NCBI RefSeq assembly: GCF_016862575.1
Contig: NZ_BONF01000009.1
Coordinates: 310,001-374,000 of the forward strand
Length of the DNA stretch: 64,000 bases
Source of the DNA: Catellatospora bangladeshensis
Lineage (GTDB): Bacteria > Actinomycetota > Actinomycetes > Mycobacteriales > Micromonosporaceae
Direction of reading: 5' to 3'
Shown: piece by piece, positions 1 through 64,000 of the stretch
Numbering within the stretch: position 1 is the stretch's first letter
How the letters are laid out: every line of letters begins with the position of its first letter
The notes under the pieces: model-generated
The model's database searches: none
What the model was told of the DNA's origin: nothing
The model's input: only the letters and a program-made list of their open reading frames with translations
Made by a program: the position numbers and the translations under genes

Positions 1-505
1 CCGCGCCGATGTGGCCGAGCACCTCGCGTTCCCGCTCGGTGAGCCCGGCGACCAGCCGCTCGTCGCGGGGGCTGGTCACGGCACGGGCGGCGGCGGCCAT
101 GACCCGCCGGGTCACCGCGGGCGACAGCAGGGCGTCGCCGGAGGCGACCACGTGCACGGCGCGGCGCAGCTCGTCGGGATGGGTGTCCTTGAGCAGGAAC
201 CCGGCGGCCCCGGCCTGGATGGCGTCGAACAGGTGCGCGTCGGTGTCGAACGTCGTCAGCACCACCACCCGGACCCCGCCGAGGTCCGCGGCGGCGGCGA
301 TCCGGCGGGTGGCCTCGATCCCGTCGACGCCGGGCATCCGTACGTCCATCAGCACCACGTCCGGACGCACCTGCCGGCACAGGACGAGCGCGTCCTCCCC
401 GTCCGCGGCCTCCCCGACCACGGTGATGTCGGCGGCGCGTTCCAGCAGCGCCCGCAGCCCGGCGCGGACCAGCTGCTGGTCGTCGATGATGGCGACCCGG
501 ATCAC
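1..505 (-). CDS. LuxR/NarL-family response regulator (C-terminus cut by window edge)
   Basis: Response regulator expected to be phosphorylated by the histidine kinase encoded just upstream and to bind DNA through a LuxR-type helix-turn-helix. The receiver domain is complete: an acidic pair (IDD) near the N-terminus, the phospho-acceptor region [10 protein letters not shown] near residue 60, and the TTFD and LLKD segments that follow in NarL proteins. The start of the HTH ([11 protein letters not shown]) is visible before the window ends, so perhaps 50 residues are missing. The start is the GTG whose last bases form the stop of the kinase gene (GTGA overlap), which implies translational coupling. 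The target genes are not evident here. Confidence 0.9.
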
Positions 506-1638
506 GGCGCCACCCGCAGCGGCAGCTCCACCCGGACCGCGAACCCCGCGCCGGAGGTGGTGCTGAGCGTGCCGCCGACGATCTCGGCACGCTCGCGCAT
601 GCCGGTGAGCCCGTGCCCGCCGCGGCCGCCGGTGTCGCCGCGGCCGTCGTCCCGGACCGTGATCTCGATCCGGCCGGGCAGGTGGCGCACCTCGACGTCG
701 ACCCGGGTGGCGCGCGCGTGGCGGACCGCGTTGGTCAGCGCCTCCTGCACGATCCGGTACGCCGTGGCGTCGACCACGGCCGGCACCGGCGCCCGCGCGC
801 CGTGCACGCGCACCGTGGCGGGCAGCCCGGCGGCGCTCGTCGCGGCGGCGAGCCGGTCCAGCTGCGCCAGGCCGCCCGCCGGTGTACGCGCCGCCTGCTC
901 GGCGGGCTGCCGCAGCAGCGCGACGGTGGCCCGCAGCTCCTCGGTGGCCTGGCCGCTGGCCTCCCGGATGACGGCGAGCGCCGCCCGCGCGGCGGCCGGG
1001 TCGCGGTCGTCGAGCGCCTCGCGGGCGACGTCGGCCTGCAGGGAGATGACCGTGGTGGTGTGCGCGAGCACGTCGTGCAGGTCCCGGGAGACCTGCAGGC
1101 GCTCCTGCGCGATGCGGCGGGCGGCCTGCTCCCGGGTCGCCGCCAGCAGGTCCTGCTCGCGCCGCCGCTGCTGGGCGTGGCGGATCTGCCGGCTGCGCAC
1201 CCCGTCGCCGAGCGCCACCGCGCCCGCCATGACCGCCACCGACCAGGGCAGCTCGTAGCCGAGCAGGTAGGAGAGCTGCTCGCCGTCGCGCAGCCGGAAG
1301 AAGCAGGATGCGGCCAGCAGCACCGAGCCGACGCTGATCGCGAGCAGCGTGCGCCCCTGCTCGGCGGCGGAGTACAGGGCTGCGGCGACGGGCACGGCCA
1401 GGCCGATCGGCGGGTAGTCGGCGATGTAGTAGCCGGACAGGCCGACGGCGGTGGCCAGCAGCGCGAGGCCGGGGTGAGTTCGCCGGACCAGCATGAGCAG
1501 GCCCAAGCCGAGTGCGAACAGGTAGGCGCCGGCGTCCGGGCCGCGGGCGCCGCCGACGTCGGCGGTGATGGCGACGGCCACGATCAGGGTCACCATGCCG
1601 CCCAGGCTGGCGTCGATCATGAGATGTCGTCGGCTCAC
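502..1638 (-). CDS. NarL-type sensor histidine kinase (HisKA_3)
   Basis: Membrane sensor kinase of about 378 residues, partner of the adjacent response regulator. Four or more hydrophobic segments fill the first 150 residues, with no large extracellular domain. A coiled linker leads to the phospho-acceptor box ([10 protein letters not shown], about residue 190) and a HATPase domain with NAVRHA (N-box) and the G-boxes DDGRGD and [11 protein letters not shown] chose the GTG at 1638 over the upstream ATG at 1683, because a TACGCT hexamer lies 8 bases before the GTG, the layout of a leaderless transcript; an ATG at 1620 is a third option. The signal sensed is unknown. Confidence 0.9.
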
Positions 1639-1810
1639 GGTCGGCCAGCGTAGCCGAGACCGGCCCTGACCTGCGATGATCATCGCCCCCTAAGGTGGAC
1701 TGTCGACACCTGACGTACGCGGCGCGCGGGCGGCGTACGTCAGCCGTCGACGCGCGATGTCGATCCTGCGGGGACGACGCGACACCGTCGCGCTGCCTAC
1801 TTTCGGGTTC

Positions 1811-2023
1811 ATGAGAACACTCGGTGTGGCGGTCCTCGGCCTGTTCCTCGGCCTGATCGCCGGCACGTTGCTGACCTCCGCCGTCGCGCGCCCGTTCGTC
1901 GACGGCGACGGCGCGGGCATCCCGGTCGGGGTGGCCCTCCTGCTCGGCATGATCATGCCCGTGCTCGGCGTCGCGGGCGCCGTCGCCGCGGTCCTGATCG
2001 ACCGGAAGTCGCGGAAGAGCTGA
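1811..2023 (+). CDS. Small two-helix membrane protein
   Basis: A 70-residue protein with two hydrophobic segments (roughly residues 5-27 and 38-60) and a basic tail (DRKSRKS). I do not recognise a named family. The ATG at 1811 is preferred to the one at 1757, because TACTTT stands 7 bases before it and the upstream extension is polar. The stop codon shares one base with the start of the next gene (TGATG), so it is the first gene of a three-gene operon ending in a multicopper oxidase. It may help anchor or assemble that oxidase, but this is inferred from position only. Confidence 0.7.
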   Translation: MRTLGVAVLGLFLGLIAGTLLTSAVARPFVDGDGAGIPVGVALLLGMIMPVLGVAGAVAAVLIDRKSRKS

Positions 2024-2475
2024 TGAGCGTCCCCCCTGTCCCCGTGGCGACGTCCCCCGTCCCGCCCCCGGTGCCCGGCTGGGCCGTGTGGACGCTCCGT
2101 GCCCTCACCACGCTGGTCACCGCGCTGATCCTGGTGCAGCCGGTGCTCGCCGGGCTGTTCGTCACCGGGGATGTGGGCATGCTGGAGATGCACAGCATGA
2201 CCGCCTCGATCCTGGTCGCGGTGATCTTCCTCCAGCTCGTCGCCGCGATCCTGGTGTGGCGGCCGGGCCGCGGCCCCGCCTGGCCGGCCGGCGCGTGCGC
2301 CGCGCTGTTCGTGACCGCCGAGCTGCAGTCCGGCATGGGGTACGCGCGCCTGCTCGCCGTGCACATCCCGCTGGGCGTGCTGCTGTTCGGCCTGTCCGTG
2401 GCGCTGCTCGTCGCGGTGTGGTCGCCTCGGGTGCGCCGGTCCCGGCCGCGCCGGACGCCGGAGGCGGCCCGATGA
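2023..2475 (+). CDS. Four-helix integral membrane protein
   Basis: A 150-residue membrane protein with four predicted helices at about residues 25-47, 58-79, 85-100 and 106-132. Two histidines in or near helices (in LEMHSMTAS and LAVHIPLG) recall haem-binding four-helix membrane proteins, but no defined motif is present and the family is not recognised. The start overlaps the preceding stop by one base, and its own stop overlaps the start of the multicopper oxidase (ATGA). Translation of all three is probably coupled. A role as membrane partner of the oxidase is a guess from operon structure. Confidence 0.75.
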   Translation: MSVPPVPVATSPVPPPVPGWAVWTLRALTTLVTALILVQPVLAGLFVTGDVGMLEMHSMTASILVAVIFLQLVAAILVWRPGRGPAWPAGACAALFVTAELQSGMGYARLLAVHIPLGVLLFGLSVALLVAVWSPRVRRSRPRRTPEAAR

Positions 2476-4028
2476 GCCGGTCGGTGTCGCGGCGCACGTT
2501 CCTCGCCGCGGCCGCGGGTGCCGCCGCGATCGCCGGGCTCGGCGGCTGCGGCGCTCCGGAGCGGGCCGGTGCCGCACTGACCAGCGGGCTCCCGCTGCCG
2601 AAGCCGTTCACCGTGCCGCTGCCCCGGCCGGCGCCGGCCCGGCCCGGCGCCGACGGCGTCTACGAGCTGGTCCAGCGCCCCGCCGACATGGAGATCATCC
2701 CCGGCTTCCGGACCGAGATCTGGGGGTACGGCGGGACGTTCCCCGGCCCGCTGTTCGACGTGCGCACCGGCAGCCCGGTGCGGGTGCGGATGGTCAACCG
2801 CCTGCCCGTGCCCACCTCGACGCACCTGCACGGCGGGGCGACCCCGGCCGACTCCGACGGCTACCCCACCCACCTGGTGGTGCCCGCCCCGCTCACCGGC
2901 ACGTTCCACGCCGCGCACGGCGGGCAGGCGGCGCATACCTCGTCGGTGTGGCGGCTGACGCCGGAGCGGTTCGTGCACGAGTACCCGCTGGACCAGCCCG
3001 CGGCGATGCTCTGGTATCACGACCACCGCATGGACTTCACCGCGCCGCAGGTGTACCGGGGCCTGGCCGGGATGTTCCTGGTCCGGGACGGGGTGGAGGA
3101 CGCGCTGCCGCTGCCGCGCGGCGAGCGCGAGCTGCCGCTGCTGATCTGCGACCGGGCGTTCGAGGAGGACGGGTCCTTCCGCTACCCGTCGCGCGACCCG
3201 AGCCTGCTCGGCGAACCGGGCGTGACCGGCACGCACCACCAGGGCGTCGAGGGCGACGTGATCCTGGTCAACGGCGCGCCCTGGCCCGAGGCGGAGGTCG
3301 ACGCGGCCCGCTACCGGCTGCGCATCCTCAACGCCGCCAACGCCCGGCGGCTGGACCTGCGGCTCGATCCCCCGCCGCCGTCGGGTGCGGCGTTCACGCA
3401 GCTCGGCAGCGATCTGGGGCTGCTGGCCCGGCCGCAGCCGCTGGACCGGGTGGAGCTGGCGAGCGCCGAGCGCGCCGACGTGATCGTCGACTTCGGGACG
3501 TACCCGGTGGGCACCGAGGTGGTGCTGCGCAACGCGCTCGGCACCGGGGCGGCCGGTGACGTCATGCGGTTCCGGGTGGCCCGCCGGGCGGCCGACGACA
3601 GCGCGGTGCCCGCGATCCTGGCGGACGTGCCGCCGCTGACCGCGGCGCAGGCGGTGACGAGCAGGCGCTTCGACTTCCGGCGCAGCGGGCCCGGGGCGCA
3701 CGGCAAGCAGTGGATGATCAACGGACAGCCGTTCACGCCGAGCACGCCGCTGGCCTCGCCCCGGCTCGGCACCACCGAGCTGTGGACGCTGACCTCGGAC
3801 TTCCACCATCCGGTGCACGTGCACCTGGGGCGCTTCCAGGTGCTCGGCCGCAACGGCCGGGCTCCGCGCGCCATCGACGCGGGCTGGAAGGACACCGTGG
3901 ACGTACGGCCGTACGAGGTGGTGCAGGTGCTGGTGCGGTTCGAGGGATACCGGGGGCGGTACCTGCTCCACTGCCACAACCTGGAGCACGAGGACATGGC
4001 CATGATGGCCGACCTCGACGTCGTGTGA
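2472..4028 (+). CDS. Tat-exported multicopper oxidase (CotA / bilirubin oxidase-like)
   Basis: A laccase-like enzyme of 518 residues that would couple one-electron oxidation of substrates to reduction of oxygen to water outside the membrane. The N-terminus has a twin-arginine signal (SRRTFL) and a possible lipobox (LGGC). All four copper motifs are visible: THLHGG (about 117), WYHDHR (about 181), HPVHVH (about 445) and HCHNLEHEDMAMM (about 500), the last holding the type-1 copper Cys and its axial Met. The spacing and the WYHDHR motif match the CotA, bilirubin oxidase and phenoxazinone synthase group better than plant-type laccases. The start overlaps the preceding stop (ATGA). A strong hairpin follows. 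Confidence 0.93.
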   Translation: MSRSVSRRTFLAAAAGAAAIAGLGGCGAPERAGAALTSGLPLPKPFTVPLPRPAPARPGADGVYELVQRPADMEIIPGFRTEIWGYGGTFPGPLFDVRTGSPVRVRMVNRLPVPTSTHLHGGATPADSDGYPTHLVVPAPLTGTFHAAHGGQAAHTSSVWRLTPERFVHEYPLDQPAAMLWYHDHRMDFTAPQVYRGLAGMFLVRDGVEDALPLPRGERELPLLICDRAFEEDGSFRYPSRDPSLLGEPGVTGTHHQGVEGDVILVNGAPWPEAEVDAARYRLRILNAANARRLDLRLDPPPPSGAAFTQLGSDLGLLARPQPLDRVELASAERADVIVDFGTYPVGTEVVLRNALGTGAAGDVMRFRVARRAADDSAVPAILADVPPLTAAQAVTSRRFDFRRSGPGAHGKQWMINGQPFTPSTPLASPRLGTTELWTLTSDFHHPVHVHLGRFQVLGRNGRAPRAIDAGWKDTVDVRPYEVVQVLVRFEGYRGRYLLHCHNLEHEDMAMMADLDVV

Positions 4029-4035
4029 ACAGGTC

Positions 4036-4066
4036 GGATGCGGCGGTTCGCACCACCGCCGCATCC
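4036..4066. terminator. Bidirectional hairpin terminator
   Basis: A perfect 12-bp stem (GGATGCGGCGGT with its complement) around a 7-base loop lies between the convergent multicopper oxidase and acetoacetate-decarboxylase-like genes. It has no T-run, which is usual for high-GC actinomycetes. Confidence 0.8.
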
Positions 4067-4075
4067 GGGTCTCGA

Positions 4076-4747
4076 TCAGCTCAGCACGGTCTCGCCACCG
4101 GGGTAGGCGAACGAGGCGCGCGGCGCGTAGAAGCCCCAGGTGATCTCCAGCGGGTTCGCCGGGCGCAGCGCGTACACCGAATGGCTCGGGTCCAGGAACT
4201 CCAGCGACTCGACCTCGAAGTCGGCGACCGGCTCGGAGATGAACGGGTAGTTGCCCGCGACGAACCTGCCGCCCACCTCGGTGAGGTAGCGCAGCTGCCC
4301 GCGGCTGGTCTCGCCGAGCTGGTGGCCGACGCGGACCGTGGTGCGGATGACCGGGACCCCGTCCGAGCACGTGGTGGCGGTGAGCGTGTGCCCGTGCAGG
4401 TCCAGCGTGGTGGTGCCGACGCTCGCCGGGACGCCGCGCGCGGAGGCGTAGTCACGCACCACCGCGCTGGAGTTGAAGTAATGCGTCCACCAGCGGCCCG
4501 GGGTGACGCCGTCGGGCGCGTACGCGTCCTCCAGGTCGGGGCCGATGTAGGTGAGCGAGTACGCGCCGAAGCCGGAGGTCTGCTCCGGAGCGTCGACGAC
4601 GTACTGGTTCATGAAGACCTGGCGGTTGGCCATGGGCTTCAGGCCCGGCGGCACCAGCGCCGCGACCGCGTCCGGGTCTGCGGGCACCCAGCCGAAGTAG
4701 AGCATCCGGCTGTTGACGACGAGCTGAGGGGCTTCGAGCAGGGTCAT
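4076..4747 (-). CDS. Acetoacetate decarboxylase-like protein
   Basis: A 223-residue soluble protein that resembles the acetoacetate decarboxylase superfamily in length and in the opening pattern (a strand followed by a PADPDAVAALVPPGLKP segment). The C-terminal half keeps the family-like run of strands ending in WGFYAPRASF. I cannot identify the Schiff-base lysine of true decarboxylases, so it may have another activity, as many secondary-metabolism members do. The start at 4747 (MTLLEAP) is preferred to the one at 4819 because the added residues do not match the fold. A tandem TCGACTA repeat lies about 75 bases upstream. Confidence 0.6.
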   Translation of the reverse strand: MTLLEAPQLVVNSRMLYFGWVPADPDAVAALVPPGLKPMANRQVFMNQYVVDAPEQTSGFGAYSLTYIGPDLEDAYAPDGVTPGRWWTHYFNSSAVVRDYASARGVPASVGTTTLDLHGHTLTATTCSDGVPVIRTTVRVGHQLGETSRGQLRYLTEVGGRFVAGNYPFISEPVADFEVESLEFLDPSHSVYALRPANPLEITWGFYAPRASFAYPGGETVLS

Positions 4748-4821
4748 CGAGACTCTCTTCTGGACGTTGCTGGCTGTAGCCAGGACGCTACGAGCCGCCA
4801 GTGCCGCCGGGCAATTCAATA

Positions 4822-4838
4822 TCGACTATTGTCGACTA
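4822..4838. promoter_or_regulatory. Tandem 7-bp repeat upstream of the acetoacetate-decarboxylase-like gene
   Basis: TCGACTA occurs twice with a 3-bp gap (4822-4828 and 4832-4838) in an AT-richer stretch between two minus-strand genes. The 10-bp period puts both copies on the same face of the helix. It is a likely binding site for an unidentified regulator of the gene at 4076-4747. Confidence 0.5.
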
Positions 4839-4863
4839 GTGGATAGGACGGGCTTGTCCTTGC

Positions 4864-5325
4864 TCACACCTCGCGGCGGAACTCGGCCGTCCAGTTGACC
4901 TCCCACGTGCGCCCGCCGTCCGTGGAGAACGCCTGCTCCCAGCGTGGGTGCTCGGTACGCGTACGTGACCAGACATACCGCACCCGGATCGGCGTGCCCT
5001 CCCACACGTCGTCGCACTCGAACGTGCCCGTGCCGTCGGTGAACCGCCCCACCACCGGCACGTCGAGCTGCCCGCCGCTGACCTTCGAGGCCCACCAGAT
5101 CCGCCAGACCTGCTCGTCCGGGCTGAACAGGCGCAGCGTCACGCCCTCCATGCCGCGCTCCGGCGCGCGCAGCACGTCGAAGACGCCCTCGCCGTCGAGC
5201 AGCACCTGGCAGTCCAGGGTCGCCTCGAACTCGTACCACTCGTCGCTGCCCACCAGGGCCTTGACCAGCCGCCGCTGCGTGCTGTGCCAGCGGCCGGCGA
5301 GGAAGTCGAAATCCGTGTTCGTCAT
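4864..5325 (-). CDS. DUF1579-like lipocalin-fold protein
   Basis: A 153-residue protein beginning MTNTDFDFLAGRW. The FDFLxGxW opening followed by alternating aromatic strands (WYEFEATLDC, VWRIWWAS, WEGTPIRVRYVW) is typical of DUF1579-type beta-barrel proteins, which have no settled function. It is divergent from a WYL regulator with only 63 bases between the starts, and is the obvious target of that regulator. The start has TAACGT 7 bases upstream and no ribosome-binding site, as expected for a leaderless message. Confidence 0.75.
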   Translation of the reverse strand: MTNTDFDFLAGRWHSTQRRLVKALVGSDEWYEFEATLDCQVLLDGEGVFDVLRAPERGMEGVTLRLFSPDEQVWRIWWASKVSGGQLDVPVVGRFTDGTGTFECDDVWEGTPIRVRYVWSRTRTEHPRWEQAFSTDGGRTWEVNWTAEFRREV

Positions 5326-5349
5326 GTGCGGCACGTTATGGCGGCACCC

Positions 5350-5366
5350 CTGACAGACCATGTCAG
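5350..5366. promoter_or_regulatory. Inverted repeat CTGACA-N5-TGTCAG, probable WYL-regulator operator
   Basis: A perfect 6-bp inverted repeat with a 5-base centre lies midway between the divergent DUF1579-like gene and the WYL regulator. On the plus strand it ends 10 bases before CAGAAT, the candidate -10 box of the regulator gene; on the minus strand it sits just upstream of TAACGT (5338-5333). One bound dimer could therefore block both promoters. Confidence 0.65.
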
Positions 5367-5388
5367 TGCCGCTCGGCAGAATTCGGCC

Positions 5389-6348
5389 ATGCGCGCCGAC
5401 CGCCTGCTCAGCCTCGTCCTGCTGCTGCAGAGCCGGGGCCGCCAGACCGCCGCCCAGCTCGCCGCCGAGGCGGGCGTGTCCGTGCGCACGATCTACCGGG
5501 ACATACAGGCGCTCGGCGCCGCCGGCATCCCGGTCTACGCCGACCCCACCGGGTACGCGCTGGTAGACGGCTACCGCACGCAGCTCACCGGGCTCACCGC
5601 CGCAGAGGCCCGGGGCCTGGTCCTGGCCGGGCTGCCCGGCGTCGCCGCCGACCTCGGCCTCGCCGAGGCGGTCGCCGCCGCGCAGCTGAAACTGTCCGCC
5701 GCGCTGCCCGACACGCTGCGCGAGCGCGCGGACCGGATGCGGCAGCGCTTCCACCTCGACGCCCCCGGCTGGTACGAGGACGGCGACAGCTCCGACCACC
5801 TCGCCGCCGTCGCCGACGCGGTATGGCGGCAGCGCGTGCTCAGCGTCCGCTACGACGGCTGGACCGCGCTGGCCGAGCACCGGCTGGAGCCGTACGGGCT
5901 GGTCCTCAAGGCGGGCAAGTGGTACCTGGTGGCGCGCGGCGAGCGGGGCGTGCGCACGTTCCGGGTCAGCCAGATCCGTGAGCTTTCCGTGCTGCCGCAG
6001 ACGTTTCCCTGGCCGGCCGGGTTCGACCTGGAGGCGCACTGGCGTACCCACATCGCGGACTTCCGCTCGCGGATGCACCGGGGCGAGGCGGTGATCCGCC
6101 TCGCCCCGCAGGCCGTGGAACGCCTGCCGCACCTGCTGGGGCGCGCCGTCGCCGAGGCGGCCGCCGCGGGCGAGCCGCAGCCCGACGGCTGGCTGCTGGC
6201 CCGGGTGCCGATCGAGTCCGACAGCCACGCCGAGATGCAGTTCCTGCGCCTGGGCGACCAGGTCGAGATCCTGGCCCCGGCCTCCCTGCGCGCCCGCATC
6301 ACCGCGACGGTCAGCACCCTGGCCGCCATGTACGGAGCGGAAGGATGA
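5389..6348 (+). CDS. WYL-domain transcriptional regulator (YafY type)
   Basis: A 319-residue regulator with an N-terminal DeoR-like HTH (LLQSRGRQTAAQLAAE then VSVRTIYRDIQAL, residues 10-45), a middle helical segment, and a WYL domain at about 145-220 (YDGWTALAEHRLEPYGLVLKAG with KWYLVA). A C-terminal WCX-like extension follows to the end. WYL domains bind nucleic acids or small ligands. The start has CAGAAT 6 bases upstream; an in-frame ATG at 5284 would place the start inside the divergent gene and is less likely. It probably represses itself and the divergent DUF1579-like gene through the repeat at 5350-5366. Confidence 0.88.
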   Translation: MRADRLLSLVLLLQSRGRQTAAQLAAEAGVSVRTIYRDIQALGAAGIPVYADPTGYALVDGYRTQLTGLTAAEARGLVLAGLPGVAADLGLAEAVAAAQLKLSAALPDTLRERADRMRQRFHLDAPGWYEDGDSSDHLAAVADAVWRQRVLSVRYDGWTALAEHRLEPYGLVLKAGKWYLVARGERGVRTFRVSQIRELSVLPQTFPWPAGFDLEAHWRTHIADFRSRMHRGEAVIRLAPQAVERLPHLLGRAVAEAAAAGEPQPDGWLLARVPIESDSHAEMQFLRLGDQVEILAPASLRARITATVSTLAAMYGAEG

Positions 6349-6402
6349 GCGGCCCGCCATTCTCGGCAGGCCGGCCGGCCGACGCCTTGCCTCGGCGTGG
6401 GC

Positions 6403-7377
6403 TCAAACGTCGCGGGCCCAGCGCACCAAGCGCAGCTTCGACGTGAACCCGGCCTCCTCGTAGACCGCGACCGCCCCCGCGGCACCGGCCGAGTCCACTC
6501 GCACGCTGGCCCGGCCGTAGTCCTGATCGGCGGCGGCCCGTAGCGCGTGCGCGACCAGGGCGCGGGCTTCGCCTCGGCTCCGATGCTCCCGAAGGGTCCG
6601 CATGAGGAAGAAGTTCGCGTCGCGGATGCCTGTCGCCACCGTGTCGGCCTCCCAGCACTTGGTCACCAGCATGCCCACCGGGGTTCCGGTCGTCACGTCA
6701 CGCAGCAGGAAGCTGACCTCAGGCTGGAACGCCTGGTTGGTGACGTTGCTCTTCCAGGAGTCCACGGGCATCGGGGCGGTGCCCCAGTGGTCCTGGAACG
6801 ACTCGTTGCGCACCGCACGGAACTCCTCGTCGTTCTGCTCCGACCACGCCTCGATCCGCAGACCGTCCGGGATCGCCGGGTCGGGGACCGCGTCGCCGAG
6901 CGGGTGCTCCAGGTGCTGTAAGTAGCGGGCCGGAGCGAAGCCCTGAGCACGGAACAGCTCCGCCACCCCGGCGATGTGCTCGCCTCTCTTGGCGTCGACC
7001 ACGAGCTTCAGCGTCGGGTGATACCGGTCGTGCAGCTCCTTCGCCGCCGTCACGCCGGCTTTGAGCAGCGCGGCGCCGATGCCCCGGCGCCGGTAGGCCG
7101 GGTGGACCCCGCCGTCCAGGTAGACCTGATGGACCTCGTCGGCGTCCGGCTGGTAGTTGGCCTTCATGTAGCCGACCATCACGTCCCCGTCGAAGGCGGC
7201 GAGGCTGCCGCGTTCCAGCTCCGCGTAGGGATCGACCAGCTCCTGGAGGGTGTCCTCCTCGCTGTAGTAGTCGCCGATCCTGTCGACGGTCTCCATGGCG
7301 TTGAGCAGGTCGGCCGCCGCTTTCGCGTCCTCGACGGCGAGCGGCCGCCACCTGAGGGAGCTGGAGTTCTCATACAT
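6403..7377 (-). CDS. Two-domain GNAT acetyltransferase
   Basis: A 324-residue protein with two GNAT domains in tandem, the layout seen in mycothiol synthase and related enzymes. The N-terminal domain has a clear acetyl-CoA loop (VHPAYRRRGIGAALL, about residues 95-109); the C-terminal domain has a looser version (TLREHRSRGEARALV) and a final strand-helix pattern with AVYEEAGF. It lacks enough family signatures to be called MshD. The acceptor is unknown. TACGGT stands 7 bases before the ATG with no ribosome-binding site, indicating a leaderless transcript. Confidence 0.85.
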   Translation of the reverse strand: MYENSSSLRWRPLAVEDAKAAADLLNAMETVDRIGDYYSEEDTLQELVDPYAELERGSLAAFDGDVMVGYMKANYQPDADEVHQVYLDGGVHPAYRRRGIGAALLKAGVTAAKELHDRYHPTLKLVVDAKRGEHIAGVAELFRAQGFAPARYLQHLEHPLGDAVPDPAIPDGLRIEAWSEQNDEEFRAVRNESFQDHWGTAPMPVDSWKSNVTNQAFQPEVSFLLRDVTTGTPVGMLVTKCWEADTVATGIRDANFFLMRTLREHRSRGEARALVAHALRAAADQDYGRASVRVDSAGAAGAVAVYEEAGFTSKLRLVRWARDV

Positions 7378-7502
7378 GCCGCCGACCGTAGATCTTGCGC
7401 ATGCGGGCTGTCGCTTCGTTTTCCGGCCGCCGGCGAGGGCCGCCTGTCCGGCCGCTGATCATGCCCCCCGGGAAGATCATGGCGGGGCTAGACTGCCGCT
7501 CC

Positions 7503-8969
7503 GTGACACAAGCCTCCACCCCGATCGAAGCTGCCTTCGACCTCCTGCGGCAGGGCCGCCTAAGCGAAGCCGAAGAACTCATGACGCGGGAACTCCACGC
7601 TGCCGCCGCCGAGCACGGCCACGGCAGCGCGGCGTGGGCCTCGGCCCAGTGCGACCTGGGCAACGTGCTGCTGAACGCCGGCCAGCCCGATCGCGCGATC
7701 GCGTGCTACCGCGCCGCCACCGAAGCCACCAGGACCGACCCGCAGCACCGGCGCGAGCACCTGACCTACCGGATGAACCTCGGAATGGCGCTGCGGATGG
7801 TCGGGCGGCTCGACGAGGCCGAAGCCGAGCTGCGGCAGTGCGCCCAGGATCGCGGAGTCTTCTACGGCCGCGGGCACGCGGGCTACGCCTTCGGCCTCGA
7901 ACCGCTGGCCGAGGTGCTGCTCCGGCGCGGCGACCTGCGCCAGGCACAGCAGGTCGCCGAGCAGGCGATGGACAACTTCTGGCGCAACGGCCACGAGCGG
8001 CTCGCGACCGCGCTCGCGCTGCGGGCCGAGATCGTCGCGGCGGGCGGCACCGGCCCGCTGTTCCCCGACCTGCACCAGCTGCCCGACCGTATCGTCGAAC
8101 TGCTGGCACGGTCGGCCGTGGACCGGCTCGACGAGGGCGACCCGGCCGTGCACCAGAACGTCCTCACCGGCCTGGCCGCCGCGCTGGAGAAGCGGCTCGG
8201 CCCGGACCACCCGGCGACCCTCAACACGCTGTCCATGCTGGCCAATCTCGGCCGCGACCGCGGCGAGCAGGCCGGGCGCGTGGAGGCGATCCGGCGGGTG
8301 CTGGCCTCCCATGACCGGCAGGGCAACGCCGAGCAGTCGCTCACGGCGGCCCTCGGCCTGGCGCTGGCGCAGGCCGAGGCGGGTGACGAGGCGGCGGCGC
8401 TGGACACGTACGCGTCGGCGTACGCCAGGGCGGAGCGGATCGGCAGGCCCGAGCAGCTGAGCCAGGTGCTGCGCAACTGGGGCAACGCGCTGAAGGCAGC
8501 CGGGCAGGCCGACCAGGCGGAGCAGCGCCTGGCCGAGGCGGTGGCACAGGCGCGCCGGGGTGCCGACCGGGAGATGCTCGGGCGGGCGTGCGTCGCCCTG
8601 GGTGTCTTCCTGCAACATGAGGAACGGCTCGCCGAGGCCCGCGCGGTGCTGGAGGAGGGCGTGTCCCAGCTGGACGGCGTACACCCCGACGCGATCACGG
8701 GGCGAAGCCACCTCAGCGCGGTGACGGCCGGGCAGACCTGCGGCTGCGGAGACATGGAGTCGACCATCATCGAGGCGTTCCGTGAGTTCGTCTTCAGCCG
8801 GCTGCCCGCCGACCTGCTCGCCGAACTGGACGTGACGATCGTGGACGGCGATTTCCAGCTCAACGTGGGGCTCCGGCGGGAGCCGTCCCAGGACGAGCTG
8901 GAACGCCTCAACGGCGCTGTCGGGTCCGCGGTGGCCGAGTTCCGCCGGCGGATCAGCAGCAGGCGCTAG
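7503..8969 (+). CDS. Tetratricopeptide-repeat protein
   Basis: A 488-residue protein made largely of helical repeats of TPR type: an N-terminal block (residues 1-160), a middle segment that includes HPATLNTLSMLANLG, which resembles NB-ARC-type TPR_10 repeats, and more repeats to about 390. The last 100 residues (from about MESTIIEAFREFVF) form a separate small alpha/beta domain that I do not recognise. The GTG at 7503 is chosen because TAGACT lies 8 bases before it; the ATG at 7479 would put this promoter inside the gene. A scaffolding role is likely, with partner unknown. Confidence 0.8.
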   Translation: MTQASTPIEAAFDLLRQGRLSEAEELMTRELHAAAAEHGHGSAAWASAQCDLGNVLLNAGQPDRAIACYRAATEATRTDPQHRREHLTYRMNLGMALRMVGRLDEAEAELRQCAQDRGVFYGRGHAGYAFGLEPLAEVLLRRGDLRQAQQVAEQAMDNFWRNGHERLATALALRAEIVAAGGTGPLFPDLHQLPDRIVELLARSAVDRLDEGDPAVHQNVLTGLAAALEKRLGPDHPATLNTLSMLANLGRDRGEQAGRVEAIRRVLASHDRQGNAEQSLTAALGLALAQAEAGDEAAALDTYASAYARAERIGRPEQLSQVLRNWGNALKAAGQADQAEQRLAEAVAQARRGADREMLGRACVALGVFLQHEERLAEARAVLEEGVSQLDGVHPDAITGRSHLSAVTAGQTCGCGDMESTIIEAFREFVFSRLPADLLAELDVTIVDGDFQLNVGLRREPSQDELERLNGAVGSAVAEFRRRISSRR

Positions 8970-9114
8970 CTCGGCCGGTGGCCGGGTACGTCTGCGATCC
9001 GTGCGGCGGATTACCGCTGACGGTGAATGCCGGATGCCGACGGCGTGTGCCGTTGGCACGGGGCGGCGGGCCGGGCACTCTGTATCGAGCGCCCGGAGGA
9101 GCAAGGGCCGAGGT

Positions 9115-9543
9115 ATGCCGTGGGGGTTGCGGGTCATGGACCTGGTGAAGGAGTATGTGCGCCGTTATCTGGTCGTGCAGCGCGAGGCGGAACGCGATCT
9201 CGCCGACGCGATCGGCAAGCTGGAAGCCGACGGCCACCGGATCATCGACGGTGGGCAGACCGGCCCGGCGACCTGGCAGTACACCGACTGGCACACCGGG
9301 GAGATCATCGCGAGCGGTGACGACCGGACCAGTGACGACGAGGTGCTGGCCGCCCTGGACCCCGACGGCGCTTTCCTCCACATCGACAACGTCGTCCGCC
9401 GGCCGGTCGAGCCCGACAATCCGGGTATCCCGCCGAGCCTCGCCAGGGCGCTGGAGGACTGGGTCGACCTGCTGAGCACACCCGACGAGGAGATCGCCCG
9501 GTACGTGGGCTGGACCGTGCAGGACGTCGCCGCAGCGAGGTAA
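9115..9543 (+). CDS. Conserved-looking hypothetical protein
   Basis: A 142-residue acidic protein, helical at the N-terminus (LVKEYVRRYLVVQREAERDL) and mixed afterwards. No family recognised and no signal peptide or membrane segment seen. The ATG at 9115 has GAGG just upstream; an ATG at 9136 (MDLVKEY) is almost as plausible. It is followed by a convergent gene 78 bases away. Confidence 0.6.
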   Translation: MPWGLRVMDLVKEYVRRYLVVQREAERDLADAIGKLEADGHRIIDGGQTGPATWQYTDWHTGEIIASGDDRTSDDEVLAALDPDGAFLHIDNVVRRPVEPDNPGIPPSLARALEDWVDLLSTPDEEIARYVGWTVQDVAAAR

Positions 9544-9621
9544 GCCGGTGCCGGGGGCCGCCGTGCAGCGACCCTCCCAAGCCGCCCGGCCGTGCTGCGC
9601 GTCCGGGCCGGCCATCGCCCG

Positions 9622-10569
9622 TTACCGGCTGGTGGGCGGCGGTCCGCTCGGCGGGGCCCCGCCGGGCCCGCCACCCGGGGCCGCGCCGCCCGCCGGAGCC
9701 GTCCCGGTATCGACGCCGACGGTGAGCGACACCGTGTAGCCGCTGCCCACGTCACCGGACACCGCGCCGAGCTGGCTCGCGCCGCCGTCGTCCCCGAAGA
9801 CGTTGTCGCTGTCCAGGCTGACCTGAGCGAACGTGCTGACGGACTGCTCGTAGCCCGCCGTGGCGTACACCGTCTCGCACACGTCGGCGGGCAGCGCCAC
9901 CTGCGAGGTGGCGACGGCCTTCGCCGCATCGGTGAGGGCGGCCCGGTCCGGGTAGACCTCGAAGTGGACGTGCGGCCACCGGCCCGAGTAGCAGGCCGGG
10001 AAGATACTGGTGAACCGCACCCTGCCCTGCGCGTCGGCGATCTGGACACCGCGCAGGTAGTTCTCCTCGATGATCCCGTCGGAGTACATCGAGTAGCCGC
10101 CGTCGCGGTCGCAGTGCCACACGTACACGGCCGCACCCGCGTAGGCGCCACCGCCCGCCAGATCCTCGACGGTCAGCTCCAGCGTCATGGGCACGCCCTC
10201 GGCCGTCGCGCTGCCGGTGCCGAAGCTCGACCGGATGTCGGACCGGACCACACCGCTCTGCTCCAGCACGTCAGGGCCGTTGGAACCGTCGCCCGGATAC
10301 GGGCCGGCGGTCTCGTCCGGGATCTCGCCGGAGGCCGTCGTGCCGGTGGAGGACGTGCCCGCGGGGCTGCTCCCGCAGGCGGCCAGACCCGCTCCGGCGA
10401 TACCCAGCCCCAGGCCGCGCAGCAGCTGCCGGCGGCCCAGCAACGTCCCGATGTCGAAGCCGAGGCCCTGATCGAAGACCTCCTCCTGAGGCCTGGCCAG
10501 TGGCCGGCCTTCGTACGCCGGCTGCCGCCCCGACCGCCCCGCCCTGCCCATCTCGATCTCCCTGGTCAT
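9622..10569 (-). CDS. Exported intradiol ring-cleavage dioxygenase-like protein
   Basis: A 315-residue protein related to catechol and protocatechuate intradiol dioxygenases, which cleave aromatic diols with non-haem Fe(III). After about 45 polar residues a twin-arginine-like signal (GRRQLLRGLGLG) ends in a lipobox (LAAC), so it is probably a surface lipoprotein. The catalytic domain shows GPYPGD, YVWHCDRDGGYSMY and the ligand region YSGRWPHVHFEVY, where one Tyr and two His sit as in the family. The final 30 residues are a Gly/Pro-rich tail. Extracellular members of this group are common in actinomycetes, but their substrates are little known. Confidence 0.85.
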   Translation of the reverse strand: MTREIEMGRAGRSGRQPAYEGRPLARPQEEVFDQGLGFDIGTLLGRRQLLRGLGLGIAGAGLAACGSSPAGTSSTGTTASGEIPDETAGPYPGDGSNGPDVLEQSGVVRSDIRSSFGTGSATAEGVPMTLELTVEDLAGGGAYAGAAVYVWHCDRDGGYSMYSDGIIEENYLRGVQIADAQGRVRFTSIFPACYSGRWPHVHFEVYPDRAALTDAAKAVATSQVALPADVCETVYATAGYEQSVSTFAQVSLDSDNVFGDDGGASQLGAVSGDVGSGYTVSLTVGVDTGTAPAGGAAPGGGPGGAPPSGPPPTSR

Positions 10570-10686
10570 CTCGCTGATCGCCTGATGACCTCATCCTGCG
10601 ACCCCATCCTCGGGAGCGGCCAAGATCCTTCTAGGAGGAGGCTGGGAGCGTCCTGGACATCGGCTCAGCCGAGCGGCTCGACACGT

Positions 10687-10720
10687 CGCGTGCAGCGGAC
10701 GCCATCGCCCGCTGCACGCG
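10687..10720 (-). terminator. Hairpin terminator after the GH6 gene
   Basis: A perfect 12-bp stem (CGCGTGCAGCGG and its complement) with a 10-base loop lies 48 bases beyond the stop of the GH6 gene. Confidence 0.75.
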
Positions 10721-10767
10721 CGTTCAGAACCGGCCGTGGAGCGCCCGAAGGGCGTCCCACCGCCGCG

Positions 10768-12054
10768 TCACGGCAATAGGGCGGGGTTGACGGTCAGGGC
10801 GGGGGCGGCGTTCGCAGCCAGCCAGTGGGCCATGTCCGGCCACCAGGCGCCCGCAGCAGGGTCGACGGTGCCGTACTCCGGGTCGGCGGGTCCGGGGGTT
10901 CCGCGCTTGCAGCTGCCGTCGGACTCGCCGATGGTCTTGATCCACAGGAAGGCGTCGGTCAGCGGCAGCCCGGTGGCGGCGGTCGGCCGGGCGCCGATGC
11001 CGCGCTGCGGCGGGTTGCACCAGGTCTCGGCGTCGGTGTACTTGCCGGCGGGCGGGGTCCAGGGGCCGAGGCCGTTGCGGCTGGTGTCGATGACGTTGTG
11101 GGCCAGCTGATCGACGGGCGGGTCACCGACGTTCTGGTCGAACCAGGCGTCGGTCCAGTGCCACGTCGCCGGGTCCTCGTAGACGACCGCGTTGCCGGGC
11201 TGGCCGTCGTTGGGCGCGGCGGCCGAGTAGTACTGGCTGGCGCACCAGTCGGCGTGCCCGCGGGCCCAGTCCGGGCCGCGCGTCGACCACCAGATGCACT
11301 TGGCGACCCAGGTCGCGTACCGGGTGTTCTGGTCGGTGCGCCAGTAGTTCGAGACGTTGAGGGCGAATCCGCGGGCCTGGCCGACGCCCGCCTGCACGAG
11401 GCGTTCGGCGATGACGCCGACGGGTTGCCAGCCGCTGTTGCCGGCGTCGAGGTACACCGAGGTGTTGGGCTGGGCACCGAACAGGCCCACGGCTGCCTTC
11501 AGGTCGGCCAGGCGCTGCGCGGTCAGCTCGCCGGTCGGGTCGATGTTCCCTGCGCAGTCCTTGGGCAGCAGCGACAGACCGTCAGGTTCGACGACGACCA
11601 CAGCCCTGCCGTCGCCGATCGCGGCGGCGAACGCCGAGATCCAGGCCCGGTATTCGGCCGACGACTGCGCGCCGCCCGCGGAGTACAGGCTGCAGTCGCG
11701 CCCGGGGATGAAGTAGCTCACCAGCACGGGCACGGTCCGGGTGAGCCGCGCGGCAGCCATGATCTTGCGTACTTGGGCGCCGATCTGCGCGGGTGTGCCG
11801 TTGTCGATCCAGATCGCCTGCGGCCAGGTGGCGAGCCGGCCCATCCGTACGGCGTCGGCGACGTTGCCCACGCGCAGGTCGGCGAGGGCTTGGCGAGCCG
11901 CGCCGGCGTCGGGGTCGACGTAGAAGCGCGTGTCGGCGGGCAGGGTGCGGTCAGCCGGGGCCACGTGCCCGGCAGCCGCGGCGGGCGCGGCGGCGGCCGC
12001 TGTCAGGGCTACGGCGGCAAGCGACGCGAGCAGCCGTCGTCGTCGTGTGTGCAT
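10768..12054 (-). CDS. Secreted glycoside hydrolase family 6 (cellulase)
   Basis: A 428-residue secreted cellulase of family GH6, which hydrolyses beta-1,4-glucan with inversion. The signal peptide is residues 1-28 (basic start, Ala-rich core, AAA-GH). The catalytic segments are intact: IPGRDC (Asp120) and VVVVEPDGL (Asp158, the expected general acid), then YLDAGNSGW, NVIDTSRNGLGPW and the C-terminal WIKTIGESDGSC. There is no carbohydrate-binding module and no linker, unlike many secreted cellulases. It has a good ribosome-binding site (GAGGAG, 6 bases). A CebR-like operator at 12083-12096 lies in the upstream region. Endo versus exo action cannot be told from sequence. Confidence 0.93.
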   Translation of the reverse strand: MHTRRRRLLASLAAVALTAAAAAPAAAAGHVAPADRTLPADTRFYVDPDAGAARQALADLRVGNVADAVRMGRLATWPQAIWIDNGTPAQIGAQVRKIMAAARLTRTVPVLVSYFIPGRDCSLYSAGGAQSSAEYRAWISAFAAAIGDGRAVVVVEPDGLSLLPKDCAGNIDPTGELTAQRLADLKAAVGLFGAQPNTSVYLDAGNSGWQPVGVIAERLVQAGVGQARGFALNVSNYWRTDQNTRYATWVAKCIWWSTRGPDWARGHADWCASQYYSAAAPNDGQPGNAVVYEDPATWHWTDAWFDQNVGDPPVDQLAHNVIDTSRNGLGPWTPPAGKYTDAETWCNPPQRGIGARPTAATGLPLTDAFLWIKTIGESDGSCKRGTPGPADPEYGTVDPAAGAWWPDMAHWLAANAAPALTVNPALLP

Positions 12055-12082
12055 CGGGTCTCCTCGAAACGGTGGGACGGAC

Positions 12083-12096
12083 TGGAAGCGCTCCCA
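12083..12096. promoter_or_regulatory. CebR-like LacI-family operator before GH6
   Basis: TGGAAGCGCTCCCA, one base from the perfect palindrome TGGGAGCGCTCCCA known as the Streptomyces CebR (cellobiose repressor) box. It lies 29 bases upstream of the GH6 start codon. Confidence 0.8.
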
Positions 12097-12321
12097 GTTT
12101 CAGGCTGTATCGTCGAGGATGGACAGTTCTATGTCAATGGCAGGCCACGATGCGGACCGCCACAACCGCTTCCAGATACTGCTCGGGCTGCGGTCGCCGC
12201 TGCAACATGTGGTCACGGGGTGGGCCGGCCCCGGCTGCGGAGGTGCGGCAGGCCCTCGGCCCGTCGCGACTGCCCTACTATGGGTCCCGCTGATCCCCGC
12301 GATGAAAGACCGGTCCCCCTC

Positions 12322-13353
12322 ATGGACACCGCTCCGCCTGACCGTTCGCCCACCCTCGACGACGTCGCCGAGCGGGCCGGTGTATCGCGTTCGGTGGCGT
12401 CCCGGGCGATCAACAACGTCGGCAACGTCAGCGCCCCCAAGCGTGCGGCGGTCCAGCGCGCGGTCCGGGAGCTCGGCTACATTCCCAACCCGTCCGCCCG
12501 GGCGCTGGCCACCAACCGGATCGGCGCGGTGGTCCTGGCGGTGGCCACCGATCAGCCCGGCATCTTCGCCGACGCCTTCTTCGCCCAGGTCATCTACGGC
12601 ATCAGCGTCGCCCTGGAGCCCACCGACTTCACCCTGACCCTGGTGCTGGCCGGACGGCCCGAGGGGCGGGCCAAGCTCCAGCAGATCGTGCGATCCCGCC
12701 GCGCGGACGGCATCATGCTGATGAACCTGCACGGCGACGATCCGCTGACCAAGCTCGCCGAGCAGGCCACGGTGCCGGTCGTGTACGGCGGGCGGCCGCT
12801 TCGGGGCGAGCCGAGATGGTACGTCGACACCGACAACCGGGGCGGCGCGCGCCTTGCCACCGAGCATCTCGTCGAGGCCGGTCACCGCCGCATCGCCACC
12901 ATCACCGGGCCGCTCAGCCTCGAGGTGGCCGAAGCGCGCTACCGGGGCTTCCGCGACGCGATGGCGGTCGCGGAGCTTCCCGCGGGGCGGGTCGAGCACG
13001 CCGACTTCAGCGAGGCCGGCGGCGCGGCCGCGATGACCCGGCTGCTGCAGGCGTACCCCGACCTCGACGCGGTCTTCGCCGCATCCGACAACATGGCCGC
13101 CGGCGCGCTGCGGGTCCTGCGGGCGCACGGCCGCGCCGTTCCCGGCGACGTCGGTGTCGTCGGTTTCGATGATCTGCAGACCGCTCAGCACACCGATCCC
13201 CAGCTCACCACGGTCCATCAGCCCGTTCCAGCGCTGGGCGCGGAGATGACCCGCATGCTGCTCTCCGTTCTGGACGGCGCGCGGCCGACTCCGCTGATCC
13301 TGCCGACCCGCCTGGTCGTGCGCGGTTCGACGCGCACGACCGACCGTCGCTGA
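12322..13353 (+). CDS. LacI-family transcriptional regulator of the glucanase locus
   Basis: A 343-residue LacI/GalR regulator. The N-terminal HTH (TLDDVAERAGVSRSVASRAI) and hinge helix (NPSARALA) are typical, followed by a periplasmic-binding-protein-like sensor domain with VVGFDDLQTAQHTDPQLTTVHQP near the end. It lies between the divergent GH6 gene and the GH16 gene, each with TGGWAGC-type boxes in its upstream region, so it most likely senses a cello-oligosaccharide or similar glucan fragment and represses both. The start at 12322 is fixed by the HTH. A true CebR assignment would need sequence comparison. Confidence 0.88.
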   Translation: MDTAPPDRSPTLDDVAERAGVSRSVASRAINNVGNVSAPKRAAVQRAVRELGYIPNPSARALATNRIGAVVLAVATDQPGIFADAFFAQVIYGISVALEPTDFTLTLVLAGRPEGRAKLQQIVRSRRADGIMLMNLHGDDPLTKLAEQATVPVVYGGRPLRGEPRWYVDTDNRGGARLATEHLVEAGHRRIATITGPLSLEVAEARYRGFRDAMAVAELPAGRVEHADFSEAGGAAAMTRLLQAYPDLDAVFAASDNMAAGALRVLRAHGRAVPGDVGVVGFDDLQTAQHTDPQLTTVHQPVPALGAEMTRMLLSVLDGARPTPLILPTRLVVRGSTRTTDRR

Positions 13354-13485
13354 AGGCGCGCGCCCGCCGTACGGCCGGGGCCGATCCGCCGCACGGGCGG
13401 ACGGAAGGCACCGGGTCCCGCAGGTGTTCACGTACGTTGACGCCGCCGCGACCACCTGGTCCGGACGGACCCTCGATCAGTGCAC

Positions 13486-13499
13486 TGGTAGCGCTTCCA
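13486..13499. promoter_or_regulatory. CebR-like operator (distal) before GH16
   Basis: TGGTAGCGCTTCCA. The same 14 bases recur at 55114-55127 in the leader of the biosynthetic operon. Confidence 0.7.
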
Positions 13500-13628
13500 C
13501 TTTGGAAGCTACACGCGTCCAGCGAACCTGTAAATGCCAAGTTGCCGCTCGATGACAAAGGCAGCTCTTGACACTCCTCTGATTCATGCACATCATTCTC
13601 GTGACGCCGCTGGACCACTGGAATCGAC

Positions 13629-13642
13629 TGGAAGCACTTCCA
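13629..13642. promoter_or_regulatory. CebR-like operator (proximal) before GH16
   Basis: TGGAAGCACTTCCA, within an 18-bp palindrome (ACTGGAAG-CA-CTTCCAGT, 13627-13644). It is the most symmetrical of the boxes of this type in the window and lies about 160 bases before the GH16 start. Confidence 0.75.
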
Positions 13643-13802
13643 GTCTGCTGTTCGTGTAGCGGAAGGCAGCACGCGTCGCTCCCGACGACGCCCGCCTGCC
13701 GGCCGCCGCCCCATCCGCCCGCCGACCGGCGCCGGATGCCCGCAGTCCCCGTCCACGGCGCACCGCTCGCCCGCGGTCGCCTCCTCGCAGATGGAGCACG
13801 CA

Positions 13803-14570
13803 ATGAGACGCCTCACCCGCACCCTCGCCGTCGCCGCGGCGGTCGCCCTCGCCGCCGTCGCCGGCGCGGTCCGCATCCCGTCCCCCGCCTTCGCCGCGAT
13901 CGGCGGCAGCTTCACCGACAACTTCAACTCGTTCAACACCAGCCGCTGGTACAAGGCCGACGGCTGGAGCAACGGCAGCATGTTCAACGTCGGCTGGCGC
14001 GCCGACCATGTCTGGAACAGCGGCGGCGTCACGGGCATCAACCTGGACACCGCCAGCTGCCCCGCCGGGTGCTCCGGCAAGCCCTACGCCTCCGGCGAGT
14101 TCCGGACCACGGACCTGTACTCGTACGGCCGGTTCGAGGTGCGGATGATGGCGGTCAAGCGCTCGGGCACCGTCACGTCGTTCTTCACCTACACCGGACC
14201 GAGCGACGGCCAGCCCTGGGACGAGATCGACATCGAGATCCTGGGCAAGAACACCACCCAGATGCAGACCAACTACTTCACCAACGGCGTCGGCGGACAC
14301 GAGACGATCATCAACCTCGGGTTCGACGCCTCCACCGGCTACCACAACTACGCGATCGAGTGGTGGAACAGGGGCACCATCAACTGGTTCGTCGACGGGA
14401 GGCTGGTACACCAGGAGAACGGCTCACGCGGACCGCTGCCCACCCGCCCGCAGCGCATCATGGCGAACCTGTGGCCGGGCATCGGCGTCGACGGCTGGCT
14501 CGGGCCTTTCGTGTACCCGGGGACACCGCTGACCGCAAGGTACGACTCGGTCACCTACACCAGGTACTGA
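13803..14570 (+). CDS. Secreted GH16 glucanase
   Basis: A 255-residue secreted enzyme of family GH16, retaining endo-glucanases that act on mixed-linkage beta-glucan, laminarin or related polymers. The signal peptide ends at about residue 31 (AFA-AI). The catalytic motif DEIDIE is at 140-145, with nucleophile Glu141 and acid/base Glu145; the uninterrupted DEIDIE form is typical of bacterial lichenases (1,3-1,4-beta-glucanases). Downstream, NYFTNG and YAIEWW are conserved strand positions. No binding module follows. The start at 13803 is used because GGAG lies 7 bases upstream. Two CebR-like boxes in the upstream region and the neighbouring LacI gene place it in the same regulon as GH6. Confidence 0.92.
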   Translation: MRRLTRTLAVAAAVALAAVAGAVRIPSPAFAAIGGSFTDNFNSFNTSRWYKADGWSNGSMFNVGWRADHVWNSGGVTGINLDTASCPAGCSGKPYASGEFRTTDLYSYGRFEVRMMAVKRSGTVTSFFTYTGPSDGQPWDEIDIEILGKNTTQMQTNYFTNGVGGHETIINLGFDASTGYHNYAIEWWNRGTINWFVDGRLVHQENGSRGPLPTRPQRIMANLWPGIGVDGWLGPFVYPGTPLTARYDSVTYTRY

Positions 14571-14584
14571 TTTCGGGGTACGCA

Positions 14585-14645
14585 CCCGGCATCATCGCCC
14601 GGCCGGCTGACAGGGCCTGTTCGCCGACCGGGCGATGATGCCGGG
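14585..14645 (+). terminator. Strong hairpin terminator after GH16
   Basis: A perfect 18-bp stem (14585-14602 paired with 14628-14645) with a 25-base loop begins 14 bases after the stop codon. It is the longest perfect inverted repeat noticed in the window. Confidence 0.85.
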
Positions 14646-14750
14646 ACCTGAGTGGACGGCGCGTTCACCGCCCGGTGAGGCGAGCACCACCTGTCGGCAC
14701 GGCGACGGGGGCCTGCGCACCGTCGTCCCGCCTGTCTATGGTTGCTGCCC

Positions 14751-16547
14751 ATGGACGATCTCCTTCCCGCCGGCCGCCCCGCCTTCGACGCCCGGATCAG
14801 CCTGGCCACCGCCATGCACGCCCAGCCCGGCGTGTATGCGCTGCTCCTCGGCTCGGGCACGTCCACCGGCGTCGGTGTGCCGACCGGCTGGGGCGTGGTC
14901 ACCGCCCTCGTTGCCAAGGTGGCCGCGGCCGCCGGCGAGCAGGTGCCAACGGAGGCCGACATCGAGCAGTGGTGGGCCAAGCACGGCGACGGCGCGCCGC
15001 TGGGCTACTCGGCCCTGCTGGAGGCGCTGGCCAGCACCCCCGCCGCCCGGCGCGCGCTGCTGGCGTCGTTCTTCGAGCCCACCCCCGAGGAACGGGCCCA
15101 GGGCGTCAAGGTGCCCGGCGCCGCCCATCGCGCCATCGCGCAGCTCGTCGCCCGGGGCGCGGTGCGCGTCATCGTGACCACCAACTTCGACCGCCTGATC
15201 GAGCAGGCGCTCGAAGCCGAGGGCATCTTCCCGCAGGTCATCGCCACTCCGGCTGCGATCGAGGGCATGGAGCCGCTGCCGCACGCCCGCTGCACCGTGA
15301 TCAAGCTGCACGGTGACTACGCCCGCACCGACCAGCTCAACACCGTCGAGGAGCTCAGCGCCTACGTGCCGCCGCTGCGCAAGCTGCTCGAACGGGTGCT
15401 CGACGAGTACGGCCTGGTCGTCAGCGGCTGGTCGGGCGACTGGGACCACGGCCTGGTCGCCGCCCTCGAAGGCACCCGCTCCCGGCGCTACCCGCTGTTC
15501 TGGACCTCCCGCGACGAGCTGGGCCAGCTCGCCCGGCGCCTCGTCGCGCAGCACCGCGCCCACGTCATCACGGGTGCGGCGGCCGAGCAGTTCTTCCCCG
15601 ACCTGGTCAACCGGCTGGAGGCGCTCGACGACCTCGCCGACCCGCCACTGACCAGGGCGATGGCGGTGGCCAGGCTCAAGCGGCTGCTGCCCGACCCGGT
15701 CAAGCACATCGAGGTCGCCGACCTGTTCGAGACGGAGCTGCGCCGGCTGCGCGACTACCTGCGCACCCTCGCCCCCCTGGCCCCCGACGCCGATCCCGCC
15801 GCGCTGCAGCACGCCCACGACGAGGTACGCAGCCGGTGCGACACCCTGATGCGGCTGCTCGCCCACGGCGTGTTCCTCGACCGGGACCGGCAGCACACCG
15901 CGCTGTGGGTCCGGGTCGTCGAACAGCTGATGCGCGCCCGGCAGCGTGACGACAGCGCGCCCGATCCGCGCGCCACGAACCTGCAGCACTACCCCGCGCT
16001 GCTGGCGCTGCGCACGGCGAGCCTCGCCGCCGTCGCGGCCTACCACGACGATGTGCTGCTGCGGCTGCTGCGCCGCCCGACCTGGCGCATCCAGGCCGGC
16101 AACGGTCACCGGCCGGTCGCGGCGCTGGACGCGCTGCACGACTGCCGGGTGCTGGACTTCGACACGGTGAACTCGTTCCCGCGCTGGCACGGCGAGGTGT
16201 GGCAGTTCCCGCAGAGCCGGCTGCTGCGCGAGGAGACCCGGCCGGTGCTGCTGCCCCTGGTCGGCGACGAGGACTCGTTCCTGCAGCTGTTCCACCGCAC
16301 CGAGTACCGCACCGCGCTGGCGCAGTCGCTGTTCGGGGTCAGCGGCGGGCTCGGCCCCGCGCCGGGTGGGTTCGCGGTGGAGTCGCAGTGGGGTCCGGAC
16401 GGGACGCTGTACTGGGAGACGGACTTCCGGGAGAACGCCGACCGCGACGTGTGGGAGCGTACGCCGCTGGGCCGCCGCGACGGCGAGACCTACGGCCGCC
16501 GCCTGGCCGCCCTGGCCGACGCGCTGCGAGCCGATGCCGTGGGGTGA
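14751..16547 (+). CDS. SIR2-like domain protein, possible NAD-hydrolysing defence effector
   Basis: A 598-residue protein whose first 280 residues are a SIR2_2-type NAD-binding domain: LLGSGTSTGVGVPTG (residues 32-46), VTTNFDRLIE (about 143) and KLHGDY (185-190). The zinc-binding cysteines of true sirtuin deacetylases are absent. The C-terminal half is alpha-rich, unassigned, and may be a sensor. SIR2 domains of this type deplete NAD+ in several antiphage systems (Thoeris ThsA, DSR, SIR2-linked Argonautes). Here it stands alone, with no recognised partner on either side, so defence is a hypothesis. TATGGT lies 8 bases before the ATG, a leaderless layout. It is flanked by the GH16 terminator upstream and a convergent gene downstream. 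Confidence 0.8.
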   Translation: MDDLLPAGRPAFDARISLATAMHAQPGVYALLLGSGTSTGVGVPTGWGVVTALVAKVAAAAGEQVPTEADIEQWWAKHGDGAPLGYSALLEALASTPAARRALLASFFEPTPEERAQGVKVPGAAHRAIAQLVARGAVRVIVTTNFDRLIEQALEAEGIFPQVIATPAAIEGMEPLPHARCTVIKLHGDYARTDQLNTVEELSAYVPPLRKLLERVLDEYGLVVSGWSGDWDHGLVAALEGTRSRRYPLFWTSRDELGQLARRLVAQHRAHVITGAAAEQFFPDLVNRLEALDDLADPPLTRAMAVARLKRLLPDPVKHIEVADLFETELRRLRDYLRTLAPLAPDADPAALQHAHDEVRSRCDTLMRLLAHGVFLDRDRQHTALWVRVVEQLMRARQRDDSAPDPRATNLQHYPALLALRTASLAAVAAYHDDVLLRLLRRPTWRIQAGNGHRPVAALDALHDCRVLDFDTVNSFPRWHGEVWQFPQSRLLREETRPVLLPLVGDEDSFLQLFHRTEYRTALAQSLFGVSGGLGPAPGGFAVESQWGPDGTLYWETDFRENADRDVWERTPLGRRDGETYGRRLAALADALRADAVG

Positions 16548-16565
16548 CTGTCCACGCAGGACCCG

Positions 16566-16964
16566 TCACGGGTGGTCGTGCCAGGCCAGCGCCGCGATCC
16601 GCCAGCCGTCCGGGGTGCGTACGAACTGCATGGTCTTGTGGCCGCCGCCCTCGAACGCCACCCCGTCGAGGATCCCGCTCTTGCGGTATTCACCGAACCG
16701 GCAGGCGATGTCGCCCGCCAGCTCGGTCCGCTCGGCCGTCTCCCACTCGGCGAACTCGACCAGACGGCCGCCGGTCAGCAACCGCAGGCGCGGCTCGATG
16801 AACTCGTCCACGGTGTACGCCGTGAAGTCCGGGCCGGTCTTGACGATGAGGCCGCCCGGCAGGACCAGGCGCCGGATCCGTGCCACGTCCGGCGCGACGC
16901 CGCCCCGGTTGTCGAAGGCGCCGTAGAACTCGGCGGTGAGCTGGTCCATCTCGCGCTTTGACAC
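16566..16964 (-). CDS. NTF2/SnoaL-like protein
   Basis: A 132-residue protein with the NTF2-like pattern: a first helix (MDQLTAEFYGAF), a strand-rich middle, and a final FVRTPDGWRIAALAWHD strand pair typical of DUF4440 or SnoaL-type folds. Members include enzymes and ligand-binding proteins, so the function is open. The GTG start at 16964 has TAGCGT 6 bases upstream and no Shine-Dalgarno sequence. It is convergent with the SIR2 gene. Confidence 0.75.
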   Translation of the reverse strand: MSKREMDQLTAEFYGAFDNRGGVAPDVARIRRLVLPGGLIVKTGPDFTAYTVDEFIEPRLRLLTGGRLVEFAEWETAERTELAGDIACRFGEYRKSGILDGVAFEGGGHKTMQFVRTPDGWRIAALAWHDHP

Positions 16965-16998
16965 CGTGCGACGCTAGCACCGCACGGTCCGGGCCGGG

Positions 16999-17565
16999 TC
17001 AGGCGGCCTGCCGCTCGCGCCACTCGCTGTGGAGCATCGCGTACACGTACTCGTCGCGCCAGACGCCCTTGACCAGGGCGCTGCCGAGGTGGTGCGCCTC
17101 ACGGCGCATGCCGAGCCGCTCCAGCAGCGCGGCGGAGGCGGTGTTGCGCGCGTCGCACCGGCCGTAGATCCGGTGCAGCCCGAAGTCCTCGAATCCCCAG
17201 CGCAGCAGCGCCCGCGCGGCCTCGGTGGCCAGCCCGCGACCCTGGTGGTCGGGGTGCAGCACGTAGCCGAGCTCGCCCTGCCGGCTCGGCTCGCTGCGCC
17301 ACACCAGCTCGACGTGGCCGACGACCCGGCCGCGCTCGGGCCAGAACATGACGAGGGTGAGGCAGTCGCCCTCGCGGGTCAGGGCGGTCTCGCGCGCCAT
17401 CGCCTCCACCGAGGAGCAGGACTGCTCGCGGGTACGCGGCTCGGCGAGCATGTGCTCGACCACCTCCGGCAGCCGCTGGTAGGACCACACGTCGTCCAGG
17501 TCGCCGGCGGTGCACGGGCGCAGCACCAGCCGTTCGGTGGTCAGCGGATACCCGGGATGGATCAT
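16999..17565 (-). CDS. GNAT acetyltransferase (RimJ/RimL-like)
   Basis: A 188-residue N-acetyltransferase. It opens with the LTTERLVLRPCTAGDLDDVW pattern of RimJ/RimL-type enzymes, continues with ELGYVLHPDHQGRGLATEAA (acetyl-CoA loop, about residues 98-117) and ends with RCDARNTASAALLERLGM. Such proteins acetylate amines of small molecules or protein N-termini; the substrate is unknown. TAGGAT precedes the ATG by 6 bases. It is 34 bases upstream of the NTF2-like gene in the same orientation, but that gene has its own leaderless promoter. Confidence 0.88.
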   Translation of the reverse strand: MIHPGYPLTTERLVLRPCTAGDLDDVWSYQRLPEVVEHMLAEPRTREQSCSSVEAMARETALTREGDCLTLVMFWPERGRVVGHVELVWRSEPSRQGELGYVLHPDHQGRGLATEAARALLRWGFEDFGLHRIYGRCDARNTASAALLERLGMRREAHHLGSALVKGVWRDEYVYAMLHSEWRERQAA

Positions 17566-17932
17566 GGGCTGATCCTAGGCCGCCGCCGACCCCGCGCCCA
17601 CTCCTCGTCCGGTGCCGGGCGGGGCCGGCCGAGCCACCCCGCGACAATCGGTCGACCTGATCGACCATCCGCGCTCACCAGCATGGATCCCTCGTGTCGC
17701 CAGGGGCTGTCGGTCCGCGTACACCGATCTGTCATCTGCTGGACCCCTGCGCCATACGGACGGCTGATACGCGGAGGCAGCCGGATGGGGCAGCGTGAGC
17801 GCAGGCGGTGACCATCGAGCTCGCCGGCCGGGATTGGGCTCGGCAACACCTGCTGACCGGAGCTCGGGCGGCTCCGGGCAACAGGACGCGGTGGTCCCCC
17901 GCGAGACGTGCGGGGGACCACCGCCCTTCCGG
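17566..17932. other. Intergenic region without a convincing gene
   Basis: 367 bases between the start of the acetyltransferase gene and the end of the EEP-family gene. Its left edge holds the acetyltransferase promoter and its right edge the hairpin at 17889-17923. A short plus-strand frame from GTG 17808 runs through that hairpin and into the neighbouring gene and is not credible. Nothing else seen. Confidence 0.6.
17889..17923 (-). terminator. Hairpin terminator after the EEP-family gene
   Basis: A 14-bp perfect stem (CGGTGGTCCCCCGC and its complement) around a 7-base loop, starting 9 bases past the stop codon of the minus-strand gene. Confidence 0.85.
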
Positions 17933-18949
17933 TCAGTACGTGATGAACCCGTACAGCGCCTTGTGGTTGGACTTGGTGCCGGCGACCGTGTACCCGACCG
18001 GCGAAGACTGCACGGTCCCCCGCACGAACAGGTAATCGATCTTGCTGCTGCCACTGGTGGCGGCGGTGCCGTAGCCGGTCATCCCGTATCCGCTCAGCGT
18101 GCTCGCCGGGATGCCGGTGCGGTTGGCGTCGATGCCCACGACGCGGATCGTGGAGCTGTTCATCAGAGTGGTGGCGTCGGCGCCGATGTGGATGCCGGTG
18201 CCGCCGATGCCCGTCTCACCGTCGCCGGAGCAGGCGTTCTGCCGGTTCTCCTGGGGCAGGTGCATGGTCGCGACGAACACGCTGGTGCCGGTGTCCTTCG
18301 TGGTGAACCGGGCCGCGATGGCGCTGGTGCGCTTCCACTTCCACTCGTTGGTGGTCCCGTCGTCGTTGTTCGGCGGCTTGTAGAGGGTGCAGCCCGCGCC
18401 GCCGCTGTACGCCGTGCCCGGCTTCAGCCAGCCTGCGCTCCAGTACTTCGACGTGTTCGTCAGGGTCAGCCGCTGCTTGTGGTAGATGATGCCGTTGGTC
18501 TGCTTCTTCTTCAGGTCCCCGAGGGACTGGTCGTCGCAGTGGTGCGTGCTGCCCCACGGCTCCGGGTCGTCCCACACCACGATCGAGCCGTACGTGCCCG
18601 CCGGGAGCCCGAACTTGGCCGCGAGCTGGTCGGCGTACGCGGTGATCTGGCCGGTGCCGCGCACCTGCTGCACGATCAGGATGTCGGGCGCCTTGACGCC
18701 GCTGGTCCCGGTCCGGCCCGCGTCGTCGACCAGCATCGAGGTCAGGTGGTCCGGCCCGGAGACGCGGGTGCAGGAGCCGTCGGAGTTGTTGACCACCAGG
18801 TTCTCGATGTTGTTGTTGTAGACGCGCAGCACCCGGTCGGCGGCTGCCGCGGCCTGCTCGGGCGCGGCCGCGGCCGGTGCGGCGGCGGTGGCCAGCACGG
18901 CGGCCACGGCCACGGCGGCGGCGCGTAACCTGCGAAGTGGCGAGGGCAT
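17933..18949 (-). CDS. Secreted endonuclease/exonuclease/phosphatase-family protein
   Basis: A 338-residue secreted protein. The signal peptide spans about residues 1-28 (basic start, Ala-rich). The mature part has the EEP (DNase I-like) layout: RVYNNNIENL at the start, a middle loop region with a YHK motif, TMHLPQE, then VVGIDANRT and the final KSNHKALYGF, which match the metal-binding and catalytic Asn/Asp/His positions of that superfamily. Whether it acts on DNA, phospholipid or a sugar phosphate cannot be decided. AGAGGA 9 bases upstream serves as ribosome-binding site. Confidence 0.8.
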   Translation of the reverse strand: MPSPLRRLRAAAVAVAAVLATAAAPAAAAPEQAAAAADRVLRVYNNNIENLVVNNSDGSCTRVSGPDHLTSMLVDDAGRTGTSGVKAPDILIVQQVRGTGQITAYADQLAAKFGLPAGTYGSIVVWDDPEPWGSTHHCDDQSLGDLKKKQTNGIIYHKQRLTLTNTSKYWSAGWLKPGTAYSGGAGCTLYKPPNNDDGTTNEWKWKRTSAIAARFTTKDTGTSVFVATMHLPQENRQNACSGDGETGIGGTGIHIGADATTLMNSSTIRVVGIDANRTGIPASTLSGYGMTGYGTAATSGSSKIDYLFVRGTVQSSPVGYTVAGTKSNHKALYGFITY

Positions 18950-19050
18950 GGGGTGGGTCCTCTGCTCGGCGGTGACGGTAACGGCACCATCCTGCTGATA
19001 TCGGCTACAGCCGGGCTACAAGCGGGCAACAGTGCGCGGGCCGGGCGTGC

Positions 19051-19713
19051 TCAGGACGGCGCGCCGGGATCCAGGCGGGCGTCGTGGACCAGGATCGCCG
19101 CCTGTACCCGGTTGGTCATCCCCAGCTTCGCCAGCGCCCGGCTCACGTGCGCCTTGACGGTCGCCTCAGCCATGTCCAGCTCGCGGGCGATCTCGACGTT
19201 GGACAGGCCGCGGGCCACCGCCCGCACCACGTCCCGCTCCCGTTCGGTCAGCACACCGAGCCGGGCCCGCGCCTGGTCGGCCACGGACGGGCCGCGCTCG
19301 GCGAACGAGCTGATCAGGCGGCGGGTCACCGTCGGGGCGAGCATCGCGTTGCCGGCCGCCACGGTGCGCACCGCCTCGGCCAGGTCCCGGGGCGGGGTGT
19401 CCTTGAGCAGGAAGCCGACGGCCCCGGCGCGCAACGCGGCGTGCACGTACTCGTCCTGGTCGAACGTGGTCAGCATGATCACCCGGGGCGGTTCGGGCAG
19501 GGCGGCGAGCGCCGCGGCCCCGGCCAGGCCGTCGGTGCCGGGCATGCGTACGTCCATGAGCACGACGTCCGGGCGGTGCCGCCGGGTCGCGTCGACCGCG
19601 TCGGCGCCGTCGCGCGCCTCGGCGACCACCGCGATGTCGCCCGCGGCCTCCAGGATCATCCGCAGCCCGGAGCGCACCAGCGCCTCGTCGTCGACCACCA
19701 GCACGCGGATCAC
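19051..19713 (-). CDS. LuxR/NarL-family response regulator
   Basis: A complete 220-residue NarL-type regulator: receiver domain (VVDDEALVRSG; phospho-Asp in [10 protein letters not shown], about residue 54; LLKDTPP) and a C-terminal LuxR HTH (LTERERDVVRAVARGLSNVEIARELDMAEATVKAHV). The GTG start overlaps the kinase stop (GTGA). With the divergent ABC transporter it forms a common actinomycete module in which the regulator controls an export pump. Confidence 0.92.
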   Translation of the reverse strand: MIRVLVVDDEALVRSGLRMILEAAGDIAVVAEARDGADAVDATRRHRPDVVLMDVRMPGTDGLAGAAALAALPEPPRVIMLTTFDQDEYVHAALRAGAVGFLLKDTPPRDLAEAVRTVAAGNAMLAPTVTRRLISSFAERGPSVADQARARLGVLTERERDVVRAVARGLSNVEIARELDMAEATVKAHVSRALAKLGMTNRVQAAILVHDARLDPGAPS

Positions 19714-20987
19714 GCCGAAACCTCCTGCCGTACGGGCTCCGGCGGGTCGGCCGGGATGCGGGCGTGCAGCAGGAACCCGCCGTCCAGGCGGGGCCGGGCC
19801 TGCACCGCGCCACCGGCCAGCGCCACCCGTTCGGTCAGCCCGACCAGGCCAAGGCCGCTGCTCGGCAGCTTCGGCGCGGGCTGCGGCGGGGCCGCGTTCT
19901 CCACGGCGACCACCAGCTCGTACGGCCCGTGGTGCAGGGTCACCGTGGTGGGCGCGGCCCCGGCGTGCTTGGCGACGTTGGTGAGGCCCTCCTGCACCAC
20001 CCGGTAGGCGGTGCGCTGGGCCGACAGCGACACGTGCCGCGGCTCGCCGACGTCCACCCGCCGCACGGGCAGCCCGGCCGCGCGGCTGCTGTCCAGCAGG
20101 CGGTCCAGCTCGTCAAGCGTCGGCTGCGGCGTCAGCTCCGCCGGGGACGCGTCGGGCGCGCGCAGCATGCCCAGCACCTCGCGCAGCTCCTGCATCGCCT
20201 CGCGGCCCGTGGTGCGGATCAGCGCGGCCTCCTCGGCGGTGCGCGCGTCGGCGGTGCTCACCTCCAGCGCCCCGGCGTGCAGCACCATGAGCGCCACCCG
20301 GTGGGCGACCACGTCGTGCATCTCGCGGGCGATGCGGCGGCGCTCCTCGGCGCGGGCGTGCTCGGCCCGCTCGTGCTGCTCGCGCTCCAGCCGTTCGGCC
20401 CGTTCCTGCAGCTGGGCCACGACCTGGCGGCGGGCCCGGACCCAGAGCCCGAACACGAACGGCAGCAGCACCATCATGCCGATCCAGAACAGGCCGGTGA
20501 TCACGGCTCCGGTGATCACGCCGCCGGTCATGCCCTCGTAGAGCAGGTCGTCGTTGATCGCGCTCCAGGCTACGGGCACGCCGACCAGCGGCGCGAACAC
20601 CAGGAACCAGGGCCAGGACCGGCCGGGATCCTGCGGCCGGGCGGGGCGGCCCGCTCCGGCGTAGTAAGCGGCGACGAACAGCGCGGCGGGCATGGCCAGG
20701 GCCAGCCACACCGCGAGCGCGATCACGAACAGCGGCCAGCGCCGCCATCGGACCAGCGCCGCGCTGACGCCCGCGGAGATCATCGACAGCGCGATCAGCG
20801 GCACCGGCGGGTCCAGCACGCTGTCGCCGAACAGGAACATCGGCGGGCGCAACGGTGTGCTCAGCGAGAACACCAGGACCCCGAAGCCGAGCGCGAACGG
20901 AAACAGCCGGTGCGCGATACGCCGCAGCAGGCTGCCCGGTTGCAGCCAGGACGGCAGCCCCGGCACCGCCGCCGCATCCCGCCTCAT
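19710..20987 (-). CDS. NarL-type sensor histidine kinase
   Basis: A 425-residue membrane kinase with about five hydrophobic segments in the first 190 residues (the longest between residues 20 and 100), then a coiled linker rich in Arg/Glu, the HisKA_3 phospho-acceptor box (REMHDVVAHRVAL) and a HATPase domain with LTNVAKHA and SGLGLVGLTERV. It has a good ribosome-binding site (GAGAGGGGA). It is co-translated with its response regulator and divergent from the ABC transporter genes at 21148, the probable target, by analogy with antibiotic-sensing modules. Confidence 0.92.
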   Translation of the reverse strand: MRRDAAAVPGLPSWLQPGSLLRRIAHRLFPFALGFGVLVFSLSTPLRPPMFLFGDSVLDPPVPLIALSMISAGVSAALVRWRRWPLFVIALAVWLALAMPAALFVAAYYAGAGRPARPQDPGRSWPWFLVFAPLVGVPVAWSAINDDLLYEGMTGGVITGAVITGLFWIGMMVLLPFVFGLWVRARRQVVAQLQERAERLEREQHERAEHARAEERRRIAREMHDVVAHRVALMVLHAGALEVSTADARTAEEAALIRTTGREAMQELREVLGMLRAPDASPAELTPQPTLDELDRLLDSSRAAGLPVRRVDVGEPRHVSLSAQRTAYRVVQEGLTNVAKHAGAAPTTVTLHHGPYELVVAVENAAPPQPAPKLPSSGLGLVGLTERVALAGGAVQARPRLDGGFLLHARIPADPPEPVRQEVSA

Positions 20988-21147
20988 CCCGTCCCCTCTC
21001 CCGCGTGCCGCTGTCGCCGACGAGCTTAGGCAGGCGGGCGGCCGGATCGGATGCTACTTCCGTCACGCCGGACCGCTACTTAAGTCGCAGGCGGAGATCG
21101 ACTTCCGCCCGACGGCCGGGCCGCCGCGGCCGGGCAGCGTGTCGGGC

Positions 21148-21945
21148 ATGACGACATTCGACGCCGCGGTGAGCGCGGAGGACCTGACCAAACGGTACGG
21201 CTCGGGCGACGCGCAGGTGACCGCCCTGGCCGGGGTGACGGTCGCCTTCGGGCGTGGCGAGCTGACCGCGATCATGGGCCCGTCCGGGTCGGGCAAGTCC
21301 ACGCTGATGCACTGCCTGGCCGGGCTGGACACGCCGACCTCCGGCCGGGTGTGGCTGGACGGCTCGGGCCGGGACGGGGCCGGGCGGGTCGAGCTGACCG
21401 GCCTGCGCGACGACGCGCTGACCGAGCTGCGCCGCGACCGCATGGGGTTCGTGTTCCAGGCGTTCAATCTGCTGCCGACCCTGACCGCCTGGGAGAACAT
21501 CACCCTGCCCATGGACCTGGCCGGGCGGCGGGCCGACGCCGCGTTCGCCGACCAGGTGATCGACGCGGTCGGGCTGCGCGACCGGCTGAGCCACCGGCCC
21601 GCGCAGCTGTCCGGCGGCCAGCAGCAGCGGGTGGCCTGCGCCCGTGCCCTGATCAGCCGGCCGGACGTGATCTTCGCGGACGAGCCGACGGGCGCGCTCG
21701 ACTCGCGGGCCGGGGCCGAGGTGCTCGGCTTCCTGCGGCGCAGCGTGGACGAGCTGCACCAGACCGTGGTCATGGTCACCCACGACCCGGTCGCCGCCTC
21801 GTACGCCGACCGGGTGCTGTTCCTGGCCGACGGCGTGATCGTGGACGAGCTGCGCGAGCCCTCGGCCGACCGGGTGCTGGACCGGGTCCGCTCGCTGGAG
21901 TCGGTGGCGCACGGCGGCCGCGTGAGCGCCGGGGCGGGTGCCTGA
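21148..21945 (+). CDS. ABC transporter ATP-binding protein (MacB/LolD type)
   Basis: A 265-residue ATPase subunit. Walker A is GPSGSGKST (about residues 47-55), the Q-loop follows in FVFQAFNLLPTLTAWEN, the signature is LSGGQQQRVACARAL, Walker B is VIFADEPTGALD and the H-loop is VTHDP. The FNLLPTLTA and EPTGALD variants mark the MacB/LolD subfamily, which works with FtsX-type permeases by mechanotransmission. The stop overlaps the permease start (TGATG). It is divergent from the two-component genes. Confidence 0.95.
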   Translation: MTTFDAAVSAEDLTKRYGSGDAQVTALAGVTVAFGRGELTAIMGPSGSGKSTLMHCLAGLDTPTSGRVWLDGSGRDGAGRVELTGLRDDALTELRRDRMGFVFQAFNLLPTLTAWENITLPMDLAGRRADAAFADQVIDAVGLRDRLSHRPAQLSGGQQQRVACARALISRPDVIFADEPTGALDSRAGAEVLGFLRRSVDELHQTVVMVTHDPVAASYADRVLFLADGVIVDELREPSADRVLDRVRSLESVAHGGRVSAGAGA

Positions 21946-24470
21946 TGCTGCGGGCGATGCTGCGCGACCTGCGCGCGCACCTGGGCCGGGTCGCGATGAC
22001 CCTGGCCGCGATCGTGCTCGGGGTGGCCTTCGTGGTCGCGACCTGGGTGGTCTCCGACTCCGCCGCCGCGACGGTGCGCGGGGGCGCCCAGCGGACCGAC
22101 CTGGCCGCGCTGGCCCAGGCCCGGACCGGTGACGCAGTGATCCCCGCCGGCACCGTGGCCCGGCTGGGTGCGCTGCCCGGGGTGAGCCGCGCCGAGGGCG
22201 TGGTGGAGGGGTATGCCGCCCTGGTGGGCCGGGACGGCAAACTCGGCACCACGTCCTGGCCCGCCACCGCGGGCACCGACTGGGATCCGTCGCAGCGCTT
22301 CGACCTCGTCGCCGGGCGCGGCCCGCAGCACGCCGGGGAGGTGGCGCTGGAGCAGCAGGCCGCCGAGGAGGCCGGACTGTCGGTCGGCGACCCGGCGCGG
22401 GTCCTGCTCGGCGGGGACCGGTCCGACACCGCGACCGTGGTCGGCGTGTTCGCCTACCGGCCCGCAGGACGCGAGTTCGACCCGGCGGTCGCGTACGACG
22501 CCGACACCGCCACGCGCCTGCTGCGCCCGGAGGGCGCCCCGGACGGCGCAACGAGCGGCAGCGTGCCGGGCTTCGCCCGGGTCGAGCTGTTCGGCGCCGA
22601 CGAGCAGGCCGTGGCCGCTGCCGCCCGGGCGGAACTGGGCGCGGGCTTCACCGTGGACCCCGGTGCGGCGCTGCGCCAGGAGCAGGCGGACAACGCCGCC
22701 GAGGACGGCGACATCATCCGCAAGGCGCTGCTCGCGTTCGCCGCGGTGGCGCTGCTGGCCGGCGTATTCGTCATCGCGAACACGTTCAACATGCTGGTCA
22801 CCCAGCGCACCCGGCAGTTCGCGCTGCTGCGCGCGGTCGGCGCGCGGCGGGGACAGGTGCGCCGGGCGGTGCTGGCCGAGTCGGTGGTGCTGGGCCTGGT
22901 CGGCGCGACCCTCGGCGTGGCGCTCGGCGTCGGGCTGGGCCTGCTGGCGATGCGGCTGCTGCCGGTTGCCGGGACGGTGGCGTACGCGGTGTCGCCGTGG
23001 GCGATCCTGCTCGGGTATGCCGTCGGCCTGCTGGTGACGGTCGTGTCGGCGTACGGGTCCGCGCGACGGGCGGCCCGGGTGTCACCGATGGCGGCATTGC
23101 GCACCGACGCCGCCGTGCCGCGGCGCTCCCTGGTGCTGCGCACCGCGCTGGGCCTGGTCGCCGTCGCGGCCGGCGTCGCGCTGGTGGCGCTGACCTCCCC
23201 TGAGGAGCTGACCGAGCCGAAGCGGATCCAGGCTATGGCCGGTGCCGTGCTCGCCTGGTTCGGCGTGCTGCTGATGGCGCCGGTGCTGGCGCTGGGCGTG
23301 CTGCGCCCGCTGGCCCGGGTGCTGCGCCGGGGCCCGGTCACCCGCATCGCCATGCGCAACGCCGTACGCGACCCCAGGCGCACCGCCGCGACCGCGTCCG
23401 CGCTGATGATCGGGCTGTCGCTGGTCTGCGCGTTCAGCACGGTCGGCGAGACGATGACGGCCGACCTGACCTCGTCGGTGCGCGCGGCGGTGCCGCAGGA
23501 CGCGGTGCTGCTGCGGGCGGCGGCGTTCGGGCAGCTCGACGACACGGTCCGGGCCAAGGCCGCGGCGGTGCCGGGCCTGAGCGCGCTCGCCGCGCCGCGC
23601 ACCGGGGAGCTGCTGGTGCTGCCGCCGCGCGGCAGAAACGCAGAGGCCAGGTTCACCGGCCTCGAACCGGCCGGGCTCGGCACCGCGCTGCGGCCCACCG
23701 TGACCAGCGGCAGCGGTGATCTGCGCCGCGGCGTCCTGCTCGACGCTCGGTTCGCCGCCGACACCGGCCTGCGGGTCGGGGACACGGTCCGGCTGCGGTT
23801 CGGCACCGCCGGCAAGGACGGTGCGGTCGCCCCGGTGGAGGTCTCCGCGACCGTCGCGGGCCTGCACGAGGGCAGCGACCTGCTGCCCGGTGTGCTGATC
23901 GACGAGGCGCTGGTGCCGGACGGGGTGGACGGCTGGGGTGACAGCGTGTACGCCGTCGGCCCCGACCACGGCGCGCTGCGCAACGCGCTGGAGCAGGCGT
24001 TCGCGCAGCGGCCGGACGTGGTGGTGCAGGACCGCGAGCAGCTGCTCGACGACCTGCTGCAGGCGTTCCAGCTGGTGCTCGGCCTGGTGTACGTGCTGCT
24101 CGGCGCGGCCGTGGTCATCGCGGTGTTCGGCGTGGTGAACACCCTCGCCCTGTCGGTCCTGGAGCGCACCCGCGAGCTGGGCGTGTTCCGGGCGCTGGGC
24201 GCGTCGCGGACGCTGGTGCGGCGGACCGTCCGGCGGGAGAGCGTGGTCATCTCGCTGTACGGGGGCCTGCTCGGCATCGGCGCCGGCGTGCTGCTGGGCG
24301 GGGTGATGCAGTACGTCATCCTGGCCAACCCGGTGTTCGAGATGGCCGTGCCGTGGCCGACGGCCGGAGTGGCGCTGGCGGGCATGGCCCTGGTCGGCGT
24401 GCTGGCCGCGCTGTGGCCCGCGCGCCGCGCCGCCCGCGCCGACATCCTCGCCGCCATCGCCGCGGAGTGA
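21945..24470 (+). CDS. FtsX-type ABC transporter permease
   Basis: An 841-residue permease with two FtsX-like domains: an N-terminal helix (residues 15-40), a large extracytoplasmic domain, then helices between about 265 and 390; a second extracytoplasmic domain follows and the last three helices are near 700-830. Both FtsX modules carry the NTFNMLVTQRTRQFALLRAVGA and NTLALSVLERTRELGVFRALGA type segments. The family exports peptides, lipids or macrolides or removes antibiotics from the membrane. Start and preceding stop share one base, so the two subunits are coupled. Confidence 0.93.
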   Translation: MLRAMLRDLRAHLGRVAMTLAAIVLGVAFVVATWVVSDSAAATVRGGAQRTDLAALAQARTGDAVIPAGTVARLGALPGVSRAEGVVEGYAALVGRDGKLGTTSWPATAGTDWDPSQRFDLVAGRGPQHAGEVALEQQAAEEAGLSVGDPARVLLGGDRSDTATVVGVFAYRPAGREFDPAVAYDADTATRLLRPEGAPDGATSGSVPGFARVELFGADEQAVAAAARAELGAGFTVDPGAALRQEQADNAAEDGDIIRKALLAFAAVALLAGVFVIANTFNMLVTQRTRQFALLRAVGARRGQVRRAVLAESVVLGLVGATLGVALGVGLGLLAMRLLPVAGTVAYAVSPWAILLGYAVGLLVTVVSAYGSARRAARVSPMAALRTDAAVPRRSLVLRTALGLVAVAAGVALVALTSPEELTEPKRIQAMAGAVLAWFGVLLMAPVLALGVLRPLARVLRRGPVTRIAMRNAVRDPRRTAATASALMIGLSLVCAFSTVGETMTADLTSSVRAAVPQDAVLLRAAAFGQLDDTVRAKAAAVPGLSALAAPRTGELLVLPPRGRNAEARFTGLEPAGLGTALRPTVTSGSGDLRRGVLLDARFAADTGLRVGDTVRLRFGTAGKDGAVAPVEVSATVAGLHEGSDLLPGVLIDEALVPDGVDGWGDSVYAVGPDHGALRNALEQAFAQRPDVVVQDREQLLDDLLQAFQLVLGLVYVLLGAAVVIAVFGVVNTLALSVLERTRELGVFRALGASRTLVRRTVRRESVVISLYGGLLGIGAGVLLGGVMQYVILANPVFEMAVPWPTAGVALAGMALVGVLAALWPARRAARADILAAIAAE

Positions 24471-24475
24471 CCGGC

Positions 24476-24517
24476 CGGGAGGGCATCGCGCGTCCTGGCG
24501 ACGCCGGTGCCCTCCCG
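24476..24517 (+). terminator. Hairpin terminator after the FtsX permease
   Basis: A perfect 10-bp stem (CGGGAGGGCA, 24476-24485, paired with 24508-24517), beginning 5 bases after the stop codon. Confidence 0.75.
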
Positions 24518-24577
24518 CCGTTGCGGCCCGTTGTAAACCCGGGTGTCCGATGTGGCGGGTTCGGCCAGACTGGTGGC

Positions 24578-25348
24578 ATGGACAGCGGTGACATCGAGCG
24601 GTTCGAGCGGGACGGTCACCTCGCGGTGCGCGGGGCTGTGGCTCCGGACACGGCGGCCGCCTGCCGCGACGCGATCTGGGCGGCGCTCGCCGAGCAGGGT
24701 GTGACGCGGGACCGGGCGACGTGGGCCCGGCCCGTGGTCCGGGTCGCGTGCCCCGAGGGCGGGCCGTTCGAGGCCGCCGGGACGGCTCCCGCGCTGCACG
24801 CGGCGTACGACGCGCTGATCGGGCCCGGACGGTGGACGCCGCGGGCCGGGGTCGGCGGTTCGGTGCCGGTGCGTTTCCCGTCGGAGGAGTTTCCGGGCGA
24901 CGTGGGCTGGCACATCGAGGGCAGCTACGAGGTCGGCGGCGAGTACTGGGCCAACGTGCGCTCCCGGGCGCGCGGGCTGCTCGCGCTGTTCCTGTTCTCC
25001 GACGTGGGCGAGGACGACGCACCCACCCGGCTCGTGGTGGGATCGCACCTGGCGATCCCCCGCATCCTGCGCCCGGCGGGCGAGGCGGGGATGAGCGGCG
25101 ACGAGCCGGTCACGCGCGTACGGCCGTCGCTGCTGTGCCGCACCGTCGTGCACGCCACCGGGCGGGCCGGGGACGTGTTCCTGTGCCATCCGTTCATCGT
25201 GCACACCGCGACCTGGCCGCACCGGGGCACCACCCCGCGGATGATGGCCCAGCCCGCCGTGCACGTCGCCGACGGCTTCGCGATCGACGGCTCCGACCCG
25301 TCGCCGGTGGCCCGTGCCATCGTCGCCGGGTTCGGCGCCGACCTCTAA
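24578..25348 (+). CDS. Phytanoyl-CoA dioxygenase-family (PhyH) protein
   Basis: A 256-residue protein of the PhyH group of Fe(II)/2-oxoglutarate oxygenases. The N-terminus IERFERDGHLAVRGAV is a standard opening for the family. The proximal metal motif reads GWHIEGSY, so the usual HxD is HxE here, and the distal region is CHPFIVHTATWPHRGTTPR, with a His and the 2-oxoglutarate-binding Arg. Substrate unknown. The stop codon TAA is part of TAACCT, the probable -10 box of the next gene. Confidence 0.8.
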   Translation: MDSGDIERFERDGHLAVRGAVAPDTAAACRDAIWAALAEQGVTRDRATWARPVVRVACPEGGPFEAAGTAPALHAAYDALIGPGRWTPRAGVGGSVPVRFPSEEFPGDVGWHIEGSYEVGGEYWANVRSRARGLLALFLFSDVGEDDAPTRLVVGSHLAIPRILRPAGEAGMSGDEPVTRVRPSLLCRTVVHATGRAGDVFLCHPFIVHTATWPHRGTTPRMMAQPAVHVADGFAIDGSDPSPVARAIVAGFGADL

Positions 25349-25357
25349 CCTCCTGTC

Positions 25358-26104
25358 GTGACCAGCCCGCGCATCACCCTGTACGACCCCGACGGCACCG
25401 TCCACGAGCAGCCCTCCGGCGGACTGCTGTGGGTCCTGCTGCACCAGCTCGGCGACCTGCCCGGCGGTGACAGCGTGACGTTGATCCGAACCGGCGCCGA
25501 GAACGAGTTCATGCAGGCTTGGCGGCTGGCCGACGGCTACCGCCTGTTCGCCCAGGCGGACCGGGAACCGCTGCTCGCACACCCCGTCGGCTTCGACGCC
25601 GCGTTCGGCGCGCTGCTGGCCTGGAACCTCGGCCGCCCGGACTGGCGCGACGCGTGCGCCTGGCGGCCGGCCCCGCGACCGCCGCAACCGGACACGCCGC
25701 CGGAGCTGATCCGCATCGCCTACGAGCCGCGCTCCGGCCGCACCGAGTGCATCGGCCGGTACCTGGATGGTCAGTTCTGGGCCGTCGTGCACGGCACCAG
25801 GCGCAACCGGCCTGGCGAGATCGGGGTGGCGCTGTTCCTGTTCGGCCACGACGGCACGTACGTGCGCTCGGAGGTGCACGACGACGTCCCGCTGGAACAG
25901 GCTCACGCGCTGCGCGAGCAGCTCGTCGGGCAGCTCGCGGAGGTGGCGTACGGCGACATCGCGGTGCGCACGTTCTCGGTCCGCCCCGGTGACGTGACCT
26001 GGGAGCTGGTCGACCGGACCGTCACGCACGGCCTGCCTCGGGTCTGCTTCTACCCGATGGACATCATGTTCTCTCCGCCCTGGAGCGGTACCTACTCCAC
26101 CTGA
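25358..26104 (+). CDS. Hypothetical protein
   Basis: A 248-residue soluble protein with no signal peptide or membrane segment. The two halves (residues 1-110 and 120-248) both look alpha/beta. I recognise no family. The GTG at 25358 is supported by TAACCT 6 bases upstream, which overlaps the stop of the preceding gene, so the gene can be read independently although only 9 bases separate the two. Confidence 0.65.
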   Translation: MTSPRITLYDPDGTVHEQPSGGLLWVLLHQLGDLPGGDSVTLIRTGAENEFMQAWRLADGYRLFAQADREPLLAHPVGFDAAFGALLAWNLGRPDWRDACAWRPAPRPPQPDTPPELIRIAYEPRSGRTECIGRYLDGQFWAVVHGTRRNRPGEIGVALFLFGHDGTYVRSEVHDDVPLEQAHALREQLVGQLAEVAYGDIAVRTFSVRPGDVTWELVDRTVTHGLPRVCFYPMDIMFSPPWSGTYST

Positions 26105-26155
26105 TCCGATCCGGTCGGCCTGGCGCGTTTGGCGGACGCCGCTACGCTCCCGCAC

Positions 26156-26590
26156 ATGTCGGAGAACAACGACGAGGTGCCGCGGAAACGCTTCGGCACC
26201 TACTTCGTGGTCGCGGTCAGCCTGGGCGCGCTGCTGGCCGGAGCTGCCGTGGGTGTGCTCATCGGACGGCACCGGGCCGATCCGGACAAGGCTTCGCAGG
26301 TGGAGGCCCTGGCGGGCGCTATCGATCAATGCCACCACCAGGTGACCAGGAAGGCAATGCGCGACGGTCGAGGAGGCCGGCCGATCGCTTTCAGCGAGAA
26401 CCACGCGGTCGGCGGATACAACGAACTCGGCAGTCCGTTCGCCGTGGTGGACGGCGCGGGAGAACTCGTCGAGGCCGACGGCTCGAAGGGCAGATACCTT
26501 TACACCTGCACGCTGAGTGCTTACGACGAAGAAACCGGCCGATGGGGCCTGACCGGCATATCGAGCGGCTGGGATCGCCTGAGCGGTTGA
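26156..26590 (+). CDS. Single-pass membrane-anchored hypothetical protein
   Basis: A 144-residue protein with a polar N-terminus of 15 residues, one transmembrane helix (about 16-38) and an exported domain of 100 residues containing two cysteines (DQCHHQ and YTCTLSAY) that could form a disulphide. No family recognised. TACGCT lies 7 bases before the ATG at 26156, consistent with a leaderless transcript; an ATG at 26129 would lie upstream of this promoter. Confidence 0.7.
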   Translation: MSENNDEVPRKRFGTYFVVAVSLGALLAGAAVGVLIGRHRADPDKASQVEALAGAIDQCHHQVTRKAMRDGRGGRPIAFSENHAVGGYNELGSPFAVVDGAGELVEADGSKGRYLYTCTLSAYDEETGRWGLTGISSGWDRLSG

Positions 26591-26850
26591 GCGGTCCGGC
26601 GCACCCGGTAGCCGGTGAGCCCGCGCTGTTCGATGGTGATGTTGATGTACCGGTGCCCGCGCCCACGGTGCCGCCCGACCACGGTCACCCGCTCGTACGC
26701 GTCTGGAAGCCCGCGCGCAGCACCCGGAGCCGGGCGCCGGGGGCGAAGTGGCGGAGCCCGGCCCGGACCTCCCGGCCGCCGACACCCGTACCGATCTCCG
26801 GTAGGACATTGGCGACGATGCCCAGGTCATGGGGACGGGAGCGGCGAGGT
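26591..26850. other. Intergenic region between convergent genes
   Basis: 260 GC-rich bases between the convergent genes ending at 26590 and 26851. Frames crossing it look like shadows of the flanking genes. No clear hairpin found. Confidence 0.4.
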
Positions 26851-27840
26851 TCACGGCTCGCCGAGCGCGGGTGCCCAGCCCTGCCCGTCCATGGTCGGCT
26901 CGCCACCGACCAGGCGGATGGTGAAGCCGTCGGGTGCGCGCCGCAGGGAGACGTACGAGCACAGCTGGTGCGCCAGCCACAGCCCGAGCCCGCCCGGCCC
27001 CGAGCCCGGCATCAGGCCCGAGGACGGATCGGCCGGGCCCGGCCCGCTGTCGGTGACCGTGACCACGATGCGCCCCGGCACCGCCCACGCCCGCACGCGC
27101 ACCGGCGCCCGCCCGTACAGCAGCGCGTTGGTGACCGCCTCGCTGGTGCTCAGCACCAGGCCGTTCAGGTCGTCGACAGCGAGGCCGGCGATGTCCTGCA
27201 GGCCCGCGACCGCGAGCCGGGCGTGGCGCACCACCGGGTCGACCAGCTCGACGGCGGGCGGCAGGGCCTCCAGCGGGTCCTCCCACGAGTTCACCGCGGT
27301 GGCGAGGAAGTCGCGCGGATCCTGGTAGAGCGGGCTGCGCTCGCGGCGCCCGTCGGGCATGACGACGTAGGCGTGGGTGCGCCGGGCGTGGTCGAGCACC
27401 TCGGCTGGGGCCGTGCGGGTGTCGTAGGGGCAGAGCCCGTACATCGGGAACTCGTTGTAGACGGTGTTCGCCGCCGCCTCGTAGCGCGCCCACCACTCCC
27501 ACGGCACGCCCACCCCCGGGTGGGGCACGTCTCCGGCTATGCGGATCTGCGTGGCGCCCTCGGCCACGTAGCCGCCCAGCATCTCGCGGTGCCGCTTGAT
27601 CGCCACGGCGGGGCGCAGGTAGTGCCGGTCGCCGTCGATGAACACGACTCCGCTGCCCGTGCCGAGCGCAGAACGGACCAGCCCCTGGTGGCGCTCGCCG
27701 AACAGGGACACGGTCGGCTCGCCCGCCGCGACGCCGTCGCGCAGGAAAGGCACGACGACCGCCAGGAACTCCTCGTCGGAGCCGAAGAAGGCGGTCTCGT
27801 GGTAGATGCCGTCATGCCCGGCCGGCGGGCCGGATCTCAC
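26851..27840 (-). CDS. MEDS-domain protein with anti-sigma-type HATPase
   Basis: A 329-residue signalling protein. Residues 10-185 form a MEDS (DcmR-type sensory) domain, including ETAFFGSDEEFLA and the YNEFPMYGLCPYD segment; residues 200-329 form an RsbW-like HATPase (NGLVLSTSEAVTNAL with the N-box, DSGPG, GPGGLGLWLA). The combination is seen in actinobacterial switch proteins that bind and sequester sigma factors or phosphorylate STAS partners. The GTG start overlaps the stop of the upstream MEDS-STAS gene (GTGA), and that neighbour supplies the matching STAS domain. Confidence 0.87.
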   Translation of the reverse strand: MRSGPPAGHDGIYHETAFFGSDEEFLAVVVPFLRDGVAAGEPTVSLFGERHQGLVRSALGTGSGVVFIDGDRHYLRPAVAIKRHREMLGGYVAEGATQIRIAGDVPHPGVGVPWEWWARYEAAANTVYNEFPMYGLCPYDTRTAPAEVLDHARRTHAYVVMPDGRRERSPLYQDPRDFLATAVNSWEDPLEALPPAVELVDPVVRHARLAVAGLQDIAGLAVDDLNGLVLSTSEAVTNALLYGRAPVRVRAWAVPGRIVVTVTDSGPGPADPSSGLMPGSGPGGLGLWLAHQLCSYVSLRRAPDGFTIRLVGGEPTMDGQGWAPALGEP

Positions 27841-28673
27841 GACTCCACCAGCCTGACGTCCGGCAGCCGCAGCGTGTCCGCCAGCAGGCGCACCATGCTG
27901 TCGCGGGCGACGTGCAGCACCGTGCGCGCACCCCGGCCGCGGGCGTGCTCGACGAGCTGGAACAGCCCGCGGTGGTCGATGAAGGCCAGCTCCCGCGCGT
28001 CGATGACCAGCTCGTCGCCGTCGGGCGCGGGGTCGGCCCGGTGCAGCGCCGTACGCAGCAGCGCGTGCCCGGAGACGTCGATCTCGCCCGCGAGCGCGGC
28101 GCCGACCCCCGGCTCCGCGGAGGCGAACAGCCGCAGCGGGGCGGAGGCCCGGCTGGCCACCGGATGCATGCCGGCCAGCTCGGCGATCGCGGCGGCGCTC
28201 AGCTCGCCGCAGTGGTAACCGCACATCGCCGAGAACGGGTGGGCGGTCATGTACCTGTCGACCAGGTGCTCGTAGCGGGTGAAGGCGTCCAGCTGGGCCG
28301 GGGTGCGCACGAGCGGGGTGGCCTCGGCCGCGACCCGCAGCCCGCGGTAGCCGGCCGCCAGCGCCTGCTCGGTGGCCTGTGCGTACGCGCGCACCTGCGC
28401 CGCCGGGTCGAGCTGGAGTCCGGTGTCGTAGATGCCCAGGTCCTGCACCTGCGCGGCGCCGGTGGCGCGGGCGGCGGCGAATCCGCCGACGTGGTCGAGG
28501 TCGGTCTGCCGGGCCGCCTCGGCGAGGTAGAGCACCCGCAGCCCGGCCGCGAGCCCGTCGGCGAGGAAGCGGCCCGCGCTGGCGCGGAACTCGCCGGGCG
28601 TCTCGAACGCCCAGCACACATGATCATGGCGGCCGAGCCCGCCGACCGCGTCGACGAACCCACTCCGGCGCAT
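27837..28673 (-). CDS. MEDS-domain protein with C-terminal STAS domain
   Basis: A 278-residue protein: MEDS domain at about residues 8-175 (HDHVCWAFETPGEFRASAGRF; AHPFSAMCGYHCGELS) and a STAS domain at 185-278 (EIDVSGHALL and LVIDARELAFIDHRGLFQLV) like anti-sigma-factor antagonists. The Ser/Thr that would be phosphorylated is not obvious, because the usual DxSG reads DHRG. It is probably the antagonist partner of the downstream MEDS-HATPase protein. TACGTT lies 6 bases before the ATG with no ribosome-binding site. Confidence 0.87.
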   Translation of the reverse strand: MRRSGFVDAVGGLGRHDHVCWAFETPGEFRASAGRFLADGLAAGLRVLYLAEAARQTDLDHVGGFAAARATGAAQVQDLGIYDTGLQLDPAAQVRAYAQATEQALAAGYRGLRVAAEATPLVRTPAQLDAFTRYEHLVDRYMTAHPFSAMCGYHCGELSAAAIAELAGMHPVASRASAPLRLFASAEPGVGAALAGEIDVSGHALLRTALHRADPAPDGDELVIDARELAFIDHRGLFQLVEHARGRGARTVLHVARDSMVRLLADTLRLPDVRLVES

Positions 28674-28834
28674 CGTCCCAACGTAGCACGCTGCACAGGC
28701 CGCCCTCCTGGCTCGCGAGCCGCGCTCACGTGCACCCGCCGGGGGGAGGGAGGGCGGCCCCCCAGACGCCGCCCTCCCCACACCCTTCCCGATCGGCTGA
28801 CCGTCCACAAAGGTTGGTCCCTTCGCGGAGAACG

Positions 28835-28866
28835 GGCGGGCGGGCCCGTGGCCGGACCCGCCCGCC
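28835..28866 (-). terminator. Hairpin terminator after the arabinan operon
   Basis: A 10-bp stem (GGCGGGCGGG paired with CCCGCCCGCC) with a 12-base loop, 14 bases past the stop of the large secreted glycosidase gene. Confidence 0.75.
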
Positions 28867-28879
28867 TTCGATCCACACG

Positions 28880-31800
28880 TCAGCTGGCGAAGGCCTTGAC
28901 CTCCAGCAGGCCCAGCGAGGCCGTGCCGGTGGCGGTCAGCGACACTCTCAGCCGGGTCGTGCTGACCCCGGTGAACGTGACGGTGTTGTACGCGTTCTTC
29001 GTCAGCGTGTACGCGCTCGCGCCGGGCACGTCCACGTACGCGCTGCCGTTCCAGTACTGCAGCTTCCACGCCGACGGCATGTCGATGCCCTGCTCGTCGT
29101 CGAAGAAGTACACCTGGGCGCGGCTGACCGACTTCGCCGCGGACCACTGCACCTCGGCCGTCTGGGTGCCCGTCTCGGGCCAGGTGCCCCAGCGGTTGCC
29201 CTGGTTGGTGCCGCCCCAGTTGGAGCTGGTCGGCTCGTCACCGTTGTTGATCGCCGCGCAGCTCTCCCACGTGGAGGTGTACGAGCAGACCGGCGAGCCG
29301 GACAGCGCGAGGTTGTCCGAGACCGGCGGGTCCGGCGGCTGGACCCCGCCCCGGTTGAAGATCTTGATCTCGGTGAGACCGGTCTTCGCCCCGGAGGCGT
29401 TGGTGGCCAGCACGCGTACCCGCTGCGCGCTGACCGCGGTGAAGGTGGCCACGTTGTAGTTCGCGCGCGGCGCCGACGGGCTCTTGACCTGGCTGGGCAC
29501 GGTGACCCAGGCGCTGCCGTTGTAGTACTGGACGTCGTACGCCGACGGCGCCCGGTAGGTGGCGCTGGCCGGGCGGCTGTCCTTGAAGTACAGCCGGACC
29601 TCGTTGAAGGTCTGCGGCGAGCCGAAGTTGACCTCGTACCAGTCCTGGCTGTTTGCCGAGCCGCCCGCGCCCCAGAAGGGCTCGTTGATCGGGTACCCGT
29701 CCCGCGCGCCGGCCACGGAGGATCCGGAGCCGGTGTAGGACGCGCTGGCGGTGCCCAGGGCGGCCAGGTTGGTCAGGTTGGCGGTCAGGTCGACGCCGGC
29801 CTTGGCCATCATGTCCACCATGCGCGCGTCGGTGTGCACGACCTGCGCCGGAGCCTGCATGGAGGTCGCCGCGCTGCTGTAGTTGACCGTGGCGCCGGTG
29901 GTGACCGCGCCGGTGGCCGGGTTGTACGTCATGGGCGCCAGCTGGTTGATGGTCGCCCGGCGCACGCCGTCCACGTAGATCGAGTAGCCCTCCGGCACGC
30001 CGCTGTAGCGCACGATGCCGTCGGCCGGGTCGTCCCAGACGATGGTCAGGTCGCTGTTGCGGTAGCGCAGGTTGTTGACGGTGAAGTGGGTCCAGCCGAT
30101 GTTGATCGGGCTGAGCTCCACCTGGGCGTCGGTGCGCGGGCGCAGGCCCGCCACGTCCTCGATCACGGTCCAGTTGCTGCTGCCCAGGATGTTGTGGTGG
30201 ATCCAGGACCGGTAGGTGATGGAGCTGCCGTTCCAGTCCGCCCAGAACTCGTTGGCGTCGGGGTACTGCGTGTTGCCGTTGATGTACTGCGCCCAGACGT
30301 TCCAGTAGAGCAGCTTCTTGTACCAGTCGCTGGTGATCCACTGGTTGGGGTAGTTGCGCAGCACCGACGACAGCAGCCGGAACTGCACGGTGGAGTTGAT
30401 GGTGGAGAAGTTGTTGCTGCCGGTGCCCGAGGCCGCCTTGTCCGCCTGGTTGGCGGTGTAGAACGGGAAGATCGGGTACTGCGCGGCGTCGTCGAACAGC
30501 CGCAGCGCCTGGCGGTAGGTCGCCGTGTTGGGGATCGCGCCCACCGCGAACGGGTAGTAGTTGTTGATCTCCTTCCACGGGTTGAAGGTGCCGTCCGGGT
30601 ACCGGTGTTCGAACAGCTGCCGGTTCGGGTTCCACAGCACGTTGGTCAGCGCGTTGCCGATGTCCGTGGCGAGCTGGTTCATCTCGTTCGCCTTGGCCGT
30701 GTTGCCCAGCAGCGCGTACGCGGCGGCCGCGGCCTTCGCCCCGCTGTACTGGTAGGCGCCCTCGGTGCGGTCCATCCGGCCCGAGCGGTAGTGGAACGAC
30801 ACCGCGTCGGCGTCGTTGCCGGTCAGCGCGCCCCAGTCGTACTCGATGATCTTGTTGTTGTTGGTGTCGTAGTAGGCGAGCTGCCCCTTGACGTCACCCT
30901 CGGCGTACTTGGCCAGGTTCTGCACGATGCCCGGCTGGCCGCCGTGGATCTGGTAGCTCTTCCAGGCCGCCTCTGCGATGTACTGGATGTAGCTGTTCGA
31001 CCAGTTCTCGGGGTCGCCCGGGTTGTCGACGAACCGGCCGCCCTTGGAGACCTGCCCCGCGCTGACCCAGTCACCGAAGCCGTAGATCGGGTTGCGCAGG
31101 TACTTCAGGTCGTCGATGTGCATCGACTGGGTGAGCACGATGGCGTTGTTGTAGCCCAGCACGCCCTCGGTCGAGATCGGGAACTGGAACGTCTGCCCCG
31201 GGATGTCGGCGTCGAGGTGGTTGAAGCGCATCAGCCACCAGCGGTAGTAGATGTTCTTCTTGATCGCCGCGTCGGGCACGTCGATGTAGGGCACGTTCTG
31301 CGCCCACCACAGGTTGTACGCCCGCACGTGGGTGGAGAACGCGGTCGCGTTGGTGTAGCCCTTGTACGCGTTGTACTCCGTCAGCGACGCCGGGATCTCG
31401 TTGGTGACGAAGCCCATGACGACCTTCGCGGTAACCGTGGCGCCCGCTGCGATGGTCACCGACCGGTTGAGGCCGCCGCTGCTGACCGTGAAGCTGTCAC
31501 CCGACAGCCGCGGGTAGATCGTGGTCAGGTTGTTGTACGCGTTGACCTGGCCGGTCAGCTCGCTGCCGCTGCCGGAGGTGGCGAACGGCGAGGTGGCCCG
31601 CAGCTGCAGCGTGGTGGAGCTGCTGCCGCTGTTGGTGATCGACAGGTTCGTCACCGCGACGTTGTTGTCGGTGATGAACTTGGTCTGGTTGATCGTGATC
31701 GAGCCGCTGGTGTGGACGCTCTTCCAGTGGCTGGGCGCCTGCCAGCGCGAGCCGACCTGCTCGGTGAAGGTGCCGGGCGTGACGGCGATGGTGTAGGCGT

Positions 31801-32191
31801 TGCCGTTGTTGATGCTCTCCCAGTACGCGGCCTGCCCGGCGAAGCCGAGCGTGCCCGGGGTGTGCGTCTTCATGTACAGGGCCCGGCCGCGGGTCATCAG
31901 CCAGGTGCCGGCGGGGTCGTTGCCGGGGCGGGCGAGCAGCCGGTCCATCCAGAAGTCGGTGCCGCCCGACTCCGCGTTGTAGATGGCCTGCATCATGTTG
32001 CCGGTGGTGTAGCCCACGGGCGGGGCCGGGATGGCCGGGCCGCTGAACGTGGGGAAGCCGATGGGCTGCGCCGCGTACGCCGGGGACTGCGCCTGGACGG
32101 CGATCACTCCTGCGGCGAGCACGGCGGAGAGGCCGAGTGCCAGGCTCCTGCGCTTGGTGCGCGAGCGTAGGGCCTTAACGAGCACTGGCAT
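28880..32191 (-). CDS. Large secreted (alpha/alpha)6-type glycoside hydrolase with two discoidin-like domains
   Basis: A 1103-residue secreted protein. The signal peptide is about residues 1-41 (AYA-AQ). A beta-rich N-terminal domain (to about 260) is followed by a helical domain (about 290-640) in the style of GH63/MGH1-like (alpha/alpha)6 barrels, with WWLMRFNH, GFGDWVSAG and WADWNGSSITYRSWIHHN as likely active-site segments. Two F5/8C (discoidin)-like binding domains make up the last 290 residues. The exact GH family is uncertain; GH121 (beta-L-arabinobiosidase) is a candidate because of the GH127 gene in the same operon. GGAGGTGAA just upstream fixes the start at 32191. Confidence 0.75.
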   Translation of the reverse strand: MPVLVKALRSRTKRRSLALGLSAVLAAGVIAVQAQSPAYAAQPIGFPTFSGPAIPAPPVGYTTGNMMQAIYNAESGGTDFWMDRLLARPGNDPAGTWLMTRGRALYMKTHTPGTLGFAGQAAYWESINNGNAYTIAVTPGTFTEQVGSRWQAPSHWKSVHTSGSITINQTKFITDNNVAVTNLSITNSGSSSTTLQLRATSPFATSGSGSELTGQVNAYNNLTTIYPRLSGDSFTVSSGGLNRSVTIAAGATVTAKVVMGFVTNEIPASLTEYNAYKGYTNATAFSTHVRAYNLWWAQNVPYIDVPDAAIKKNIYYRWWLMRFNHLDADIPGQTFQFPISTEGVLGYNNAIVLTQSMHIDDLKYLRNPIYGFGDWVSAGQVSKGGRFVDNPGDPENWSNSYIQYIAEAAWKSYQIHGGQPGIVQNLAKYAEGDVKGQLAYYDTNNNKIIEYDWGALTGNDADAVSFHYRSGRMDRTEGAYQYSGAKAAAAAYALLGNTAKANEMNQLATDIGNALTNVLWNPNRQLFEHRYPDGTFNPWKEINNYYPFAVGAIPNTATYRQALRLFDDAAQYPIFPFYTANQADKAASGTGSNNFSTINSTVQFRLLSSVLRNYPNQWITSDWYKKLLYWNVWAQYINGNTQYPDANEFWADWNGSSITYRSWIHHNILGSSNWTVIEDVAGLRPRTDAQVELSPINIGWTHFTVNNLRYRNSDLTIVWDDPADGIVRYSGVPEGYSIYVDGVRRATINQLAPMTYNPATGAVTTGATVNYSSAATSMQAPAQVVHTDARMVDMMAKAGVDLTANLTNLAALGTASASYTGSGSSVAGARDGYPINEPFWGAGGSANSQDWYEVNFGSPQTFNEVRLYFKDSRPASATYRAPSAYDVQYYNGSAWVTVPSQVKSPSAPRANYNVATFTAVSAQRVRVLATNASGAKTGLTEIKIFNRGGVQPPDPPVSDNLALSGSPVCSYTSTWESCAAINNGDEPTSSNWGGTNQGNRWGTWPETGTQTAEVQWSAAKSVSRAQVYFFDDEQGIDMPSAWKLQYWNGSAYVDVPGASAYTLTKNAYNTVTFTGVSTTRLRVSLTATGTASLGLLEVKAFAS

Positions 32192-32252
32192 GGGGTTCAC
32201 CTCCACATAGGGGGACGGTTGTGGATTTCCTGCGGTGAGAGCCGGTAGGGCC

Positions 32253-32290
32253 CGGCCGCGCCCGCCGGGTAGGCGGTGCGGGCGCGACCG
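32253..32290 (-). other. Intercistronic hairpin between permease and glycosidase genes
   Basis: A 13-bp stem with one mismatch (32253-32265 paired with 32278-32290) in the 162-base gap upstream of the glycosidase start. It could act as a partial terminator or protect the upstream message. Confidence 0.5.
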
Positions 32291-32353
32291 GGCAGTCTCA
32301 TCTGTCGGGCCCTTTCCGTGGGACGGGAGTGCGGTGAGAGAGTCTCGGGGCGG

Positions 32354-33163
32354 TCAGCCCTTCAGCGCGCCGGACGTGAAGCCGCGTACGTAGCTGCGCT
32401 GCATGAAGGCGAACAGCAGCAGGCAGGGCACGGCCATGAAGACCACCCCCGCCTCCAGTGCCGCGTAGTCGATGGAGCCGTGGCTGGCGGTGCGCATGTT
32501 GACCACGGCCAGGGTGGTGGTGAAGGTGTCGGTCGAGTTCAGCAGGATCAGCGGCGCGAAGAACTCGCTCCAGGAGGTCAGGAACGCGAACAGGCCGACG
32601 GTGATCAGGCCGGGCCTGACCGCCGGCAGCATGATCCGGATCAGGGTGGAGACGCTGTTGCACCCGTCGACCTGCGCCGACTCCTCCAGCTCGCGCGGCA
32701 CGGCCTCGAACGAGTTGCGCATCATGAAGATCGAGAACGGCAGCTGGAACATGATCAGCACGAGGCTGAGGCCGATCAGGCTGTCCTGCAGGCCGATCCA
32801 GCCGAGCAGCACGTACAGCGCGATCAGGATCGTCGCGTACGGCACCATCAGGATCGCCAGGGTGAGCAGGAACAGCACGTCCCGGCCGGGGAAGCGGAAC
32901 CGGCCGAAGGCGTATCCGCCGAGGGTGGCCACCAGCAGGGTGCCGCCGACGGTGAGCGCGCTGACGGTGAGGCTGTTCAGCACGTGGTGCAGCCGGATGC
33001 CGTTGTCGGAGGTGAACAGCCGGTCGTAGTTCTCCAGCCCGAAGCCGGTGCCGGTGCGCAGCGACGCCCAGCCGCTCCACAGCAGCGGCGACAGGAACAG
33101 GATCGCCAACGCCGTGCCGGTCACGTAGTAGCTCCACCGGCTCATCGCGGAAGACCTGGTCAT
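32354..33163 (-). CDS. Carbohydrate ABC transporter permease (MalG type)
   Basis: A 269-residue inner-membrane permease of the CUT1 sugar-importer family, with six hydrophobic segments and the EAA loop (EESAQVDGCNSVSTLIRIMLPAVRPG, roughly residues 180-205) that contacts the ATPase. A ribosome-binding site (GGAGAGG) precedes the ATG. It lies 10 bases after the other permease. No ATPase gene is present in the operon, so a shared MsiK-type ATPase elsewhere in the genome is expected, as usual for actinomycete CUT1 systems. Confidence 0.93.
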   Translation of the reverse strand: MTRSSAMSRWSYYVTGTALAILFLSPLLWSGWASLRTGTGFGLENYDRLFTSDNGIRLHHVLNSLTVSALTVGGTLLVATLGGYAFGRFRFPGRDVLFLLTLAILMVPYATILIALYVLLGWIGLQDSLIGLSLVLIMFQLPFSIFMMRNSFEAVPRELEESAQVDGCNSVSTLIRIMLPAVRPGLITVGLFAFLTSWSEFFAPLILLNSTDTFTTTLAVVNMRTASHGSIDYAALEAGVVFMAVPCLLLFAFMQRSYVRGFTSGALKG

Positions 33164-33173
33164 GTTGCCTCTC

Positions 33174-34133
33174 CTAGGAGCGACGGCGCAGGACGCCGAG
33201 CTGGATGACGTTGAAGACGACGAGGACGGCGAGCAGGGCCACGGAGATCGCTGCGGCCGAGCCGAGGTCGAGGCGGATGAACGCCTCCCGGTAGATCACC
33301 ATCACCAGCGAGGTGGTGCTGTTGTCCGGCCCGCCCCGGGTGAGGATCCAGAACTGGTCGAACGCCAGCAGCGACCCGGTGATCATCATGGTGAGCACCA
33401 GCGCGATGGTCGGGCGCATCAGCGGCAGGGTGACCCGGCGGAAGGTCTGCCAGCGGCTCGCGCCGTCGATGCGGGCCGCCTCGTACACCTCCAGCGGGAT
33501 CGCCTGCAGGCCGGTGAGCAGGATCAGCATGTTGAACCCGGCGAAGCGCCAGAGCACCAGCACGATCGCCGAGGCCAGCGCCGAGCCGGAGCTGCCGGAG
33601 GTCCAGGAGACGTACCCGTCGATGACGCCGAGCTTGCGCAGCAGGTCGCTGACCGGGCCGATCTCGTCGGACAGCAGGCCGAGGAAGAGCAGTGAGGCGC
33701 TGGCGAAGCCGACGGCCATGGGCAGCAGGAACGCCGTGCGGAAGAAGCCGACCCCGCGCCGGCGCTGCTGCACCAGCAGCGCGAGCCCGAACGCTACAGC
33801 GAACAGCAGCACCGTCATCACGACCGTGTACTTCACGGTGAACCAGACGGCCGAGCCGACCAGCTCGTTCTCGCCGATGCGGGCGTAGTTGTCCGGGGCG
33901 TTCATGGTCGGCGCGCCCAGCAGCGGCCAGCGGTGCAGCGACATCCAGCCGACCAGCAGGAGCGGCACCAGGAAGAACAGCCCGACCATGACGGCGGTGG
34001 GCATCGCGTAGAGGGCGCCGAGCAGGGCCCGCCCGCGGGCGGCGCTGCGCCGGATCCGCGGCGCCGGGGCGGCGGCCTGCGGGGCGGGCACCGGGCGGGC
34101 CGGTCCGCTGCGGGGCGGGGTGAGCGTCGACAT
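33174..34133 (-). CDS. Carbohydrate ABC transporter permease (MalF type)
   Basis: A 319-residue CUT1 permease. A Pro/Ala-rich cytoplasmic N-terminus of 35 residues is followed by six hydrophobic segments; the EAA loop (YEAARIDGASRWQTFRRVTLPLMRP) is near residue 230. It pairs with the MalG-type permease immediately downstream and takes substrate from the binding protein encoded upstream. The long hairpin in front of it probably lowers its expression relative to the binding protein. Confidence 0.93.
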   Translation of the reverse strand: MSTLTPPRSGPARPVPAPQAAAPAPRIRRSAARGRALLGALYAMPTAVMVGLFFLVPLLLVGWMSLHRWPLLGAPTMNAPDNYARIGENELVGSAVWFTVKYTVVMTVLLFAVAFGLALLVQQRRRGVGFFRTAFLLPMAVGFASASLLFLGLLSDEIGPVSDLLRKLGVIDGYVSWTSGSSGSALASAIVLVLWRFAGFNMLILLTGLQAIPLEVYEAARIDGASRWQTFRRVTLPLMRPTIALVLTMMITGSLLAFDQFWILTRGGPDNSTTSLVMVIYREAFIRLDLGSAAAISVALLAVLVVFNVIQLGVLRRRS

Positions 34134-34160
34134 CTGCTCGTCTCCGGGTCGGTGGGAGGG

Positions 34161-34194
34161 GCCCGGCCGCCGTATGGGGAAGCGGCGGCCGGGC
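34161..34194 (-). other. Intercistronic hairpin after the binding-protein gene
   Basis: A perfect 12-bp stem (GCCCGGCCGCCG, 34161-34172, with 34183-34194) in the gap between the binding-protein and first permease genes. Such hairpins commonly stabilise the binding-protein message and attenuate the permeases. Confidence 0.65.
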
Positions 34195-34202
34195 CGGGAG
34201 GG

Positions 34203-35492
34203 TCAGCCTTGCTGGAGGGACTTGGAGATGGCCGCGTTGCCGTCGGCCAGGGACTTGGCGGCGTCACCGAACAGCGCCCCGCGAACCGTCTGCAGCCAGG
34301 GGCTCTGCGGGTCGTTGAAGGACGCGTTGAAGTTCTTCGCGTACGGCGTCTTGCCCTTGGCGACCAGGCTGTTGATGAGCACGATGCGCGGGTCGGCCGA
34401 GGAGTACTTGTTCGACGCCAGGTCGGTGCGGATCGGCACGCCCTTGTTCTTGGCGATCACCTCGACCTGCGCCTCGTCGGACATGGTCCAGAGCAGGAAG
34501 TCCCACGCCTGGGCGGCCTTGGTGCTGGTGGCGCCGATGCCGATGGCGTCGCCGCCGATGAAGGTGGAGTCGCCGCCGTCGGGCCCGCTGATCGGCGCGA
34601 CGCCCATCTTCACGCCCTTCTCCTCGATGAGGCCGAGCCACACCGACGGCCCGGGGGCGATGCCGATCTTGCCACTCTGCAGCGCGCCGAGCCAGGTCGG
34701 ACCGGCCTCGTCCTTGGACGCGGGGGCGGCCACGCCCTCGTCGTACAGGGCGCGGTAGAGGGCGAAGACGTCCGCCATCTCCTTGGAGTCAACCTTGGCG
34801 TTCTCGCCCTTGGCGTCGAGCACGTCGCCGCCGGCGCCCCAGACCGAGGGCCAGAAGGTGAACTCGACGCAGCCGCCGCAGTTGCCGCCGAAGTAGGTGC
34901 CGTTGACGTCACCGCCCAGTTTGTCGATCTTGCGGGCGTGCTCGGCGAACTCCTTGAGCGAGGCCGGGCCCTTCTCCGGGTCGAGCCCCGCCTTGGCGTA
35001 GAGGTCCTTGTTGTACAGCATCACGGACATGTCGACGGTGTGCGGGACGGCGTAGTTCTTGCCCTCCCAGGTGCCGGCGTTGAGGTGCCCGGGCGACACC
35101 TTGTCCTTCAGGCCGCTGGCCGCCATGCGCTCGGTGACGTCGGTCCACAGGCCCTGCGAGGCGTACTGCGCCGCGAACACCACGTCCGCGCCGAACAGGT
35201 CGGGCAGCGCCTTGGCGCCCGCCGCCGAGGCCAGCTTCGCCGGGTACTCCTCGTTCGGGTAGGACGTGACGGTCACCTTGTTCTTGTGCGTCGCGTTGTA
35301 CGCGTCGGCGTACGCCTTCGACACCGACTCGGTCGCCGCGCGGGTCCACAGCGTCAGCTGCGCGCCGTCGTCGACACCCGCGGTGCCCGACGCGCCGGGA
35401 CCCGCCGGCTCGTCGCCGCCGCACGCGGCGACGGCCGCGACCAGCAGCGCCGCCGCCGAGACGGCCAGCGCCCGAAGCCCTCTAGATCTCAC
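34203..35492 (-). CDS. Sugar ABC transporter substrate-binding lipoprotein
   Basis: A 429-residue extracellular solute-binding protein (family 1). The signal peptide ends in a lipobox (VAAC, about residues 20-23), so the mature protein is lipid-anchored. The body has the two-lobe pattern, with LTLWTR near the N-terminus and FIGGDAIGIGATSTKAAQAW in the second lobe. The GTG at 35492 is chosen because GGAGAG lies 3 bases before it; an in-frame ATG at 35507 would add five residues and overlap this site. The operon partner GH127 suggests an arabinose-containing oligosaccharide as ligand. Confidence 0.92.
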   Translation of the reverse strand: MRSRGLRALAVSAAALLVAAVAACGGDEPAGPGASGTAGVDDGAQLTLWTRAATESVSKAYADAYNATHKNKVTVTSYPNEEYPAKLASAAGAKALPDLFGADVVFAAQYASQGLWTDVTERMAASGLKDKVSPGHLNAGTWEGKNYAVPHTVDMSVMLYNKDLYAKAGLDPEKGPASLKEFAEHARKIDKLGGDVNGTYFGGNCGGCVEFTFWPSVWGAGGDVLDAKGENAKVDSKEMADVFALYRALYDEGVAAPASKDEAGPTWLGALQSGKIGIAPGPSVWLGLIEEKGVKMGVAPISGPDGGDSTFIGGDAIGIGATSTKAAQAWDFLLWTMSDEAQVEVIAKNKGVPIRTDLASNKYSSADPRIVLINSLVAKGKTPYAKNFNASFNDPQSPWLQTVRGALFGDAAKSLADGNAAISKSLQQG

Positions 35493-35579
35493 AATCTCTC
35501 CTTCCATCGATAAGCGGATGAGCGGTGGAGCGGATTGGTGCGGTGGTGTTTCGGTTGCGGTGAGAGCGTCTTTGCTTCT

Positions 35580-37481
35580 TCAGGTCGTGGGCAGCCAGAC
35601 CCGCATCGTGGACGGGCCGCCGCGCGCCCAGCGGTGGTATGGCACCAGCGGCACGTCCAGCGGGGTGCGCCGGCCCACCGGGCCCGCGTCCGTGTACGGC
35701 CAGGGCTCGTCGGGCAGCTCCTCGGTGAGCCCGCGCACGGTCACGCCGCCGTCGGCGGCCGGATCGGTGCCCGCGTCCACGCGCAGGCTGTCCAGGTCGA
35801 GCGCCGCGCCCTCGGACTCCGCGCACAGCACCAGCGGCCCCTGCTCCACGGCCACGCAGCCGCGGACCGCGTCGATGCGCGGGTCGGGCCGGGTGAACCG
35901 GGGACGCATCGGCAGCGCCAGCACGACCCGGTCGCCGACGGCGAAGTCGCGCCGGATCACCGCGCGCTCCCCCGCCACAGCCTGGGGCTCGCCGTTGACG
36001 GTGACGGTCGCGCCCGCCGCCCACACCGGCAGCCGCAACGCCAGGGTCCACGGGCCGGGCTCGGCCGCGGTGACCTCGAAGCCGACCGTGCCGTCGTCCG
36101 GGTAGCCGGTGCGCATACGCAGCCCGACCTTCCGGCCGTCGGCCAGGGTGGTGTCAATGTCGGCGTCGGCGAACTGGTGCACCCGCAGCCCGTCCGCGTC
36201 GACCGAGGCCACGTACGTGGACAGGCTGGCCAGCGTGCGGGCCGTGTTGGCCAGGCAGCAGGACACCTCGAACCACGGCGCGCGCGGCCCGCCGCCGAAG
36301 CCGAGCTGCTCGACGTCGTCGGGCAGCACCGCGGTCAGCGAGCGCTGGTGCAGGGTGTGGGCGTAGAAGAAGGAGCGGCCGTCGTCGCCGATCGCCGTGG
36401 CCAGCACGTTGAACAGGATGCGCTCGATGACGTCGGCGTAGCGCTCGCGGCCGGTCGCCAGCATCAGCCGCCAGGCCACCATGATCGCGGCGATGCCCGC
36501 GCAGGTCTCCGAGTACGCCCGGTCGGCCGGGAGGACGAAGTCGTCGCCGAACGCCTCGTCCTGGTGGCGCGAGCCCATGCCGCCGGTCAGGTAGGTGCGC
36601 CGGGCCAGGGTCCGGTCGAACTGGGCGGCCACGATCTCCAGCAGCTCGTCGTCGCCGGTCTCCACGGCCAGGTCCACCACGCCCGCGGCGAGATAGAGGG
36701 CGCGCACCGCGTGCCCGCGCAGCACCTTCGCCTCGCGGACCGGGATGTCGTCGCTGAAGTAGCTCCAGCCGAACTCGTGCGCCGGCAGGGTGCGCCGGCC
36801 GCGCCGGGCCACGAACAGCGCCGCCTGGTCAAGGTAGCGCTGCTCCCCCGTCACCCGGAACAGCTCGACGAGGCCCGGCTCGATCTCCGGATGCCCGCAG
36901 ACCGCGTCCCGGCCGCCCGGCCCGAACTCCTCGCACACGTGGTCGGCCGCGCGCCGGGCCACCGCGAGCAGGTCGTCGCTGCCGCCGGCCCGCGCCCGCG
37001 CCACCGCCGCCTGCAGCATGTGCCCGGTGCAGTAGAGCTCGTGCCCCCAGGCCAGGTCGCCGTAGCGGGGCCGCTGCCCGGGACGCCCGAACGCGGTGTG
37101 CAGGTAGCCGTCCTCGGCCTGCGCCCCGGCGATCATCGCGATCAGCTCGGCGATCTCGCGCTCGCGGGCCGGGTCGGCCTGCCGCCCGGTCTCCCACGAC
37201 ATCGCCTCGACCAGCTTGTAGACCTCGGAGTCGGAGAACTCACGGCCGCGCCGCTCCGCGCTGCCCCGGCCCACTTCCGCGGTGAAGTTGCCGGTCCAGC
37301 CGAGCTTGTCCATCCACTCCCGACCGTGGTCGAGCGTGGCGCGACTGTTGGTCTGCTGCCGCTGCGCCCAGAAGCCCCCCGTGATCCGGACCTCGCTCAG
37401 GCCCAGCGGTCGCAGGACTCCTCGCGACGGCACCACGGGCCGACCTCCGGTGAGGTCGGCGGTCCGCGCCGTCACCGTCAT
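35580..37481 (-). CDS. GH127 beta-L-arabinofuranosidase
   Basis: A 633-residue intracellular enzyme of family GH127 (formerly DUF1680), which removes beta-L-arabinofuranose from arabino-oligosaccharides. The Zn/thiolate active site is visible: SETC (Glu and first Cys, about residues 325-327) and SCCLAN (adjacent Cys pair, about 407-408), matching Glu338, Cys340, Cys417 and Cys418 of Bifidobacterium HypBA1. An (alpha/alpha)6 core comes first and beta-domains fill the last 200 residues. No signal peptide, so it acts on imported sugar. A strong ribosome-binding site (GGAGGCGGAG) supports the start at 37481; the frame is open further upstream. First gene of the operon. Confidence 0.9.
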   Translation of the reverse strand: MTVTARTADLTGGRPVVPSRGVLRPLGLSEVRITGGFWAQRQQTNSRATLDHGREWMDKLGWTGNFTAEVGRGSAERRGREFSDSEVYKLVEAMSWETGRQADPAREREIAELIAMIAGAQAEDGYLHTAFGRPGQRPRYGDLAWGHELYCTGHMLQAAVARARAGGSDDLLAVARRAADHVCEEFGPGGRDAVCGHPEIEPGLVELFRVTGEQRYLDQAALFVARRGRRTLPAHEFGWSYFSDDIPVREAKVLRGHAVRALYLAAGVVDLAVETGDDELLEIVAAQFDRTLARRTYLTGGMGSRHQDEAFGDDFVLPADRAYSETCAGIAAIMVAWRLMLATGRERYADVIERILFNVLATAIGDDGRSFFYAHTLHQRSLTAVLPDDVEQLGFGGGPRAPWFEVSCCLANTARTLASLSTYVASVDADGLRVHQFADADIDTTLADGRKVGLRMRTGYPDDGTVGFEVTAAEPGPWTLALRLPVWAAGATVTVNGEPQAVAGERAVIRRDFAVGDRVVLALPMRPRFTRPDPRIDAVRGCVAVEQGPLVLCAESEGAALDLDSLRVDAGTDPAADGGVTVRGLTEELPDEPWPYTDAGPVGRRTPLDVPLVPYHRWARGGPSTMRVWLPTT

Positions 37482-37542
37482 CTCCGCCTCCAACGTAAAT
37501 CTCGTGACCGCGGTCACTTCGACGTTGGGAGCCACTGTGGAC

Positions 37543-37560
37543 GCCGAAAACCTTTTCGGC
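37543..37560. promoter_or_regulatory. Palindromic operator GCCGAAAA-CC-TTTTCGGC
   Basis: A perfect 8-bp inverted repeat with a 2-bp centre. Its CGAAAA/TTTTCG core resembles the CGAAA-TTTCG-type elements described upstream of Streptomyces hemicellulase genes. Likely bound by a LacI-type dimer. Confidence 0.65.
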
Positions 37561-37570
37561 AAGATGGCCG

Positions 37571-37592
37571 CTCGATTACATCTCGATAACAT
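37571..37592. repeat. Tandem 11-bp repeat CTCGATWACAT
   Basis: Two adjacent copies, CTCGATTACAT (37571-37581) and CTCGATAACAT (37582-37592), one mismatch apart and in phase with the DNA helix. They may form a second regulator site in the divergent promoter. Confidence 0.55.
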
Positions 37593-37667
37593 GGAGACCC
37601 ACTAGCCCGGGTTGACGCTGGGGCGTACAGTCCGACACGTTGTCGAAATTCGAGCGAAAGGCTTTCC

Positions 37668-38696
37668 GTGGGTAGGCGGCGATCGACGTCGGTGACCCTC
37701 ACCGACGTGGCCCGGCTGGCCGGCGTGTCCGTGGCCACCGCGTCCAAGGCGCTCAACGCGCGCGGCGAGGTCGCGCCGGACACCAGGCTGCGGGTGCTGC
37801 AGGCCGCCAACCAGCTCAGCTTCCAGCCCAACGTGCTGGCCCGCGGGCTGATCTCCGGGCGCACCCGCACCATCGGGCTGCTCACCGACGAGCTGGGCGG
37901 GCGCTTCTCCATCCCGATCCTGCTCGGCGCCGAAAACGCTCTCGGCAACGAGCAGATGTCGGTGCTGCTGTGCGACGCCCGCGGCGACGCCATCCGCCGC
38001 CAGCACTACATCCGCACCCTGCTGGCCCGCCAGGTGGACGGGTTCATCATCCTCGGCGACAGCAACGACCTGCGGCCCTCGCTGAGCCGCGACATCCCGG
38101 TGCCGGTGGTGTACGTGTACGGCCAGTCCACCGACCCGGGCGACCTGTCCGTGCTCGCCGACGACGAGGGCGGCGCCCGGCTGGCCATGGAGCACCTGGT
38201 CGGCCTGCGGCGGCGCCACATCGCCCACATCACCGGCCCGCAGAGCTACCGCGCCGCTCGCGACCGGGTCACCGGCCTGCAGGCGGTGCTCGCCGAGGCG
38301 GGCCTGTCGCTCGTCGGCGGCGAGCCGCTGTACGGCGAGTGGTCGCAGCGCTGGGGCCGGCACGCGGCCCGGATGCTGATCACCGCGCACCCCGAGATCG
38401 ACGCGATCTTCTGCGGCAACGACCAGATCGCCGCTGGTGCGGCACAGGCGCTGCAGGAGCACGGCTGCCGGATCCCCGACGACGTGGCCGTGATCGGCTA
38501 CGACAACTGGGAGGAGATGGCCGCCGACTGCCGCCCGCCGCTGACCACCGTCGACCTCAACCTGGAGCAGCTCGGCGCGACCGCCGTCATGCACCTGTTC
38601 TCCGCGCTGGACGGCACCCCCAGCTCCGGCGTCATCCGCCAGCCCTGCCGACTGGTCGTCCGCGAATCGACCGGCCCCCTCCCCCAGCAGGCATGA
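37668..38696 (+). CDS. LacI-family regulator of the arabinoside operon
   Basis: A 342-residue LacI/GalR protein: HTH (VTLTDVARLAGVSVATASKAL) at residues 9-28, hinge helix (FQPNVLARGL) and an effector domain ending in VIGYDNWEEMAADCRPPLTTVDLNL. It is divergent from the GH127 operon, so it most likely represses that operon until an arabinose-containing inducer binds. The start is a GTG preceded by AAAGG; no other start fits the HTH. It differs clearly from the LacI protein at 12322 in the recognition helix (SVATASKA versus SRSVASRA), so they should bind different operators. Confidence 0.9.
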   Translation: MGRRRSTSVTLTDVARLAGVSVATASKALNARGEVAPDTRLRVLQAANQLSFQPNVLARGLISGRTRTIGLLTDELGGRFSIPILLGAENALGNEQMSVLLCDARGDAIRRQHYIRTLLARQVDGFIILGDSNDLRPSLSRDIPVPVVYVYGQSTDPGDLSVLADDEGGARLAMEHLVGLRRRHIAHITGPQSYRAARDRVTGLQAVLAEAGLSLVGGEPLYGEWSQRWGRHAARMLITAHPEIDAIFCGNDQIAAGAAQALQEHGCRIPDDVAVIGYDNWEEMAADCRPPLTTVDLNLEQLGATAVMHLFSALDGTPSSGVIRQPCRLVVRESTGPLPQQA

Positions 38697-38700
38697 TCGG

Positions 38701-38723
38701 CGCTTGACCTCAAGCGGGCTTGA
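38701..38723. promoter_or_regulatory. Overlapping inverted repeats before the questin-oxidase-like gene
   Basis: CGCTTGA-CC-TCAAGCG (38701-38716) is a perfect 7-bp inverted repeat, and TCAAG-CGGG-CTTGA (38710-38723) overlaps it. The pattern resembles MerR-type operators built on CTCAAG; no MerR gene is nearby. Confidence 0.5.
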
Positions 38724-38741
38724 TGTCGCAAGCTGCTGAGC

Positions 38742-39788
38742 ATGGAGAACGGGGTTCTTGACGAGGTCTACGAGCGGCTGCGCGACACCGGGCCGGAGCG
38801 TGACGGCTGGCTGTCCAACCACGCGCCGATGGCGGCCGAGGCGCTGGTGCGGCACGGCCACGGCGGGCAGGTGCACGCCTGGCTCGACGGGTACGCCGAC
38901 CGGCTGTCCGAGCGGCCGCGCGGCATCCAGCGCATCTCCGCCGGGGAATGGCGCGAGCCGCTGGGCGACCCGGTCCGCTCCGGTGACTGGCTCACCTTCT
39001 TCCAGCGGCAGCTGGGCGAGCGCCCCTGGCGCGAGGTGCTGATCGAGTGGTGGCCGCGCCTGCTGCCCGGGGTGGCGGCCGGGGCGACCCACGGCCTCAT
39101 CCGGGTCGGGCACGCCGTGCGCGCCCTGCTCGACGGTGAACCCACCGGCACGGTCTCCCCGGCCCGGGTGGCCGAGCTGGCGGCGGGCCTCGGCTACTGG
39201 GCGGCTCGCTGGCAGCCGCTGGCTCCGGCGGGCAAGGGCCCCTACCGGGCGGGCGATCCACGGGCGGCACTGGACGCGGTGCCGCGGGTGCCGCACCAGC
39301 GATCCGGCATCCGTACCCGGCTGGCGCAGCTCGCCGACCTGCCCGGCTGGGCGGAGTCGGCCGGGGCGGTCCCCGGCGACGAGGCGGCTGGGGTGCCGTC
39401 CCGGCTGGACTCGATCGTCGAGGCGGCCGTGCTGCGCTACGGCACGCACGGGCACGGCAATCCGGTGATGCTGGTGCACGCTGCCACCGCGCCGAACGCG
39501 ATCGCCCGTGTCCTGCCCGTGCTGCCCGCCGCGCTGTGGGAGCCGAGCCTCCAGGCCGCCTGGGCCGCCACCGCAGCGGTGACCAGCGCGTACTCGCCCG
39601 CGGCGGCACGGCCGATGCCCGGCCCCGGCGCGGCCGACGCCGCCGGCCTCATGGCTCGCGGCCTGCACGACCAGGACTCGCACGGCATCAAGTTCATCGA
39701 CACGGCTCTTGACGTACACCGGCGCACCGGTGACCAGGCGGTGCTCGACGTGGCGGCGTACGCCAATGATCTGATCGTGCGGGGCTAG
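38742..39788 (+). CDS. Questin oxidase-like protein
   Basis: A 348-residue helical protein matching the general pattern of the questin oxidase-like (DUF4243) family: LSNHAPMAAEALVRHG at residues 24-39, ATHGLIRVGHAVRAL near 110, and HGHGNPVMLVHAATAPNAI near 240. In fungi the founding enzyme opens an anthraquinone ring; the bacterial members are uncharacterised. It begins 45 bases after the LacI gene but has inverted repeats of its own upstream. CAAGCT 7 bases before the ATG could be a -10 box. Its place just left of the SARP gene may be chance. Confidence 0.75.
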   Translation: MENGVLDEVYERLRDTGPERDGWLSNHAPMAAEALVRHGHGGQVHAWLDGYADRLSERPRGIQRISAGEWREPLGDPVRSGDWLTFFQRQLGERPWREVLIEWWPRLLPGVAAGATHGLIRVGHAVRALLDGEPTGTVSPARVAELAAGLGYWAARWQPLAPAGKGPYRAGDPRAALDAVPRVPHQRSGIRTRLAQLADLPGWAESAGAVPGDEAAGVPSRLDSIVEAAVLRYGTHGHGNPVMLVHAATAPNAIARVLPVLPAALWEPSLQAAWAATAAVTSAYSPAAARPMPGPGAADAAGLMARGLHDQDSHGIKFIDTALDVHRRTGDQAVLDVAAYANDLIVRG

Positions 39789-40007
39789 GCCGCGCTTCCG
39801 ACCGGCCCGAGCAGGCCGGCGAAATGAGCCGGGCAGTGCGACGACATAACAGGCCCGCACCGCCGTTCCCGCAGGCCGAAACACTTTCAGGTCAGGAAAG
39901 AAAGTTGCCTGTGGGAATACATTGCGGCACTCTCTCCAAACAGGACACAATTTCAGAGCGCGCACCGCTATGGAGACCGATCACATTCCGCGGCCGGGAC
40001 GGGTGTC
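39789..40007 (+). promoter_or_regulatory. Upstream region of the SARP gene
   Basis: 219 bases, with the part from 39880 to 39960 clearly AT-richer than its surroundings (for example AATACATT), as expected for a regulated promoter. No SARP-type heptamer series was seen here, so autoregulation is not supported. GGGACGGGTGTC precedes the ATG. Confidence 0.5.
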
Positions 40008-40745
40008 ATGGAGTTTCAGGTGCTGGGCCCGGTGCAGGCGTCGGTCGGGAATCGGCGGATCGAACTCGGCGACCGCAAGCAGCGGCTGGTCCTCGCCGTC
40101 CTGCTGCTGGAGCCCAATCAGCTCGTCCCGCTCGCGCGCCTGGTGGATCTCCTGTGGCGGGAGAGCCCGCCGACGACCGCCCGGCGCGTCGTCCAGTCGC
40201 ACGTCAGCCGGCTGCGCTCCGCGCTGGCCGCCGCGAGCGGTGACGTCACGATGGTCCGCCGGGGCATGGGCTACGCGGTCGAATGCGACCCGGAGCGGAT
40301 CGACGCGTATCGGTTCCGGTCGCTGCTCGACCAGGCCCGCAACAGCGACGACGCGCGCGACAGGGTGCGTCTGCTGCGTCAGGCGCTGGGGCTGTGGCGC
40401 GGGCCTGCCCTGGCCGACGCCGCCACCCACGAAGTACGTGACGAGCTGTGCCGGGGCTTGGACGAGGCGAGGATGGCCGCCGTCGAGGAGCGCTTCGACG
40501 CGGAGCTGGAGCTCGGCCGCGACAGCCAGCTCGTCGACGAGCTGACCGACCTCGCGGCGCGTTACCCCCACCGGCAGAAGCTCACCTTCCACCTGATGCT
40601 CGCGCTGTACCGGGCCGGCCGGTCCGGTGAGGCCCTGCGCGTGTACGCCTCCACCCACCGCCGGCTGGACGCCGAACTCGGGCTGCAGCCGAGCGCCGGG
40701 CTCCGGCAGCTGCAGATCGCCATCCTGCGCGGAGATCCCGCCTGA
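40008..40745 (+). CDS. SARP-family pathway regulator
   Basis: A 245-residue Streptomyces-antibiotic-regulatory-protein-type activator. Residues 1-90 form an OmpR-like winged helix (LEPNQLVPLARLVDLLW, then ARRVVQSHVSRLRSAL, then RRGMGYAVEC); residues 95-245 are a bacterial transcriptional activation domain made of helical repeats, ending LGLQPSAGLRQLQIAIL. Small SARPs of this length usually control one biosynthetic cluster. Three 11-bp-spaced heptamers in the divergent promoter at 55.16-55.19 kb are the likely binding site. It is convergent with the last gene of the minus-strand operon, 10 bases away. Confidence 0.92.
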   Translation: MEFQVLGPVQASVGNRRIELGDRKQRLVLAVLLLEPNQLVPLARLVDLLWRESPPTTARRVVQSHVSRLRSALAAASGDVTMVRRGMGYAVECDPERIDAYRFRSLLDQARNSDDARDRVRLLRQALGLWRGPALADAATHEVRDELCRGLDEARMAAVEERFDAELELGRDSQLVDELTDLAARYPHRQKLTFHLMLALYRAGRSGEALRVYASTHRRLDAELGLQPSAGLRQLQIAILRGDPA

Positions 40746-40765
40746 GCCCGGCGCCTCAGCCGGGC
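40746..40765. terminator. Hairpin between SARP and methyltransferase genes
   Basis: GCCCGGC-GCCTCA-GCCGGGC forms a perfect 7-bp stem. It starts next to the SARP stop codon, and its loop contains the stop codon of the methyltransferase, so it probably ends both transcripts. Confidence 0.6.
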
Positions 40766-41571
40766 AGCGTGCCCACGACGAACCCGCCGGATCCTTGACT
40801 CCGCCCATAACCGGCCGCGAGTTCCGCCGCGTCGTGTGTGGTGATCTGCCAGCCGTGCCGCGCGAGCCCGCCCGGGGCGTCGTCCAGCCCGCCCTTCCAC
40901 AGCGCGGTGTACTGCGCGATGACGGGCAGCCCGGCGGGCCGCGGCACCTGTCCCCCGGCCTCGAACGACGCCCGGCTGCCGGGCGCGGAGTGCTCGTGCA
41001 GCACCGCCAGCAGGTGCGCCGCCTCCGCGGCCGACAGGTAGATCAGCAGACCTTCGAGCAGCCAGGCGGTCGGCTCGGCCGGTCGCATACCCGCCGCCAG
41101 CAGCGGGATCGCCCAATCGCCGCGCAGGTCCGCCGCGACGGCCGCGTGGCCGCACTGGGTGGCCGCACCCCGCCGCCGCAGGACGTCGCGTTTGAAGTCG
41201 AGGACGTCGGCGGTGTCCACCTCGAACAGCCGCACGCCGGCCGGCCACGCGAGCCGGTAGGCCCGCGTGTCCAGCCCGGCTCCGAGCACCACGACCTGCC
41301 GTACCCCGGCCATGGCCGCCGCGAGCAGGTAGTCGTCGAAGAACCGGGTCCGCACGACAGCCTGGTTCCAGAAACCGGCCGCCCTGCCCGACACGCCGCC
41401 GACGAACGCGGCCGCGCCCTGGCTCTCCCGGCCGAACACATCCCGGGCCGCGGCCAGGAACGCGGCCGCGTAGGGGTCGTCGAAGAGGCGGTCCCGGCGG
41501 CGGCTCTCCATCGCCCGGACCATCGCCGCGCCGAGCGCGGTCCGGCCGACCCCCTCGGGAACGGCGCTCAC
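40756..41571 (-). CDS. SAM-dependent O-methyltransferase (LCMT/Ppm1-like)
   Basis: A 271-residue methyltransferase of the leucine carboxyl methyltransferase-like family. It shows the family N-terminus (GRTALGAAMVRAMESRRRDRLFDDPYAA), the SAM loop VVVLGAGLDTRAYRL (about residues 90-104), FEVDTADVLDFKR and the later WLLEGLLIYL. Relatives methylate carboxylates or hydroxyls, so tailoring of the cluster product (perhaps a free carboxylate) is plausible. Two consecutive GTG codons are possible starts; the one at 41571 gives a GTGA overlap with the P450 stop. Last gene of the operon. Confidence 0.88.
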   Translation of the reverse strand: MSAVPEGVGRTALGAAMVRAMESRRRDRLFDDPYAAAFLAAARDVFGRESQGAAAFVGGVSGRAAGFWNQAVVRTRFFDDYLLAAAMAGVRQVVVLGAGLDTRAYRLAWPAGVRLFEVDTADVLDFKRDVLRRRGAATQCGHAAVAADLRGDWAIPLLAAGMRPAEPTAWLLEGLLIYLSAAEAAHLLAVLHEHSAPGSRASFEAGGQVPRPAGLPVIAQYTALWKGGLDDAPGGLARHGWQITTHDAAELAAGYGRSQGSGGFVVGTLPG

Positions 41572-42761
41572 CACGTGACCGGCAGCGCGACGAGCCCGCC
41601 GGTGATCTGGTCGTGGTGCGACCGCAGCTCGGCAACCTCGGCCGCCAGGCGCATCGCCGGGAAGCGCGGGATCAGCTGGGCGAACAGCGCCTGCATCTCC
41701 AGCCTGGCCAGCGGCGCGCCGGGGCAGTAGTGCCGGCCGTGCCCGAAGGTCAGGTGCGCGGCATCGGACCGGTCAATGTCGAACCGGTACGCGTCGGCGT
41801 ACACCGTCCGGTCGTGGTTGGCCGCGCCGGTGTCGAGCAGGACGAGTTCTCCGGGGCGGACTCGCGTGCCGGCGATGTCGAGTTCGGAGCGGGCGTAGGT
41901 GGGGATGCCGTTGCCGCCGCCGGTGTTCACGCCGACGTTGCCGACGCGCAGCGCCTCCTCGACGGCGGCGGTGAGCTTGTCCGGGTCGGCGGCGACCGCG
42001 TCCCGCTGGTCGGGGTTGGTGAGCAGGTGCAGCGCCATGTAGCCGATCGCGACGACCGTCGTGTGGTGGCCGGTGAACATCAGCGATGCGCCGATGTGGC
42101 CGATGACGTTGTCGTCGACCCCGAACGGGGCCTCCCGCAGGCGCATGAGCAGGCCGCCGGGTTCGGCCCGGCCGCGCGCCGCCAGCTTGCCGAGGTACGC
42201 CACGAGCGCGGCCAGGCCGGCCGCGGACCGCTGCTCGTCGCGGGCGTCCGCGATCGCCTCGGTGAACCTGCGGCACTTGGCCAGATCCTTCTCGGGCACG
42301 CCGAGCAGACGGCAGATGACCATCGTCGGCAGCGGGACCGCCACGAGGTCGACGAAGTCGGCGGGCGGCCCGGCCGCCTCCAGCTCGTCCAGCAGGCGGG
42401 TCACCAGCTCGTCGAGGGACCCGCGCAGCTCGCGCAGCCGGGCCGGGGAGACGATCGTGTGCAGCACCTCCCGGAACCAGGCCCGGTCGGCGTCCTCGGA
42501 CAGATAGTTCTCCCGTGGCCGCCCCCCGAACAGCGCCGAGGCGGTCAGGCGCGGGGCCCGGCTCGGCCGCGGATGGGCACGTGCCAGGCGGTCGCCCGAG
42601 TACAGGGCCTTGACCTGCTCGTATCCGGTCACCAGCCAGGCCTCGTCGCCCGTCAGCGTGCGTACTCGATGAACAGGCCCCTGTTCCTGCAGCTCTTGCA
42701 GCACCGGGGCGGGTTCGAGCGGATGCTTCTGCTCGAACGGCATGGACGGCAGGTCGGTCAT
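41568..42761 (-). CDS. Cytochrome P450 with atypical I-helix
   Basis: A 397-residue soluble bacterial P450. The haem loop is FGHGRHYCPGAPLARLEM with the Cys ligand near residue 348, and the K-helix EALR motif is present. In the I-helix the usual acid-threonine pair (GHE/DTT) reads GHHTT, with His in place of the acid that normally helps oxygen activation. An N-terminal helix follows the usual MPFEQKHPLEPAP opening. It is 13 bases downstream of a GT-B-like gene, with GGAAGG as ribosome-binding site. It presumably oxidises or cross-links the pathway intermediate; redox partners are not in the window. Confidence 0.92.
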   Translation of the reverse strand: MTDLPSMPFEQKHPLEPAPVLQELQEQGPVHRVRTLTGDEAWLVTGYEQVKALYSGDRLARAHPRPSRAPRLTASALFGGRPRENYLSEDADRAWFREVLHTIVSPARLRELRGSLDELVTRLLDELEAAGPPADFVDLVAVPLPTMVICRLLGVPEKDLAKCRRFTEAIADARDEQRSAAGLAALVAYLGKLAARGRAEPGGLLMRLREAPFGVDDNVIGHIGASLMFTGHHTTVVAIGYMALHLLTNPDQRDAVAADPDKLTAAVEEALRVGNVGVNTGGGNGIPTYARSELDIAGTRVRPGELVLLDTGAANHDRTVYADAYRFDIDRSDAAHLTFGHGRHYCPGAPLARLEMQALFAQLIPRFPAMRLAAEVAELRSHHDQITGGLVALPVTW

Positions 42762-42774
42762 GGCGTGGCCTTCC

Positions 42775-43995
42775 TCATCGACCGGAGAGTTTGGCGGCGT
42801 CCAGGGCGTCGCCGGGCGGCAGGAGGCGGCCGAGCTGCTCCAGCAGGAACGCCTGCCGCTCGCGCAGCCGGTCGCGCTCGGTCTCGTCGTCCAGCAGCTC
42901 GGTCATCGCCTGCAGCACCCGGCGCCGCTCGAACACCCCGACGCTGCGGAAGGTGTCCGGGTACGGGTTGCCGGACAGCACCGGGGTGAGGAACTCGTGC
43001 CAGCCCCACGGGTACACCCGGAACGGGTAGGCCATGACCAGCTCGGGCGCGGCCTCGGCCAGCCAGGCGGGTGCCGAGCCGCTGGCGATCAGCCGCCGGA
43101 TGTCAAGGATCTTGTGGTTCTGCAGCACGAGGCTCGGCACACCGGCGAGCACCGCCTGGGTGAGCGTCACCGACACCGCGTTGGCGCTGACATAGAGGTC
43201 CGCGGCGGTCAGCTGGGCGTGGAACTCCACCGGCGTCAGCGTCGGCACCTGCCGGTACTCGATCTGCGGGGCGACGGGGAACTCCCACGGGTGCGGGCCG
43301 ACGTGGACCACCCGCAGCGGCCGGCCGAGCGCGGCCAGATGGCTGTGGATGATGTTCGGCATCGACCGCATCAGCTGCCCCATGCTGGGCGAGCGGACCA
43401 CGTTGACGTACTCCCAGCGGGAGTTGGTGAGGAACACCGTCGGCGTCCCCGACCGGCGGGGCGAGCGCATCGGCGCCGTCCCGCCGCACACCATCGGGGT
43501 CACGATGACGCCGGGTTCGGCGGGTGCGGGACGGTTCAGCGGGCTGTTGCGGATCAGCAGGTCGCAGCTGTCGAGCAGGCGCGGGAAGTGGGTGCGGTGC
43601 CCGCCGTAGAAGTCGACGACGTACTGCGCGGCCGGGTAGTCGTACTGGTCGAAGCTGGCCAGGGCGACGTCGTAGCGGTCGCGCAGCAGGCTCATGCTCA
43701 GCCCCGACCACGCCGTCGAGTAGTCCAGCGTGAAGCAGTCCGCCGCGACGAGCATGTCCGGGCGGAAGTCCGCCACGAGCGTGTCGAACGCGGCCCGGTT
43801 CCGGGCCGGGTCCTGGCTGGTCAGCGGGTGCACGTCGAGCCCGAGCCCGCGCACGTAGGGCGCGACCGCGGCCATGGTCACGAACAGGACCTTGAACCGG
43901 TCCGGTGGCAGCTGGCGGGCGAAGTCGGCGGCGATGCTCACGTCGCCGTTGGACAGGTGGCCGAGCCCGAGGAACAGCAGGCGCCGCGGGTTCAT
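42775..43995 (-). CDS. GT-B-like glycosyltransferase, paralogue A
   Basis: A 406-residue protein with the two-Rossmann layout of GT-B enzymes: MNPRRLLFLGLGHLSNGDVS at the N-terminus, a link near NSRWEYVN, and a C-terminal lobe with HVGPHPWEFP and SANAVSVTLTQAVLAGVPSLVL, which is like the donor-binding loop of MurG-type enzymes. It is closely related to the protein at 47006-48208 and more distantly to that at 48205-49452. I cannot give a CAZy family, and a non-glycosyl function is possible. It follows the small helical protein gene by 5 bases. Confidence 0.65.
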   Translation of the reverse strand: MNPRRLLFLGLGHLSNGDVSIAADFARQLPPDRFKVLFVTMAAVAPYVRGLGLDVHPLTSQDPARNRAAFDTLVADFRPDMLVAADCFTLDYSTAWSGLSMSLLRDRYDVALASFDQYDYPAAQYVVDFYGGHRTHFPRLLDSCDLLIRNSPLNRPAPAEPGVIVTPMVCGGTAPMRSPRRSGTPTVFLTNSRWEYVNVVRSPSMGQLMRSMPNIIHSHLAALGRPLRVVHVGPHPWEFPVAPQIEYRQVPTLTPVEFHAQLTAADLYVSANAVSVTLTQAVLAGVPSLVLQNHKILDIRRLIASGSAPAWLAEAAPELVMAYPFRVYPWGWHEFLTPVLSGNPYPDTFRSVGVFERRRVLQAMTELLDDETERDRLRERQAFLLEQLGRLLPPGDALDAAKLSGR

Positions 43996-44000
43996 CGCGC

Positions 44001-44684
44001 TCACCACACCGACTGCCGGCTCAGCGCGGCCACGACCGCGGGCTGCTCGCCGTAGAGGACCGCCATCACTTCCCCGATCGCCTCCCGTTCGGGGCCGACG
44101 GCGCCCGCGTGCATGGTGGCCAGCGGCTCGCACAGGACCGCCCCCAGCGCCGGCAGTCCCACCGGCGTGCGCGGGCACGCTGCCAGCACGTCCAGCAGGG
44201 GTGGCCGCCCGTCGGCGGGCGGCGTGCCGGCGAGGTGGTCGACGACGGCGGCCAGCGCGTGGGTGCTGACGAAGTAGGCCCGCGCCGGCAGGCCGCCCTG
44301 GCGCGCCAGGAGCAGCTCCAGGTCGGCCTGGGCCAGGCTCAGCTCCCCCGAGGCCTGCACCGAGTACGCGCCGTAGCTGCTCGGGATCAAGGCGCGCAGC
44401 CGGGCCCGGCTGTAGCGGGCCAGCCAGTTGTCCGGGTCCAGCCGCAGCGCCTGCCCGAGGGCGTCGATCGTGTCGGTGAACCGGGCGTGTGCCTCGAACT
44501 CCACGCCGAGGCTGGGCAGCGCCGCCATCAGCGCGAGGGCGTATCGGGCGGCGGCGCCGGGGTCGGCCGGGTCGGCGCGGCGGGCGTCGGCCAGGCGGGC
44601 CAGCAGCTTGGGCGCCCAGCCCAGCTTGCCGGCCGCGCTGGCCAGCCCGTAGAGCTCGTCGTCGGCGCGGGTGATCAGGTGCAC
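44001..44684 (-). CDS. Small helical protein, paralogue B (radical SAM partner?)
   Basis: A 227-residue mostly helical protein with TPR-like pieces (LRLDPDNWLARYSRARLRAL, about residues 75-95). No family recognised. It aligns with the protein at 49449-50126: both open TRADxELxG and share the D.WLARF/YxR.R..LxP and LPALGAVLC/FPSLGGVLC segments. The GTG at 44684 puts this opening at the N-terminus in both and sits 4 bases after the stop of the radical SAM gene. Each copy directly follows a radical SAM gene, which suggests a dedicated partner, for example substrate presentation. Confidence 0.7.
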   Translation of the reverse strand: MHLITRADDELYGLASAAGKLGWAPKLLARLADARRADPADPGAAARYALALMAALPSLGVEFEAHARFTDTIDALGQALRLDPDNWLARYSRARLRALIPSSYGAYSVQASGELSLAQADLELLLARQGGLPARAYFVSTHALAAVVDHLAGTPPADGRPPLLDVLAACPRTPVGLPALGAVLCEPLATMHAGAVGPEREAIGEVMAVLYGEQPAVVAALSRQSVW

Positions 44685-44688
44685 GGTG

Positions 44689-45597
44689 TCACGCCGTCGC
44701 CGTCGGGGTGACGGGCTGGAACTCGTCCCAGCCGACGAACTCGGCGTACTCCTTGTAGACACCGCCGCAGGAGCCGTTGTGGGCGCAGCCGCCGCACCTC
44801 TCGTCCTTGACCCGGGCGTTGCTGTCCATGTAGTTCTCGTAGTCCTCGAACACGAACTTGCGGTACAGCATCTTGAACTGGTTCTGCTTCCAGTCGATCA
44901 TGTACTGCTCGTAGCCGGGGATGGCGCAGTACGGGAAGCCCTCCAGGGTGACCATCTTGCCGCGCCGCACCGCACGGTCGACGGCCTCGAAGACGTAGGG
45001 CTGGATCTCGTCGTAGCGCGGGGTGACGTCCCAGAAGTTGCGCAGCGCGGTGCCGGAGGTGTGCAGCGCGGACAGGTTCACGTGATCGGCGCCGAGGTCC
45101 AGGCACAGGTCGACGATGTCGGGCACCTCGGTGAAGTTGTCCTTGCACACCACCGAGTTGGTGCGGACCAGCGCGCCGAGTTCCTTCACGTTGCGGATGC
45201 CGGTGACGGCCTGCTGGAACGAGCCGAGCGCCTTGGCGATGCGGTCCTGGGTCAGCGCGCGGGCCCCGTGCAGGGACACGATGAACAGGCTGACGTTCTT
45301 GCTGACCACCGTCTTGGCGTACTCCATCCGGGCCAGCTTGCGGCCGTTGGTCTGCAGCAGCACGGTCGGGTAGCCCAGCCCCTGGATCTCGTCGAGGATC
45401 TCCAGGAAGTCCTTGCGGATGGTGGCCTCGCCGCCGTGGATGTTGACGGCCTCGAATCCCTTGTCCGCGTTCTCCTGCAGGAATCGCGAGACCCGCTTGC
45501 GGGAGATGGAGTCGTCCTTGACGAACGGGGAGTCGACGATGCAGAAGTTGCACTTGCTGTTGCAGATGTCGGTGAGGTGCACGCTCAGCGCCTTCAC
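44689..45597 (-). CDS. Radical SAM enzyme, paralogue B
   Basis: A 302-residue radical SAM protein. The cluster-binding motif CNSKCNFC (residues 12-19) is followed by NIHGGEATIRKDF (the GGE SAM-binding motif). At the C-terminus CGGCAHNGSCGG has the Cys-x2-Cys-x5-Cys spacing of a SPASM or twitch auxiliary cluster, with another Cys in GFPYC. The enzyme would cleave SAM to a 5'-deoxyadenosyl radical. It aligns without gaps over nearly its full length with the protein at 50126-51052. The GTG start overlaps the stop of the 471-residue protein gene (GTGA). Confidence 0.93.
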   Translation of the reverse strand: MKALSVHLTDICNSKCNFCIVDSPFVKDDSISRKRVSRFLQENADKGFEAVNIHGGEATIRKDFLEILDEIQGLGYPTVLLQTNGRKLARMEYAKTVVSKNVSLFIVSLHGARALTQDRIAKALGSFQQAVTGIRNVKELGALVRTNSVVCKDNFTEVPDIVDLCLDLGADHVNLSALHTSGTALRNFWDVTPRYDEIQPYVFEAVDRAVRRGKMVTLEGFPYCAIPGYEQYMIDWKQNQFKMLYRKFVFEDYENYMDSNARVKDERCGGCAHNGSCGGVYKEYAEFVGWDEFQPVTPTATA

Positions 45598-47009
45598 GGC
45601 TGTGCCTCCGATTCGTGGCCGGTGGCGCTGGGCACGGGCACCGGCTGCGCCAGCCGGTCCAGCAGCGCCAGAAGATCGGTGAGGTCGACCCGGACGACCC
45701 TGATGTGGTCGGTCATGATGTCGCGGCCGGGCTGGTCGCCGGCGAGCAGCCGGTCGGCGCCGTCGGCGGCGAACTGGCCGAACGCGAGCAGCCCTTCCAG
45801 ACTGCGGCGGTACTCGGGCAGGCGGCTCCAGACGGCGCCGTCGCCGTCTGCTGCGGCGCGCAGCCCCGCCTGCAGCGCCTTGACCTGGCGGTAGGTGCCG
45901 GGAAGGTCGGCGCCGACGACGCTGCGGAACCCCATCAGGGTGAGGTCGGCCATGCCCTGCGGGAGATGGGCGAGGCTGGAGACCTGCCAGGTCAGGTGAT
46001 CGGCCACGCGGCCGGTCAGCCGGAGTGCCTCGGCCAGCTGGGCGCCGTCCGCCGTCGGGCGGGGTGCTGGTTCTGGTTCCGGCCGGGCGGGTGCGATGGC
46101 CGCGGCGGTCGGCGCCGGGAGCTGGGTGCCCGCGAACATCCGTACCGTGCGCCGCTTCTGCACCGGCACCCGCTGCCCGTCCGCTCCGGTGACGGTGGCC
46201 ACGATCATCTCGGTCATCTCGGCGAACAGCAGGTCCCCGGTCTCGGCGTCGGCCTGCAGCGTGATCCAGTAGGACGAGCGGCCGCGCTGGCGCACCGGGC
46301 CGGACCTGACGTCCAGGACGCAGTCGAGGCAGGCCATCGAATACACCACGCTCGGGCGGCCGCCGTAGGTGCCGTGGCCCAGGTGCCGGGCGGTCGCGTG
46401 GGCGTTGCGGAACACGGCGGTCGCACCGGGGTCGGAGAACCGCAGCTCCGCCCAGCTGCCCGAGATCCCGTCCAGCTCGGCCCAGCTGCCGGGGGTGCGC
46501 AGCGCCGGGGTGGTCGTCAGGTGCGTGCACAGCATCTCGAACGTGACGACGTCCCAGCTGAGCATGAGCAGCAGGTCGACGGCGGGAGCCTTGGGCAGAC
46601 CCGGATAGCTGATGTCCATCGGCGACAGCGGGGTGCCGGGCGGCGGGTCCTGCGGGCGGTCCACCCCGGCGACGTCGGTGTGCATCAGCACCGAGGTGAA
46701 GCTCTGCCCCCGCGCGAACGTCCACTCGCGCTGCTCGCCCTCGCCGTCGGGGCTTCCGGTGCCGGCGTCTACCCGGTCCCACTGGTAGCGCACCGGGACG
46801 AGCGAGCCCACGCTGCCGCCGGTGAGGGTGCGGGTGAGGCTCGCGGTGACGTCCTGCCACTTGTACGGGGTGCCGCGCGGGGTCAGGAAGTCGTTGCGCA
46901 TCGTCGCCCGGAACGGCTGCACGGCGTCCGGCGCGACCCGGCGGCGGTCGGGCGCCGGCCGCCCGGCCAGGGCCGCGACGGCTTCGTGCAGGGGCGGCTG
47001 TCCGGTCAT
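45594..47009 (-). CDS. Unknown 471-residue cluster protein
   Basis: No family recognised. Residues 25-300 are strand-rich and contain several Trp (YKWQDVTASL, YQWDRVDAG, WAELDGISGSWAELRF) and a pair of Cys (MACLDCVLD, about 225); a Pro/Ala-rich linker near 310-325 leads to a helical C-terminal domain (LTGRVADHLTWQVSSL to the end). It has no signal peptide or membrane segment. The start overlaps the stop of the upstream GT-B-like gene (ATGA) and its stop overlaps the start of radical SAM paralogue B, so it belongs to the pathway. It is the best candidate in the window for an unstudied enzyme or adaptor. Confidence 0.8.
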   Translation of the reverse strand: MTGQPPLHEAVAALAGRPAPDRRRVAPDAVQPFRATMRNDFLTPRGTPYKWQDVTASLTRTLTGGSVGSLVPVRYQWDRVDAGTGSPDGEGEQREWTFARGQSFTSVLMHTDVAGVDRPQDPPPGTPLSPMDISYPGLPKAPAVDLLLMLSWDVVTFEMLCTHLTTTPALRTPGSWAELDGISGSWAELRFSDPGATAVFRNAHATARHLGHGTYGGRPSVVYSMACLDCVLDVRSGPVRQRGRSSYWITLQADAETGDLLFAEMTEMIVATVTGADGQRVPVQKRRTVRMFAGTQLPAPTAAAIAPARPEPEPAPRPTADGAQLAEALRLTGRVADHLTWQVSSLAHLPQGMADLTLMGFRSVVGADLPGTYRQVKALQAGLRAAADGDGAVWSRLPEYRRSLEGLLAFGQFAADGADRLLAGDQPGRDIMTDHIRVVRVDLTDLLALLDRLAQPVPVPSATGHESEAQP

Positions 47010-48208
47010 CGGGCCACCGCCGCGGCGAGCGTCTCGGCGAACGCCTCGGTGGCCGAGGGCAGCGCGGCGAGCCGGTCACGGTAGTCCTGCTGCCGTTCGA
47101 GCAGGTCGGGACGCCCGTCGAGCAGCCCGGTCAGGGCCTGCCCCACGGCCGCCCGGTCGAAGAGCGGGGCCTGGGCGAAGCAGCCGAAGTAGGGGTTGCC
47201 CGACACCAGCGGCGTCAGCAGCTCGTGCCAGCCCAGCGGTGCCACCCGGAACGGGTACGCCGCCGTCAGCTGCGGCGCGCAGGCGGCCGTCCACTCGGGC
47301 AGCTCGGTCAAGGTCCGGTCGTTGTGCAGCAGCAGGGACGGCACCCCGGCCAGCACGGCGCGGGCGAGGGTGGACGACAGGGCGTTGGCGGTCAGGAAGA
47401 CGTCGGCGGAGGTCAGCCGGGCGTGGAACATCGGGTACGGCAAGCGGCTGAAGTGCTGGTAGTCCAGGTGGTCGGCGGTCGGGAACCGCCAGCCGCGCGG
47501 GCCGACGTGGATGATGCGCAGCGGGCGGCCCACCGCGGCCAGCAGGCTGTGCAGCAGCCGCGGGAGCGCGTCGGCCAGCTGCTGGGCGGCGGGCGTGGTG
47601 CCGGTGTACTCCCACCGGGAGTTCACCAGGAACACGACCGGCCGGTCGGCCCTGGGCGCGTCCTCGTCGCTCACCGGGCGCAGGCCGCCGTACTGCAGCC
47701 CGCCCAGGTGCAGCGGGGCCACCACGACACCCGGCGGCCCCGGCTCCGGCCGGTGCGGCGGCCCGGTGCGGATCAGCACGTCGCAGTCGTCGAGCAGCGG
47801 CGGGAACTGCGTACGCGGCCCGCCGTAGACGTCGACTGCGTATCCGGTGTCCGGCCAGCCGAGCCGGTCCAGGCTGCCCACCGGCCGTCCGTAGCGCTCG
47901 CGCAGGACGTCGAGGCCCAGCCCGGTCCAGCCCCGGGACTGGTGCACGGCGAAGGCGTCGGCCGCGATGAGCAGGTCGGGCGCGAAGCCGGCGACGATCC
48001 GGTCGAGCATGGCCAGGTTCTGCGCCGGTGAGCCGGCGGTCAGCGCGAGCGTCGGCATGCCGAGGTCGTGCAGCTGCGCCACGGAGTCGGCGGCGGCCAC
48101 GAACCCGACCTGGAACTTCTTGCGCGGCAGTGCGCGGGCCATGTCGGCGGCCAGGCTGGCGTCGCCTTTGGACAGGGTGCTCGGGGCGAGGAACAGCAGT
48201 CTTCTCAT
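47006..48208 (-). CDS. GT-B-like glycosyltransferase, paralogue B
   Basis: A 400-residue protein closely related to that at 42775-43995. Matching blocks include SKGDASLAADMARALP, VVFLVNSRWEYTG, IIHVGPRGWRFP, LTANALSSTLARAVLAGVPSL and YPFRVAPLGWHELLTPL. Probable GT-B fold, donor and acceptor unknown. Both ends overlap neighbouring genes (ATGA each side), placing it firmly within the operon. It lies in series with the more distant paralogue at 48205, as if by tandem duplication. Confidence 0.65.
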   Translation of the reverse strand: MRRLLFLAPSTLSKGDASLAADMARALPRKKFQVGFVAAADSVAQLHDLGMPTLALTAGSPAQNLAMLDRIVAGFAPDLLIAADAFAVHQSRGWTGLGLDVLRERYGRPVGSLDRLGWPDTGYAVDVYGGPRTQFPPLLDDCDVLIRTGPPHRPEPGPPGVVVAPLHLGGLQYGGLRPVSDEDAPRADRPVVFLVNSRWEYTGTTPAAQQLADALPRLLHSLLAAVGRPLRIIHVGPRGWRFPTADHLDYQHFSRLPYPMFHARLTSADVFLTANALSSTLARAVLAGVPSLLLHNDRTLTELPEWTAACAPQLTAAYPFRVAPLGWHELLTPLVSGNPYFGCFAQAPLFDRAAVGQALTGLLDGRPDLLERQQDYRDRLAALPSATEAFAETLAAAVAR

Positions 48209-49452
48209 GCGCTCACCTGATGCAGGATGGTGTCGACCTCGGGCAGTTTCCGCAGCGCTTCCAGGTACGTCTCGCGGGCCTCGGCCAGGCGCTCCCGCTG
48301 CGGCCCGTCCTCCAGCAGCGGCAGGATCGCCGCCAGCGAGCCGTCCTCGTCGAACGTCTCCACGTGCTCCACGACCGCGCTGAACGGGTTGCCGTCCAGC
48401 AGCGAGCGCAGGAAGTGGTACCAGCCGACGGGGAACATCCGGCACGGGTACAGGTAGTCGATGCCGTCGACGACGCCGCGGGCGTGCTCGGTCAGCTCCG
48501 GCGGGGCGGGGATCTCCCAGCGCAGCCTGCCGCGGCGCTTGTTGAGCGAGTTCATCAGGACGACCGACGGGATGCCGCGCAGGGCGAGCCGGTGCAGGCT
48601 CACCGAGACGATGTTGTTGGAGATGTGCAGGTCGACCGCCTGGATCAGGCGGCGGAACCGCTCCGGTTCGACCTGGCCGAGCGGGTGGAACCCAGTCGGG
48701 GTGCGGTCGTGGAACACCAGCTGCGGGCCTACCGCGAGCACGTCGGCGTGCGGCAGGATCCGCTCCAGCAGCCGTTCGAGCATCCGGTGGCTGGCGTCGA
48801 CGTACGCGGTCACCCGGGGGTAGGCGGCGTGCATGCGCTGCCAGGTGGCGCCGGTGACCATCACCACCGGCCGCCCGCCGGTCAGGCCGAGCTCCGCGCG
48901 CACGTCGTCCCGCTGCGCCGTCGGCACGTCGGCGGTCTCCTCCAGCAGCGGGTACGCGAAGACGTCCGGCCCGGTCTCGTCCAGCGGGTTGTTCAGCGGG
49001 CACGGGCGCAGCCGGAACGACAGCCCGTCGAGGGTGATGTCGCCCTCGTACTTGGCCTTGAACCCGTAGGTGTCCAGCCAGGCCCCGTCCCGGCCCCAGG
49101 AGAAGTCGTCGAAGGTGCCCACCGGGCAGTCGAACGCGGCCAGGTCGGCCCGGCCCAGCCCGTAGTGCCGGTCGCAGAAGTCGAAGTTCATGAAGTCGGC
49201 CAGCACGACCAGCGCGGGCTGGTGCACGTGCGCGATGTCGCGCAGCTGGATGCGGTTGATCTTCCCGGCACCGGGGATCATCACCTGGTACGCCAGCCCG
49301 CTGTCGGCCATCAGCCGCCGGTGGGTGGGCGGGATCAGGAACAGCGGCGTGAACCCGGTCCCGGCCATCCGCCGGGCGAACTCCGTGGCGATGGCCAGCT
49401 CCCCGAACGCCCAGAAGCTGGTGACGATGAACAGGACGGTCCGCTGCCTCAT
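48205..49452 (-). CDS. GT-B-like glycosyltransferase, paralogue C
   Basis: A 415-residue member of the same group, more diverged. It keeps the first Rossmann strand (RTVLFIVTSFWAFGELAIATEFARRM), the C-terminal donor-loop pattern (DLHISNNIVSVSLHRLALRGIPSVVLMNS) and the ending with MFPVGWYHFLRSLLDGNPF, equivalent to the GWHEFLTPVLSGNPY block of its paralogues. The NSRWEY segment is replaced by MVTGATWQRM. Start and stop overlap neighbours by ATGA. Divergence from the other two suggests a different acceptor or sugar. Confidence 0.6.
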   Translation of the reverse strand: MRQRTVLFIVTSFWAFGELAIATEFARRMAGTGFTPLFLIPPTHRRLMADSGLAYQVMIPGAGKINRIQLRDIAHVHQPALVVLADFMNFDFCDRHYGLGRADLAAFDCPVGTFDDFSWGRDGAWLDTYGFKAKYEGDITLDGLSFRLRPCPLNNPLDETGPDVFAYPLLEETADVPTAQRDDVRAELGLTGGRPVVMVTGATWQRMHAAYPRVTAYVDASHRMLERLLERILPHADVLAVGPQLVFHDRTPTGFHPLGQVEPERFRRLIQAVDLHISNNIVSVSLHRLALRGIPSVVLMNSLNKRRGRLRWEIPAPPELTEHARGVVDGIDYLYPCRMFPVGWYHFLRSLLDGNPFSAVVEHVETFDEDGSLAAILPLLEDGPQRERLAEARETYLEALRKLPEVDTILHQVSA

Positions 49453-50126
49453 CGGGCCGCTCCGGCGGTAATCACACGCCGGACGGTGGGCTGGTCCGGG
49501 AACAGCGTGCCCATCAGCCGCCCGAGCGTCTCGCGGGCGGGCGCGTCGGGCTCGCCGAAGTACCAGACGAACGGCGCGCACAGCACCCCGCCGAGGGAGG
49601 GGAACGCGATCGGCGACGCGGGCTGCGCGGCGGCCGCCTCGATCAGGCCGGCCGCGGTGGCCTCGTCGCGGTCGCCCTCCCATTCGAGTCGGGCCGCCAG
49701 CAGGTACGCGCAGGCGAACCAGGGCTGCCACGCCGTCTCGGCCTGCCGACTGATCAGCTCCGCCACGTCCGCGGCGGCACGGGTGCGCTCGGCGGCGATG
49801 TAGACCTTGTGCTCGTCGGTCTCGACCGGCAGCAGGGTGCGGGTGTGGATCCGCAGGAACCGGGCCAGCCAGTGTCCGGGCTCCTGGTAGAGCAGGTCGC
49901 TGAGCGTCTCGACGACCTCCGTGTAGTCGAACTCGTGGTGGTCGTCGCGGCCGGACACCAGCATCGCCACCATGGACAGGGCGTACGGGAACCCGGACAG
50001 CGGGTCGTCCCACTCCTTCTCGTACCGCTTGCGCAGCTGCGCGACGATCGGCCGGGCCCGGCCGAGGCGGGCGGCCATCAGCGCGGTGCCGAACAGTTCC
50101 TCGTCCGCGCGGGTGACGGGCAGCAT
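49449..50126 (-). CDS. Small helical protein, paralogue A
   Basis: A 225-residue helical protein related to the one at 44001-44684 (common opening TRADEELFG; shared GHWLARFLRIHTRTLLP-type and FPSLGGVLCAPF segments). No catalytic motif recognised. The ATG shares one base with the stop of radical SAM paralogue A (TGATG), exactly the relation its paralogue has to the other radical SAM gene. The repeated pairing argues that each helical protein serves its own radical SAM enzyme. Confidence 0.72.
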   Translation of the reverse strand: MLPVTRADEELFGTALMAARLGRARPIVAQLRKRYEKEWDDPLSGFPYALSMVAMLVSGRDDHHEFDYTEVVETLSDLLYQEPGHWLARFLRIHTRTLLPVETDEHKVYIAAERTRAAADVAELISRQAETAWQPWFACAYLLAARLEWEGDRDEATAAGLIEAAAAQPASPIAFPSLGGVLCAPFVWYFGEPDAPARETLGRLMGTLFPDQPTVRRVITAGAAR

Positions 50127-51052
50127 CACGACACCGGCGCCGGGTTGTCGGCGGGCCGCTGCGTGACCGGGTGGAACTCGTCCCAGCCGATCATCTCCGC
50201 GTACTCCTTGTAGACCCCGCCGCAGACGTCGGTGAACACGCAACCGCCGCAGCGTGCGTCCTTGACCCGGGTGAAGTCGTCCATGTGCCCCTCGTAGTCG
50301 TCCATGACGAAGCTGCGGTACAGCATCTTGAACTTGTTGTCTTCCCAGTCGATCTGGAACCGCTCGTAGCCGGGCACGCCGCAGTAGGGGAAGCCCTCCA
50401 GCCGCAGTGCCACCCCGCGGGCGACGGCCCGGTCGCACGCTTCCGCGACGTAGGGCCGGATGTCGTCGTAGCGCGGGGTGACGTCCCAGAAGTTGCGCAG
50501 CGCCGTGCCCGAGGTGTGCAGCGCCGAGATGTTGACGACGTCGGCGCCGAGGTCCATGCACAGGTCGACGATCTCGGGCAGCTCGGTGTAGTTGTCCTTG
50601 CACACCACCGAGTTGGTCCGGACCGACGCCCCGAGCTGCTTGACGTTGCGGATGCCCTGGACCGCCTGGTCGAAGGAGCCCGGCGCCAGGCTGATGCCGT
50701 CCTGGGTCGCCGCCGTGGCCCCGTGCAGGGACACGATGAACAGGCTCACGCCCTTGCCCACCACCGTCTCGGCGTACGCCATCCGGGCCAGCTTGCGGGC
50801 GTTGGTCTGCAGGAAGACGGTCGGATAGCCCAGTTCCCGGATCTCGTCGAGGATCTCCAGGAAGTCCTTGCGGATGGTGGCCTCGCCGCCGTGCAGGTTG
50901 ACCGCCTCGTAGTCCTGGCCGGCGTGCTCGTGCAGGAACCGCGAGATCCGCCGGCGCATGACCGTGTCCTGCTTCATGTACGGGGAGTCGACGATGCAGA
51001 ACGTGCACTTGCTGTTGCACACGTCGGTCAGGTGGATGCTGAGTCCCTTCAT
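50126..51052 (-). CDS. Radical SAM enzyme, paralogue A
   Basis: A 308-residue radical SAM protein with CNSKCTFC (residues 12-19), NLHGGEATIRKDF, and a C-terminal CGGCVFTDVCGG auxiliary-cluster-like motif. Long identical blocks shared with paralogue B include HTSGTALRNFWDVTPRYD and RTNSVVCKDN. It is the gene directly after the precursor-like peptide gene (29 bases), the classical arrangement for a peptide-modifying radical SAM enzyme. It has a strong ribosome-binding site (GGAGG). The reaction is unknown; thioether, C-C or C-O cross-linking and epimerisation are all possible. Confidence 0.93.
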   Translation of the reverse strand: MKGLSIHLTDVCNSKCTFCIVDSPYMKQDTVMRRRISRFLHEHAGQDYEAVNLHGGEATIRKDFLEILDEIRELGYPTVFLQTNARKLARMAYAETVVGKGVSLFIVSLHGATAATQDGISLAPGSFDQAVQGIRNVKQLGASVRTNSVVCKDNYTELPEIVDLCMDLGADVVNISALHTSGTALRNFWDVTPRYDDIRPYVAEACDRAVARGVALRLEGFPYCGVPGYERFQIDWEDNKFKMLYRSFVMDDYEGHMDDFTRVKDARCGGCVFTDVCGGVYKEYAEMIGWDEFHPVTQRPADNPAPVS

Positions 51053-51081
51053 CGCCGCGGCCTCCTAGCCTTCGTCGCCGA

Positions 51082-51390
51082 TCAGTCGTCGAGGTCTTCG
51101 TCGTCGTAGATCTCGTAGCCCTGCTGGACCATCGCGGCGTCCTCGGGCGTGTAGACCGCCGAGTCGACGGCGAAGAACTCCTCCAGGTTCTCCGGCGTCA
51201 GCTTGGCCAGGTCCTCCTCGTCGAGGCTGCGCAGCAGCAGCAGCTGGACCTCGCTGAGGTCGTAGCCGGCCAGCGCGGCGTCGGGATCGTCGAGCAGCAG
51301 GCGGCCGAACTCCGGGTCGGCGACGGCCCGTTCCAGGACGTCCTTGACCTGGCTCGGCTCAGCCTGGCTCGCGGTGGTTTCGGCAGTCAC
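51082..51390 (-). CDS. RiPP-precursor-like peptide (NHLP/Os1348/Franean-type leader)
   Basis: A 102-residue acidic peptide. Residues 14-72 match the leader pattern of NHLP-clan/Os1348 and Franean1_4349-type RiPP precursors as I know it: a helix with VLERAVADPEFGRLLLDDP, then ALAGYDLSE and LRSLDEEDLAKL. After FFAVDS comes a 25-30 residue tail with three tyrosines (AVYTPEDAAMVQQGYEIYDD) ending in Asp/Glu. No double-Gly cleavage site. The GTG start has AGGAG 8 bases upstream. It lies between the B12-class radical SAM gene (28 bases) and radical SAM paralogue A (29 bases), the widest gaps in this part of the operon, as expected for a gene needing its own translation rate. Confidence 0.75.
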   Translation of the reverse strand: MTAETTASQAEPSQVKDVLERAVADPEFGRLLLDDPDAALAGYDLSEVQLLLLRSLDEEDLAKLTPENLEEFFAVDSAVYTPEDAAMVQQGYEIYDDEDLDD

Positions 51391-51418
51391 GTGTGCACTC
51401 CTGTCCGGTGGTGGATCG

Positions 51419-53191
51419 TCAGGCCATCGACATGGTTTCGTTGTTGAACCGGGCCGGGGTGCGGCCCGCGCGGTCCTGGCGCATGCTCAGCACCCGCCAG
51501 GCGTCGCTGAAATCGGTGCTCTGGATCGCGTTGAGCTTGGCGATCTTCGGCACGATCACGTCCGCGAGCTGTTCGGCGCTGCGGCCGTCGATCTCGTCGA
51601 ACTCGTAGACGCGGAAGTTCTGCGGCTTGTAGGAGAACTCCAGGTCCTCGGCCAGCCAGCGGTAGTTGGCGTCGAGCAGCCGCTGGTAGGCGTCGGGGAA
51701 CTTGCGCAGCGTCATCCCGTACGCCTCGGGTTTCGCGCCCATCAGCGACTTGGGCGCCACGAAGTACCGGTTGACGTTGAAGTAGTTGATGTTCGCGGCG
51801 TTGCGTTCCAGGAAGTCGGTCGTCTCGGCGAAGGTGTCCTCGTCCTCGTGCGGCAGGCCGGTGATGATCTCCAGGTCGGCCCAGATGCCGACCTCCTTGC
51901 ACCAGCCCAGCACCCGCTCGGCCTCGGCGAGCTTGACCCGCTTGTCGATGATCTTGAGCATCTTGGTGCTCGCCGTCTCCAGGCCGAACGTCAGCTTGCG
52001 GCAGCCGGACTCGGCCATCAGCGCGAGACGCTCGTAGGTGAGGCTGTTGAACCGGGCGCAGTCGGACCAGTGCAGCTCGACGCCGTTGAGGACGACCCGG
52101 CTGGCGAACTCCTCGACGAAGCCGTTGACCAGGTTGAAGTAGTTGTTGAACAGGTAGAAGTACGGCGTCTGGTACTTGCTGGACAGCCCCGCCATGTCCT
52201 CGACGATGTCGTCGACGGTGGCGTGCACGAGCTTGACCCGCTCCAGGCTCTCGGTGCAGAACGCGCAGTTGTACGGGCAGTTGTAGTTGAACACGTACGG
52301 CATCACCAGCTTCCCGGAGACGCCCTGGCCGGCCTGCTGCGCGTTGGTCTCGTTGGCCAGCCAGCTCAGGTACGCCGGGAACTGGTAGAGCTGCATCCGG
52401 TTCCACATCTCGTCGGCCTCCTGCTTACGCGGGCTCGCCGTGGGCCGGTCGCGGACGAAGTTGTGGTAGTCGTCCAGGCGCAGCCCGTCGAAGTCGGGGG
52501 CCAGGATGCGGTGCGCGGCGTCGGGCGAGCGCAGGACGGTGTCGCCCAGCAGCCGGGCGACCCCGGGCGAGGGGGCGGGGCGGGCCATCGGCAGCTGCGT
52601 CCGCTCCCGGGCCAGCTTGCCCACGAGGTCGACGAAGACGTCCTCGCCCGGGCCGGTCACGGCCGCGTCGAAGTGCGTGATGACCGCGGTCCACCAGCTG
52701 TGGAACGCGTCGTGGAACTGCATCAGGTAGTCCAGGTTGTTGCCGCCCAGCACGATCGGCTTGCCGTAGTGCCGCTTGATGTGGGCGCCGATCACGACGG
52801 CCGACTGCATCTCCAGGAACGAGAAGTCGCCACCGGCGGAGATGCCGACCACCTGGGCCGCCTCGATGTCCTTGCCGGCCAGCAGGCGGTCGGCGAAGGA
52901 GTCCAGGAAGTCGTTGCGGGCGCCGCCCACGTAGTCCAGCACGGCCCGCTCGTCGTAGAACGGGCGCAGGTCGGCCTTGGTGAACTCGCCGGCCCGCCAC
53001 ATCCGCCACAGGTCGGAGTTGAGATCGTGCAGGTCCACGTCGCAGCCGGAATCGCGCAGGCTGGCGGTCACGATGCCGGTCCCGAAGGGCGGCAGGTTCA
53101 TGCGGGTGAACATCGGCTGTTCGCCCGGTGCGACGAGGAACAGCACCCGGGTGGTCGGCTTGCGTGCCGGGGCGATGGCCATGGTAGTCAC
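51419..53191 (-). CDS. B12-binding-type radical SAM protein
   Basis: A 590-residue class B radical SAM protein. Residues 15-190 resemble a B12-binding Rossmann domain (TRVLFLVAPGEQP, VVGISAGGDFSF, KPIVLGGNN), without the DxHxxG histidine motif, as is frequent in this class. The radical SAM core starts at CPYNCAFC (about residue 297) and includes KLTFGLETAS and EIITGLPHEDEDTF. Relatives methylate unactivated carbons or rearrange peptides. The GTG start overlaps the stop of the glycosyltransferase gene upstream (GTGA); an in-frame ATG at 53182 is possible. It is the gene directly before the precursor-like gene. Confidence 0.9.
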   Translation of the reverse strand: MTTMAIAPARKPTTRVLFLVAPGEQPMFTRMNLPPFGTGIVTASLRDSGCDVDLHDLNSDLWRMWRAGEFTKADLRPFYDERAVLDYVGGARNDFLDSFADRLLAGKDIEAAQVVGISAGGDFSFLEMQSAVVIGAHIKRHYGKPIVLGGNNLDYLMQFHDAFHSWWTAVITHFDAAVTGPGEDVFVDLVGKLARERTQLPMARPAPSPGVARLLGDTVLRSPDAAHRILAPDFDGLRLDDYHNFVRDRPTASPRKQEADEMWNRMQLYQFPAYLSWLANETNAQQAGQGVSGKLVMPYVFNYNCPYNCAFCTESLERVKLVHATVDDIVEDMAGLSSKYQTPYFYLFNNYFNLVNGFVEEFASRVVLNGVELHWSDCARFNSLTYERLALMAESGCRKLTFGLETASTKMLKIIDKRVKLAEAERVLGWCKEVGIWADLEIITGLPHEDEDTFAETTDFLERNAANINYFNVNRYFVAPKSLMGAKPEAYGMTLRKFPDAYQRLLDANYRWLAEDLEFSYKPQNFRVYEFDEIDGRSAEQLADVIVPKIAKLNAIQSTDFSDAWRVLSMRQDRAGRTPARFNNETMSMA

Positions 53192-54318
53192 CCTTCTGAG
53201 GGCTGCAGCGAGGCGGTGATCAGGTCAGCGGCGGTCGCCAGCGGGGCCATCGCGCGCAGTTCGCCGGCGACCTCCTGGGCGGCGTTGCGGTAGCGGGGCT
53301 CCTCGACGACCGCGCGTATGGCGTCGCGCAGCTCCGTGGCGGTCACCGTGTCGGCGTCCAGCGCGATGCCCAGGCCCAGCTCGGCGCAGCGCGTGGCGAT
53401 GTAGGGCTGGTCGGCGAAGATCGGGACGAGGACCAGCGGCAGCCCCCGGACCAGCGCCCGGCAGACCGTGCCCCAGCCGGCGTGCGTGACGACGGCCGAG
53501 GCCCGGTCGAACAGCTCGTCGTGGGGGGTGCGCCCGAGCAGGCGTACGTTGTCCGGGATAGGCCCGGTCGGCGCCAGGCCCGCGCCGCCGTGGGTGACCA
53601 GGCCGTCGACGGGCAGCCCGGCCAGCGCCTGGACAGCGGCGGCCACGTACCGGTCCTGGACCAGCGCCCGCACGCCTAGGTTGATCGGCGCGTTCGTGCT
53701 GGCGCTGACGACCACGACCGGCCGCCCACCGGGCCGGGTCCGCGGCGTGGGCACCTCGGTGAAGGGGCCGACCAGGGCGACCTCGTCCGGCAGCCGGTGG
53801 GCCCCGGCGAAGCGCGGGGTCGTCGGGATCAGGTGCAGCTGCGGCGACGTGCGCCCGAGCAGGCTCACGTCGTCGTCGGGCAGGCCGAGCGCGGCCAGCA
53901 CCCGGTGCGGGGCGAAGCTGTCGACGGCGTGCGGGGGCAGGAAGGTGCGGTAGGAGTCCAGCGCCGGGACCGGGCTGAACGACAGCGACACCCACGGCAG
54001 GTCGATCCGCTGCGCGGCCAGCGCTCCGCCCGCGGCCATCACGTCGGCCACGATCAGCTCCGCGCCGCAGTCGTACGCGAGATCCACGATGTCGCGGACC
54101 ATCGCCTCGAGGTCGCCGAGGAAGATGTGCCGGAACAGCGTGGCGCTGTCCGCGGAGTACAGGTGCGGGGGAATGGGCGCGTCGGGGCACCAGCGGCTCG
54201 CGGTCTCCTCGCTGAACGTGGTGACCTCGTGCCCGGCCGCACGCAGCTGCCCGGCGAGCGCCGCCATCGGCTCGGCGTGGCCGGGCGGGTGGAAGGGGAC
54301 GAGCAGGATACTGGTCAC
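53188..54318 (-). CDS. GT1-type glycosyltransferase (antibiotic-tailoring type)
   Basis: A 376-residue GT-B enzyme of the macrolide/UDP-glycosyltransferase type. The N-terminus (ILLVPFHPPGHAEPMAALAGQL) and the C-terminal nucleotide-binding region (VVTHAGWGTVCRALVRGLPLVLVPIFADQPYIA, about residues 275-310) are diagnostic for family GT1, which transfers sugars from NDP-sugars to small molecules. The GTG start overlaps the stop of the sugar nucleotidyltransferase gene, and the pair is a natural donor-synthesis and transfer unit. Confidence 0.92.
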   Translation of the reverse strand: MTSILLVPFHPPGHAEPMAALAGQLRAAGHEVTTFSEETASRWCPDAPIPPHLYSADSATLFRHIFLGDLEAMVRDIVDLAYDCGAELIVADVMAAGGALAAQRIDLPWVSLSFSPVPALDSYRTFLPPHAVDSFAPHRVLAALGLPDDDVSLLGRTSPQLHLIPTTPRFAGAHRLPDEVALVGPFTEVPTPRTRPGGRPVVVVSASTNAPINLGVRALVQDRYVAAAVQALAGLPVDGLVTHGGAGLAPTGPIPDNVRLLGRTPHDELFDRASAVVTHAGWGTVCRALVRGLPLVLVPIFADQPYIATRCAELGLGIALDADTVTATELRDAIRAVVEEPRYRNAAQEVAGELRAMAPLATAADLITASLQPSEG

Positions 54319-55097
54319 GGCTGCCGCCGGGCCAGTACGCCGCCGGGGGCTTCGAGGGCTTCGCGGGCCCGCAGGACACCGGCCGGGGTGCCGATGTCGT
54401 GGAACTCGCCGTCGGCGAAGGTCAGCGCGTGTACGCGCAACCCCGCGGTCATGGCGGCGACGAAGATGTCGCTGAGCAGGAGCTCCGGACCGGGCGGCGC
54501 ATCGGCCACGCACGCGTGCAGCAGCTCGGTGAAGACCGGCGACCACGCGGCGATGCCCCACGTGTTGTCGGCCGGGGGGTGCTCGGGCTTGTCCACGATG
54601 GCCAGCACCCGGTACGAGCCGGGCTCGACAACGACCGGCGCGAGCGACTGCGGCGTGGCCGTCGGATAGACCCCGAGGCTGAGGTCCGCGCCTGTGCCGT
54701 CGTGGAAGTCCAGCAGCCTGGCGAAGCCGTCGTCCGGGGTGATGATCGTGTCCGGCATACCCATGCACACCGTCCGGCCAGCCAGGAACGGAGTGGCCAG
54801 GTCGAGCGCGTGCGGCAGCCCGCGCGCCACCTCCTGGCACACGTACGCCAGGTCCATGCCCAGGTAGCTGCCCGAGCCGAGGTAGCGCAGCAGTTCGGCC
54901 TTGGCCGGCGACAGCACGACGAAGGCACGCCCGACGCCGCCGCCGCGCATCGCGGTCAGGACGTGTTCGATGGCCGCCTTCGGCAGCACCCGGCCGCCGA
55001 CGTCGTGGTAGCCGACCTGGATCAGCTCCTTGGGCGCGCGGTACGGCGCGAGGCGCGTCCCGGCGCCTGCCGCAGGCACCACACCGAACCGACCCAC
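54315..55097 (-). CDS. Sugar-1-phosphate nucleotidyltransferase
   Basis: A 260-residue nucleotidyltransferase that would activate a sugar phosphate to an NDP-sugar. The signature GVVPAAGAGTRLAPYRAPKELI is at the N-terminus, with later VDKPEHPP, WGIAAWSP and FHDIGTPAG matching GlmU/RmlA-type enzymes. Nothing else for deoxysugar synthesis is nearby, so the sugar may be a common one. The GTG at 55097 is preferred because it puts the signature at the usual place; GTG codons at 55106 and 55112 are also in frame. A LacI-type box ends just upstream of the 55112 codon. First gene of the 14-gene operon. Confidence 0.88.
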   Translation of the reverse strand: MGRFGVVPAAGAGTRLAPYRAPKELIQVGYHDVGGRVLPKAAIEHVLTAMRGGGVGRAFVVLSPAKAELLRYLGSGSYLGMDLAYVCQEVARGLPHALDLATPFLAGRTVCMGMPDTIITPDDGFARLLDFHDGTGADLSLGVYPTATPQSLAPVVVEPGSYRVLAIVDKPEHPPADNTWGIAAWSPVFTELLHACVADAPPGPELLLSDIFVAAMTAGLRVHALTFADGEFHDIGTPAGVLRAREALEAPGGVLARRQP

Positions 55098-55113
55098 CCG
55101 AAACACCCCCACG

Positions 55114-55127
55114 TGGTAGCGCTTCCA
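55114..55127. promoter_or_regulatory. CebR-like operator in the leader of the biosynthetic operon
   Basis: TGGTAGCGCTTCCA, identical to 13486-13499 before the GH16 gene. It lies between the candidate -10 (55149-55144, minus strand) and the first start codon, where a bound repressor would block elongation. Confidence 0.65.
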
Positions 55128-55143
55128 TGTACGCAGTTGTGCG

Positions 55144-55188
55144 AATGTATCGATGGTTCGTTGTGTTAATGTTGTGGATATGTTGTGG
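55144..55188 (-). promoter_or_regulatory. SARP-type direct repeats and -10 box of the minus-strand operon
   Basis: Three heptamers GTTGTGT, GTTGTGG and GTTGTGG (plus-strand 55160-55166, 55171-55177, 55182-55188) start exactly 11 bp apart. On the minus strand the last repeat ends 10 bases before TACATT (55149-55144), close to the usual SARP-box to -10 distance. A fourth copy (GTTGTGC, 55136-55142) is off register by 24 bp. Confidence 0.75.
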
Positions 55189-55212
55189 TCGCGGGGCCAC
55201 TGACATTTACGT

Positions 55213-55230
55213 CGATCGTCCTTACGATCG
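55213..55230 (+). promoter_or_regulatory. Inverted repeat CGATCGT-N4-ACGATCG overlapping a -10 box
   Basis: A perfect 7-bp inverted repeat covering TACGAT (55223-55228), the probable -10 of the leaderless gene at 55235. A regulator bound here would control the plus-strand half of the cluster. Confidence 0.6.
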
Positions 55231-55234
55231 GTCC

Positions 55235-56074
55235 ATGTTGGAGCCCCGGGTGTCGGTCGTGCTGCCGCTGTTCGGCGACCACCGCGCCACACAGGTGCTG
55301 CCGCGGGTCTGTCGTGCCTGGCTCGCCCAGGACGTCCCGTGCGAGATCGTGATCGGCGTCGGCCCGGACACGGAGGTCCCCGACCTGCCCGACGACCGCA
55401 TCCGGCTGGTCTTCGCCGACCAGGGCCCGTCCGCGGCCGGACCGTTGCGCAACCTCGCGGCCGCGGCCGCCCGCGGATCGACGTTCTACCTCGGCGACGC
55501 CGACATCGTGCCGCTCGGCACCGACTACCTCACCAGGGCGCTGGAGCTGGGCCGGGATCGGGTGGTGATCCAGCCCTGGCTCTACCGCCTCGTCGACAGG
55601 TCCGGCACCCGCGACGACCTCGTCCTGGAGAACCCCCGTTTCGGCCGCGTCTGCCACGTCGACGCGGGCCCCGATGGCCGCCTGCAACCCGTCGGACCGG
55701 AGCGGTTCCTGTGGCAGGGCCGCGACTGCATGATCGTCGAACCCCCGCCGGGGGTCGGCTGGAACGTCCGCGAGGGGTCGCCCTGGTTCCCGCCGCCCTA
55801 CCACTGGGGCGGCTTCCTCGTCGAGCGCAAGCTGTTCGACGACGTCGGCGGCTACTGCACCATCTACTCCGGCTGGGGATGCGAGGACGACGACCTGATC
55901 GCCAAGCTGGAGGGCCGTATCGAGGTGATGCGCGCCTGGCGCGCCGCGCGCGGGCTGGCCTGCCTGCACTTCGAACACTCGCGTACGCACACCGTGACGC
56001 TGCCCGCCAACCAGGAGATCCTGGCCCGGCGGCTGGACCGCGGGGTCGACGCGATGATCGCAGAGGACCGGTAG
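55235..56074 (+). CDS. Glycosyltransferase family 2-type protein
   Basis: A 279-residue GT-A enzyme. RVSVVLPLFGDHRATQVL opens the fold, YLGDADIVPLG (about residues 88-98) contains the DxD metal site and GGFLVERKLFDDVGGYCTIYSGWGCEDDDL (about 190-220) matches the GWGxEDxD block of GalNAc- and galactosyltransferase-like families. No membrane segment, so transfer is cytoplasmic. The ATG at 55235 has TACGAT 6 bases upstream; the in-frame ATG at 55127 would cross the promoter elements and is rejected. The next gene begins immediately after the stop (TAGATG). Confidence 0.85.
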   Translation: MLEPRVSVVLPLFGDHRATQVLPRVCRAWLAQDVPCEIVIGVGPDTEVPDLPDDRIRLVFADQGPSAAGPLRNLAAAAARGSTFYLGDADIVPLGTDYLTRALELGRDRVVIQPWLYRLVDRSGTRDDLVLENPRFGRVCHVDAGPDGRLQPVGPERFLWQGRDCMIVEPPPGVGWNVREGSPWFPPPYHWGGFLVERKLFDDVGGYCTIYSGWGCEDDDLIAKLEGRIEVMRAWRAARGLACLHFEHSRTHTVTLPANQEILARRLDRGVDAMIAEDR

Positions 56075-56983
56075 ATGGACGCCAGTGCCGCGATCGCGGT
56101 CACCGACCTGCGGAAGACCTACGGCACCACCACCGCCCTCGACGGGGTCTCGTTCGAGGTCGGCCAGGGCGAGTTCTTCGGGCTGCTCGGCCCCAACGGC
56201 GCGGGTAAGACCACCACCCTGGAGATCGTGGAAGGGCTGCGGCGCCCCGACTCCGGCCAGGCCCTGATGTTCGGTGCGCCATCCTGGCCGCCCAACCCGG
56301 ACCTGATGCGGCGCATCGGCGTGCAGTCGCAGACGCCGGCGTTCTTCGAGCGGCTGACGGCCGCCGAGCAGATCCACGCGTTCGCGAAGCTCTACCGGGT
56401 CCCCGCCGTGCGTGCCGACGAGATGCTGGCCGCCGTCGGCCTGTCCGACAAGGCCCGGACCCGGGTCGAGCAGCTGTCGGGCGGGCAGGCCCAGCGCCTG
56501 GCGATCGCCTGCGCGCTCGTCCACGATCCGCAGCTGGTGTTCCTCGACGAGCCCACCGCCGGACTCGACCCCCAGGCCCGGCGCAACCTCTGGGACCTGC
56601 TCCGGGACATCAACGCCGCCGGCCGGACCGTCGTGCTGACCACGCACTACATGGACGAGGCCGAGGCGCTCTGCCACCGGGTCGCCATCATCGACCACGG
56701 ACGCATCCTCGAATGCGGACCGCCCGAGACGCTGATCCAGAAGGCCGACGCGGTCACCCGCGTCATCGCTCAGGCGGCCCTGGTCGACGCCGGTGAACTG
56801 CGCCGGCGGTTCCCCGAGGCGACCGTCACCGAGGATGACACCCGGATCGTCATCGCCAGCCCCGATCCCGCGCCGGTGCTCGCCGAGCTGGCAGCCCGCG
56901 GCGCGCTGCGCGACCTGGTGGTCAAGGGCGCCACCCTGGAGGACGCCTACCTGACGCTGACCGGGCGGGAGTATCGCGCATGA
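56075..56983 (+). CDS. ABC-2 exporter ATP-binding protein (DrrA-like)
   Basis: A 302-residue ATPase. Walker A is GPNGAGKTTT, signature LSGGQAQRLAIA, Walker B LVFLDEPTAGLD, H-loop TTHYMDEA. The C-terminal 70 residues form the extra domain seen in DrrA/CcmA-type antibiotic exporters (LGRE-like end reads LTGREYRA). The permease gene overlaps its stop by ATGA. Likely exports the cluster product or provides self-protection. Confidence 0.94.
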   Translation: MDASAAIAVTDLRKTYGTTTALDGVSFEVGQGEFFGLLGPNGAGKTTTLEIVEGLRRPDSGQALMFGAPSWPPNPDLMRRIGVQSQTPAFFERLTAAEQIHAFAKLYRVPAVRADEMLAAVGLSDKARTRVEQLSGGQAQRLAIACALVHDPQLVFLDEPTAGLDPQARRNLWDLLRDINAAGRTVVLTTHYMDEAEALCHRVAIIDHGRILECGPPETLIQKADAVTRVIAQAALVDAGELRRRFPEATVTEDDTRIVIASPDPAPVLAELAARGALRDLVVKGATLEDAYLTLTGREYRA

Positions 56984-58044
56984 ACGGCCTCGGAACCCTG
57001 TCGCAGATCCTGCTGCGCGGCTACCTGCGCGACAAGGCGTCGCTCTTCTTCACCCTGGCCTTCCCGCTGCTGTTCCTGGTCCTACTCGGCGGGCTGTTCG
57101 GCGGCGCCGACACCGCGCCGCAGGTGAAGGTCGCCGTCGTCGGCCCGGTCGACGTGCTGGACGCGCTGACCGACGGGCAGCGGGCCCAGATCGGCCAGGT
57201 GCTCGCCATCACCCGGACCACCGACCTGGCCGCGGCGCTGGACCAGGTGCGCTCCGGCGACGAGACGGCCGCCATCGTCCAGCAGGGCACGCAGGTGCAG
57301 GTGCACTACTCGGCCGCCGACCCGTCCTCGGCCGCCACCGTGCGCAGCGTCGTGGAGTCGCTGGTGCAGGGGGCCAACCTGGCCGCCACCGGGCAGCCGC
57401 CCCGGTTCACCGTCTCGGTCACCACCGTCCAGGACGCGTCCGTCAAGCAGATCCAGTACCTCACGCCTGGCATCCTCGGGTGGGCCATCGCCACCGGCGC
57501 CACCTTCGGCGCCGCGTCGACCCTGGTCGTCTGGCGCCAGCGCAGGCTCACCCAGCGGCTGGCGCTCAGCCCCGTCGGCGTCCCGGCGGTTGTCGGCGCG
57601 CGGATCCTGGTCAGCCTCGGCCTGGCACTGGCGCAGACGCTGCTGTTCCTCGGCATCGCGGCCGCCTTCTTCGATCTTCAGCTCACCGGGGCGTGGTGGC
57701 TGGCGATCCCGCTCGTCCTCGCCTCGACCCTGGCGTTCCTGTCGGTCGGGCTGCTCGCCGGGGCGACCACGAGATCCGTCGAAGCCGGCAACGCCGTCTG
57801 CAACATCGTCGTCATCCCGATGGCGTTCCTGTCCGGGTCGTTCGTTCCGCTGAGCTTCGCGCCCGACTGGCTGCAGGCCGCCTCGCTGGTGCTGCCCCTG
57901 CGCCAGTTCAACGAGGGCGTGCTCGACGTGCTCAGCCGCGGCGGGGGCATCGGCGACGTCGTGGTGCCCCTGGCCGTGCTGCTCGGCTTCGCCGCCGTGC
58001 TCACCACGGTCGCCGTCCGCCTGATCCGCCGCGAAGCCGACTGA
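56980..58044 (+). CDS. ABC-2 type permease (DrrB-like)
   Basis: A 354-residue membrane protein with one N-terminal helix (about residues 22-42), an extracytoplasmic domain of about 125 residues, then five helices between 165 and 345. This is the 1+5 layout of ABC-2 exporters with a large first loop. QILLRGYLRDKASLFFTLAFPLLF at the start and NIVVIPMAFLSGSFVPLSFAPDWL near 275 are typical. It partners with the ATPase encoded upstream. Confidence 0.92.
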   Translation: MNGLGTLSQILLRGYLRDKASLFFTLAFPLLFLVLLGGLFGGADTAPQVKVAVVGPVDVLDALTDGQRAQIGQVLAITRTTDLAAALDQVRSGDETAAIVQQGTQVQVHYSAADPSSAATVRSVVESLVQGANLAATGQPPRFTVSVTTVQDASVKQIQYLTPGILGWAIATGATFGAASTLVVWRQRRLTQRLALSPVGVPAVVGARILVSLGLALAQTLLFLGIAAAFFDLQLTGAWWLAIPLVLASTLAFLSVGLLAGATTRSVEAGNAVCNIVVIPMAFLSGSFVPLSFAPDWLQAASLVLPLRQFNEGVLDVLSRGGGIGDVVVPLAVLLGFAAVLTTVAVRLIRREAD

Positions 58045-58059
58045 GAGGGCACCGGACAC

Positions 58060-58914
58060 GTGAGCCGCCGAGGCGTGTACTTCGTCGCCAACGACGCCGT
58101 CCTGGACCAGGCCATCGCCTTCCTGAACAGCTTCCGCGCGCACAACCCGACGATCGCGCTGTGCCTCATCCCCTACAACGACGACGTGGCGGGCCTCGTC
58201 CGGCTGGCCGGCGAGTACGACTTCGGCATCTGGTCCGACGACGACACGTTGGCCTGGTGCGACGGCGTGAGCCGGCGGTTCCACGACCGCACCGTCGGCC
58301 AGTACCGGAAGCTGGCGATGTGGGAGGGCCCGTTCGACGAGTTCGTCTACATCGACACCGACACCGTCGTGCTGACCGACATCGGCTTCGTGTTCGCCCA
58401 TCTGGAGGACTTCGGCTTCGTCGCCTCGCACTCCAACATCCCGCAGATCCGCAAGTGGGTGTGGAAGGACTCGATCTACGACGCGCAGGTCCTCACCGGG
58501 CGGCAGATCGCCTACGCGGCCAACACCGGCTTCCTGGTCTCCCGCAGGCAGTGTCTGCCGCGTACGGCGGTCGACGAGCGGCTGCCCGCCGCGGTCGCGC
58601 TGGCCGAGCACATGGAGCTGTTCTGCTGCGAGCAGCCGCTGCTGAACTACCTCATCGTGACCTCGGGCGTCCGCCACGGCAGCCTGATGACGATCGCGGC
58701 GAAGACGCGCTCGTGGCACATTCCCATGGAGCGCTGGGCGGGCGATCCCTCCTACGTGGTCGAGGACGGCCGCGTGGTCGTGCCGGATTCGCCGCATCTG
58801 CTGATGCACTGGGCAGGCGAGTGGGCGCGGGCCCGGGACACCGGGGCGCAGATCCCCTACTTCGAGCTGTGGAACCACTACCGCCGACTTCGCGACCCGC
58901 AGGAGACGCCATGA
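58060..58914 (+). CDS. GT8-like nucleotide-sugar glycosyltransferase
   Basis: A 284-residue GT-A-type enzyme. VYFVANDAVLDQAIAFLNSFRAHNP starts the fold, RKLAMWEGPFDEFVYIDTDTVVL (about residues 83-105) carries the DxD site in the form typical of GT8 and related enzymes, and AANTGFLVSRR follows. Nothing resembling a signal peptide. GTG start 15 bases after the permease stop; its own stop overlaps the phosphorylase start (ATGA). Together with the GT2-type and GT1-type enzymes it implies several glycosyl transfers in the pathway. Confidence 0.8.
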   Translation: MSRRGVYFVANDAVLDQAIAFLNSFRAHNPTIALCLIPYNDDVAGLVRLAGEYDFGIWSDDDTLAWCDGVSRRFHDRTVGQYRKLAMWEGPFDEFVYIDTDTVVLTDIGFVFAHLEDFGFVASHSNIPQIRKWVWKDSIYDAQVLTGRQIAYAANTGFLVSRRQCLPRTAVDERLPAAVALAEHMELFCCEQPLLNYLIVTSGVRHGSLMTIAAKTRSWHIPMERWAGDPSYVVEDGRVVVPDSPHLLMHWAGEWARARDTGAQIPYFELWNHYRRLRDPQETP

Positions 58915-59714
58915 CCGCCGCAGCCGACATCGCCGTGATCGGCGGATCCGGCCTCTACAGCCTGCTCGACGGGGGCTACGAGGTGCGACCGGACACCCCG
59001 TACGGCGCCGCGTCCGACGCGATCACCGTCGGGGAGGTGGCCGGGCGGCGGGTGGCGTTCCTGCCCCGGCACGGCCGGGACCACCGCCACCCGCCGCACC
59101 GCATCCCCTACCGCGCCAACCTGTGGGCGCTGCGCGCGCTCGGCGTACGGCAGATCCTCGCCCCCTGCGCCGTCGGAGGCCTCACCGCCGGCCTCGGGCC
59201 GGGCTCGTTCGTGCTGCCAGACCAGCTCATCGACCGGACCAGCGGCCGGGAACGCACCTACGTCGACACCGGAGCGGCGCACGTCAACTTCGCCGACCCG
59301 TACTGCCCCGCCGGGCGTCAGACGGTCCGCGACACCGCCGCCGCCACCGGCCTGGACCTCACCGGCACCGGAACCATGGTCGTCATCGACGGGCCGCGCT
59401 TCTCCACCCGCGCCGAGTCCCGCTGGTATGCCGCCTGCGGCGGCACCGTGATCAACATGACCGGCGCGCCCGAGGCGGCCCTGGCCCGCGAACTCGCCCT
59501 GTGCTACACGACGATCGCGCTCGTCACCGACCTCGACGCGGGCGTCGACGGCGACCACGGCGTCACCCTGGACGAGGTGTTCCGCGTATTCAAGGACAAC
59601 ACCGAACGCATGCGGGCGCTGCTGCTGACCACCATCGCGAACCTGCCCGGCCAGCGTGACTGCCCCTGCCCGGCCGCGCTGGACGGCCTCCAGGTGGCCT
59701 TCGATCTGCCCTGA
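58911..59714 (+). CDS. 5'-methylthioadenosine phosphorylase-like enzyme
   Basis: A 267-residue nucleoside phosphorylase of the PNP/MTAP family. IAVIGGSGLYSLL (phosphate-binding loop), FLPRHGRDHRHPPHRIPYRANLWAL, VVIDGPRFSTRAESR and NMTGAPEAALARELALCY are the family landmarks. MTAP enzymes split 5'-methylthioadenosine, and some also accept 5'-deoxyadenosine, giving adenine and a sugar 1-phosphate. The coupling of its start to the preceding glycosyltransferase stop places it in the cluster, where three radical SAM enzymes would generate 5'-deoxyadenosine, an inhibitor of such enzymes. Confidence 0.88.
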   Translation: MTAAADIAVIGGSGLYSLLDGGYEVRPDTPYGAASDAITVGEVAGRRVAFLPRHGRDHRHPPHRIPYRANLWALRALGVRQILAPCAVGGLTAGLGPGSFVLPDQLIDRTSGRERTYVDTGAAHVNFADPYCPAGRQTVRDTAAATGLDLTGTGTMVVIDGPRFSTRAESRWYAACGGTVINMTGAPEAALARELALCYTTIALVTDLDAGVDGDHGVTLDEVFRVFKDNTERMRALLLTTIANLPGQRDCPCPAALDGLQVAFDLP

Positions 59715-59733
59715 CCGGCCGCGATCCGCGGGG

Positions 59734-59768
59734 CCGCCCGGGTGGTGCCGGACAGCCCCGCCGGGCGG
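59734..59768. terminator. Possible bidirectional terminator
   Basis: CCGCCCGG and CCGGGCGG (59734-59741 and 59761-59768) can pair around a 19-base loop between the convergent phosphorylase and SnoaL-like genes. Weaker than the other hairpins listed. Confidence 0.4.
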
Positions 59769-59771
59769 TCG

Positions 59772-60416
59772 TCAGTGCGCGACCGGGCAGCCGTTGGTGA
59801 GCTTGCCGAGGAACTGGTTCGGGTCGTAGTAGTGCTCGACCTCCAGCAGCTTCAGGTCGTCGCTGACCTTCGCCACGCTGATCCCGAACATCTCGATCGT
59901 CTTACCGTCCGGCTGGTGGCCGTGGTACTCACCCTCGAACGCGCCCCAGTGCCGCCACTTGAACGTGACCACCGGGGGCGGGCTGATGACCTCCAGGACC
60001 TCCCAGTAGAACCCGTTCGGGAACGCCTTGTGGAAGATGTGGTGCGAGGAGTCGAACGACTCCTGGCCGCTGCGGTAGAACGGGCTGTCCCCGATGAGGA
60101 TGTTGTAGCTGCCGATGTCGGCGATGTCCTGCGCGCTGGCCCACGGCCCGCCGTTGACGTTGGTGCGGAAGTGCTCGGTCACCATCGACACCCAGGTCGC
60201 CGGGTCCTTCTTGTACGAGACCTCCATCTCGAAGACCTGGACGATGCTCTCGACGATCGCCTCGAGCGAGTCGGGCGCGTGCTGGGTGGTGCGCTGGCCC
60301 GGCATGACGGTGTGGGACAGGTGGTAGTCGGGGGTGGTGCCGTCACGCCAGGCGGACGTCTCGGCGGCCTCGATGACGGCGGTGCGGCCTTGCAGCCACA
60401 GGGGGGTTTCAGACAT
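59772..60416 (-). CDS. SnoaL-like (NTF2-fold) protein
   Basis: A 214-residue protein of the NTF2 superfamily. The second half has the SnoaL/ester cyclase-type pattern (VVTFKWRHWGAFEGEYHGHQPDGKTIEMFGISVAKVSDDLKLLEVEHYYDPNQFLGKL), in which the GxxxHG-like loop and IxMFxI strand recall polyketide cyclases; the first half looks like another copy of the same fold, with HTVMPGQRTTQ. In secondary metabolism this fold supplies cyclases, hydrolases and hydroxylases. Start at 60416 (MSETPLW). It faces the cluster across a weak terminator, and membership in the pathway is uncertain. Confidence 0.8.
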   Translation of the reverse strand: MSETPLWLQGRTAVIEAAETSAWRDGTTPDYHLSHTVMPGQRTTQHAPDSLEAIVESIVQVFEMEVSYKKDPATWVSMVTEHFRTNVNGGPWASAQDIADIGSYNILIGDSPFYRSGQESFDSSHHIFHKAFPNGFYWEVLEVISPPPVVTFKWRHWGAFEGEYHGHQPDGKTIEMFGISVAKVSDDLKLLEVEHYYDPNQFLGKLTNGCPVAH

Positions 60417-60737
60417 GACGGAATTCCGCCCTTTCACGAGCAATGAGGGGTGACGGCAGGCCGGCCGCCTGCCGGAAGCCACGGAAGGACGCATGCGGCC
60501 ACGAACCACCGGCGATCATCGGCGGTGGTGGCTCGACGCAGGGTCGGCACGGGCAGGCGTCATGGCCCACCGCAACACCTCCCCCGCTCGATGGTCGCAG
60601 TGAGAGTATCGATGTCGCGACATCCATGGAAGTCCAAACCAGACTATTTATGATCGCCGTAACCGGAGCGGAACACCGTCCCGTCACGAGTGAACGACTC
60701 TTCAGCGAACGCGTGAATGCCCGTAGCATTCCGGTCC
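60417..60737. promoter_or_regulatory. Divergent intergenic region with a perfect palindrome
   Basis: 321 bases between the SnoaL-like gene and the secreted endonuclease gene. Near the left end GGCAGGC-CGGCC-GCCTGCC (60455-60473) can form a hairpin in the SnoaL-like leader. From about 60600 the sequence is AT-richer and contains the palindrome at 60611-60624. TAGCAT (60724-60729) is the -10 box of the endonuclease gene. No gene seen. Confidence 0.55.
60611..60624. promoter_or_regulatory. Perfect 14-bp palindrome GATGTCGCGACATC
   Basis: A perfect dyad with no spacer in the promoter zone between the SnoaL-like and endonuclease genes, typical of a dimeric regulator site (TetR, MarR or similar). 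The binding protein is unknown. Confidence 0.55.
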
Positions 60738-61907
60738 ATGAGGGCATCGAAGCTGTCCGCGGCCGCTCTGCGGCGGGCGGGAATGGCGCTGGCCGCCGTA
60801 GTCGCCGTCACCACCGGCGCGGCCACCATGTCGGCTTCGGCCGCGGCGCCGCTGACGGTGGCCGCCGCCCTGTCCGCCCAGGACGGCCGCTCGGCGGCGG
60901 TGACCGGCTACATCGTCGGCCAGCCCACCGCCACGAACACGGTCATCAAGTCCGGGTTCACCGGCGACACCGCGTTCGCCATCGCCGACTCGGCCGCCGA
61001 GTCCAGCACCTCCCGGATGCTGTACGTGCAGGTCACGGCCGCCTACCGGAGCGCCTTCGGGCTGCAGAGCAACCCGGGGCTGATGGGCCGGTCGGTGACC
61101 GTCACCGGGACGCTCACGGCGTACTTCTCGCACGGCGGGCTCAAGGACCCGACCGCGATGAGCCTCACCGGCTCCTCCCCCGCGCCGTCGGCCAGCCCGA
61201 CCGGATCGGGCGGGCCGTACGACAACACGTACTACGCCAGCGCGATCGGCAAGACCGGGAGCAGTCTGCGCACCGCGCTGCACAACATCATCAAGGTGCA
61301 GACGAAGATCACCTACGACCAGGTGTGGGAGGCGCTGAAGGTCACCGACCAGGACCCGAACAACGCCGGCAACGTGATCCTGATCTACAGCGGGCGCTCC
61401 CAGAGCAAGAGCACCAACGGCGGTGGCGTGAACGACTGGAACCGCGAGCACGTCTGGCCGCAGTCGCACGGCAGCTTCGGCACCGCGACCGGGCCCGGCA
61501 CCGACCTGCACCACCTGCGGCCCGAGGACGTGACCGTCAACTCCACGCGCGGCAACAAGGACTTCGACCTGGGCGGCTCCACGGTGAGCGAGGCGCCGGG
61601 CAACTACACCGACGCCGACTCGTGGGAGCCGCGCAACGCGGTCAAGGGCGACGTCGCCCGCATGATCATGTATATGGCGATCCGGTACGAGGGCGAGGAC
61701 GGCTGGCCCAATCTGGAGATGAACAACTCCGTCAACGGATCGGTCCCCTACCTCGGCAGGCTGTCGGTGCTGCTCCAGTGGAACCTGCAGGACCCGCCGG
61801 ACACCTTCGAGAAGCGGCGCAACCAGGTCATCTACGACAGCTGGCAGGGCAACCGCAACCCGTTCATCGACCACCCGGAGTGGGCCACGGCGATCTGGGG
61901 AGGCTGA
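60738..61907 (+). CDS. Secreted endonuclease I-family nuclease with N-terminal OB-like domain
   Basis: A 389-residue secreted nuclease. The signal peptide ends near residue 37 (ASA-AA). Residues 40-145 form a DUF6359/OB-like domain (VTGYIVGQPTAT, SRMLYVQV, LMGRSVTVTGTL), a short Ser/Pro linker follows, and residues 155-389 are an endonuclease I domain with the catalytic NREHVWPQSHG (His/Asn metal finger), TDLHHLRPED and GDVARMIMYMA. The family cleaves DNA non-specifically. TAGCAT 8 bases before the ATG indicates a leaderless transcript. Confidence 0.9.
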   Translation: MRASKLSAAALRRAGMALAAVVAVTTGAATMSASAAAPLTVAAALSAQDGRSAAVTGYIVGQPTATNTVIKSGFTGDTAFAIADSAAESSTSRMLYVQVTAAYRSAFGLQSNPGLMGRSVTVTGTLTAYFSHGGLKDPTAMSLTGSSPAPSASPTGSGGPYDNTYYASAIGKTGSSLRTALHNIIKVQTKITYDQVWEALKVTDQDPNNAGNVILIYSGRSQSKSTNGGGVNDWNREHVWPQSHGSFGTATGPGTDLHHLRPEDVTVNSTRGNKDFDLGGSTVSEAPGNYTDADSWEPRNAVKGDVARMIMYMAIRYEGEDGWPNLEMNNSVNGSVPYLGRLSVLLQWNLQDPPDTFEKRRNQVIYDSWQGNRNPFIDHPEWATAIWGG

Positions 61908-61923
61908 ACGGCGTACCCCCGGA

Positions 61924-61952
61924 TTGACTCGGCCCGCCGGGGGCCATAGCGT
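61924..61952 (+). promoter_or_regulatory. Promoter TTGACT-N17-TAGCGT of the lysozyme-like lipoprotein gene
   Basis: A near-consensus -35 (61924-61929), an exact 17-base spacer and a -10 (61947-61952), ending 8 bases before the GTG at 61961. It is the clearest complete promoter noticed in the window. The spacer holds one arm of a small hairpin (61916-61922 with 61937-61943) that may terminate the upstream gene. Confidence 0.75.
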
Positions 61953-61960
61953 CCCCGACC

Positions 61961-62872
61961 GTGCTCCGCCTTCCCCTAGCGGCTCGCCTGGCCGCGGTCA
62001 CCGCCGTGACGATCGTCCTGTCCGGATGCGCCACGGCCGCCACCAACGGCACCGACCCGGTGTTCGCCGGACCCGCGCCCACGACCGTTGCCCCGGCCGG
62101 CTCGGCCGCCGCGAGCCCGGTGACGGCGCCCACGGCCTCGGCCGGCGCCGGGCCGAGTCCGTCCAAGAGCGCCGCCGCCGCACCTAGCCGGTTCACCACG
62201 CTGAAGCCCGGGTCGAAGCTGCCCTCGGGCAGCCAGTGCGCGGCCTGGGTGCGCGCCCGCCCGAAGAAGGAGAACAAGGGCGCCAACCGCACCGCGAACA
62301 GGACCACCGGGCACAGGGTCGACCCGGCCGCGTTCGGCGACGGCGCCGCGCTGGCCAAGCGCGTCGACGGGCAGTTCACCGGCACCACCGAGGAGATCCT
62401 GCGCTGGGCCGCCTGCAAGTGGGGCGTCGACGAGGACATCGTCAAGGCGCAGGCCGCCATCGAGAGCTGGTGGCGGCAGGGCACGCTCGGCGACTTCGAC
62501 ACCGACGCGGCCGCCTGCCCCGCCGGGCACGGCCTCGGCGCGGACGGCCAGGCCGGCAAGTGCCCGCAGAGTTACGGCATCCTGCAGAACCGCTACCCCT
62601 ACATGAAGAGCGCGTTCCCGGGCGCGATGCGGTCCACCGCGATGAGCGCCGATCTCGCGTATGCCGTCTGGCGCAGCTGCTTCGAGGGCAGGGAGGGCTG
62701 GCTCAACACGGTGGAACGCGGCCGGGAGTACGCCGCGGGCGACGCCTGGGGCTGCGTCGGCCGCTGGTTCTCCGGCCGCTGGCACACCGCCCCGGGCGAG
62801 CAGTACGTCGGCCGGGTCAGGGACTACCTGGACCGGCGGATCTGGCAGACCCCCGACTTCCAGCAGCCGTGA
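61961..62872 (+). CDS. Lysozyme/transglycosylase-like lipoprotein
   Basis: A 303-residue exported protein. The signal ends in a lipobox (LSGC, about residues 21-24), followed by a 50-residue Ala/Ser/Thr/Pro linker. The mature domain has the look of a lytic transglycosylase or lysozyme-like fold: VKAQAAIESWWRQG with a candidate catalytic Glu (about residue 170), then PQSYGILQNRYPY, a Gly-Ile-Leu-Gln segment common in goose-type and SLT enzymes. Four or more cysteines could form disulphides. GTG start with a leaderless promoter. The exact enzyme class is uncertain. Confidence 0.7.
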   Translation: MLRLPLAARLAAVTAVTIVLSGCATAATNGTDPVFAGPAPTTVAPAGSAAASPVTAPTASAGAGPSPSKSAAAAPSRFTTLKPGSKLPSGSQCAAWVRARPKKENKGANRTANRTTGHRVDPAAFGDGAALAKRVDGQFTGTTEEILRWAACKWGVDEDIVKAQAAIESWWRQGTLGDFDTDAAACPAGHGLGADGQAGKCPQSYGILQNRYPYMKSAFPGAMRSTAMSADLAYAVWRSCFEGREGWLNTVERGREYAAGDAWGCVGRWFSGRWHTAPGEQYVGRVRDYLDRRIWQTPDFQQP

Positions 62873-62888
62873 GCCCGGCCGACGAACC

Positions 62889-64000
62889 TCAGCCCACGTG
62901 CACGGGGGCCGGCTCGGCCGGACCGTCCTCGAACCGACCGGCCCGGACCACCGGCACGGCGATGAGCAGCGCGGCGGCCATACCGGACAGGATCACCACG
63001 GTCATCGCGACCGCGTCCGCGCCGAGCACGCCGACCATCGGCGCCGCGACGGCCCCGACGCCGAACTGCACCGCGCCCAGCAGCGCCGCCGCCGTCCCGG
63101 CCGCCTCGCCGTGGCGGGACATGGCCAGCGCGGGCGCGTTCGGCAGCGCCAGGCCGCCCGCGGCGAGCACCGCCCACAGCCCCGCGAGCAGCGCGGGCAG
63201 GCCGCCGGCCCCGGTCGCGGCGAGCAGCACCAGCGCGAGCCCGGCGAGGGTGCCCCCGGCCAGCGCGCCGAGCAGGATTCGCTGCGGGGGGTAACGGCGC
63301 AGCAGGCGCACGTTGAGCTGGGTGGCGCCGATGAGCCCGGCCGCCCCCGCGCCGAACGCGATCGCGAACTGCTGCTCGTCCAGGCCGTACTGCCCCTGCA
63401 TCACGAACGACGACCCGGCGACGTAGGCGAACAGCGCGGCCATGGCCAGGCCCGCCACCAGCACCAGGCCCACGAAGGTCCGGTCGCGCAGGAGCGTGCG
63501 GTACATGCGCAGGGTTCCCGCGGCACCGCCGGACTGCCGCCGGGACACGGGCAGGGTCTCCCGCAGGAAGAACGTGGCGACCAGCGTCAGCGCGATGCCG
63601 AACCCGGCCAGCGCGACGAACACGCCCTGCCACTGCGTCCAGCGCAGCAGCGCGCCGCCGAGGGTGGGCGCGAGCACCGGCGCGGCGCCCATGACCAGCA
63701 TCAGCCGGGAGAACAGCTTCGCGAAGGCCGAGCCGTCGAACAGGTCCCGTACGACGGCCATGGCCACCACCGACGACGCGGCGACGCCGAGTCCCTGCAG
63801 GACGCGCAGCACCCCGAGCGTCGCGACGTCGGGGGCGACGACGCACAGGGCGGAGGCGACGACGTGCAGGACGAGGCCGTAGATCAGCGGGCGGCGGCGG
63901 CCGTACGCGTCGGACAGCGGTCCGATCACGAGCTGGCCCAGGCCGAGGCCCGCCAGGGTGCCGGTGAGCGTGAGCTGGACCGCGGTGGAGGTGGTGTGCA
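62889..64000 (-). CDS. MFS drug-efflux transporter, Bcr/CflA type (N-terminus cut by window edge)
   Basis: At least 370 residues of a major facilitator transporter; the frame stays open to the last base of the window, so 10-35 N-terminal residues are missing. The A-motif between helices 2 and 3 is GPLSDAYGRRRPLI, and the MLVMGAAPVLAPTLGGALL block is the helix-5 motif of 12-helix DHA1 drug/proton antiporters, here in the Bcr/CflA variant. About ten further hydrophobic segments follow. Likely exports a drug or sulphonamide-like compound. It is convergent with the lipoprotein gene, 16 bases apart. Confidence 0.9.
   Translation of the reverse strand, partial: HTTSTAVQLTLTGTLAGLGLGQLVIGPLSDAYGRRRPLIYGLVLHVVASALCVVAPDVATLGVLRVLQGLGVAASSVVAMAVVRDLFDGSAFAKLFSRLMLVMGAAPVLAPTLGGALLRWTQWQGVFVALAGFGIALTLVATFFLRETLPVSRRQSGGAAGTLRMYRTLLRDRTFVGLVLVAGLAMAALFAYVAGSSFVMQGQYGLDEQQFAIAFGAGAAGLIGATQLNVRLLRRYPPQRILLGALAGGTLAGLALVLLAATGAGGLPALLAGLWAVLAAGGLALPNAPALAMSRHGEAAGTAAALLGAVQFGVGAVAAPMVGVLGADAVAMTVVILSGMAAALLIAVPVVRAGRFEDGPAEPAPVHVG

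Follow-up and report, generated by a model that had tools for sequence, protein, structure and literature searches.

The window analysed here is a stretch of 64,000 nucleotides from the soil actinomycete Catellatospora bangladeshensis (contig NZ_BONF01000009.1, positions 310,001 to 374,000). It contains a run of 14 minus-strand genes, extending from a methyltransferase gene to a nucleotidyltransferase (NTP-transferase) gene (40.8-55.1 kb), that are joined by overlaps or by gaps of at most 29 bases. Beside this run lie the gene for a SARP regulator and a rightward block of GT2, ABC exporter, GT8 and 5'-methylthioadenosine phosphorylase (MTAP) genes. Every part listed in the original prediction, including the tight spacing of the 14 genes, is present at the locus; absent from that list were two paralogous TPR-like genes, X1 and X2, and a gene for a conserved protein of 471 aa, orfY.

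Within the run, a gene for a 102-aa peptide (51082..51390, minus strand) is positioned, as had been noted, between two of three CxxxCxxC radical SAM genes, namely rSAM1 and that of a B12-type enzyme. The earlier description of this peptide as RiPP-leader-like is borne out by NF038399, the model for precursors of the Os1348/NHLP clan, against which it scores 48.6 bits (curated cut-off 40); the corresponding peptides of Micromonospora sonchi, Virgisporangium aurantiacum and genome G744 also lie above the cut-off (49.5, 50.8 and 42.6 bits, for a range of 42.6-50.8). The leader is not of the NHLP-proper type, since the best score with TIGR03793 is 18.3 bits (G744) against a cut-off of 50.9. PDB entry 6lk7, a solved 85-aa chain that is evidently Os1348, matches residues 9-61 alone, leaving the AVYTP tail outside the matched part. 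It is in this new C-terminal tail, behind the leader, that the internal motif D(S/A)AVYTP is found. The motif is invariant in six of six clusters; in the window the AVYTP codons (residues 78-82) occupy 51145..51159 on the minus strand, which places Val-Tyr internally, at residues 79-80 of 102. AVYTP is unchanged even in a peptide with 48% identity, and the tail downstream of it diverges. Compared with the three closest loci, the peptide has a dN/dS of 0.16-0.25. A ribosomal precursor that has a leader and is encoded beside modifying enzymes is the mark of a RiPP, and such an arrangement, with radical SAM neighbours, is seen in six genomes.

The Os1348/NHLP-like domain is found, too, at the N-terminal end of long, unrelated proteins within the family, and other roles for it are consequently possible. 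For example, the peptide could be a carrier for a glycosylated small molecule, or an enzyme adaptor, whose own residues do not enter the product, and it would fit such a role that the window cluster shows no leader peptidase (near the cluster of G744 a subtilase alone is seen). However, a carrier has no obvious need for an invariant AVYTP in a diverging tail, and the window cluster has no PEARL-type amino-acid ligase, so that a scaffold function appears improbable.

The radical SAM motifs of the enzymes are intact. rSAM1 (50126..51052, minus strand; PF04055, 58.6 bits) and rSAM2 (44689..45597, minus strand; PF04055) share a C-terminal CX2CX5C that is invariant in their alignment, which suggests an auxiliary Fe-S cluster. 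Their closest curated family is HxsC4, with scores (137 bits for rSAM1 and 123 for rSAM2) that are far below the cut-off of 500. Directly downstream of each lies one of the TPR-like genes, X1 (49449..50126, minus strand) after rSAM1 and X2 (44001..44684, minus strand) after rSAM2. The two are paralogous by alignment, their matches to TPR models are weak, and PDB profile searches with the X protein gave chance-level matches only. The third enzyme, of 590 aa (51419..53191, minus strand; PF04055), has the radical SAM domain and motif together with a weak B12-binding match (16.6 bits versus 32.1); its matches to the NCBIfam models PhpK, ApyD and rSAM_ocin_1, at 65-81 bits, are all below the cut-offs. 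Among the cluster proteins scanned, none matched the PqqD/RRE Pfam domains.

The three GT-B-like paralogues of the original prediction are DUF6365 proteins (PF19892): a (48205..49452, 248.6 bits), b (47006..48208, 165.5 bits) and c (42775..43995, 195.9 bits, also included in an alignment), all encoded on the minus strand. The structural model of paralogue a (pLDDT 84.4) has the fold of a GT-B glycosyltransferase: in Foldseek its best match is 7yp4 (E 1.8e-11), with CalG3/CalG1 and GtfD next, and the top matches comprise glycosyltransferases for elaiophylin, calicheamicin, vancosamine and spinosyn. In the DUF6365 proteins, however, N-x-x-S replaces the HxG donor-binding motif of canonical GT1 enzymes, so glycosyltransferase activity is not assured. 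(PDB profile searches with DUF6365 gave chance-level matches only, and a literature search yielded no paper naming Franean1_4349 or DUF6365.) The GT1 enzyme of the cluster (53188..54318, minus strand; PF06722, TIGR01426) has a canonical HAGWG motif, and next to it is encoded an RmlA/GalU-like sugar-1-phosphate nucleotidyltransferase (54315..55103, minus strand; PF00483; TIGR01208, 61 bits; RmlA and GalU in the PDB). The two remaining assignments in the count of five or six glycosyltransferases are poor by HMM: the GT2/GT7-like protein (55166..56074, plus strand, start uncertain) reaches 26.4 bits with PF02709 against a cut-off of 23, and the GT8-like protein (58060..58914, plus strand), which has a DTD motif, matches no Pfam family and scores 130 bits with NF045582 against a cut-off of 250.

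Between rSAM2 and DUF6365 paralogue b lies orfY (45594..47009, minus strand), which is conserved in all related clusters. It has no Pfam or NCBIfam match, and PDB profile searches gave chance-level matches only; its AlphaFold model (pLDDT 71.8) has a beta-rich N-terminal part and a helical C-terminal part. A lipid-binding beta sheet of the ApoB/MTP, LmcA or DynF kind was considered and set aside, the structural likeness being loose (TM-scores <0.4), and no function is claimed. The accessory genes of the minus-strand run encode a cytochrome P450 (41568..42761; PF00067) with an intact heme Cys motif, FGHGRHYCPG, and an LCM/TIGR00027 SAM-dependent methyltransferase (40756..41574; PF04072, 194 bits; TIGR00027, 247 bits, cut-off 93.6). 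On the plus strand are the SARP-family activator (40008..40745; Trans_reg_C plus BTAD; PF03704, 121.6 bits), the ATPase (56075..56983; PF00005; DrrA-like, 246 bits) and ABC-2 permease (56980..58044; PF12698, 124 bits) of an exporter, and MTAP (58911..59714; NF005876, 416 bits, cut-off 306). The last is a second copy, with 81% identity to another elsewhere in the genome, and its role is possibly the salvage of 5'-deoxyadenosine.

A search of 355 family genomes gave the same six for the peptide as for the radical SAM gene, and the two are always neighbours. Related clusters that lack the peptide gene, which would have spoken against a peptide product, were sought in this set, and the peptide is kept in every one. 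The conserved core consists of the nucleotidyltransferase, GT1, the B12-type radical SAM enzyme, the peptide, two pairs of radical SAM and TPR-like proteins, two or three DUF6365 proteins and orfY; its operon order is retained in M. sonchi and in G537. There are four core glycosyltransferases, with fewer in Virgisporangium, and V. aurantiacum has one radical SAM unit and no B12 radical SAM enzyme. The cluster is smaller than originally drawn, because the P450, methyltransferase, GT2, GT8, ABC and MTAP genes vary: among related clusters, P450 and methyltransferase are shared by the window and G483 only, and GT2 and GT8 homologues occur in V. aurantiacum. Wherever the surroundings of a related cluster were read, they include a SARP homologue. 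As the six clusters belong to one family, their conservation may partly reflect shared ancestry. Searches at the level of the order (399 genomes) and of the phylum (396 genomes) gave no other close radical SAM relative (a weak match, of 92.6 bits, is seen in G1308), nor was an rSAM1 relative found in plasmid records at E 1e-30. Weak peptide matches occur in 57 other family genomes; those inspected are longer proteins with the same N-terminal domain and DxDGDG-like repeats, and not precursors. NRPS or azole-RiPP genes adjoin the cluster in V. aurantiacum and M. sonchi. As partners, the LanB/YcaO genes next to the cluster in M. sonchi were rejected: they come with their own precursor-like ORF, and none of the window genes scanned corresponds to them.

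The variable accessory genes and these adjoining pathways might be taken to mean that two unrelated pathways, one for a radical SAM peptide and the other for a glycoside, have come to lie side by side by chance. This is highly improbable, given that a single operon in the window, M. sonchi and G537 has the genes for DUF6365, GT1 and the nucleotidyltransferase interspersed among those for the radical SAM enzymes, and that most of the former are retained in V. aurantiacum and G744.

Taken together, the NHLP-clan precursor, the peptide-radical SAM neighbours in six genomes and the GT-B fold of DUF6365 make a radical SAM, multi-glycosyltransferase RiPP cluster the best reading, in line with part of the original prediction. 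Probably the Val-Tyr region of the peptide is acted on first by radical SAM enzymes and then decorated by several glycosyltransferases, much as in mycofactocin. In this pathway, residues ~1-70 would serve as an Os1348/NHLP-type leader, AVYTP as the modified core and the acidic remainder as a follower. rSAM1 and rSAM2 would modify the Val-Tyr region by oxidation, C-C bond formation or decarboxylation, with the TPR-like partner of each probably helping to hold the peptide; the B12-type enzyme, a possible C-methyltransferase, would, where present, probably C-methylate the same region. The nucleotidyltransferase would feed GT1 and the three DUF6365 enzymes, with sugars most likely placed on the Tyr (or Thr) oxygen, and in this genome GT2, GT8, the P450 and the methyltransferase may tailor the product further. 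The spare MTAP would remove 5'-deoxyadenosine made by the radical SAM enzymes, and, once leader and follower had been removed, the DrrAB-like exporter would carry the product out under SARP control. A lone invariant motif inside the peptide points to a small, excised product derived from Val-Tyr rather than to a large peptide; that it is cross-linked or C-methylated, as once envisaged, is only a guess.

A single small motif would also fit a redox cofactor or small signal, in which Val-Tyr is oxidised, joined, excised from mid-peptide, glycosylated and kept in the cell. PQQ offers one precedent: in the PqqA/PqqE system the target of the radical SAM enzyme is an internal Tyr in a small precursor, and PQQ is cut from inside the peptide. 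Here, however, the PqqE model (TIGR02109) gives 61.6 and 68.6 bits against a cut-off of 381, no PqqD is recognised, and the invariant Tyr is not part of a Glu-x3-Tyr. The other precedent is mycofactocin, in which a single radical SAM enzyme processes a Val-Tyr core and MftF carries out its oligoglycosylation (PMC7491314). Against it, the MftC-family model (TIGR03962) gives 65.7 (rSAM1) and 66.6 bits versus a cut-off of 265, no MftB, MftD or MftE homologue occurs among the cluster genes scanned, and Val-Tyr is internal, whereas in MftA it is C-terminal. In addition, the SARP, the exporter and the sporadic distribution speak more for a secondary metabolite that is secreted, and an intracellular cofactor is rather unlikely.

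No described RiPP pathway found joins a precursor of the Os1348 type to paired radical SAM/TPR proteins and to four to six glycosyltransferases, and literature searches on glycosylated radical SAM RiPPs gave no matching cluster. The tests made set the cluster apart from mycofactocin, from PQQ and from classical proteusins. The HxsC/HxsC4 systems differ in that no His-Xaa-Ser peptide is seen here. To our knowledge, classical proteusin/spliceotide systems have no glycosyltransferases, of which there are many here, and the classical splice motif of spliceotides is X-Tyr-Gly, whereas in this peptide Thr-Pro comes after the Tyr. A leader of the nitrile-hydratase-type clan and tailoring by radical SAM enzymes are features that the cluster does share with proteusins and spliceotides (PoyA, PlpA), and tyramine excision is known in spliceotides (PMC8326336); a radical SAM enzyme acting at Tyr80 could likewise excise tyramine to leave a keto amide, with nearby residues glycosylated. 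Such splicing is nevertheless very unlikely, as the leader falls below the NHLP-proper cut-off and no small RRE partner is recognised. As a further difference from the proteusin and spliceotide systems, no epimerase or RRE-fused enzyme is recognised here.

The Os1348 cluster of Pseudomonas sp. Os17 has a precursor of the same domain family, of which no other studied member was found; it contains acetyltransferase, peptidase and SagB-type dehydrogenase genes, and the text describing it mentions neither a radical SAM enzyme nor a glycosyltransferase (PMC7726476). The mycofactocin cluster (mftA-F) is similar in its Val-Tyr-core precursor, radical SAM maturase and dedicated glycosyltransferase (PMC7491314), but the leader clan and radical SAM family are different, as are the families of the four to six glycosyltransferases, and the present cluster also has two radical SAM-TPR units, a B12 radical SAM enzyme, an exporter and a SARP. 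We tentatively suggest that it may represent a new RiPP class, in which a Val-Tyr small molecule, excised by two radical SAM-TPR pairs from the interior of a precursor of the Os1348 type and bearing an oligosaccharide built by DUF6365 (an undescribed family of GT-B enzymes), would be a secreted glycoside counterpart of mycofactocin. If real, such a product would provide a first likely role for DUF6365, make TPR proteins a new type of partner for radical SAM peptide maturases, and establish a class of peptide-derived glycosides beside mycofactocin, one that the core motif and six known clusters, including that of the named species M. sonchi, make directly testable.

The peptide of 102 residues encoded at 51082-51390 on the minus strand (P0001) matches the NCBIfam family NF038399, 'Os1348 family NHLP clan protein', at 48.6 bits (cut-off 40); it also matches the Pfam family 'Frankia_peptide', below the cut-off. 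Comparison of its profile with solved structures gave 6lk7, an 85-residue chain (E 7e-4), over residues 9-61 only. This chain is evidently Os1348 of Pseudomonas sp. Os17, an 85-residue protein that is required for full antibiotic activity and whose gene adjoins acetyltransferase, peptidase, and SagB-type dehydrogenase genes (PMC7726476). The leader of P0001 thus belongs to a known family, while its tail and neighboring gene set are new. (An N-terminal Os1348/NHLP-like domain also occurs in other Micromonosporaceae, loci L026-L049, on longer proteins that have DxDGDG-like repeats and form a common family.)

A peptide-profile search found full-length peptides in 6 of the 355 genomes of the family, presumably Micromonosporaceae: that of the window, its sister genome G483, G537, Micromonospora sonchi, Virgisporangium aurantiacum, and G744. 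A radical SAM profile search returned the identical six genomes, and the two genes are adjacent in all of them. The original prediction would have been refuted by clusters that keep the enzymes and lack the peptide gene; none was found among the 355 genomes, and the prediction was not refuted. (A search of genome contigs with rSAM1 gave two close clusters, those of M. sonchi, L014, and V. aurantiacum, L015; searches of 399 genomes of the order and 396 of the phylum yielded no further close relatives.) Family membership and co-occurrence both give the RiPP reading good support.

The motif D(S/A)AVYTP(E/D) is constant in the six peptides, including that of G744 (48% identity); the tail behind it differs in length and sequence. 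Peptide-gene dN/dS is 0.16-0.25 against G483, G537, and M. sonchi, values for more distant pairs being uninformative because third positions are constrained or saturated in GC-rich DNA. Together, the constant motif, variable tail, and dN/dS led us to propose AVYTP (residues 78-82) as the modified core, which would have the leader on one side and a follower on the other.

The gene list was drawn up from ORFs called mechanically, with GC3 scoring and scans for protein families, and starts were refined afterwards. It confirmed the genes named originally, as well as a run of 14 minus-strand genes in which neighbors overlap or lie no more than 29 bases apart; the run begins with the nucleotidyltransferase (54315-55103) and ends with the LCM methyltransferase (40756-41574). 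Three members of this run had gone unnamed: X1 (49449-50126, minus strand), X2 (44001-44684, minus strand), and orfY (45594-47009, minus strand). The SARP gene lies at 40008-40745 on the plus strand; GT2-like, ABC ATPase, ABC permease, GT8-like, and MTAP genes lie right of the operon, also on the plus strand. A SnoaL-like gene (59772-60509) and an endonuclease gene to its right have counterparts only in the near-identical G483. At 60717-61907, an Endonuclease I domain is fused behind a DUF6359 domain, and the cluster is bordered on the left (28880-38696) by a locus for sugar uptake that comprises GH127, an ABC importer, a LacI regulator, and a large F5/F8-type protein.

A core set of genes is retained in M. 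sonchi and G537 in the order of the window: nucleotidyltransferase, GT1, B12 radical SAM, peptide, rSAM1, X1, DUF6365a, DUF6365b, orfY, rSAM2, X2, DUF6365c, with SARP alongside. In the V. aurantiacum stretch read, the B12 radical SAM gene is absent and there is a single radical SAM unit, but the peptide, X, two DUF6365 genes, orfY, GT1, and nucleotidyltransferase are retained, and GT8, GT2, and ABC genes are common to it and the window. The most divergent cluster, G744, retains a nucleotidyltransferase, the B12 radical SAM, the peptide, rSAM1 and rSAM2 with both X genes, and two DUF6365 genes; its orfY is shorter, and no match to GT1 was seen. The P450 and methyltransferase are confined to the window and G483. 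In G483 they are preceded by a transposase gene of IS605 type (OrfB/TnpB-type, L052:9397-10602), which lies between DUF6365c and P450 and is absent in the window. In M. sonchi, a separate azole RiPP cluster of split LanB/YcaO/nitroreductase type (L060:2420-10930) adjoins the homologous cluster; it includes a minus-strand ORF, near 10700-10900, that resembles a precursor gene. At a contig edge in V. aurantiacum (L057:3800-12031), the GT8 gene of the homologous cluster is preceded, at a distance of about 49 bases, by the end of a gene for a 2743-residue NRPS that contains a methyltransferase domain.

The enzymes rSAM1 (50126-51052) and rSAM2 (44689-45597), about 73% identical, carry CxxxCxxC together with an invariant C224 and an invariant CX2CX5C, which would be compatible with one auxiliary Fe-S cluster. 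Among curated families they come closest to HxsC4/HxsC, but every score is far below cut-off, and a radical SAM tree groups the three rSAM1 sequences without strong support. Relatives of X1/X2 match TPR models weakly, reaching 20.8 bits at best (versus 23.5). The 590-residue B12-type radical SAM enzyme (51419-53191) has a weak B12-binding match and scores 65-81 bits, below cut-offs, against PhpK, ApyD, and RiPP C-methylase families. The MTAP of the cluster is a second genomic copy; an extra MTAP would suit 5'-deoxyadenosine disposal after radical SAM reactions.

The DUF6365a model is good (pLDDT 84.4), and the structures that it matches are GT-B glycosyltransferases of natural-product pathways (elaiophylin, calicheamicin, vancosamine, spinosyn). 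However, N280 and S283, invariant in 13/13 aligned DUF6365 proteins, replace the HxG of GT1 enzymes, so the predicted glycosyltransferase activity needs proof. In unrelated genomes of other actinomycetes (L062-L065), DUF6365 lies among genes that, from ORF starts rather than a family scan, appear to be for deoxysugars and polyketides; this company suggests a wider, undescribed glycosyltransferase family. The orfY model combines one beta-rich part with one helical part, and comparison with structures found no convincing relative.

The peptide belongs to the Os1348 precursor clan, here in a new setting. Membership tests rejected both proteusin proper and PQQ. In mycofactocin biosynthesis, a radical SAM enzyme modifies Val-Tyr, and as many as nine glucoses are attached by a glycosyltransferase (PMC7491314). 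The cluster is not mycofactocin, because two defining features, the MftC family and a C-terminal Val-Tyr, both fail; by analogy, however, mycofactocin is the system that it may work like, with radical SAM chemistry at Val-Tyr and glycosylation.

Follow-up and report, generated by a model that had tools for sequence, protein, structure and literature searches.

The cluster and its small protein

The window analyzed here, a stretch of 64,000 nucleotides from the Catellatospora bangladeshensis genome, contains a cluster of radical SAM, helical TPR-like and predicted glycosyltransferase genes, among which lies a gene for a protein of 102 aa (Table 1). The ORF encoding this protein (51390..51082, minus strand) starts with GTG, is preceded by a ribosome-binding-like sequence, and is flanked on the same strand by the B12-type radical SAM gene, which ends at 51419, and a SPASM-like radical SAM gene, which starts at 51052. 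The gene is the sole full-length copy in its own genome and is confirmed as a real gene. Among the proteins scanned near it, no peptidase or RRE protein was recognized. A defence system was considered and rejected, PADLOC having given generic radical SAM matches only.

Table 1. Genes and sequence features of the cluster, in window coordinates
Feature	Position	Strand	Basis
LCM-type methyltransferase, not found in related loci	40756..41574	-	Comparison at E <= 1e-6
Cytochrome P450, not found in related loci	41568..42761	-	Comparison at E <= 1e-6
Third DUF6365 protein	42775..44004	-	Locus comparison
TPR-like protein 2	44001..44690	-	Locus comparison
Radical SAM protein 2, 73% identical to radical SAM protein 1	44689..45612	-	NCBIfam profiles
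Conserved uncharacterised protein X, 471 aa	45594..47009	-	Without Pfam or NCBIfam family; locus comparison
Second DUF6365 protein	47006..48208	-	Pfam
DUF6365 protein, predicted GT-B glycosyltransferase	48205..49449	-	Pfam, predicted fold
Helical TPR-like protein 1, 226 aa	49449..50129	-	Weak matches, mostly TPR proteins
Radical SAM protein 1, 308 aa, HxsC/PqqE/BlsE-like, below all family cut-offs	50126..51052	-	NCBIfam/Pfam profiles, solved relatives
102-aa precursor-like protein, Os1348-type NHLP	51082..51390	-	ORF calling, NCBIfam profile, alignment
Variable acidic tail, residues 83-102, follower-like	51085..51144	-	29% mean pairwise identity; acidic in 18/18
Invariant AVYTP, residues 78-82, proposed modified segment	51145..51159	-	18/18 sequences; codons vary
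Folded leader, residues 12-76, predicted helical	51163..51357	-	AlphaFold2; top structural match Os1348 6lk7
LXXXXL motif L64-TPEN-L69 (KLTPENL)	51184..51201	-	Alignment; resembles functional NLTEEQL of proteusin SrpE (PMC10858898)
AGGAG, ribosome-binding-like, upstream of GTG start	51398..51402	-	Direct sequence reading
B12-type radical SAM protein, 590 aa	51419..53191	-	NCBIfam/Pfam
Macrolide-type glycosyltransferase	53188..54366	-	NCBIfam/Pfam
Sugar-1-phosphate nucleotidyltransferase-like protein	54315..55205	-	NCBIfam/Pfam
ABC ATPase and ABC-2 permease, probable exporter	56075..58044	+	Locus comparison, profiles

The cluster contains two radical SAM/TPR-like gene pairs (44001-45612 and 49449-51052), and two such pairs are also present in three of the related loci (L036, L039, L041). 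Next to the exporter genes, a protein without a Pfam match (58060-58914) reads like a GT-A glycosyltransferase, and a homologue is found near the related L038 cluster. Close to the opposite end of the cluster lies a divergently placed gene for a questin oxidase-like protein (38742-39788), which is adjoined by a gene for a SARP-type regulator (40008-40745).

Leader family and predicted fold

Residues 14-71 of the 102-aa protein match the NF038399 profile (Os1348 family NHLP clan) with an E-value of 6.4e-13 and 48.6 bits, above the cut-off of 40, whereas the score with the Pfam Frankia_peptide profile (Franean1_4349, PF14407) is 32.3 bits, below the cut-off of 48. The first-pass annotation, made from the sequence alone, had described the leader as following an NHLP/Os1348/Franean-type pattern; of these profiles, that of Os1348 is the one whose cut-off is reached. 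TIGR03793, the NHLP leader peptide family, is not matched by the 102-aa protein at E <= 0.1. Among the homologues described below, NF038399 scores 44.4 bits with the L042 protein (above the cut-off) and 28.7 bits with the L050 protein (below it), and TIGR03793 gives 21 and 25.7 bits, respectively, both below its cut-off of 50.9.

The AlphaFold2 model of the protein has helices up to residue 76, where pLDDT averages about 76-89 per block, and residues 77-97 at pLDDT < 50, that is, predicted to be disordered; with a mean pLDDT of 68.5 from an alignment of 13 sequences, the fold is only fairly sure. Given that residues 12-76 are folded in the model and residues 77-97 are left disordered, the AVYTP segment is positioned directly beyond the folded leader. 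The top Foldseek match of the model is Os1348 (6lk7), at an E-value of only 0.45. The VIA comparison likewise places 6lk7 first, with a middling Z of 6.3 and 60 of 66 residues aligned, the next row having 4.0. The proteusin NMR structure 8tb1 is also among the structural matches, and the RiPP folds in the 50 best VIA rows are Os1348, the proteusin NMR structure and nitrile hydratase, with no others among them.

The last part of the folded region contains an LXXXXL motif, in which L64 is invariant and position 69 is Leu, Ile or Met in all 18 homologues. In proteusins, the LXXXXL helix at positions -12 to -7 (NLTEEQL in SrpE) binds the modifying enzyme (PMC10858898). Counting from KLTPENL by analogy with the proteusins would place the boundary at 75|76, and counted from a core start so inferred, the motif lies 7-12 residues ahead of the core. 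In 16 of the 18 homologues, the -2/-1 positions (74-75), where proteusins carry GG, hold SA, AA or AV, all of them small residues.

An invariant motif behind the leader

We aligned 18 homologues from Actinobacteria and Clostridia, of which one is the window protein, 13 are from genomes located through the radical SAM gene, and four (L006, L090-L092) were found with queries that include AVYTP. Conservation along the alignment falls into three parts. Mean pairwise identity is 51% in the leader (residues 14-63) and 70% in residues 64-75, rises to 90% in residues 76-82, with AVYTP (78-82) at 100%, and drops to 29% in the tail (83-102). All four codons are used for each of Ala, Val, Thr and Pro of the motif and both codons for Tyr, which indicates that the amino acids, not the DNA, are conserved. 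The agreement of the 18 homologues over the leader and AVYTP exceeds what chance would give; when the 14 invariant positions were shuffled over the 89 positions, a run of at least five occurred in 80 of 20000 shuffles.

These observations support the view of the first-pass annotation that the protein behaves as a precursor or substrate, for which a conserved leader followed by a variable or strictly patterned tail had been named as support and uniform conservation as contrary evidence: the leader is of the Os1348 type, the predicted fold ends around residue 76, a strictly patterned segment follows, and conservation is not uniform. The same annotation had correctly pointed out that the last 24 residues (79-102) contain three tyrosines (Tyr80, Tyr92 and Tyr95) and end in an acidic stretch, and that a double-glycine site is missing; indeed, GG occurs nowhere in the protein. 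The view that the Tyr-rich tail itself is the core is not supported by the alignment. Tyr80 is invariant (18 of 18), in contrast to the columns of Tyr92 and Tyr95, where Tyr is found in eight and six of the 18 homologues, respectively; in nine of them, no Tyr at all follows AVYTP. Behind the Val79-Tyr80 pair come 22 residues in the window protein, and none of the 18 homologues has fewer than 18 there.

In precursors of ribosomally synthesized and post-translationally modified peptides (RiPPs), the leader is usually conserved and the core variable. In the present protein, conservation peaks in five residues within the part predicted to be disordered, which are constant across the actinobacterial and clostridial sequences compared. 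Such a constant motif is the signature expected when the product is fixed, PQQ and mycofactocin being examples, and it singles out Tyr80.

Distribution of the precursor

In the family to which the window belongs, 46 of the 200 genomes match the protein at E <= 0.001, with full-length matches in five only (G000, G051, G055, G062 and G075); the remaining 41 were set aside as part-leader matches in other or longer frames (28 loci read). Many genomes of the family (L009-L033, e.g., L012, L019 and L031) code for proteins of about 200-500 aa in which an Os1348-like N-terminus precedes a low-complexity linker and, in most cases, DADGDGxWD repeats, calcium-binding in appearance; these are probably not RiPP precursors in the usual sense. 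The alignment search matched three of 397 genomes in the order, the only full-length protein being the window's own, and one of 296 genomes in the phylum. Given the five full-length cases in the family and the few matches in the order and phylum, the peptide is rare in Actinobacteria. In Clostridia, precursors were found in four of 391 genomes of the class and in four of 11 genomes of the family.

A scan of genome contigs with the neighboring radical SAM protein alone yielded 38 loci. The 16 best (L036-L051) belong to Micromonospora, Rhizohabitans and Virgisporangium, to several Clostridia, to two Acidobacteria and to one Chloroflexi bacterium. In the remaining 22 (L052-L073), the radical SAM proteins are distant, and no match to DUF6365, the TPR-like protein, protein X or the precursor was obtained at E <= 0.001. 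A motif-free leader model (residues 14-63) detected NHLP-like peptides in all 17 loci (the window and L036-L051), the match in L047 being weak (E 0.017), and 14 of these loci have the AVYTP motif. The alignment of 18 leaves out L005 (from the window's genus and 98% identical), L089 (almost the same as L042), L007 and L008 (identical to L038 and L039), L074-L083 (second copies of loci already included), and L047, L049, L051 and L096, whose peptides are without AVYTP; L040 is represented by its complete copy L084. No plasmid relatives were found at E <= 0.01 and no viral relatives of the radical SAM protein were found.

A conserved set of neighboring genes

Radical SAM and DUF6365 genes are present in all 16 related loci (L036-L051), and the TPR-like protein and protein X in 13 of them, the exceptions being L047, L049 and L051, which are short contigs. 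Matches to window proteins at E <= 1e-6 were obtained for the ABC ATPase in at least 13 of the 16 loci, the nucleotidyltransferase in at least 12 (with a weaker match in L039), the B12-type radical SAM protein in at least 10 and the macrolide-type glycosyltransferase in at least four, all of these being lower bounds given that the flanks end at 10 kb. The gene directly after the precursor is a radical SAM or TPR-like gene in 17 of the 18 loci of the alignment set (the exception is L045), and four more regions (L097-L100) show the same gene set around AVYTP precursors. Thus the first-pass annotation, which had linked the peptide to the enzymes around it, is supported well beyond the window: the precursor adjoins radical SAM and glycosyltransferase genes also in distant phyla. 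Its suggestion of cross-linking by a P450 fared differently. At E <= 1e-6, neither the P450 nor the LCM methyltransferase has a homologue within the 10-kb flanks of the 16 related loci; with a P450 in the window only among 17 loci, this enzyme is ruled out as part of the shared system.

In two loci, DUF6365 and protein X share one open frame of about 725 aa (L043:14899-17076 and L044:14995-17178), an apparent fusion which suggests that protein X works together with the glycosyltransferase. The clostridial clusters (L042-L048 and L040) carry several extra SPASM-type radical SAM genes besides the HxsC-like one; in addition, L042 has a pyruvyl transferase, L041 and L045 have a class III aminotransferase, and L045 has a methyltransferase.

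DUF6365, a predicted glycosyltransferase family

The model of DUF6365, built from an alignment of 21 sequences (A4), has a pLDDT of 89.8 and matches 352 PDB chains at E <= 0.001. The best matches are the elaiophylin glycosyltransferase, GtfD and CalG3, all natural-product glycosyltransferases, and the model thus assigns DUF6365 to the GT-B fold. Sugar transfer is the likely activity predicted from this model; UDP-GlcNAc 2-epimerases, which have the same GT-B fold, are also in the match list. Sequence comparison of DUF6365 with the macrolide-type glycosyltransferase of the window gave a probability of 1.5% and so no support for a relationship. Our search of open-access papers found none on DUF6365; the family now gains a predicted GT-B fold and a genetic context.

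Comparison with known systems

Os1348 from Pseudomonas sp. Os17 (NF038399; PDB 6lk7) resembles the window protein in its leader family, which is matched above the cut-off, and in the arrangement of a small precursor followed by modifying genes; it also ranks first among the structural matches, at the middling scores given above. Unlike the window protein, it has 85 aa and is encoded beside acetyltransferase and HEXXH genes, according to PMC7726476, and it is not among the AVYTP homologues collected; the words radical SAM and glycosyl do not occur in that paper. The proteusins and other NHLP RiPPs (TIGR03793; SrpE, MprE7) share a long folded leader, an LXXXXL helix and a disordered core after it, as described in PMC10858898. 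They differ in that the window protein lacks a double glycine and falls outside TIGR03793, and in that its putative core is invariant, in contrast to the diverse proteusin core, and has a long acidic tail behind it.

The mycofactocin system (MftA-F) is alike in outline, with a radical SAM maturase, Val-Tyr in the precursor, and glycosylation; it shows that a Val-Tyr can indeed be acted on by a radical SAM enzyme and then be oligoglycosylated (PMC7491314). However, Val-Tyr is C-terminal there and internal here, the window radical SAM protein scores 65.7 bits against the MftC cut-off of 265, and no MftB/D/E-like gene was recognized among the proteins scanned. In the case of PQQ, PqqE is among the solved relatives of the window radical SAM protein, but the score is 61.6 bits against the PqqE cut-off of 381.35, and no PqqD- or PqqC-like gene was recognized among the proteins scanned. 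PqqA has an internal conserved Tyr with residues behind it. The best NCBIfam matches of the window radical SAM proteins are HxsC and HxsC4, maturases of the His-Xaa-Ser system, but with 92.6 bits against a cut-off of 267.9 and 137.1 against 500, respectively, and the window precursor has no His-Xaa-Ser repeat. By analogy, the window system appears to follow a logic like that of mycofactocin or PQQ, without membership in either.

Relatives with other peptide ends

Four loci (L047, L049, L051 and L096) retain the radical SAM and DUF6365 genes beside NHLP-like peptides with ends other than the AVYTP type; peptides with such other Tyr-containing ends accompany radical SAM relatives in Acidobacteria and Chloroflexi. 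The ends are CYYFG in L047, NYYGFKL in L049, SYY in L051, and FEYE, FEYE and QYPAPRARANGN in L096, which has three peptides. The six peptides differ in sequence, and each has a Tyr within its last 15 residues; the numbers are small, and the NF038399 scores are below the cut-off. Judged by their sequences, these peptides support the notion that the target of the enzymes is the disordered end of NHLP proteins, and that Tyr is important.

Proposed pathway and alternatives

We propose, with somewhat better than even confidence, that a conserved, unnamed pathway of radical SAM enzymes and glycosyltransferases uses the 102-aa protein as its ribosomal precursor and modifies it at AVYTP, around Tyr80. 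Under this model, the Os1348-type leader (residues about 12-63) and the LXXXXL helix (64-69) would dock the enzymes, the modified segment would be AVYTP, centred on Tyr80 just beyond the fold, and the acidic tail would be a follower that aids recognition and is not part of the product. In the order that we think likely, the precursor would first be bound by its TPR-like partner and by the HxsC-like radical SAM enzyme; radical chemistry would then change Val79, Tyr80 or Thr81, and the B12-type radical SAM enzyme may add a methyl group; the GT-B enzymes (DUF6365 and the macrolide-type glycosyltransferase) would transfer to the product sugars that the nucleotidyltransferase has activated; and finally, a putative protease would free the product, to be exported by the ABC-2 transporter. 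The leader clan is already known; the new elements would be an internal core without variation, an acidic follower and the accompanying enzymes.

In the chief rival, AVYTP serves to dock the TPR-like protein or the radical SAM enzyme onto an adaptor that itself stays unmodified, the true substrate being a sugar or a small molecule. The motif tracks the TPR-like gene, being present in 14 of 14 loci with this gene and in none of the three without it (L047, L049, L051), which fits TPR docking equally well. Some TPR domains are known to bind acidic C-terminal ends, sugar-processing genes are numerous, and the nucleoside-sugar enzyme BlsE ranks first among the solved relatives of the radical SAM protein. 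Against this, the four loci with other peptide ends keep the radical SAM and DUF6365 genes while the ends of their NHLP peptides differ, and one has two near-identical copies, as expected of substrates; moreover, wherever members of the Os1348 and proteusin families have been studied, they are substrates (PMC7726476, PMC10858898). On balance, we regard an adaptor as unlikely, albeit a serious contender.

An ordinary peptide product, as envisaged in the first-pass annotation, with the whole of residues 76-102 including the acidic Tyr tail cut off, modified and exported, appears improbable: the boundary at 75|76 set by the LXXXXL register and the QGYE-x-YD pattern kept in the tails of four close actinobacterial relatives (window, L006, L036, L037) favor it, but the tail is poorly conserved overall, half of the homologues lack Tyr there, and no protease was recognized among the proteins scanned. 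We assign a similarly low likelihood to a peptide-primed glycan, an oligosaccharide built by DUF6365 on Tyr80 and exported in bound or released form, with the radical SAM enzymes editing sugars. The ubiquity of DUF6365 genes in the related loci, the nucleotidyltransferase, the ABC-2 type permease and the polysaccharide pyruvyl transferase in L042 and L049 would agree with such a glycan, but in its fold DUF6365 comes closest to glycosyltransferases of natural products rather than to those that form polymers, and no polymerase or flippase was recognized. Finally, a C-terminal carrier comparable to the LysW and PEARL scaffolds is disfavored by the lack of conservation of the C-terminal residue.

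Returning to the precursor reading, it can be extended to a tentative picture, possible rather than probable in our estimate, of a horizontally spread system that makes one conserved glycosylated metabolite from the internal Ala-Val-Tyr-Thr-Pro of a folded NHLP protein. Such a system would follow a PQQ/mycofactocin-like logic, with a constant small core, a disposable scaffold and a TPR-like partner replacing the RRE, and DUF6365 would be a new family of glycosyltransferases acting on a ribosomal peptide. The precursor reading itself already offers a candidate substrate for several orphan radical SAM families. Our search of the open-access literature, with subscription papers mostly outside its scope, found no paper on the AVYTP system.

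Two of the loci with other peptide ends show additional features. In the Acidobacterium locus (L096:6693-7694), the three NHLP-like peptides are encoded in a row, two of them nearly identical, beside the DUF6365 and radical SAM genes. The NHLP-like peptide of L047 (L047:543-1094) has a twin-arginine-like signal in front (weak TAT matches), as if a folded, modified protein were exported.
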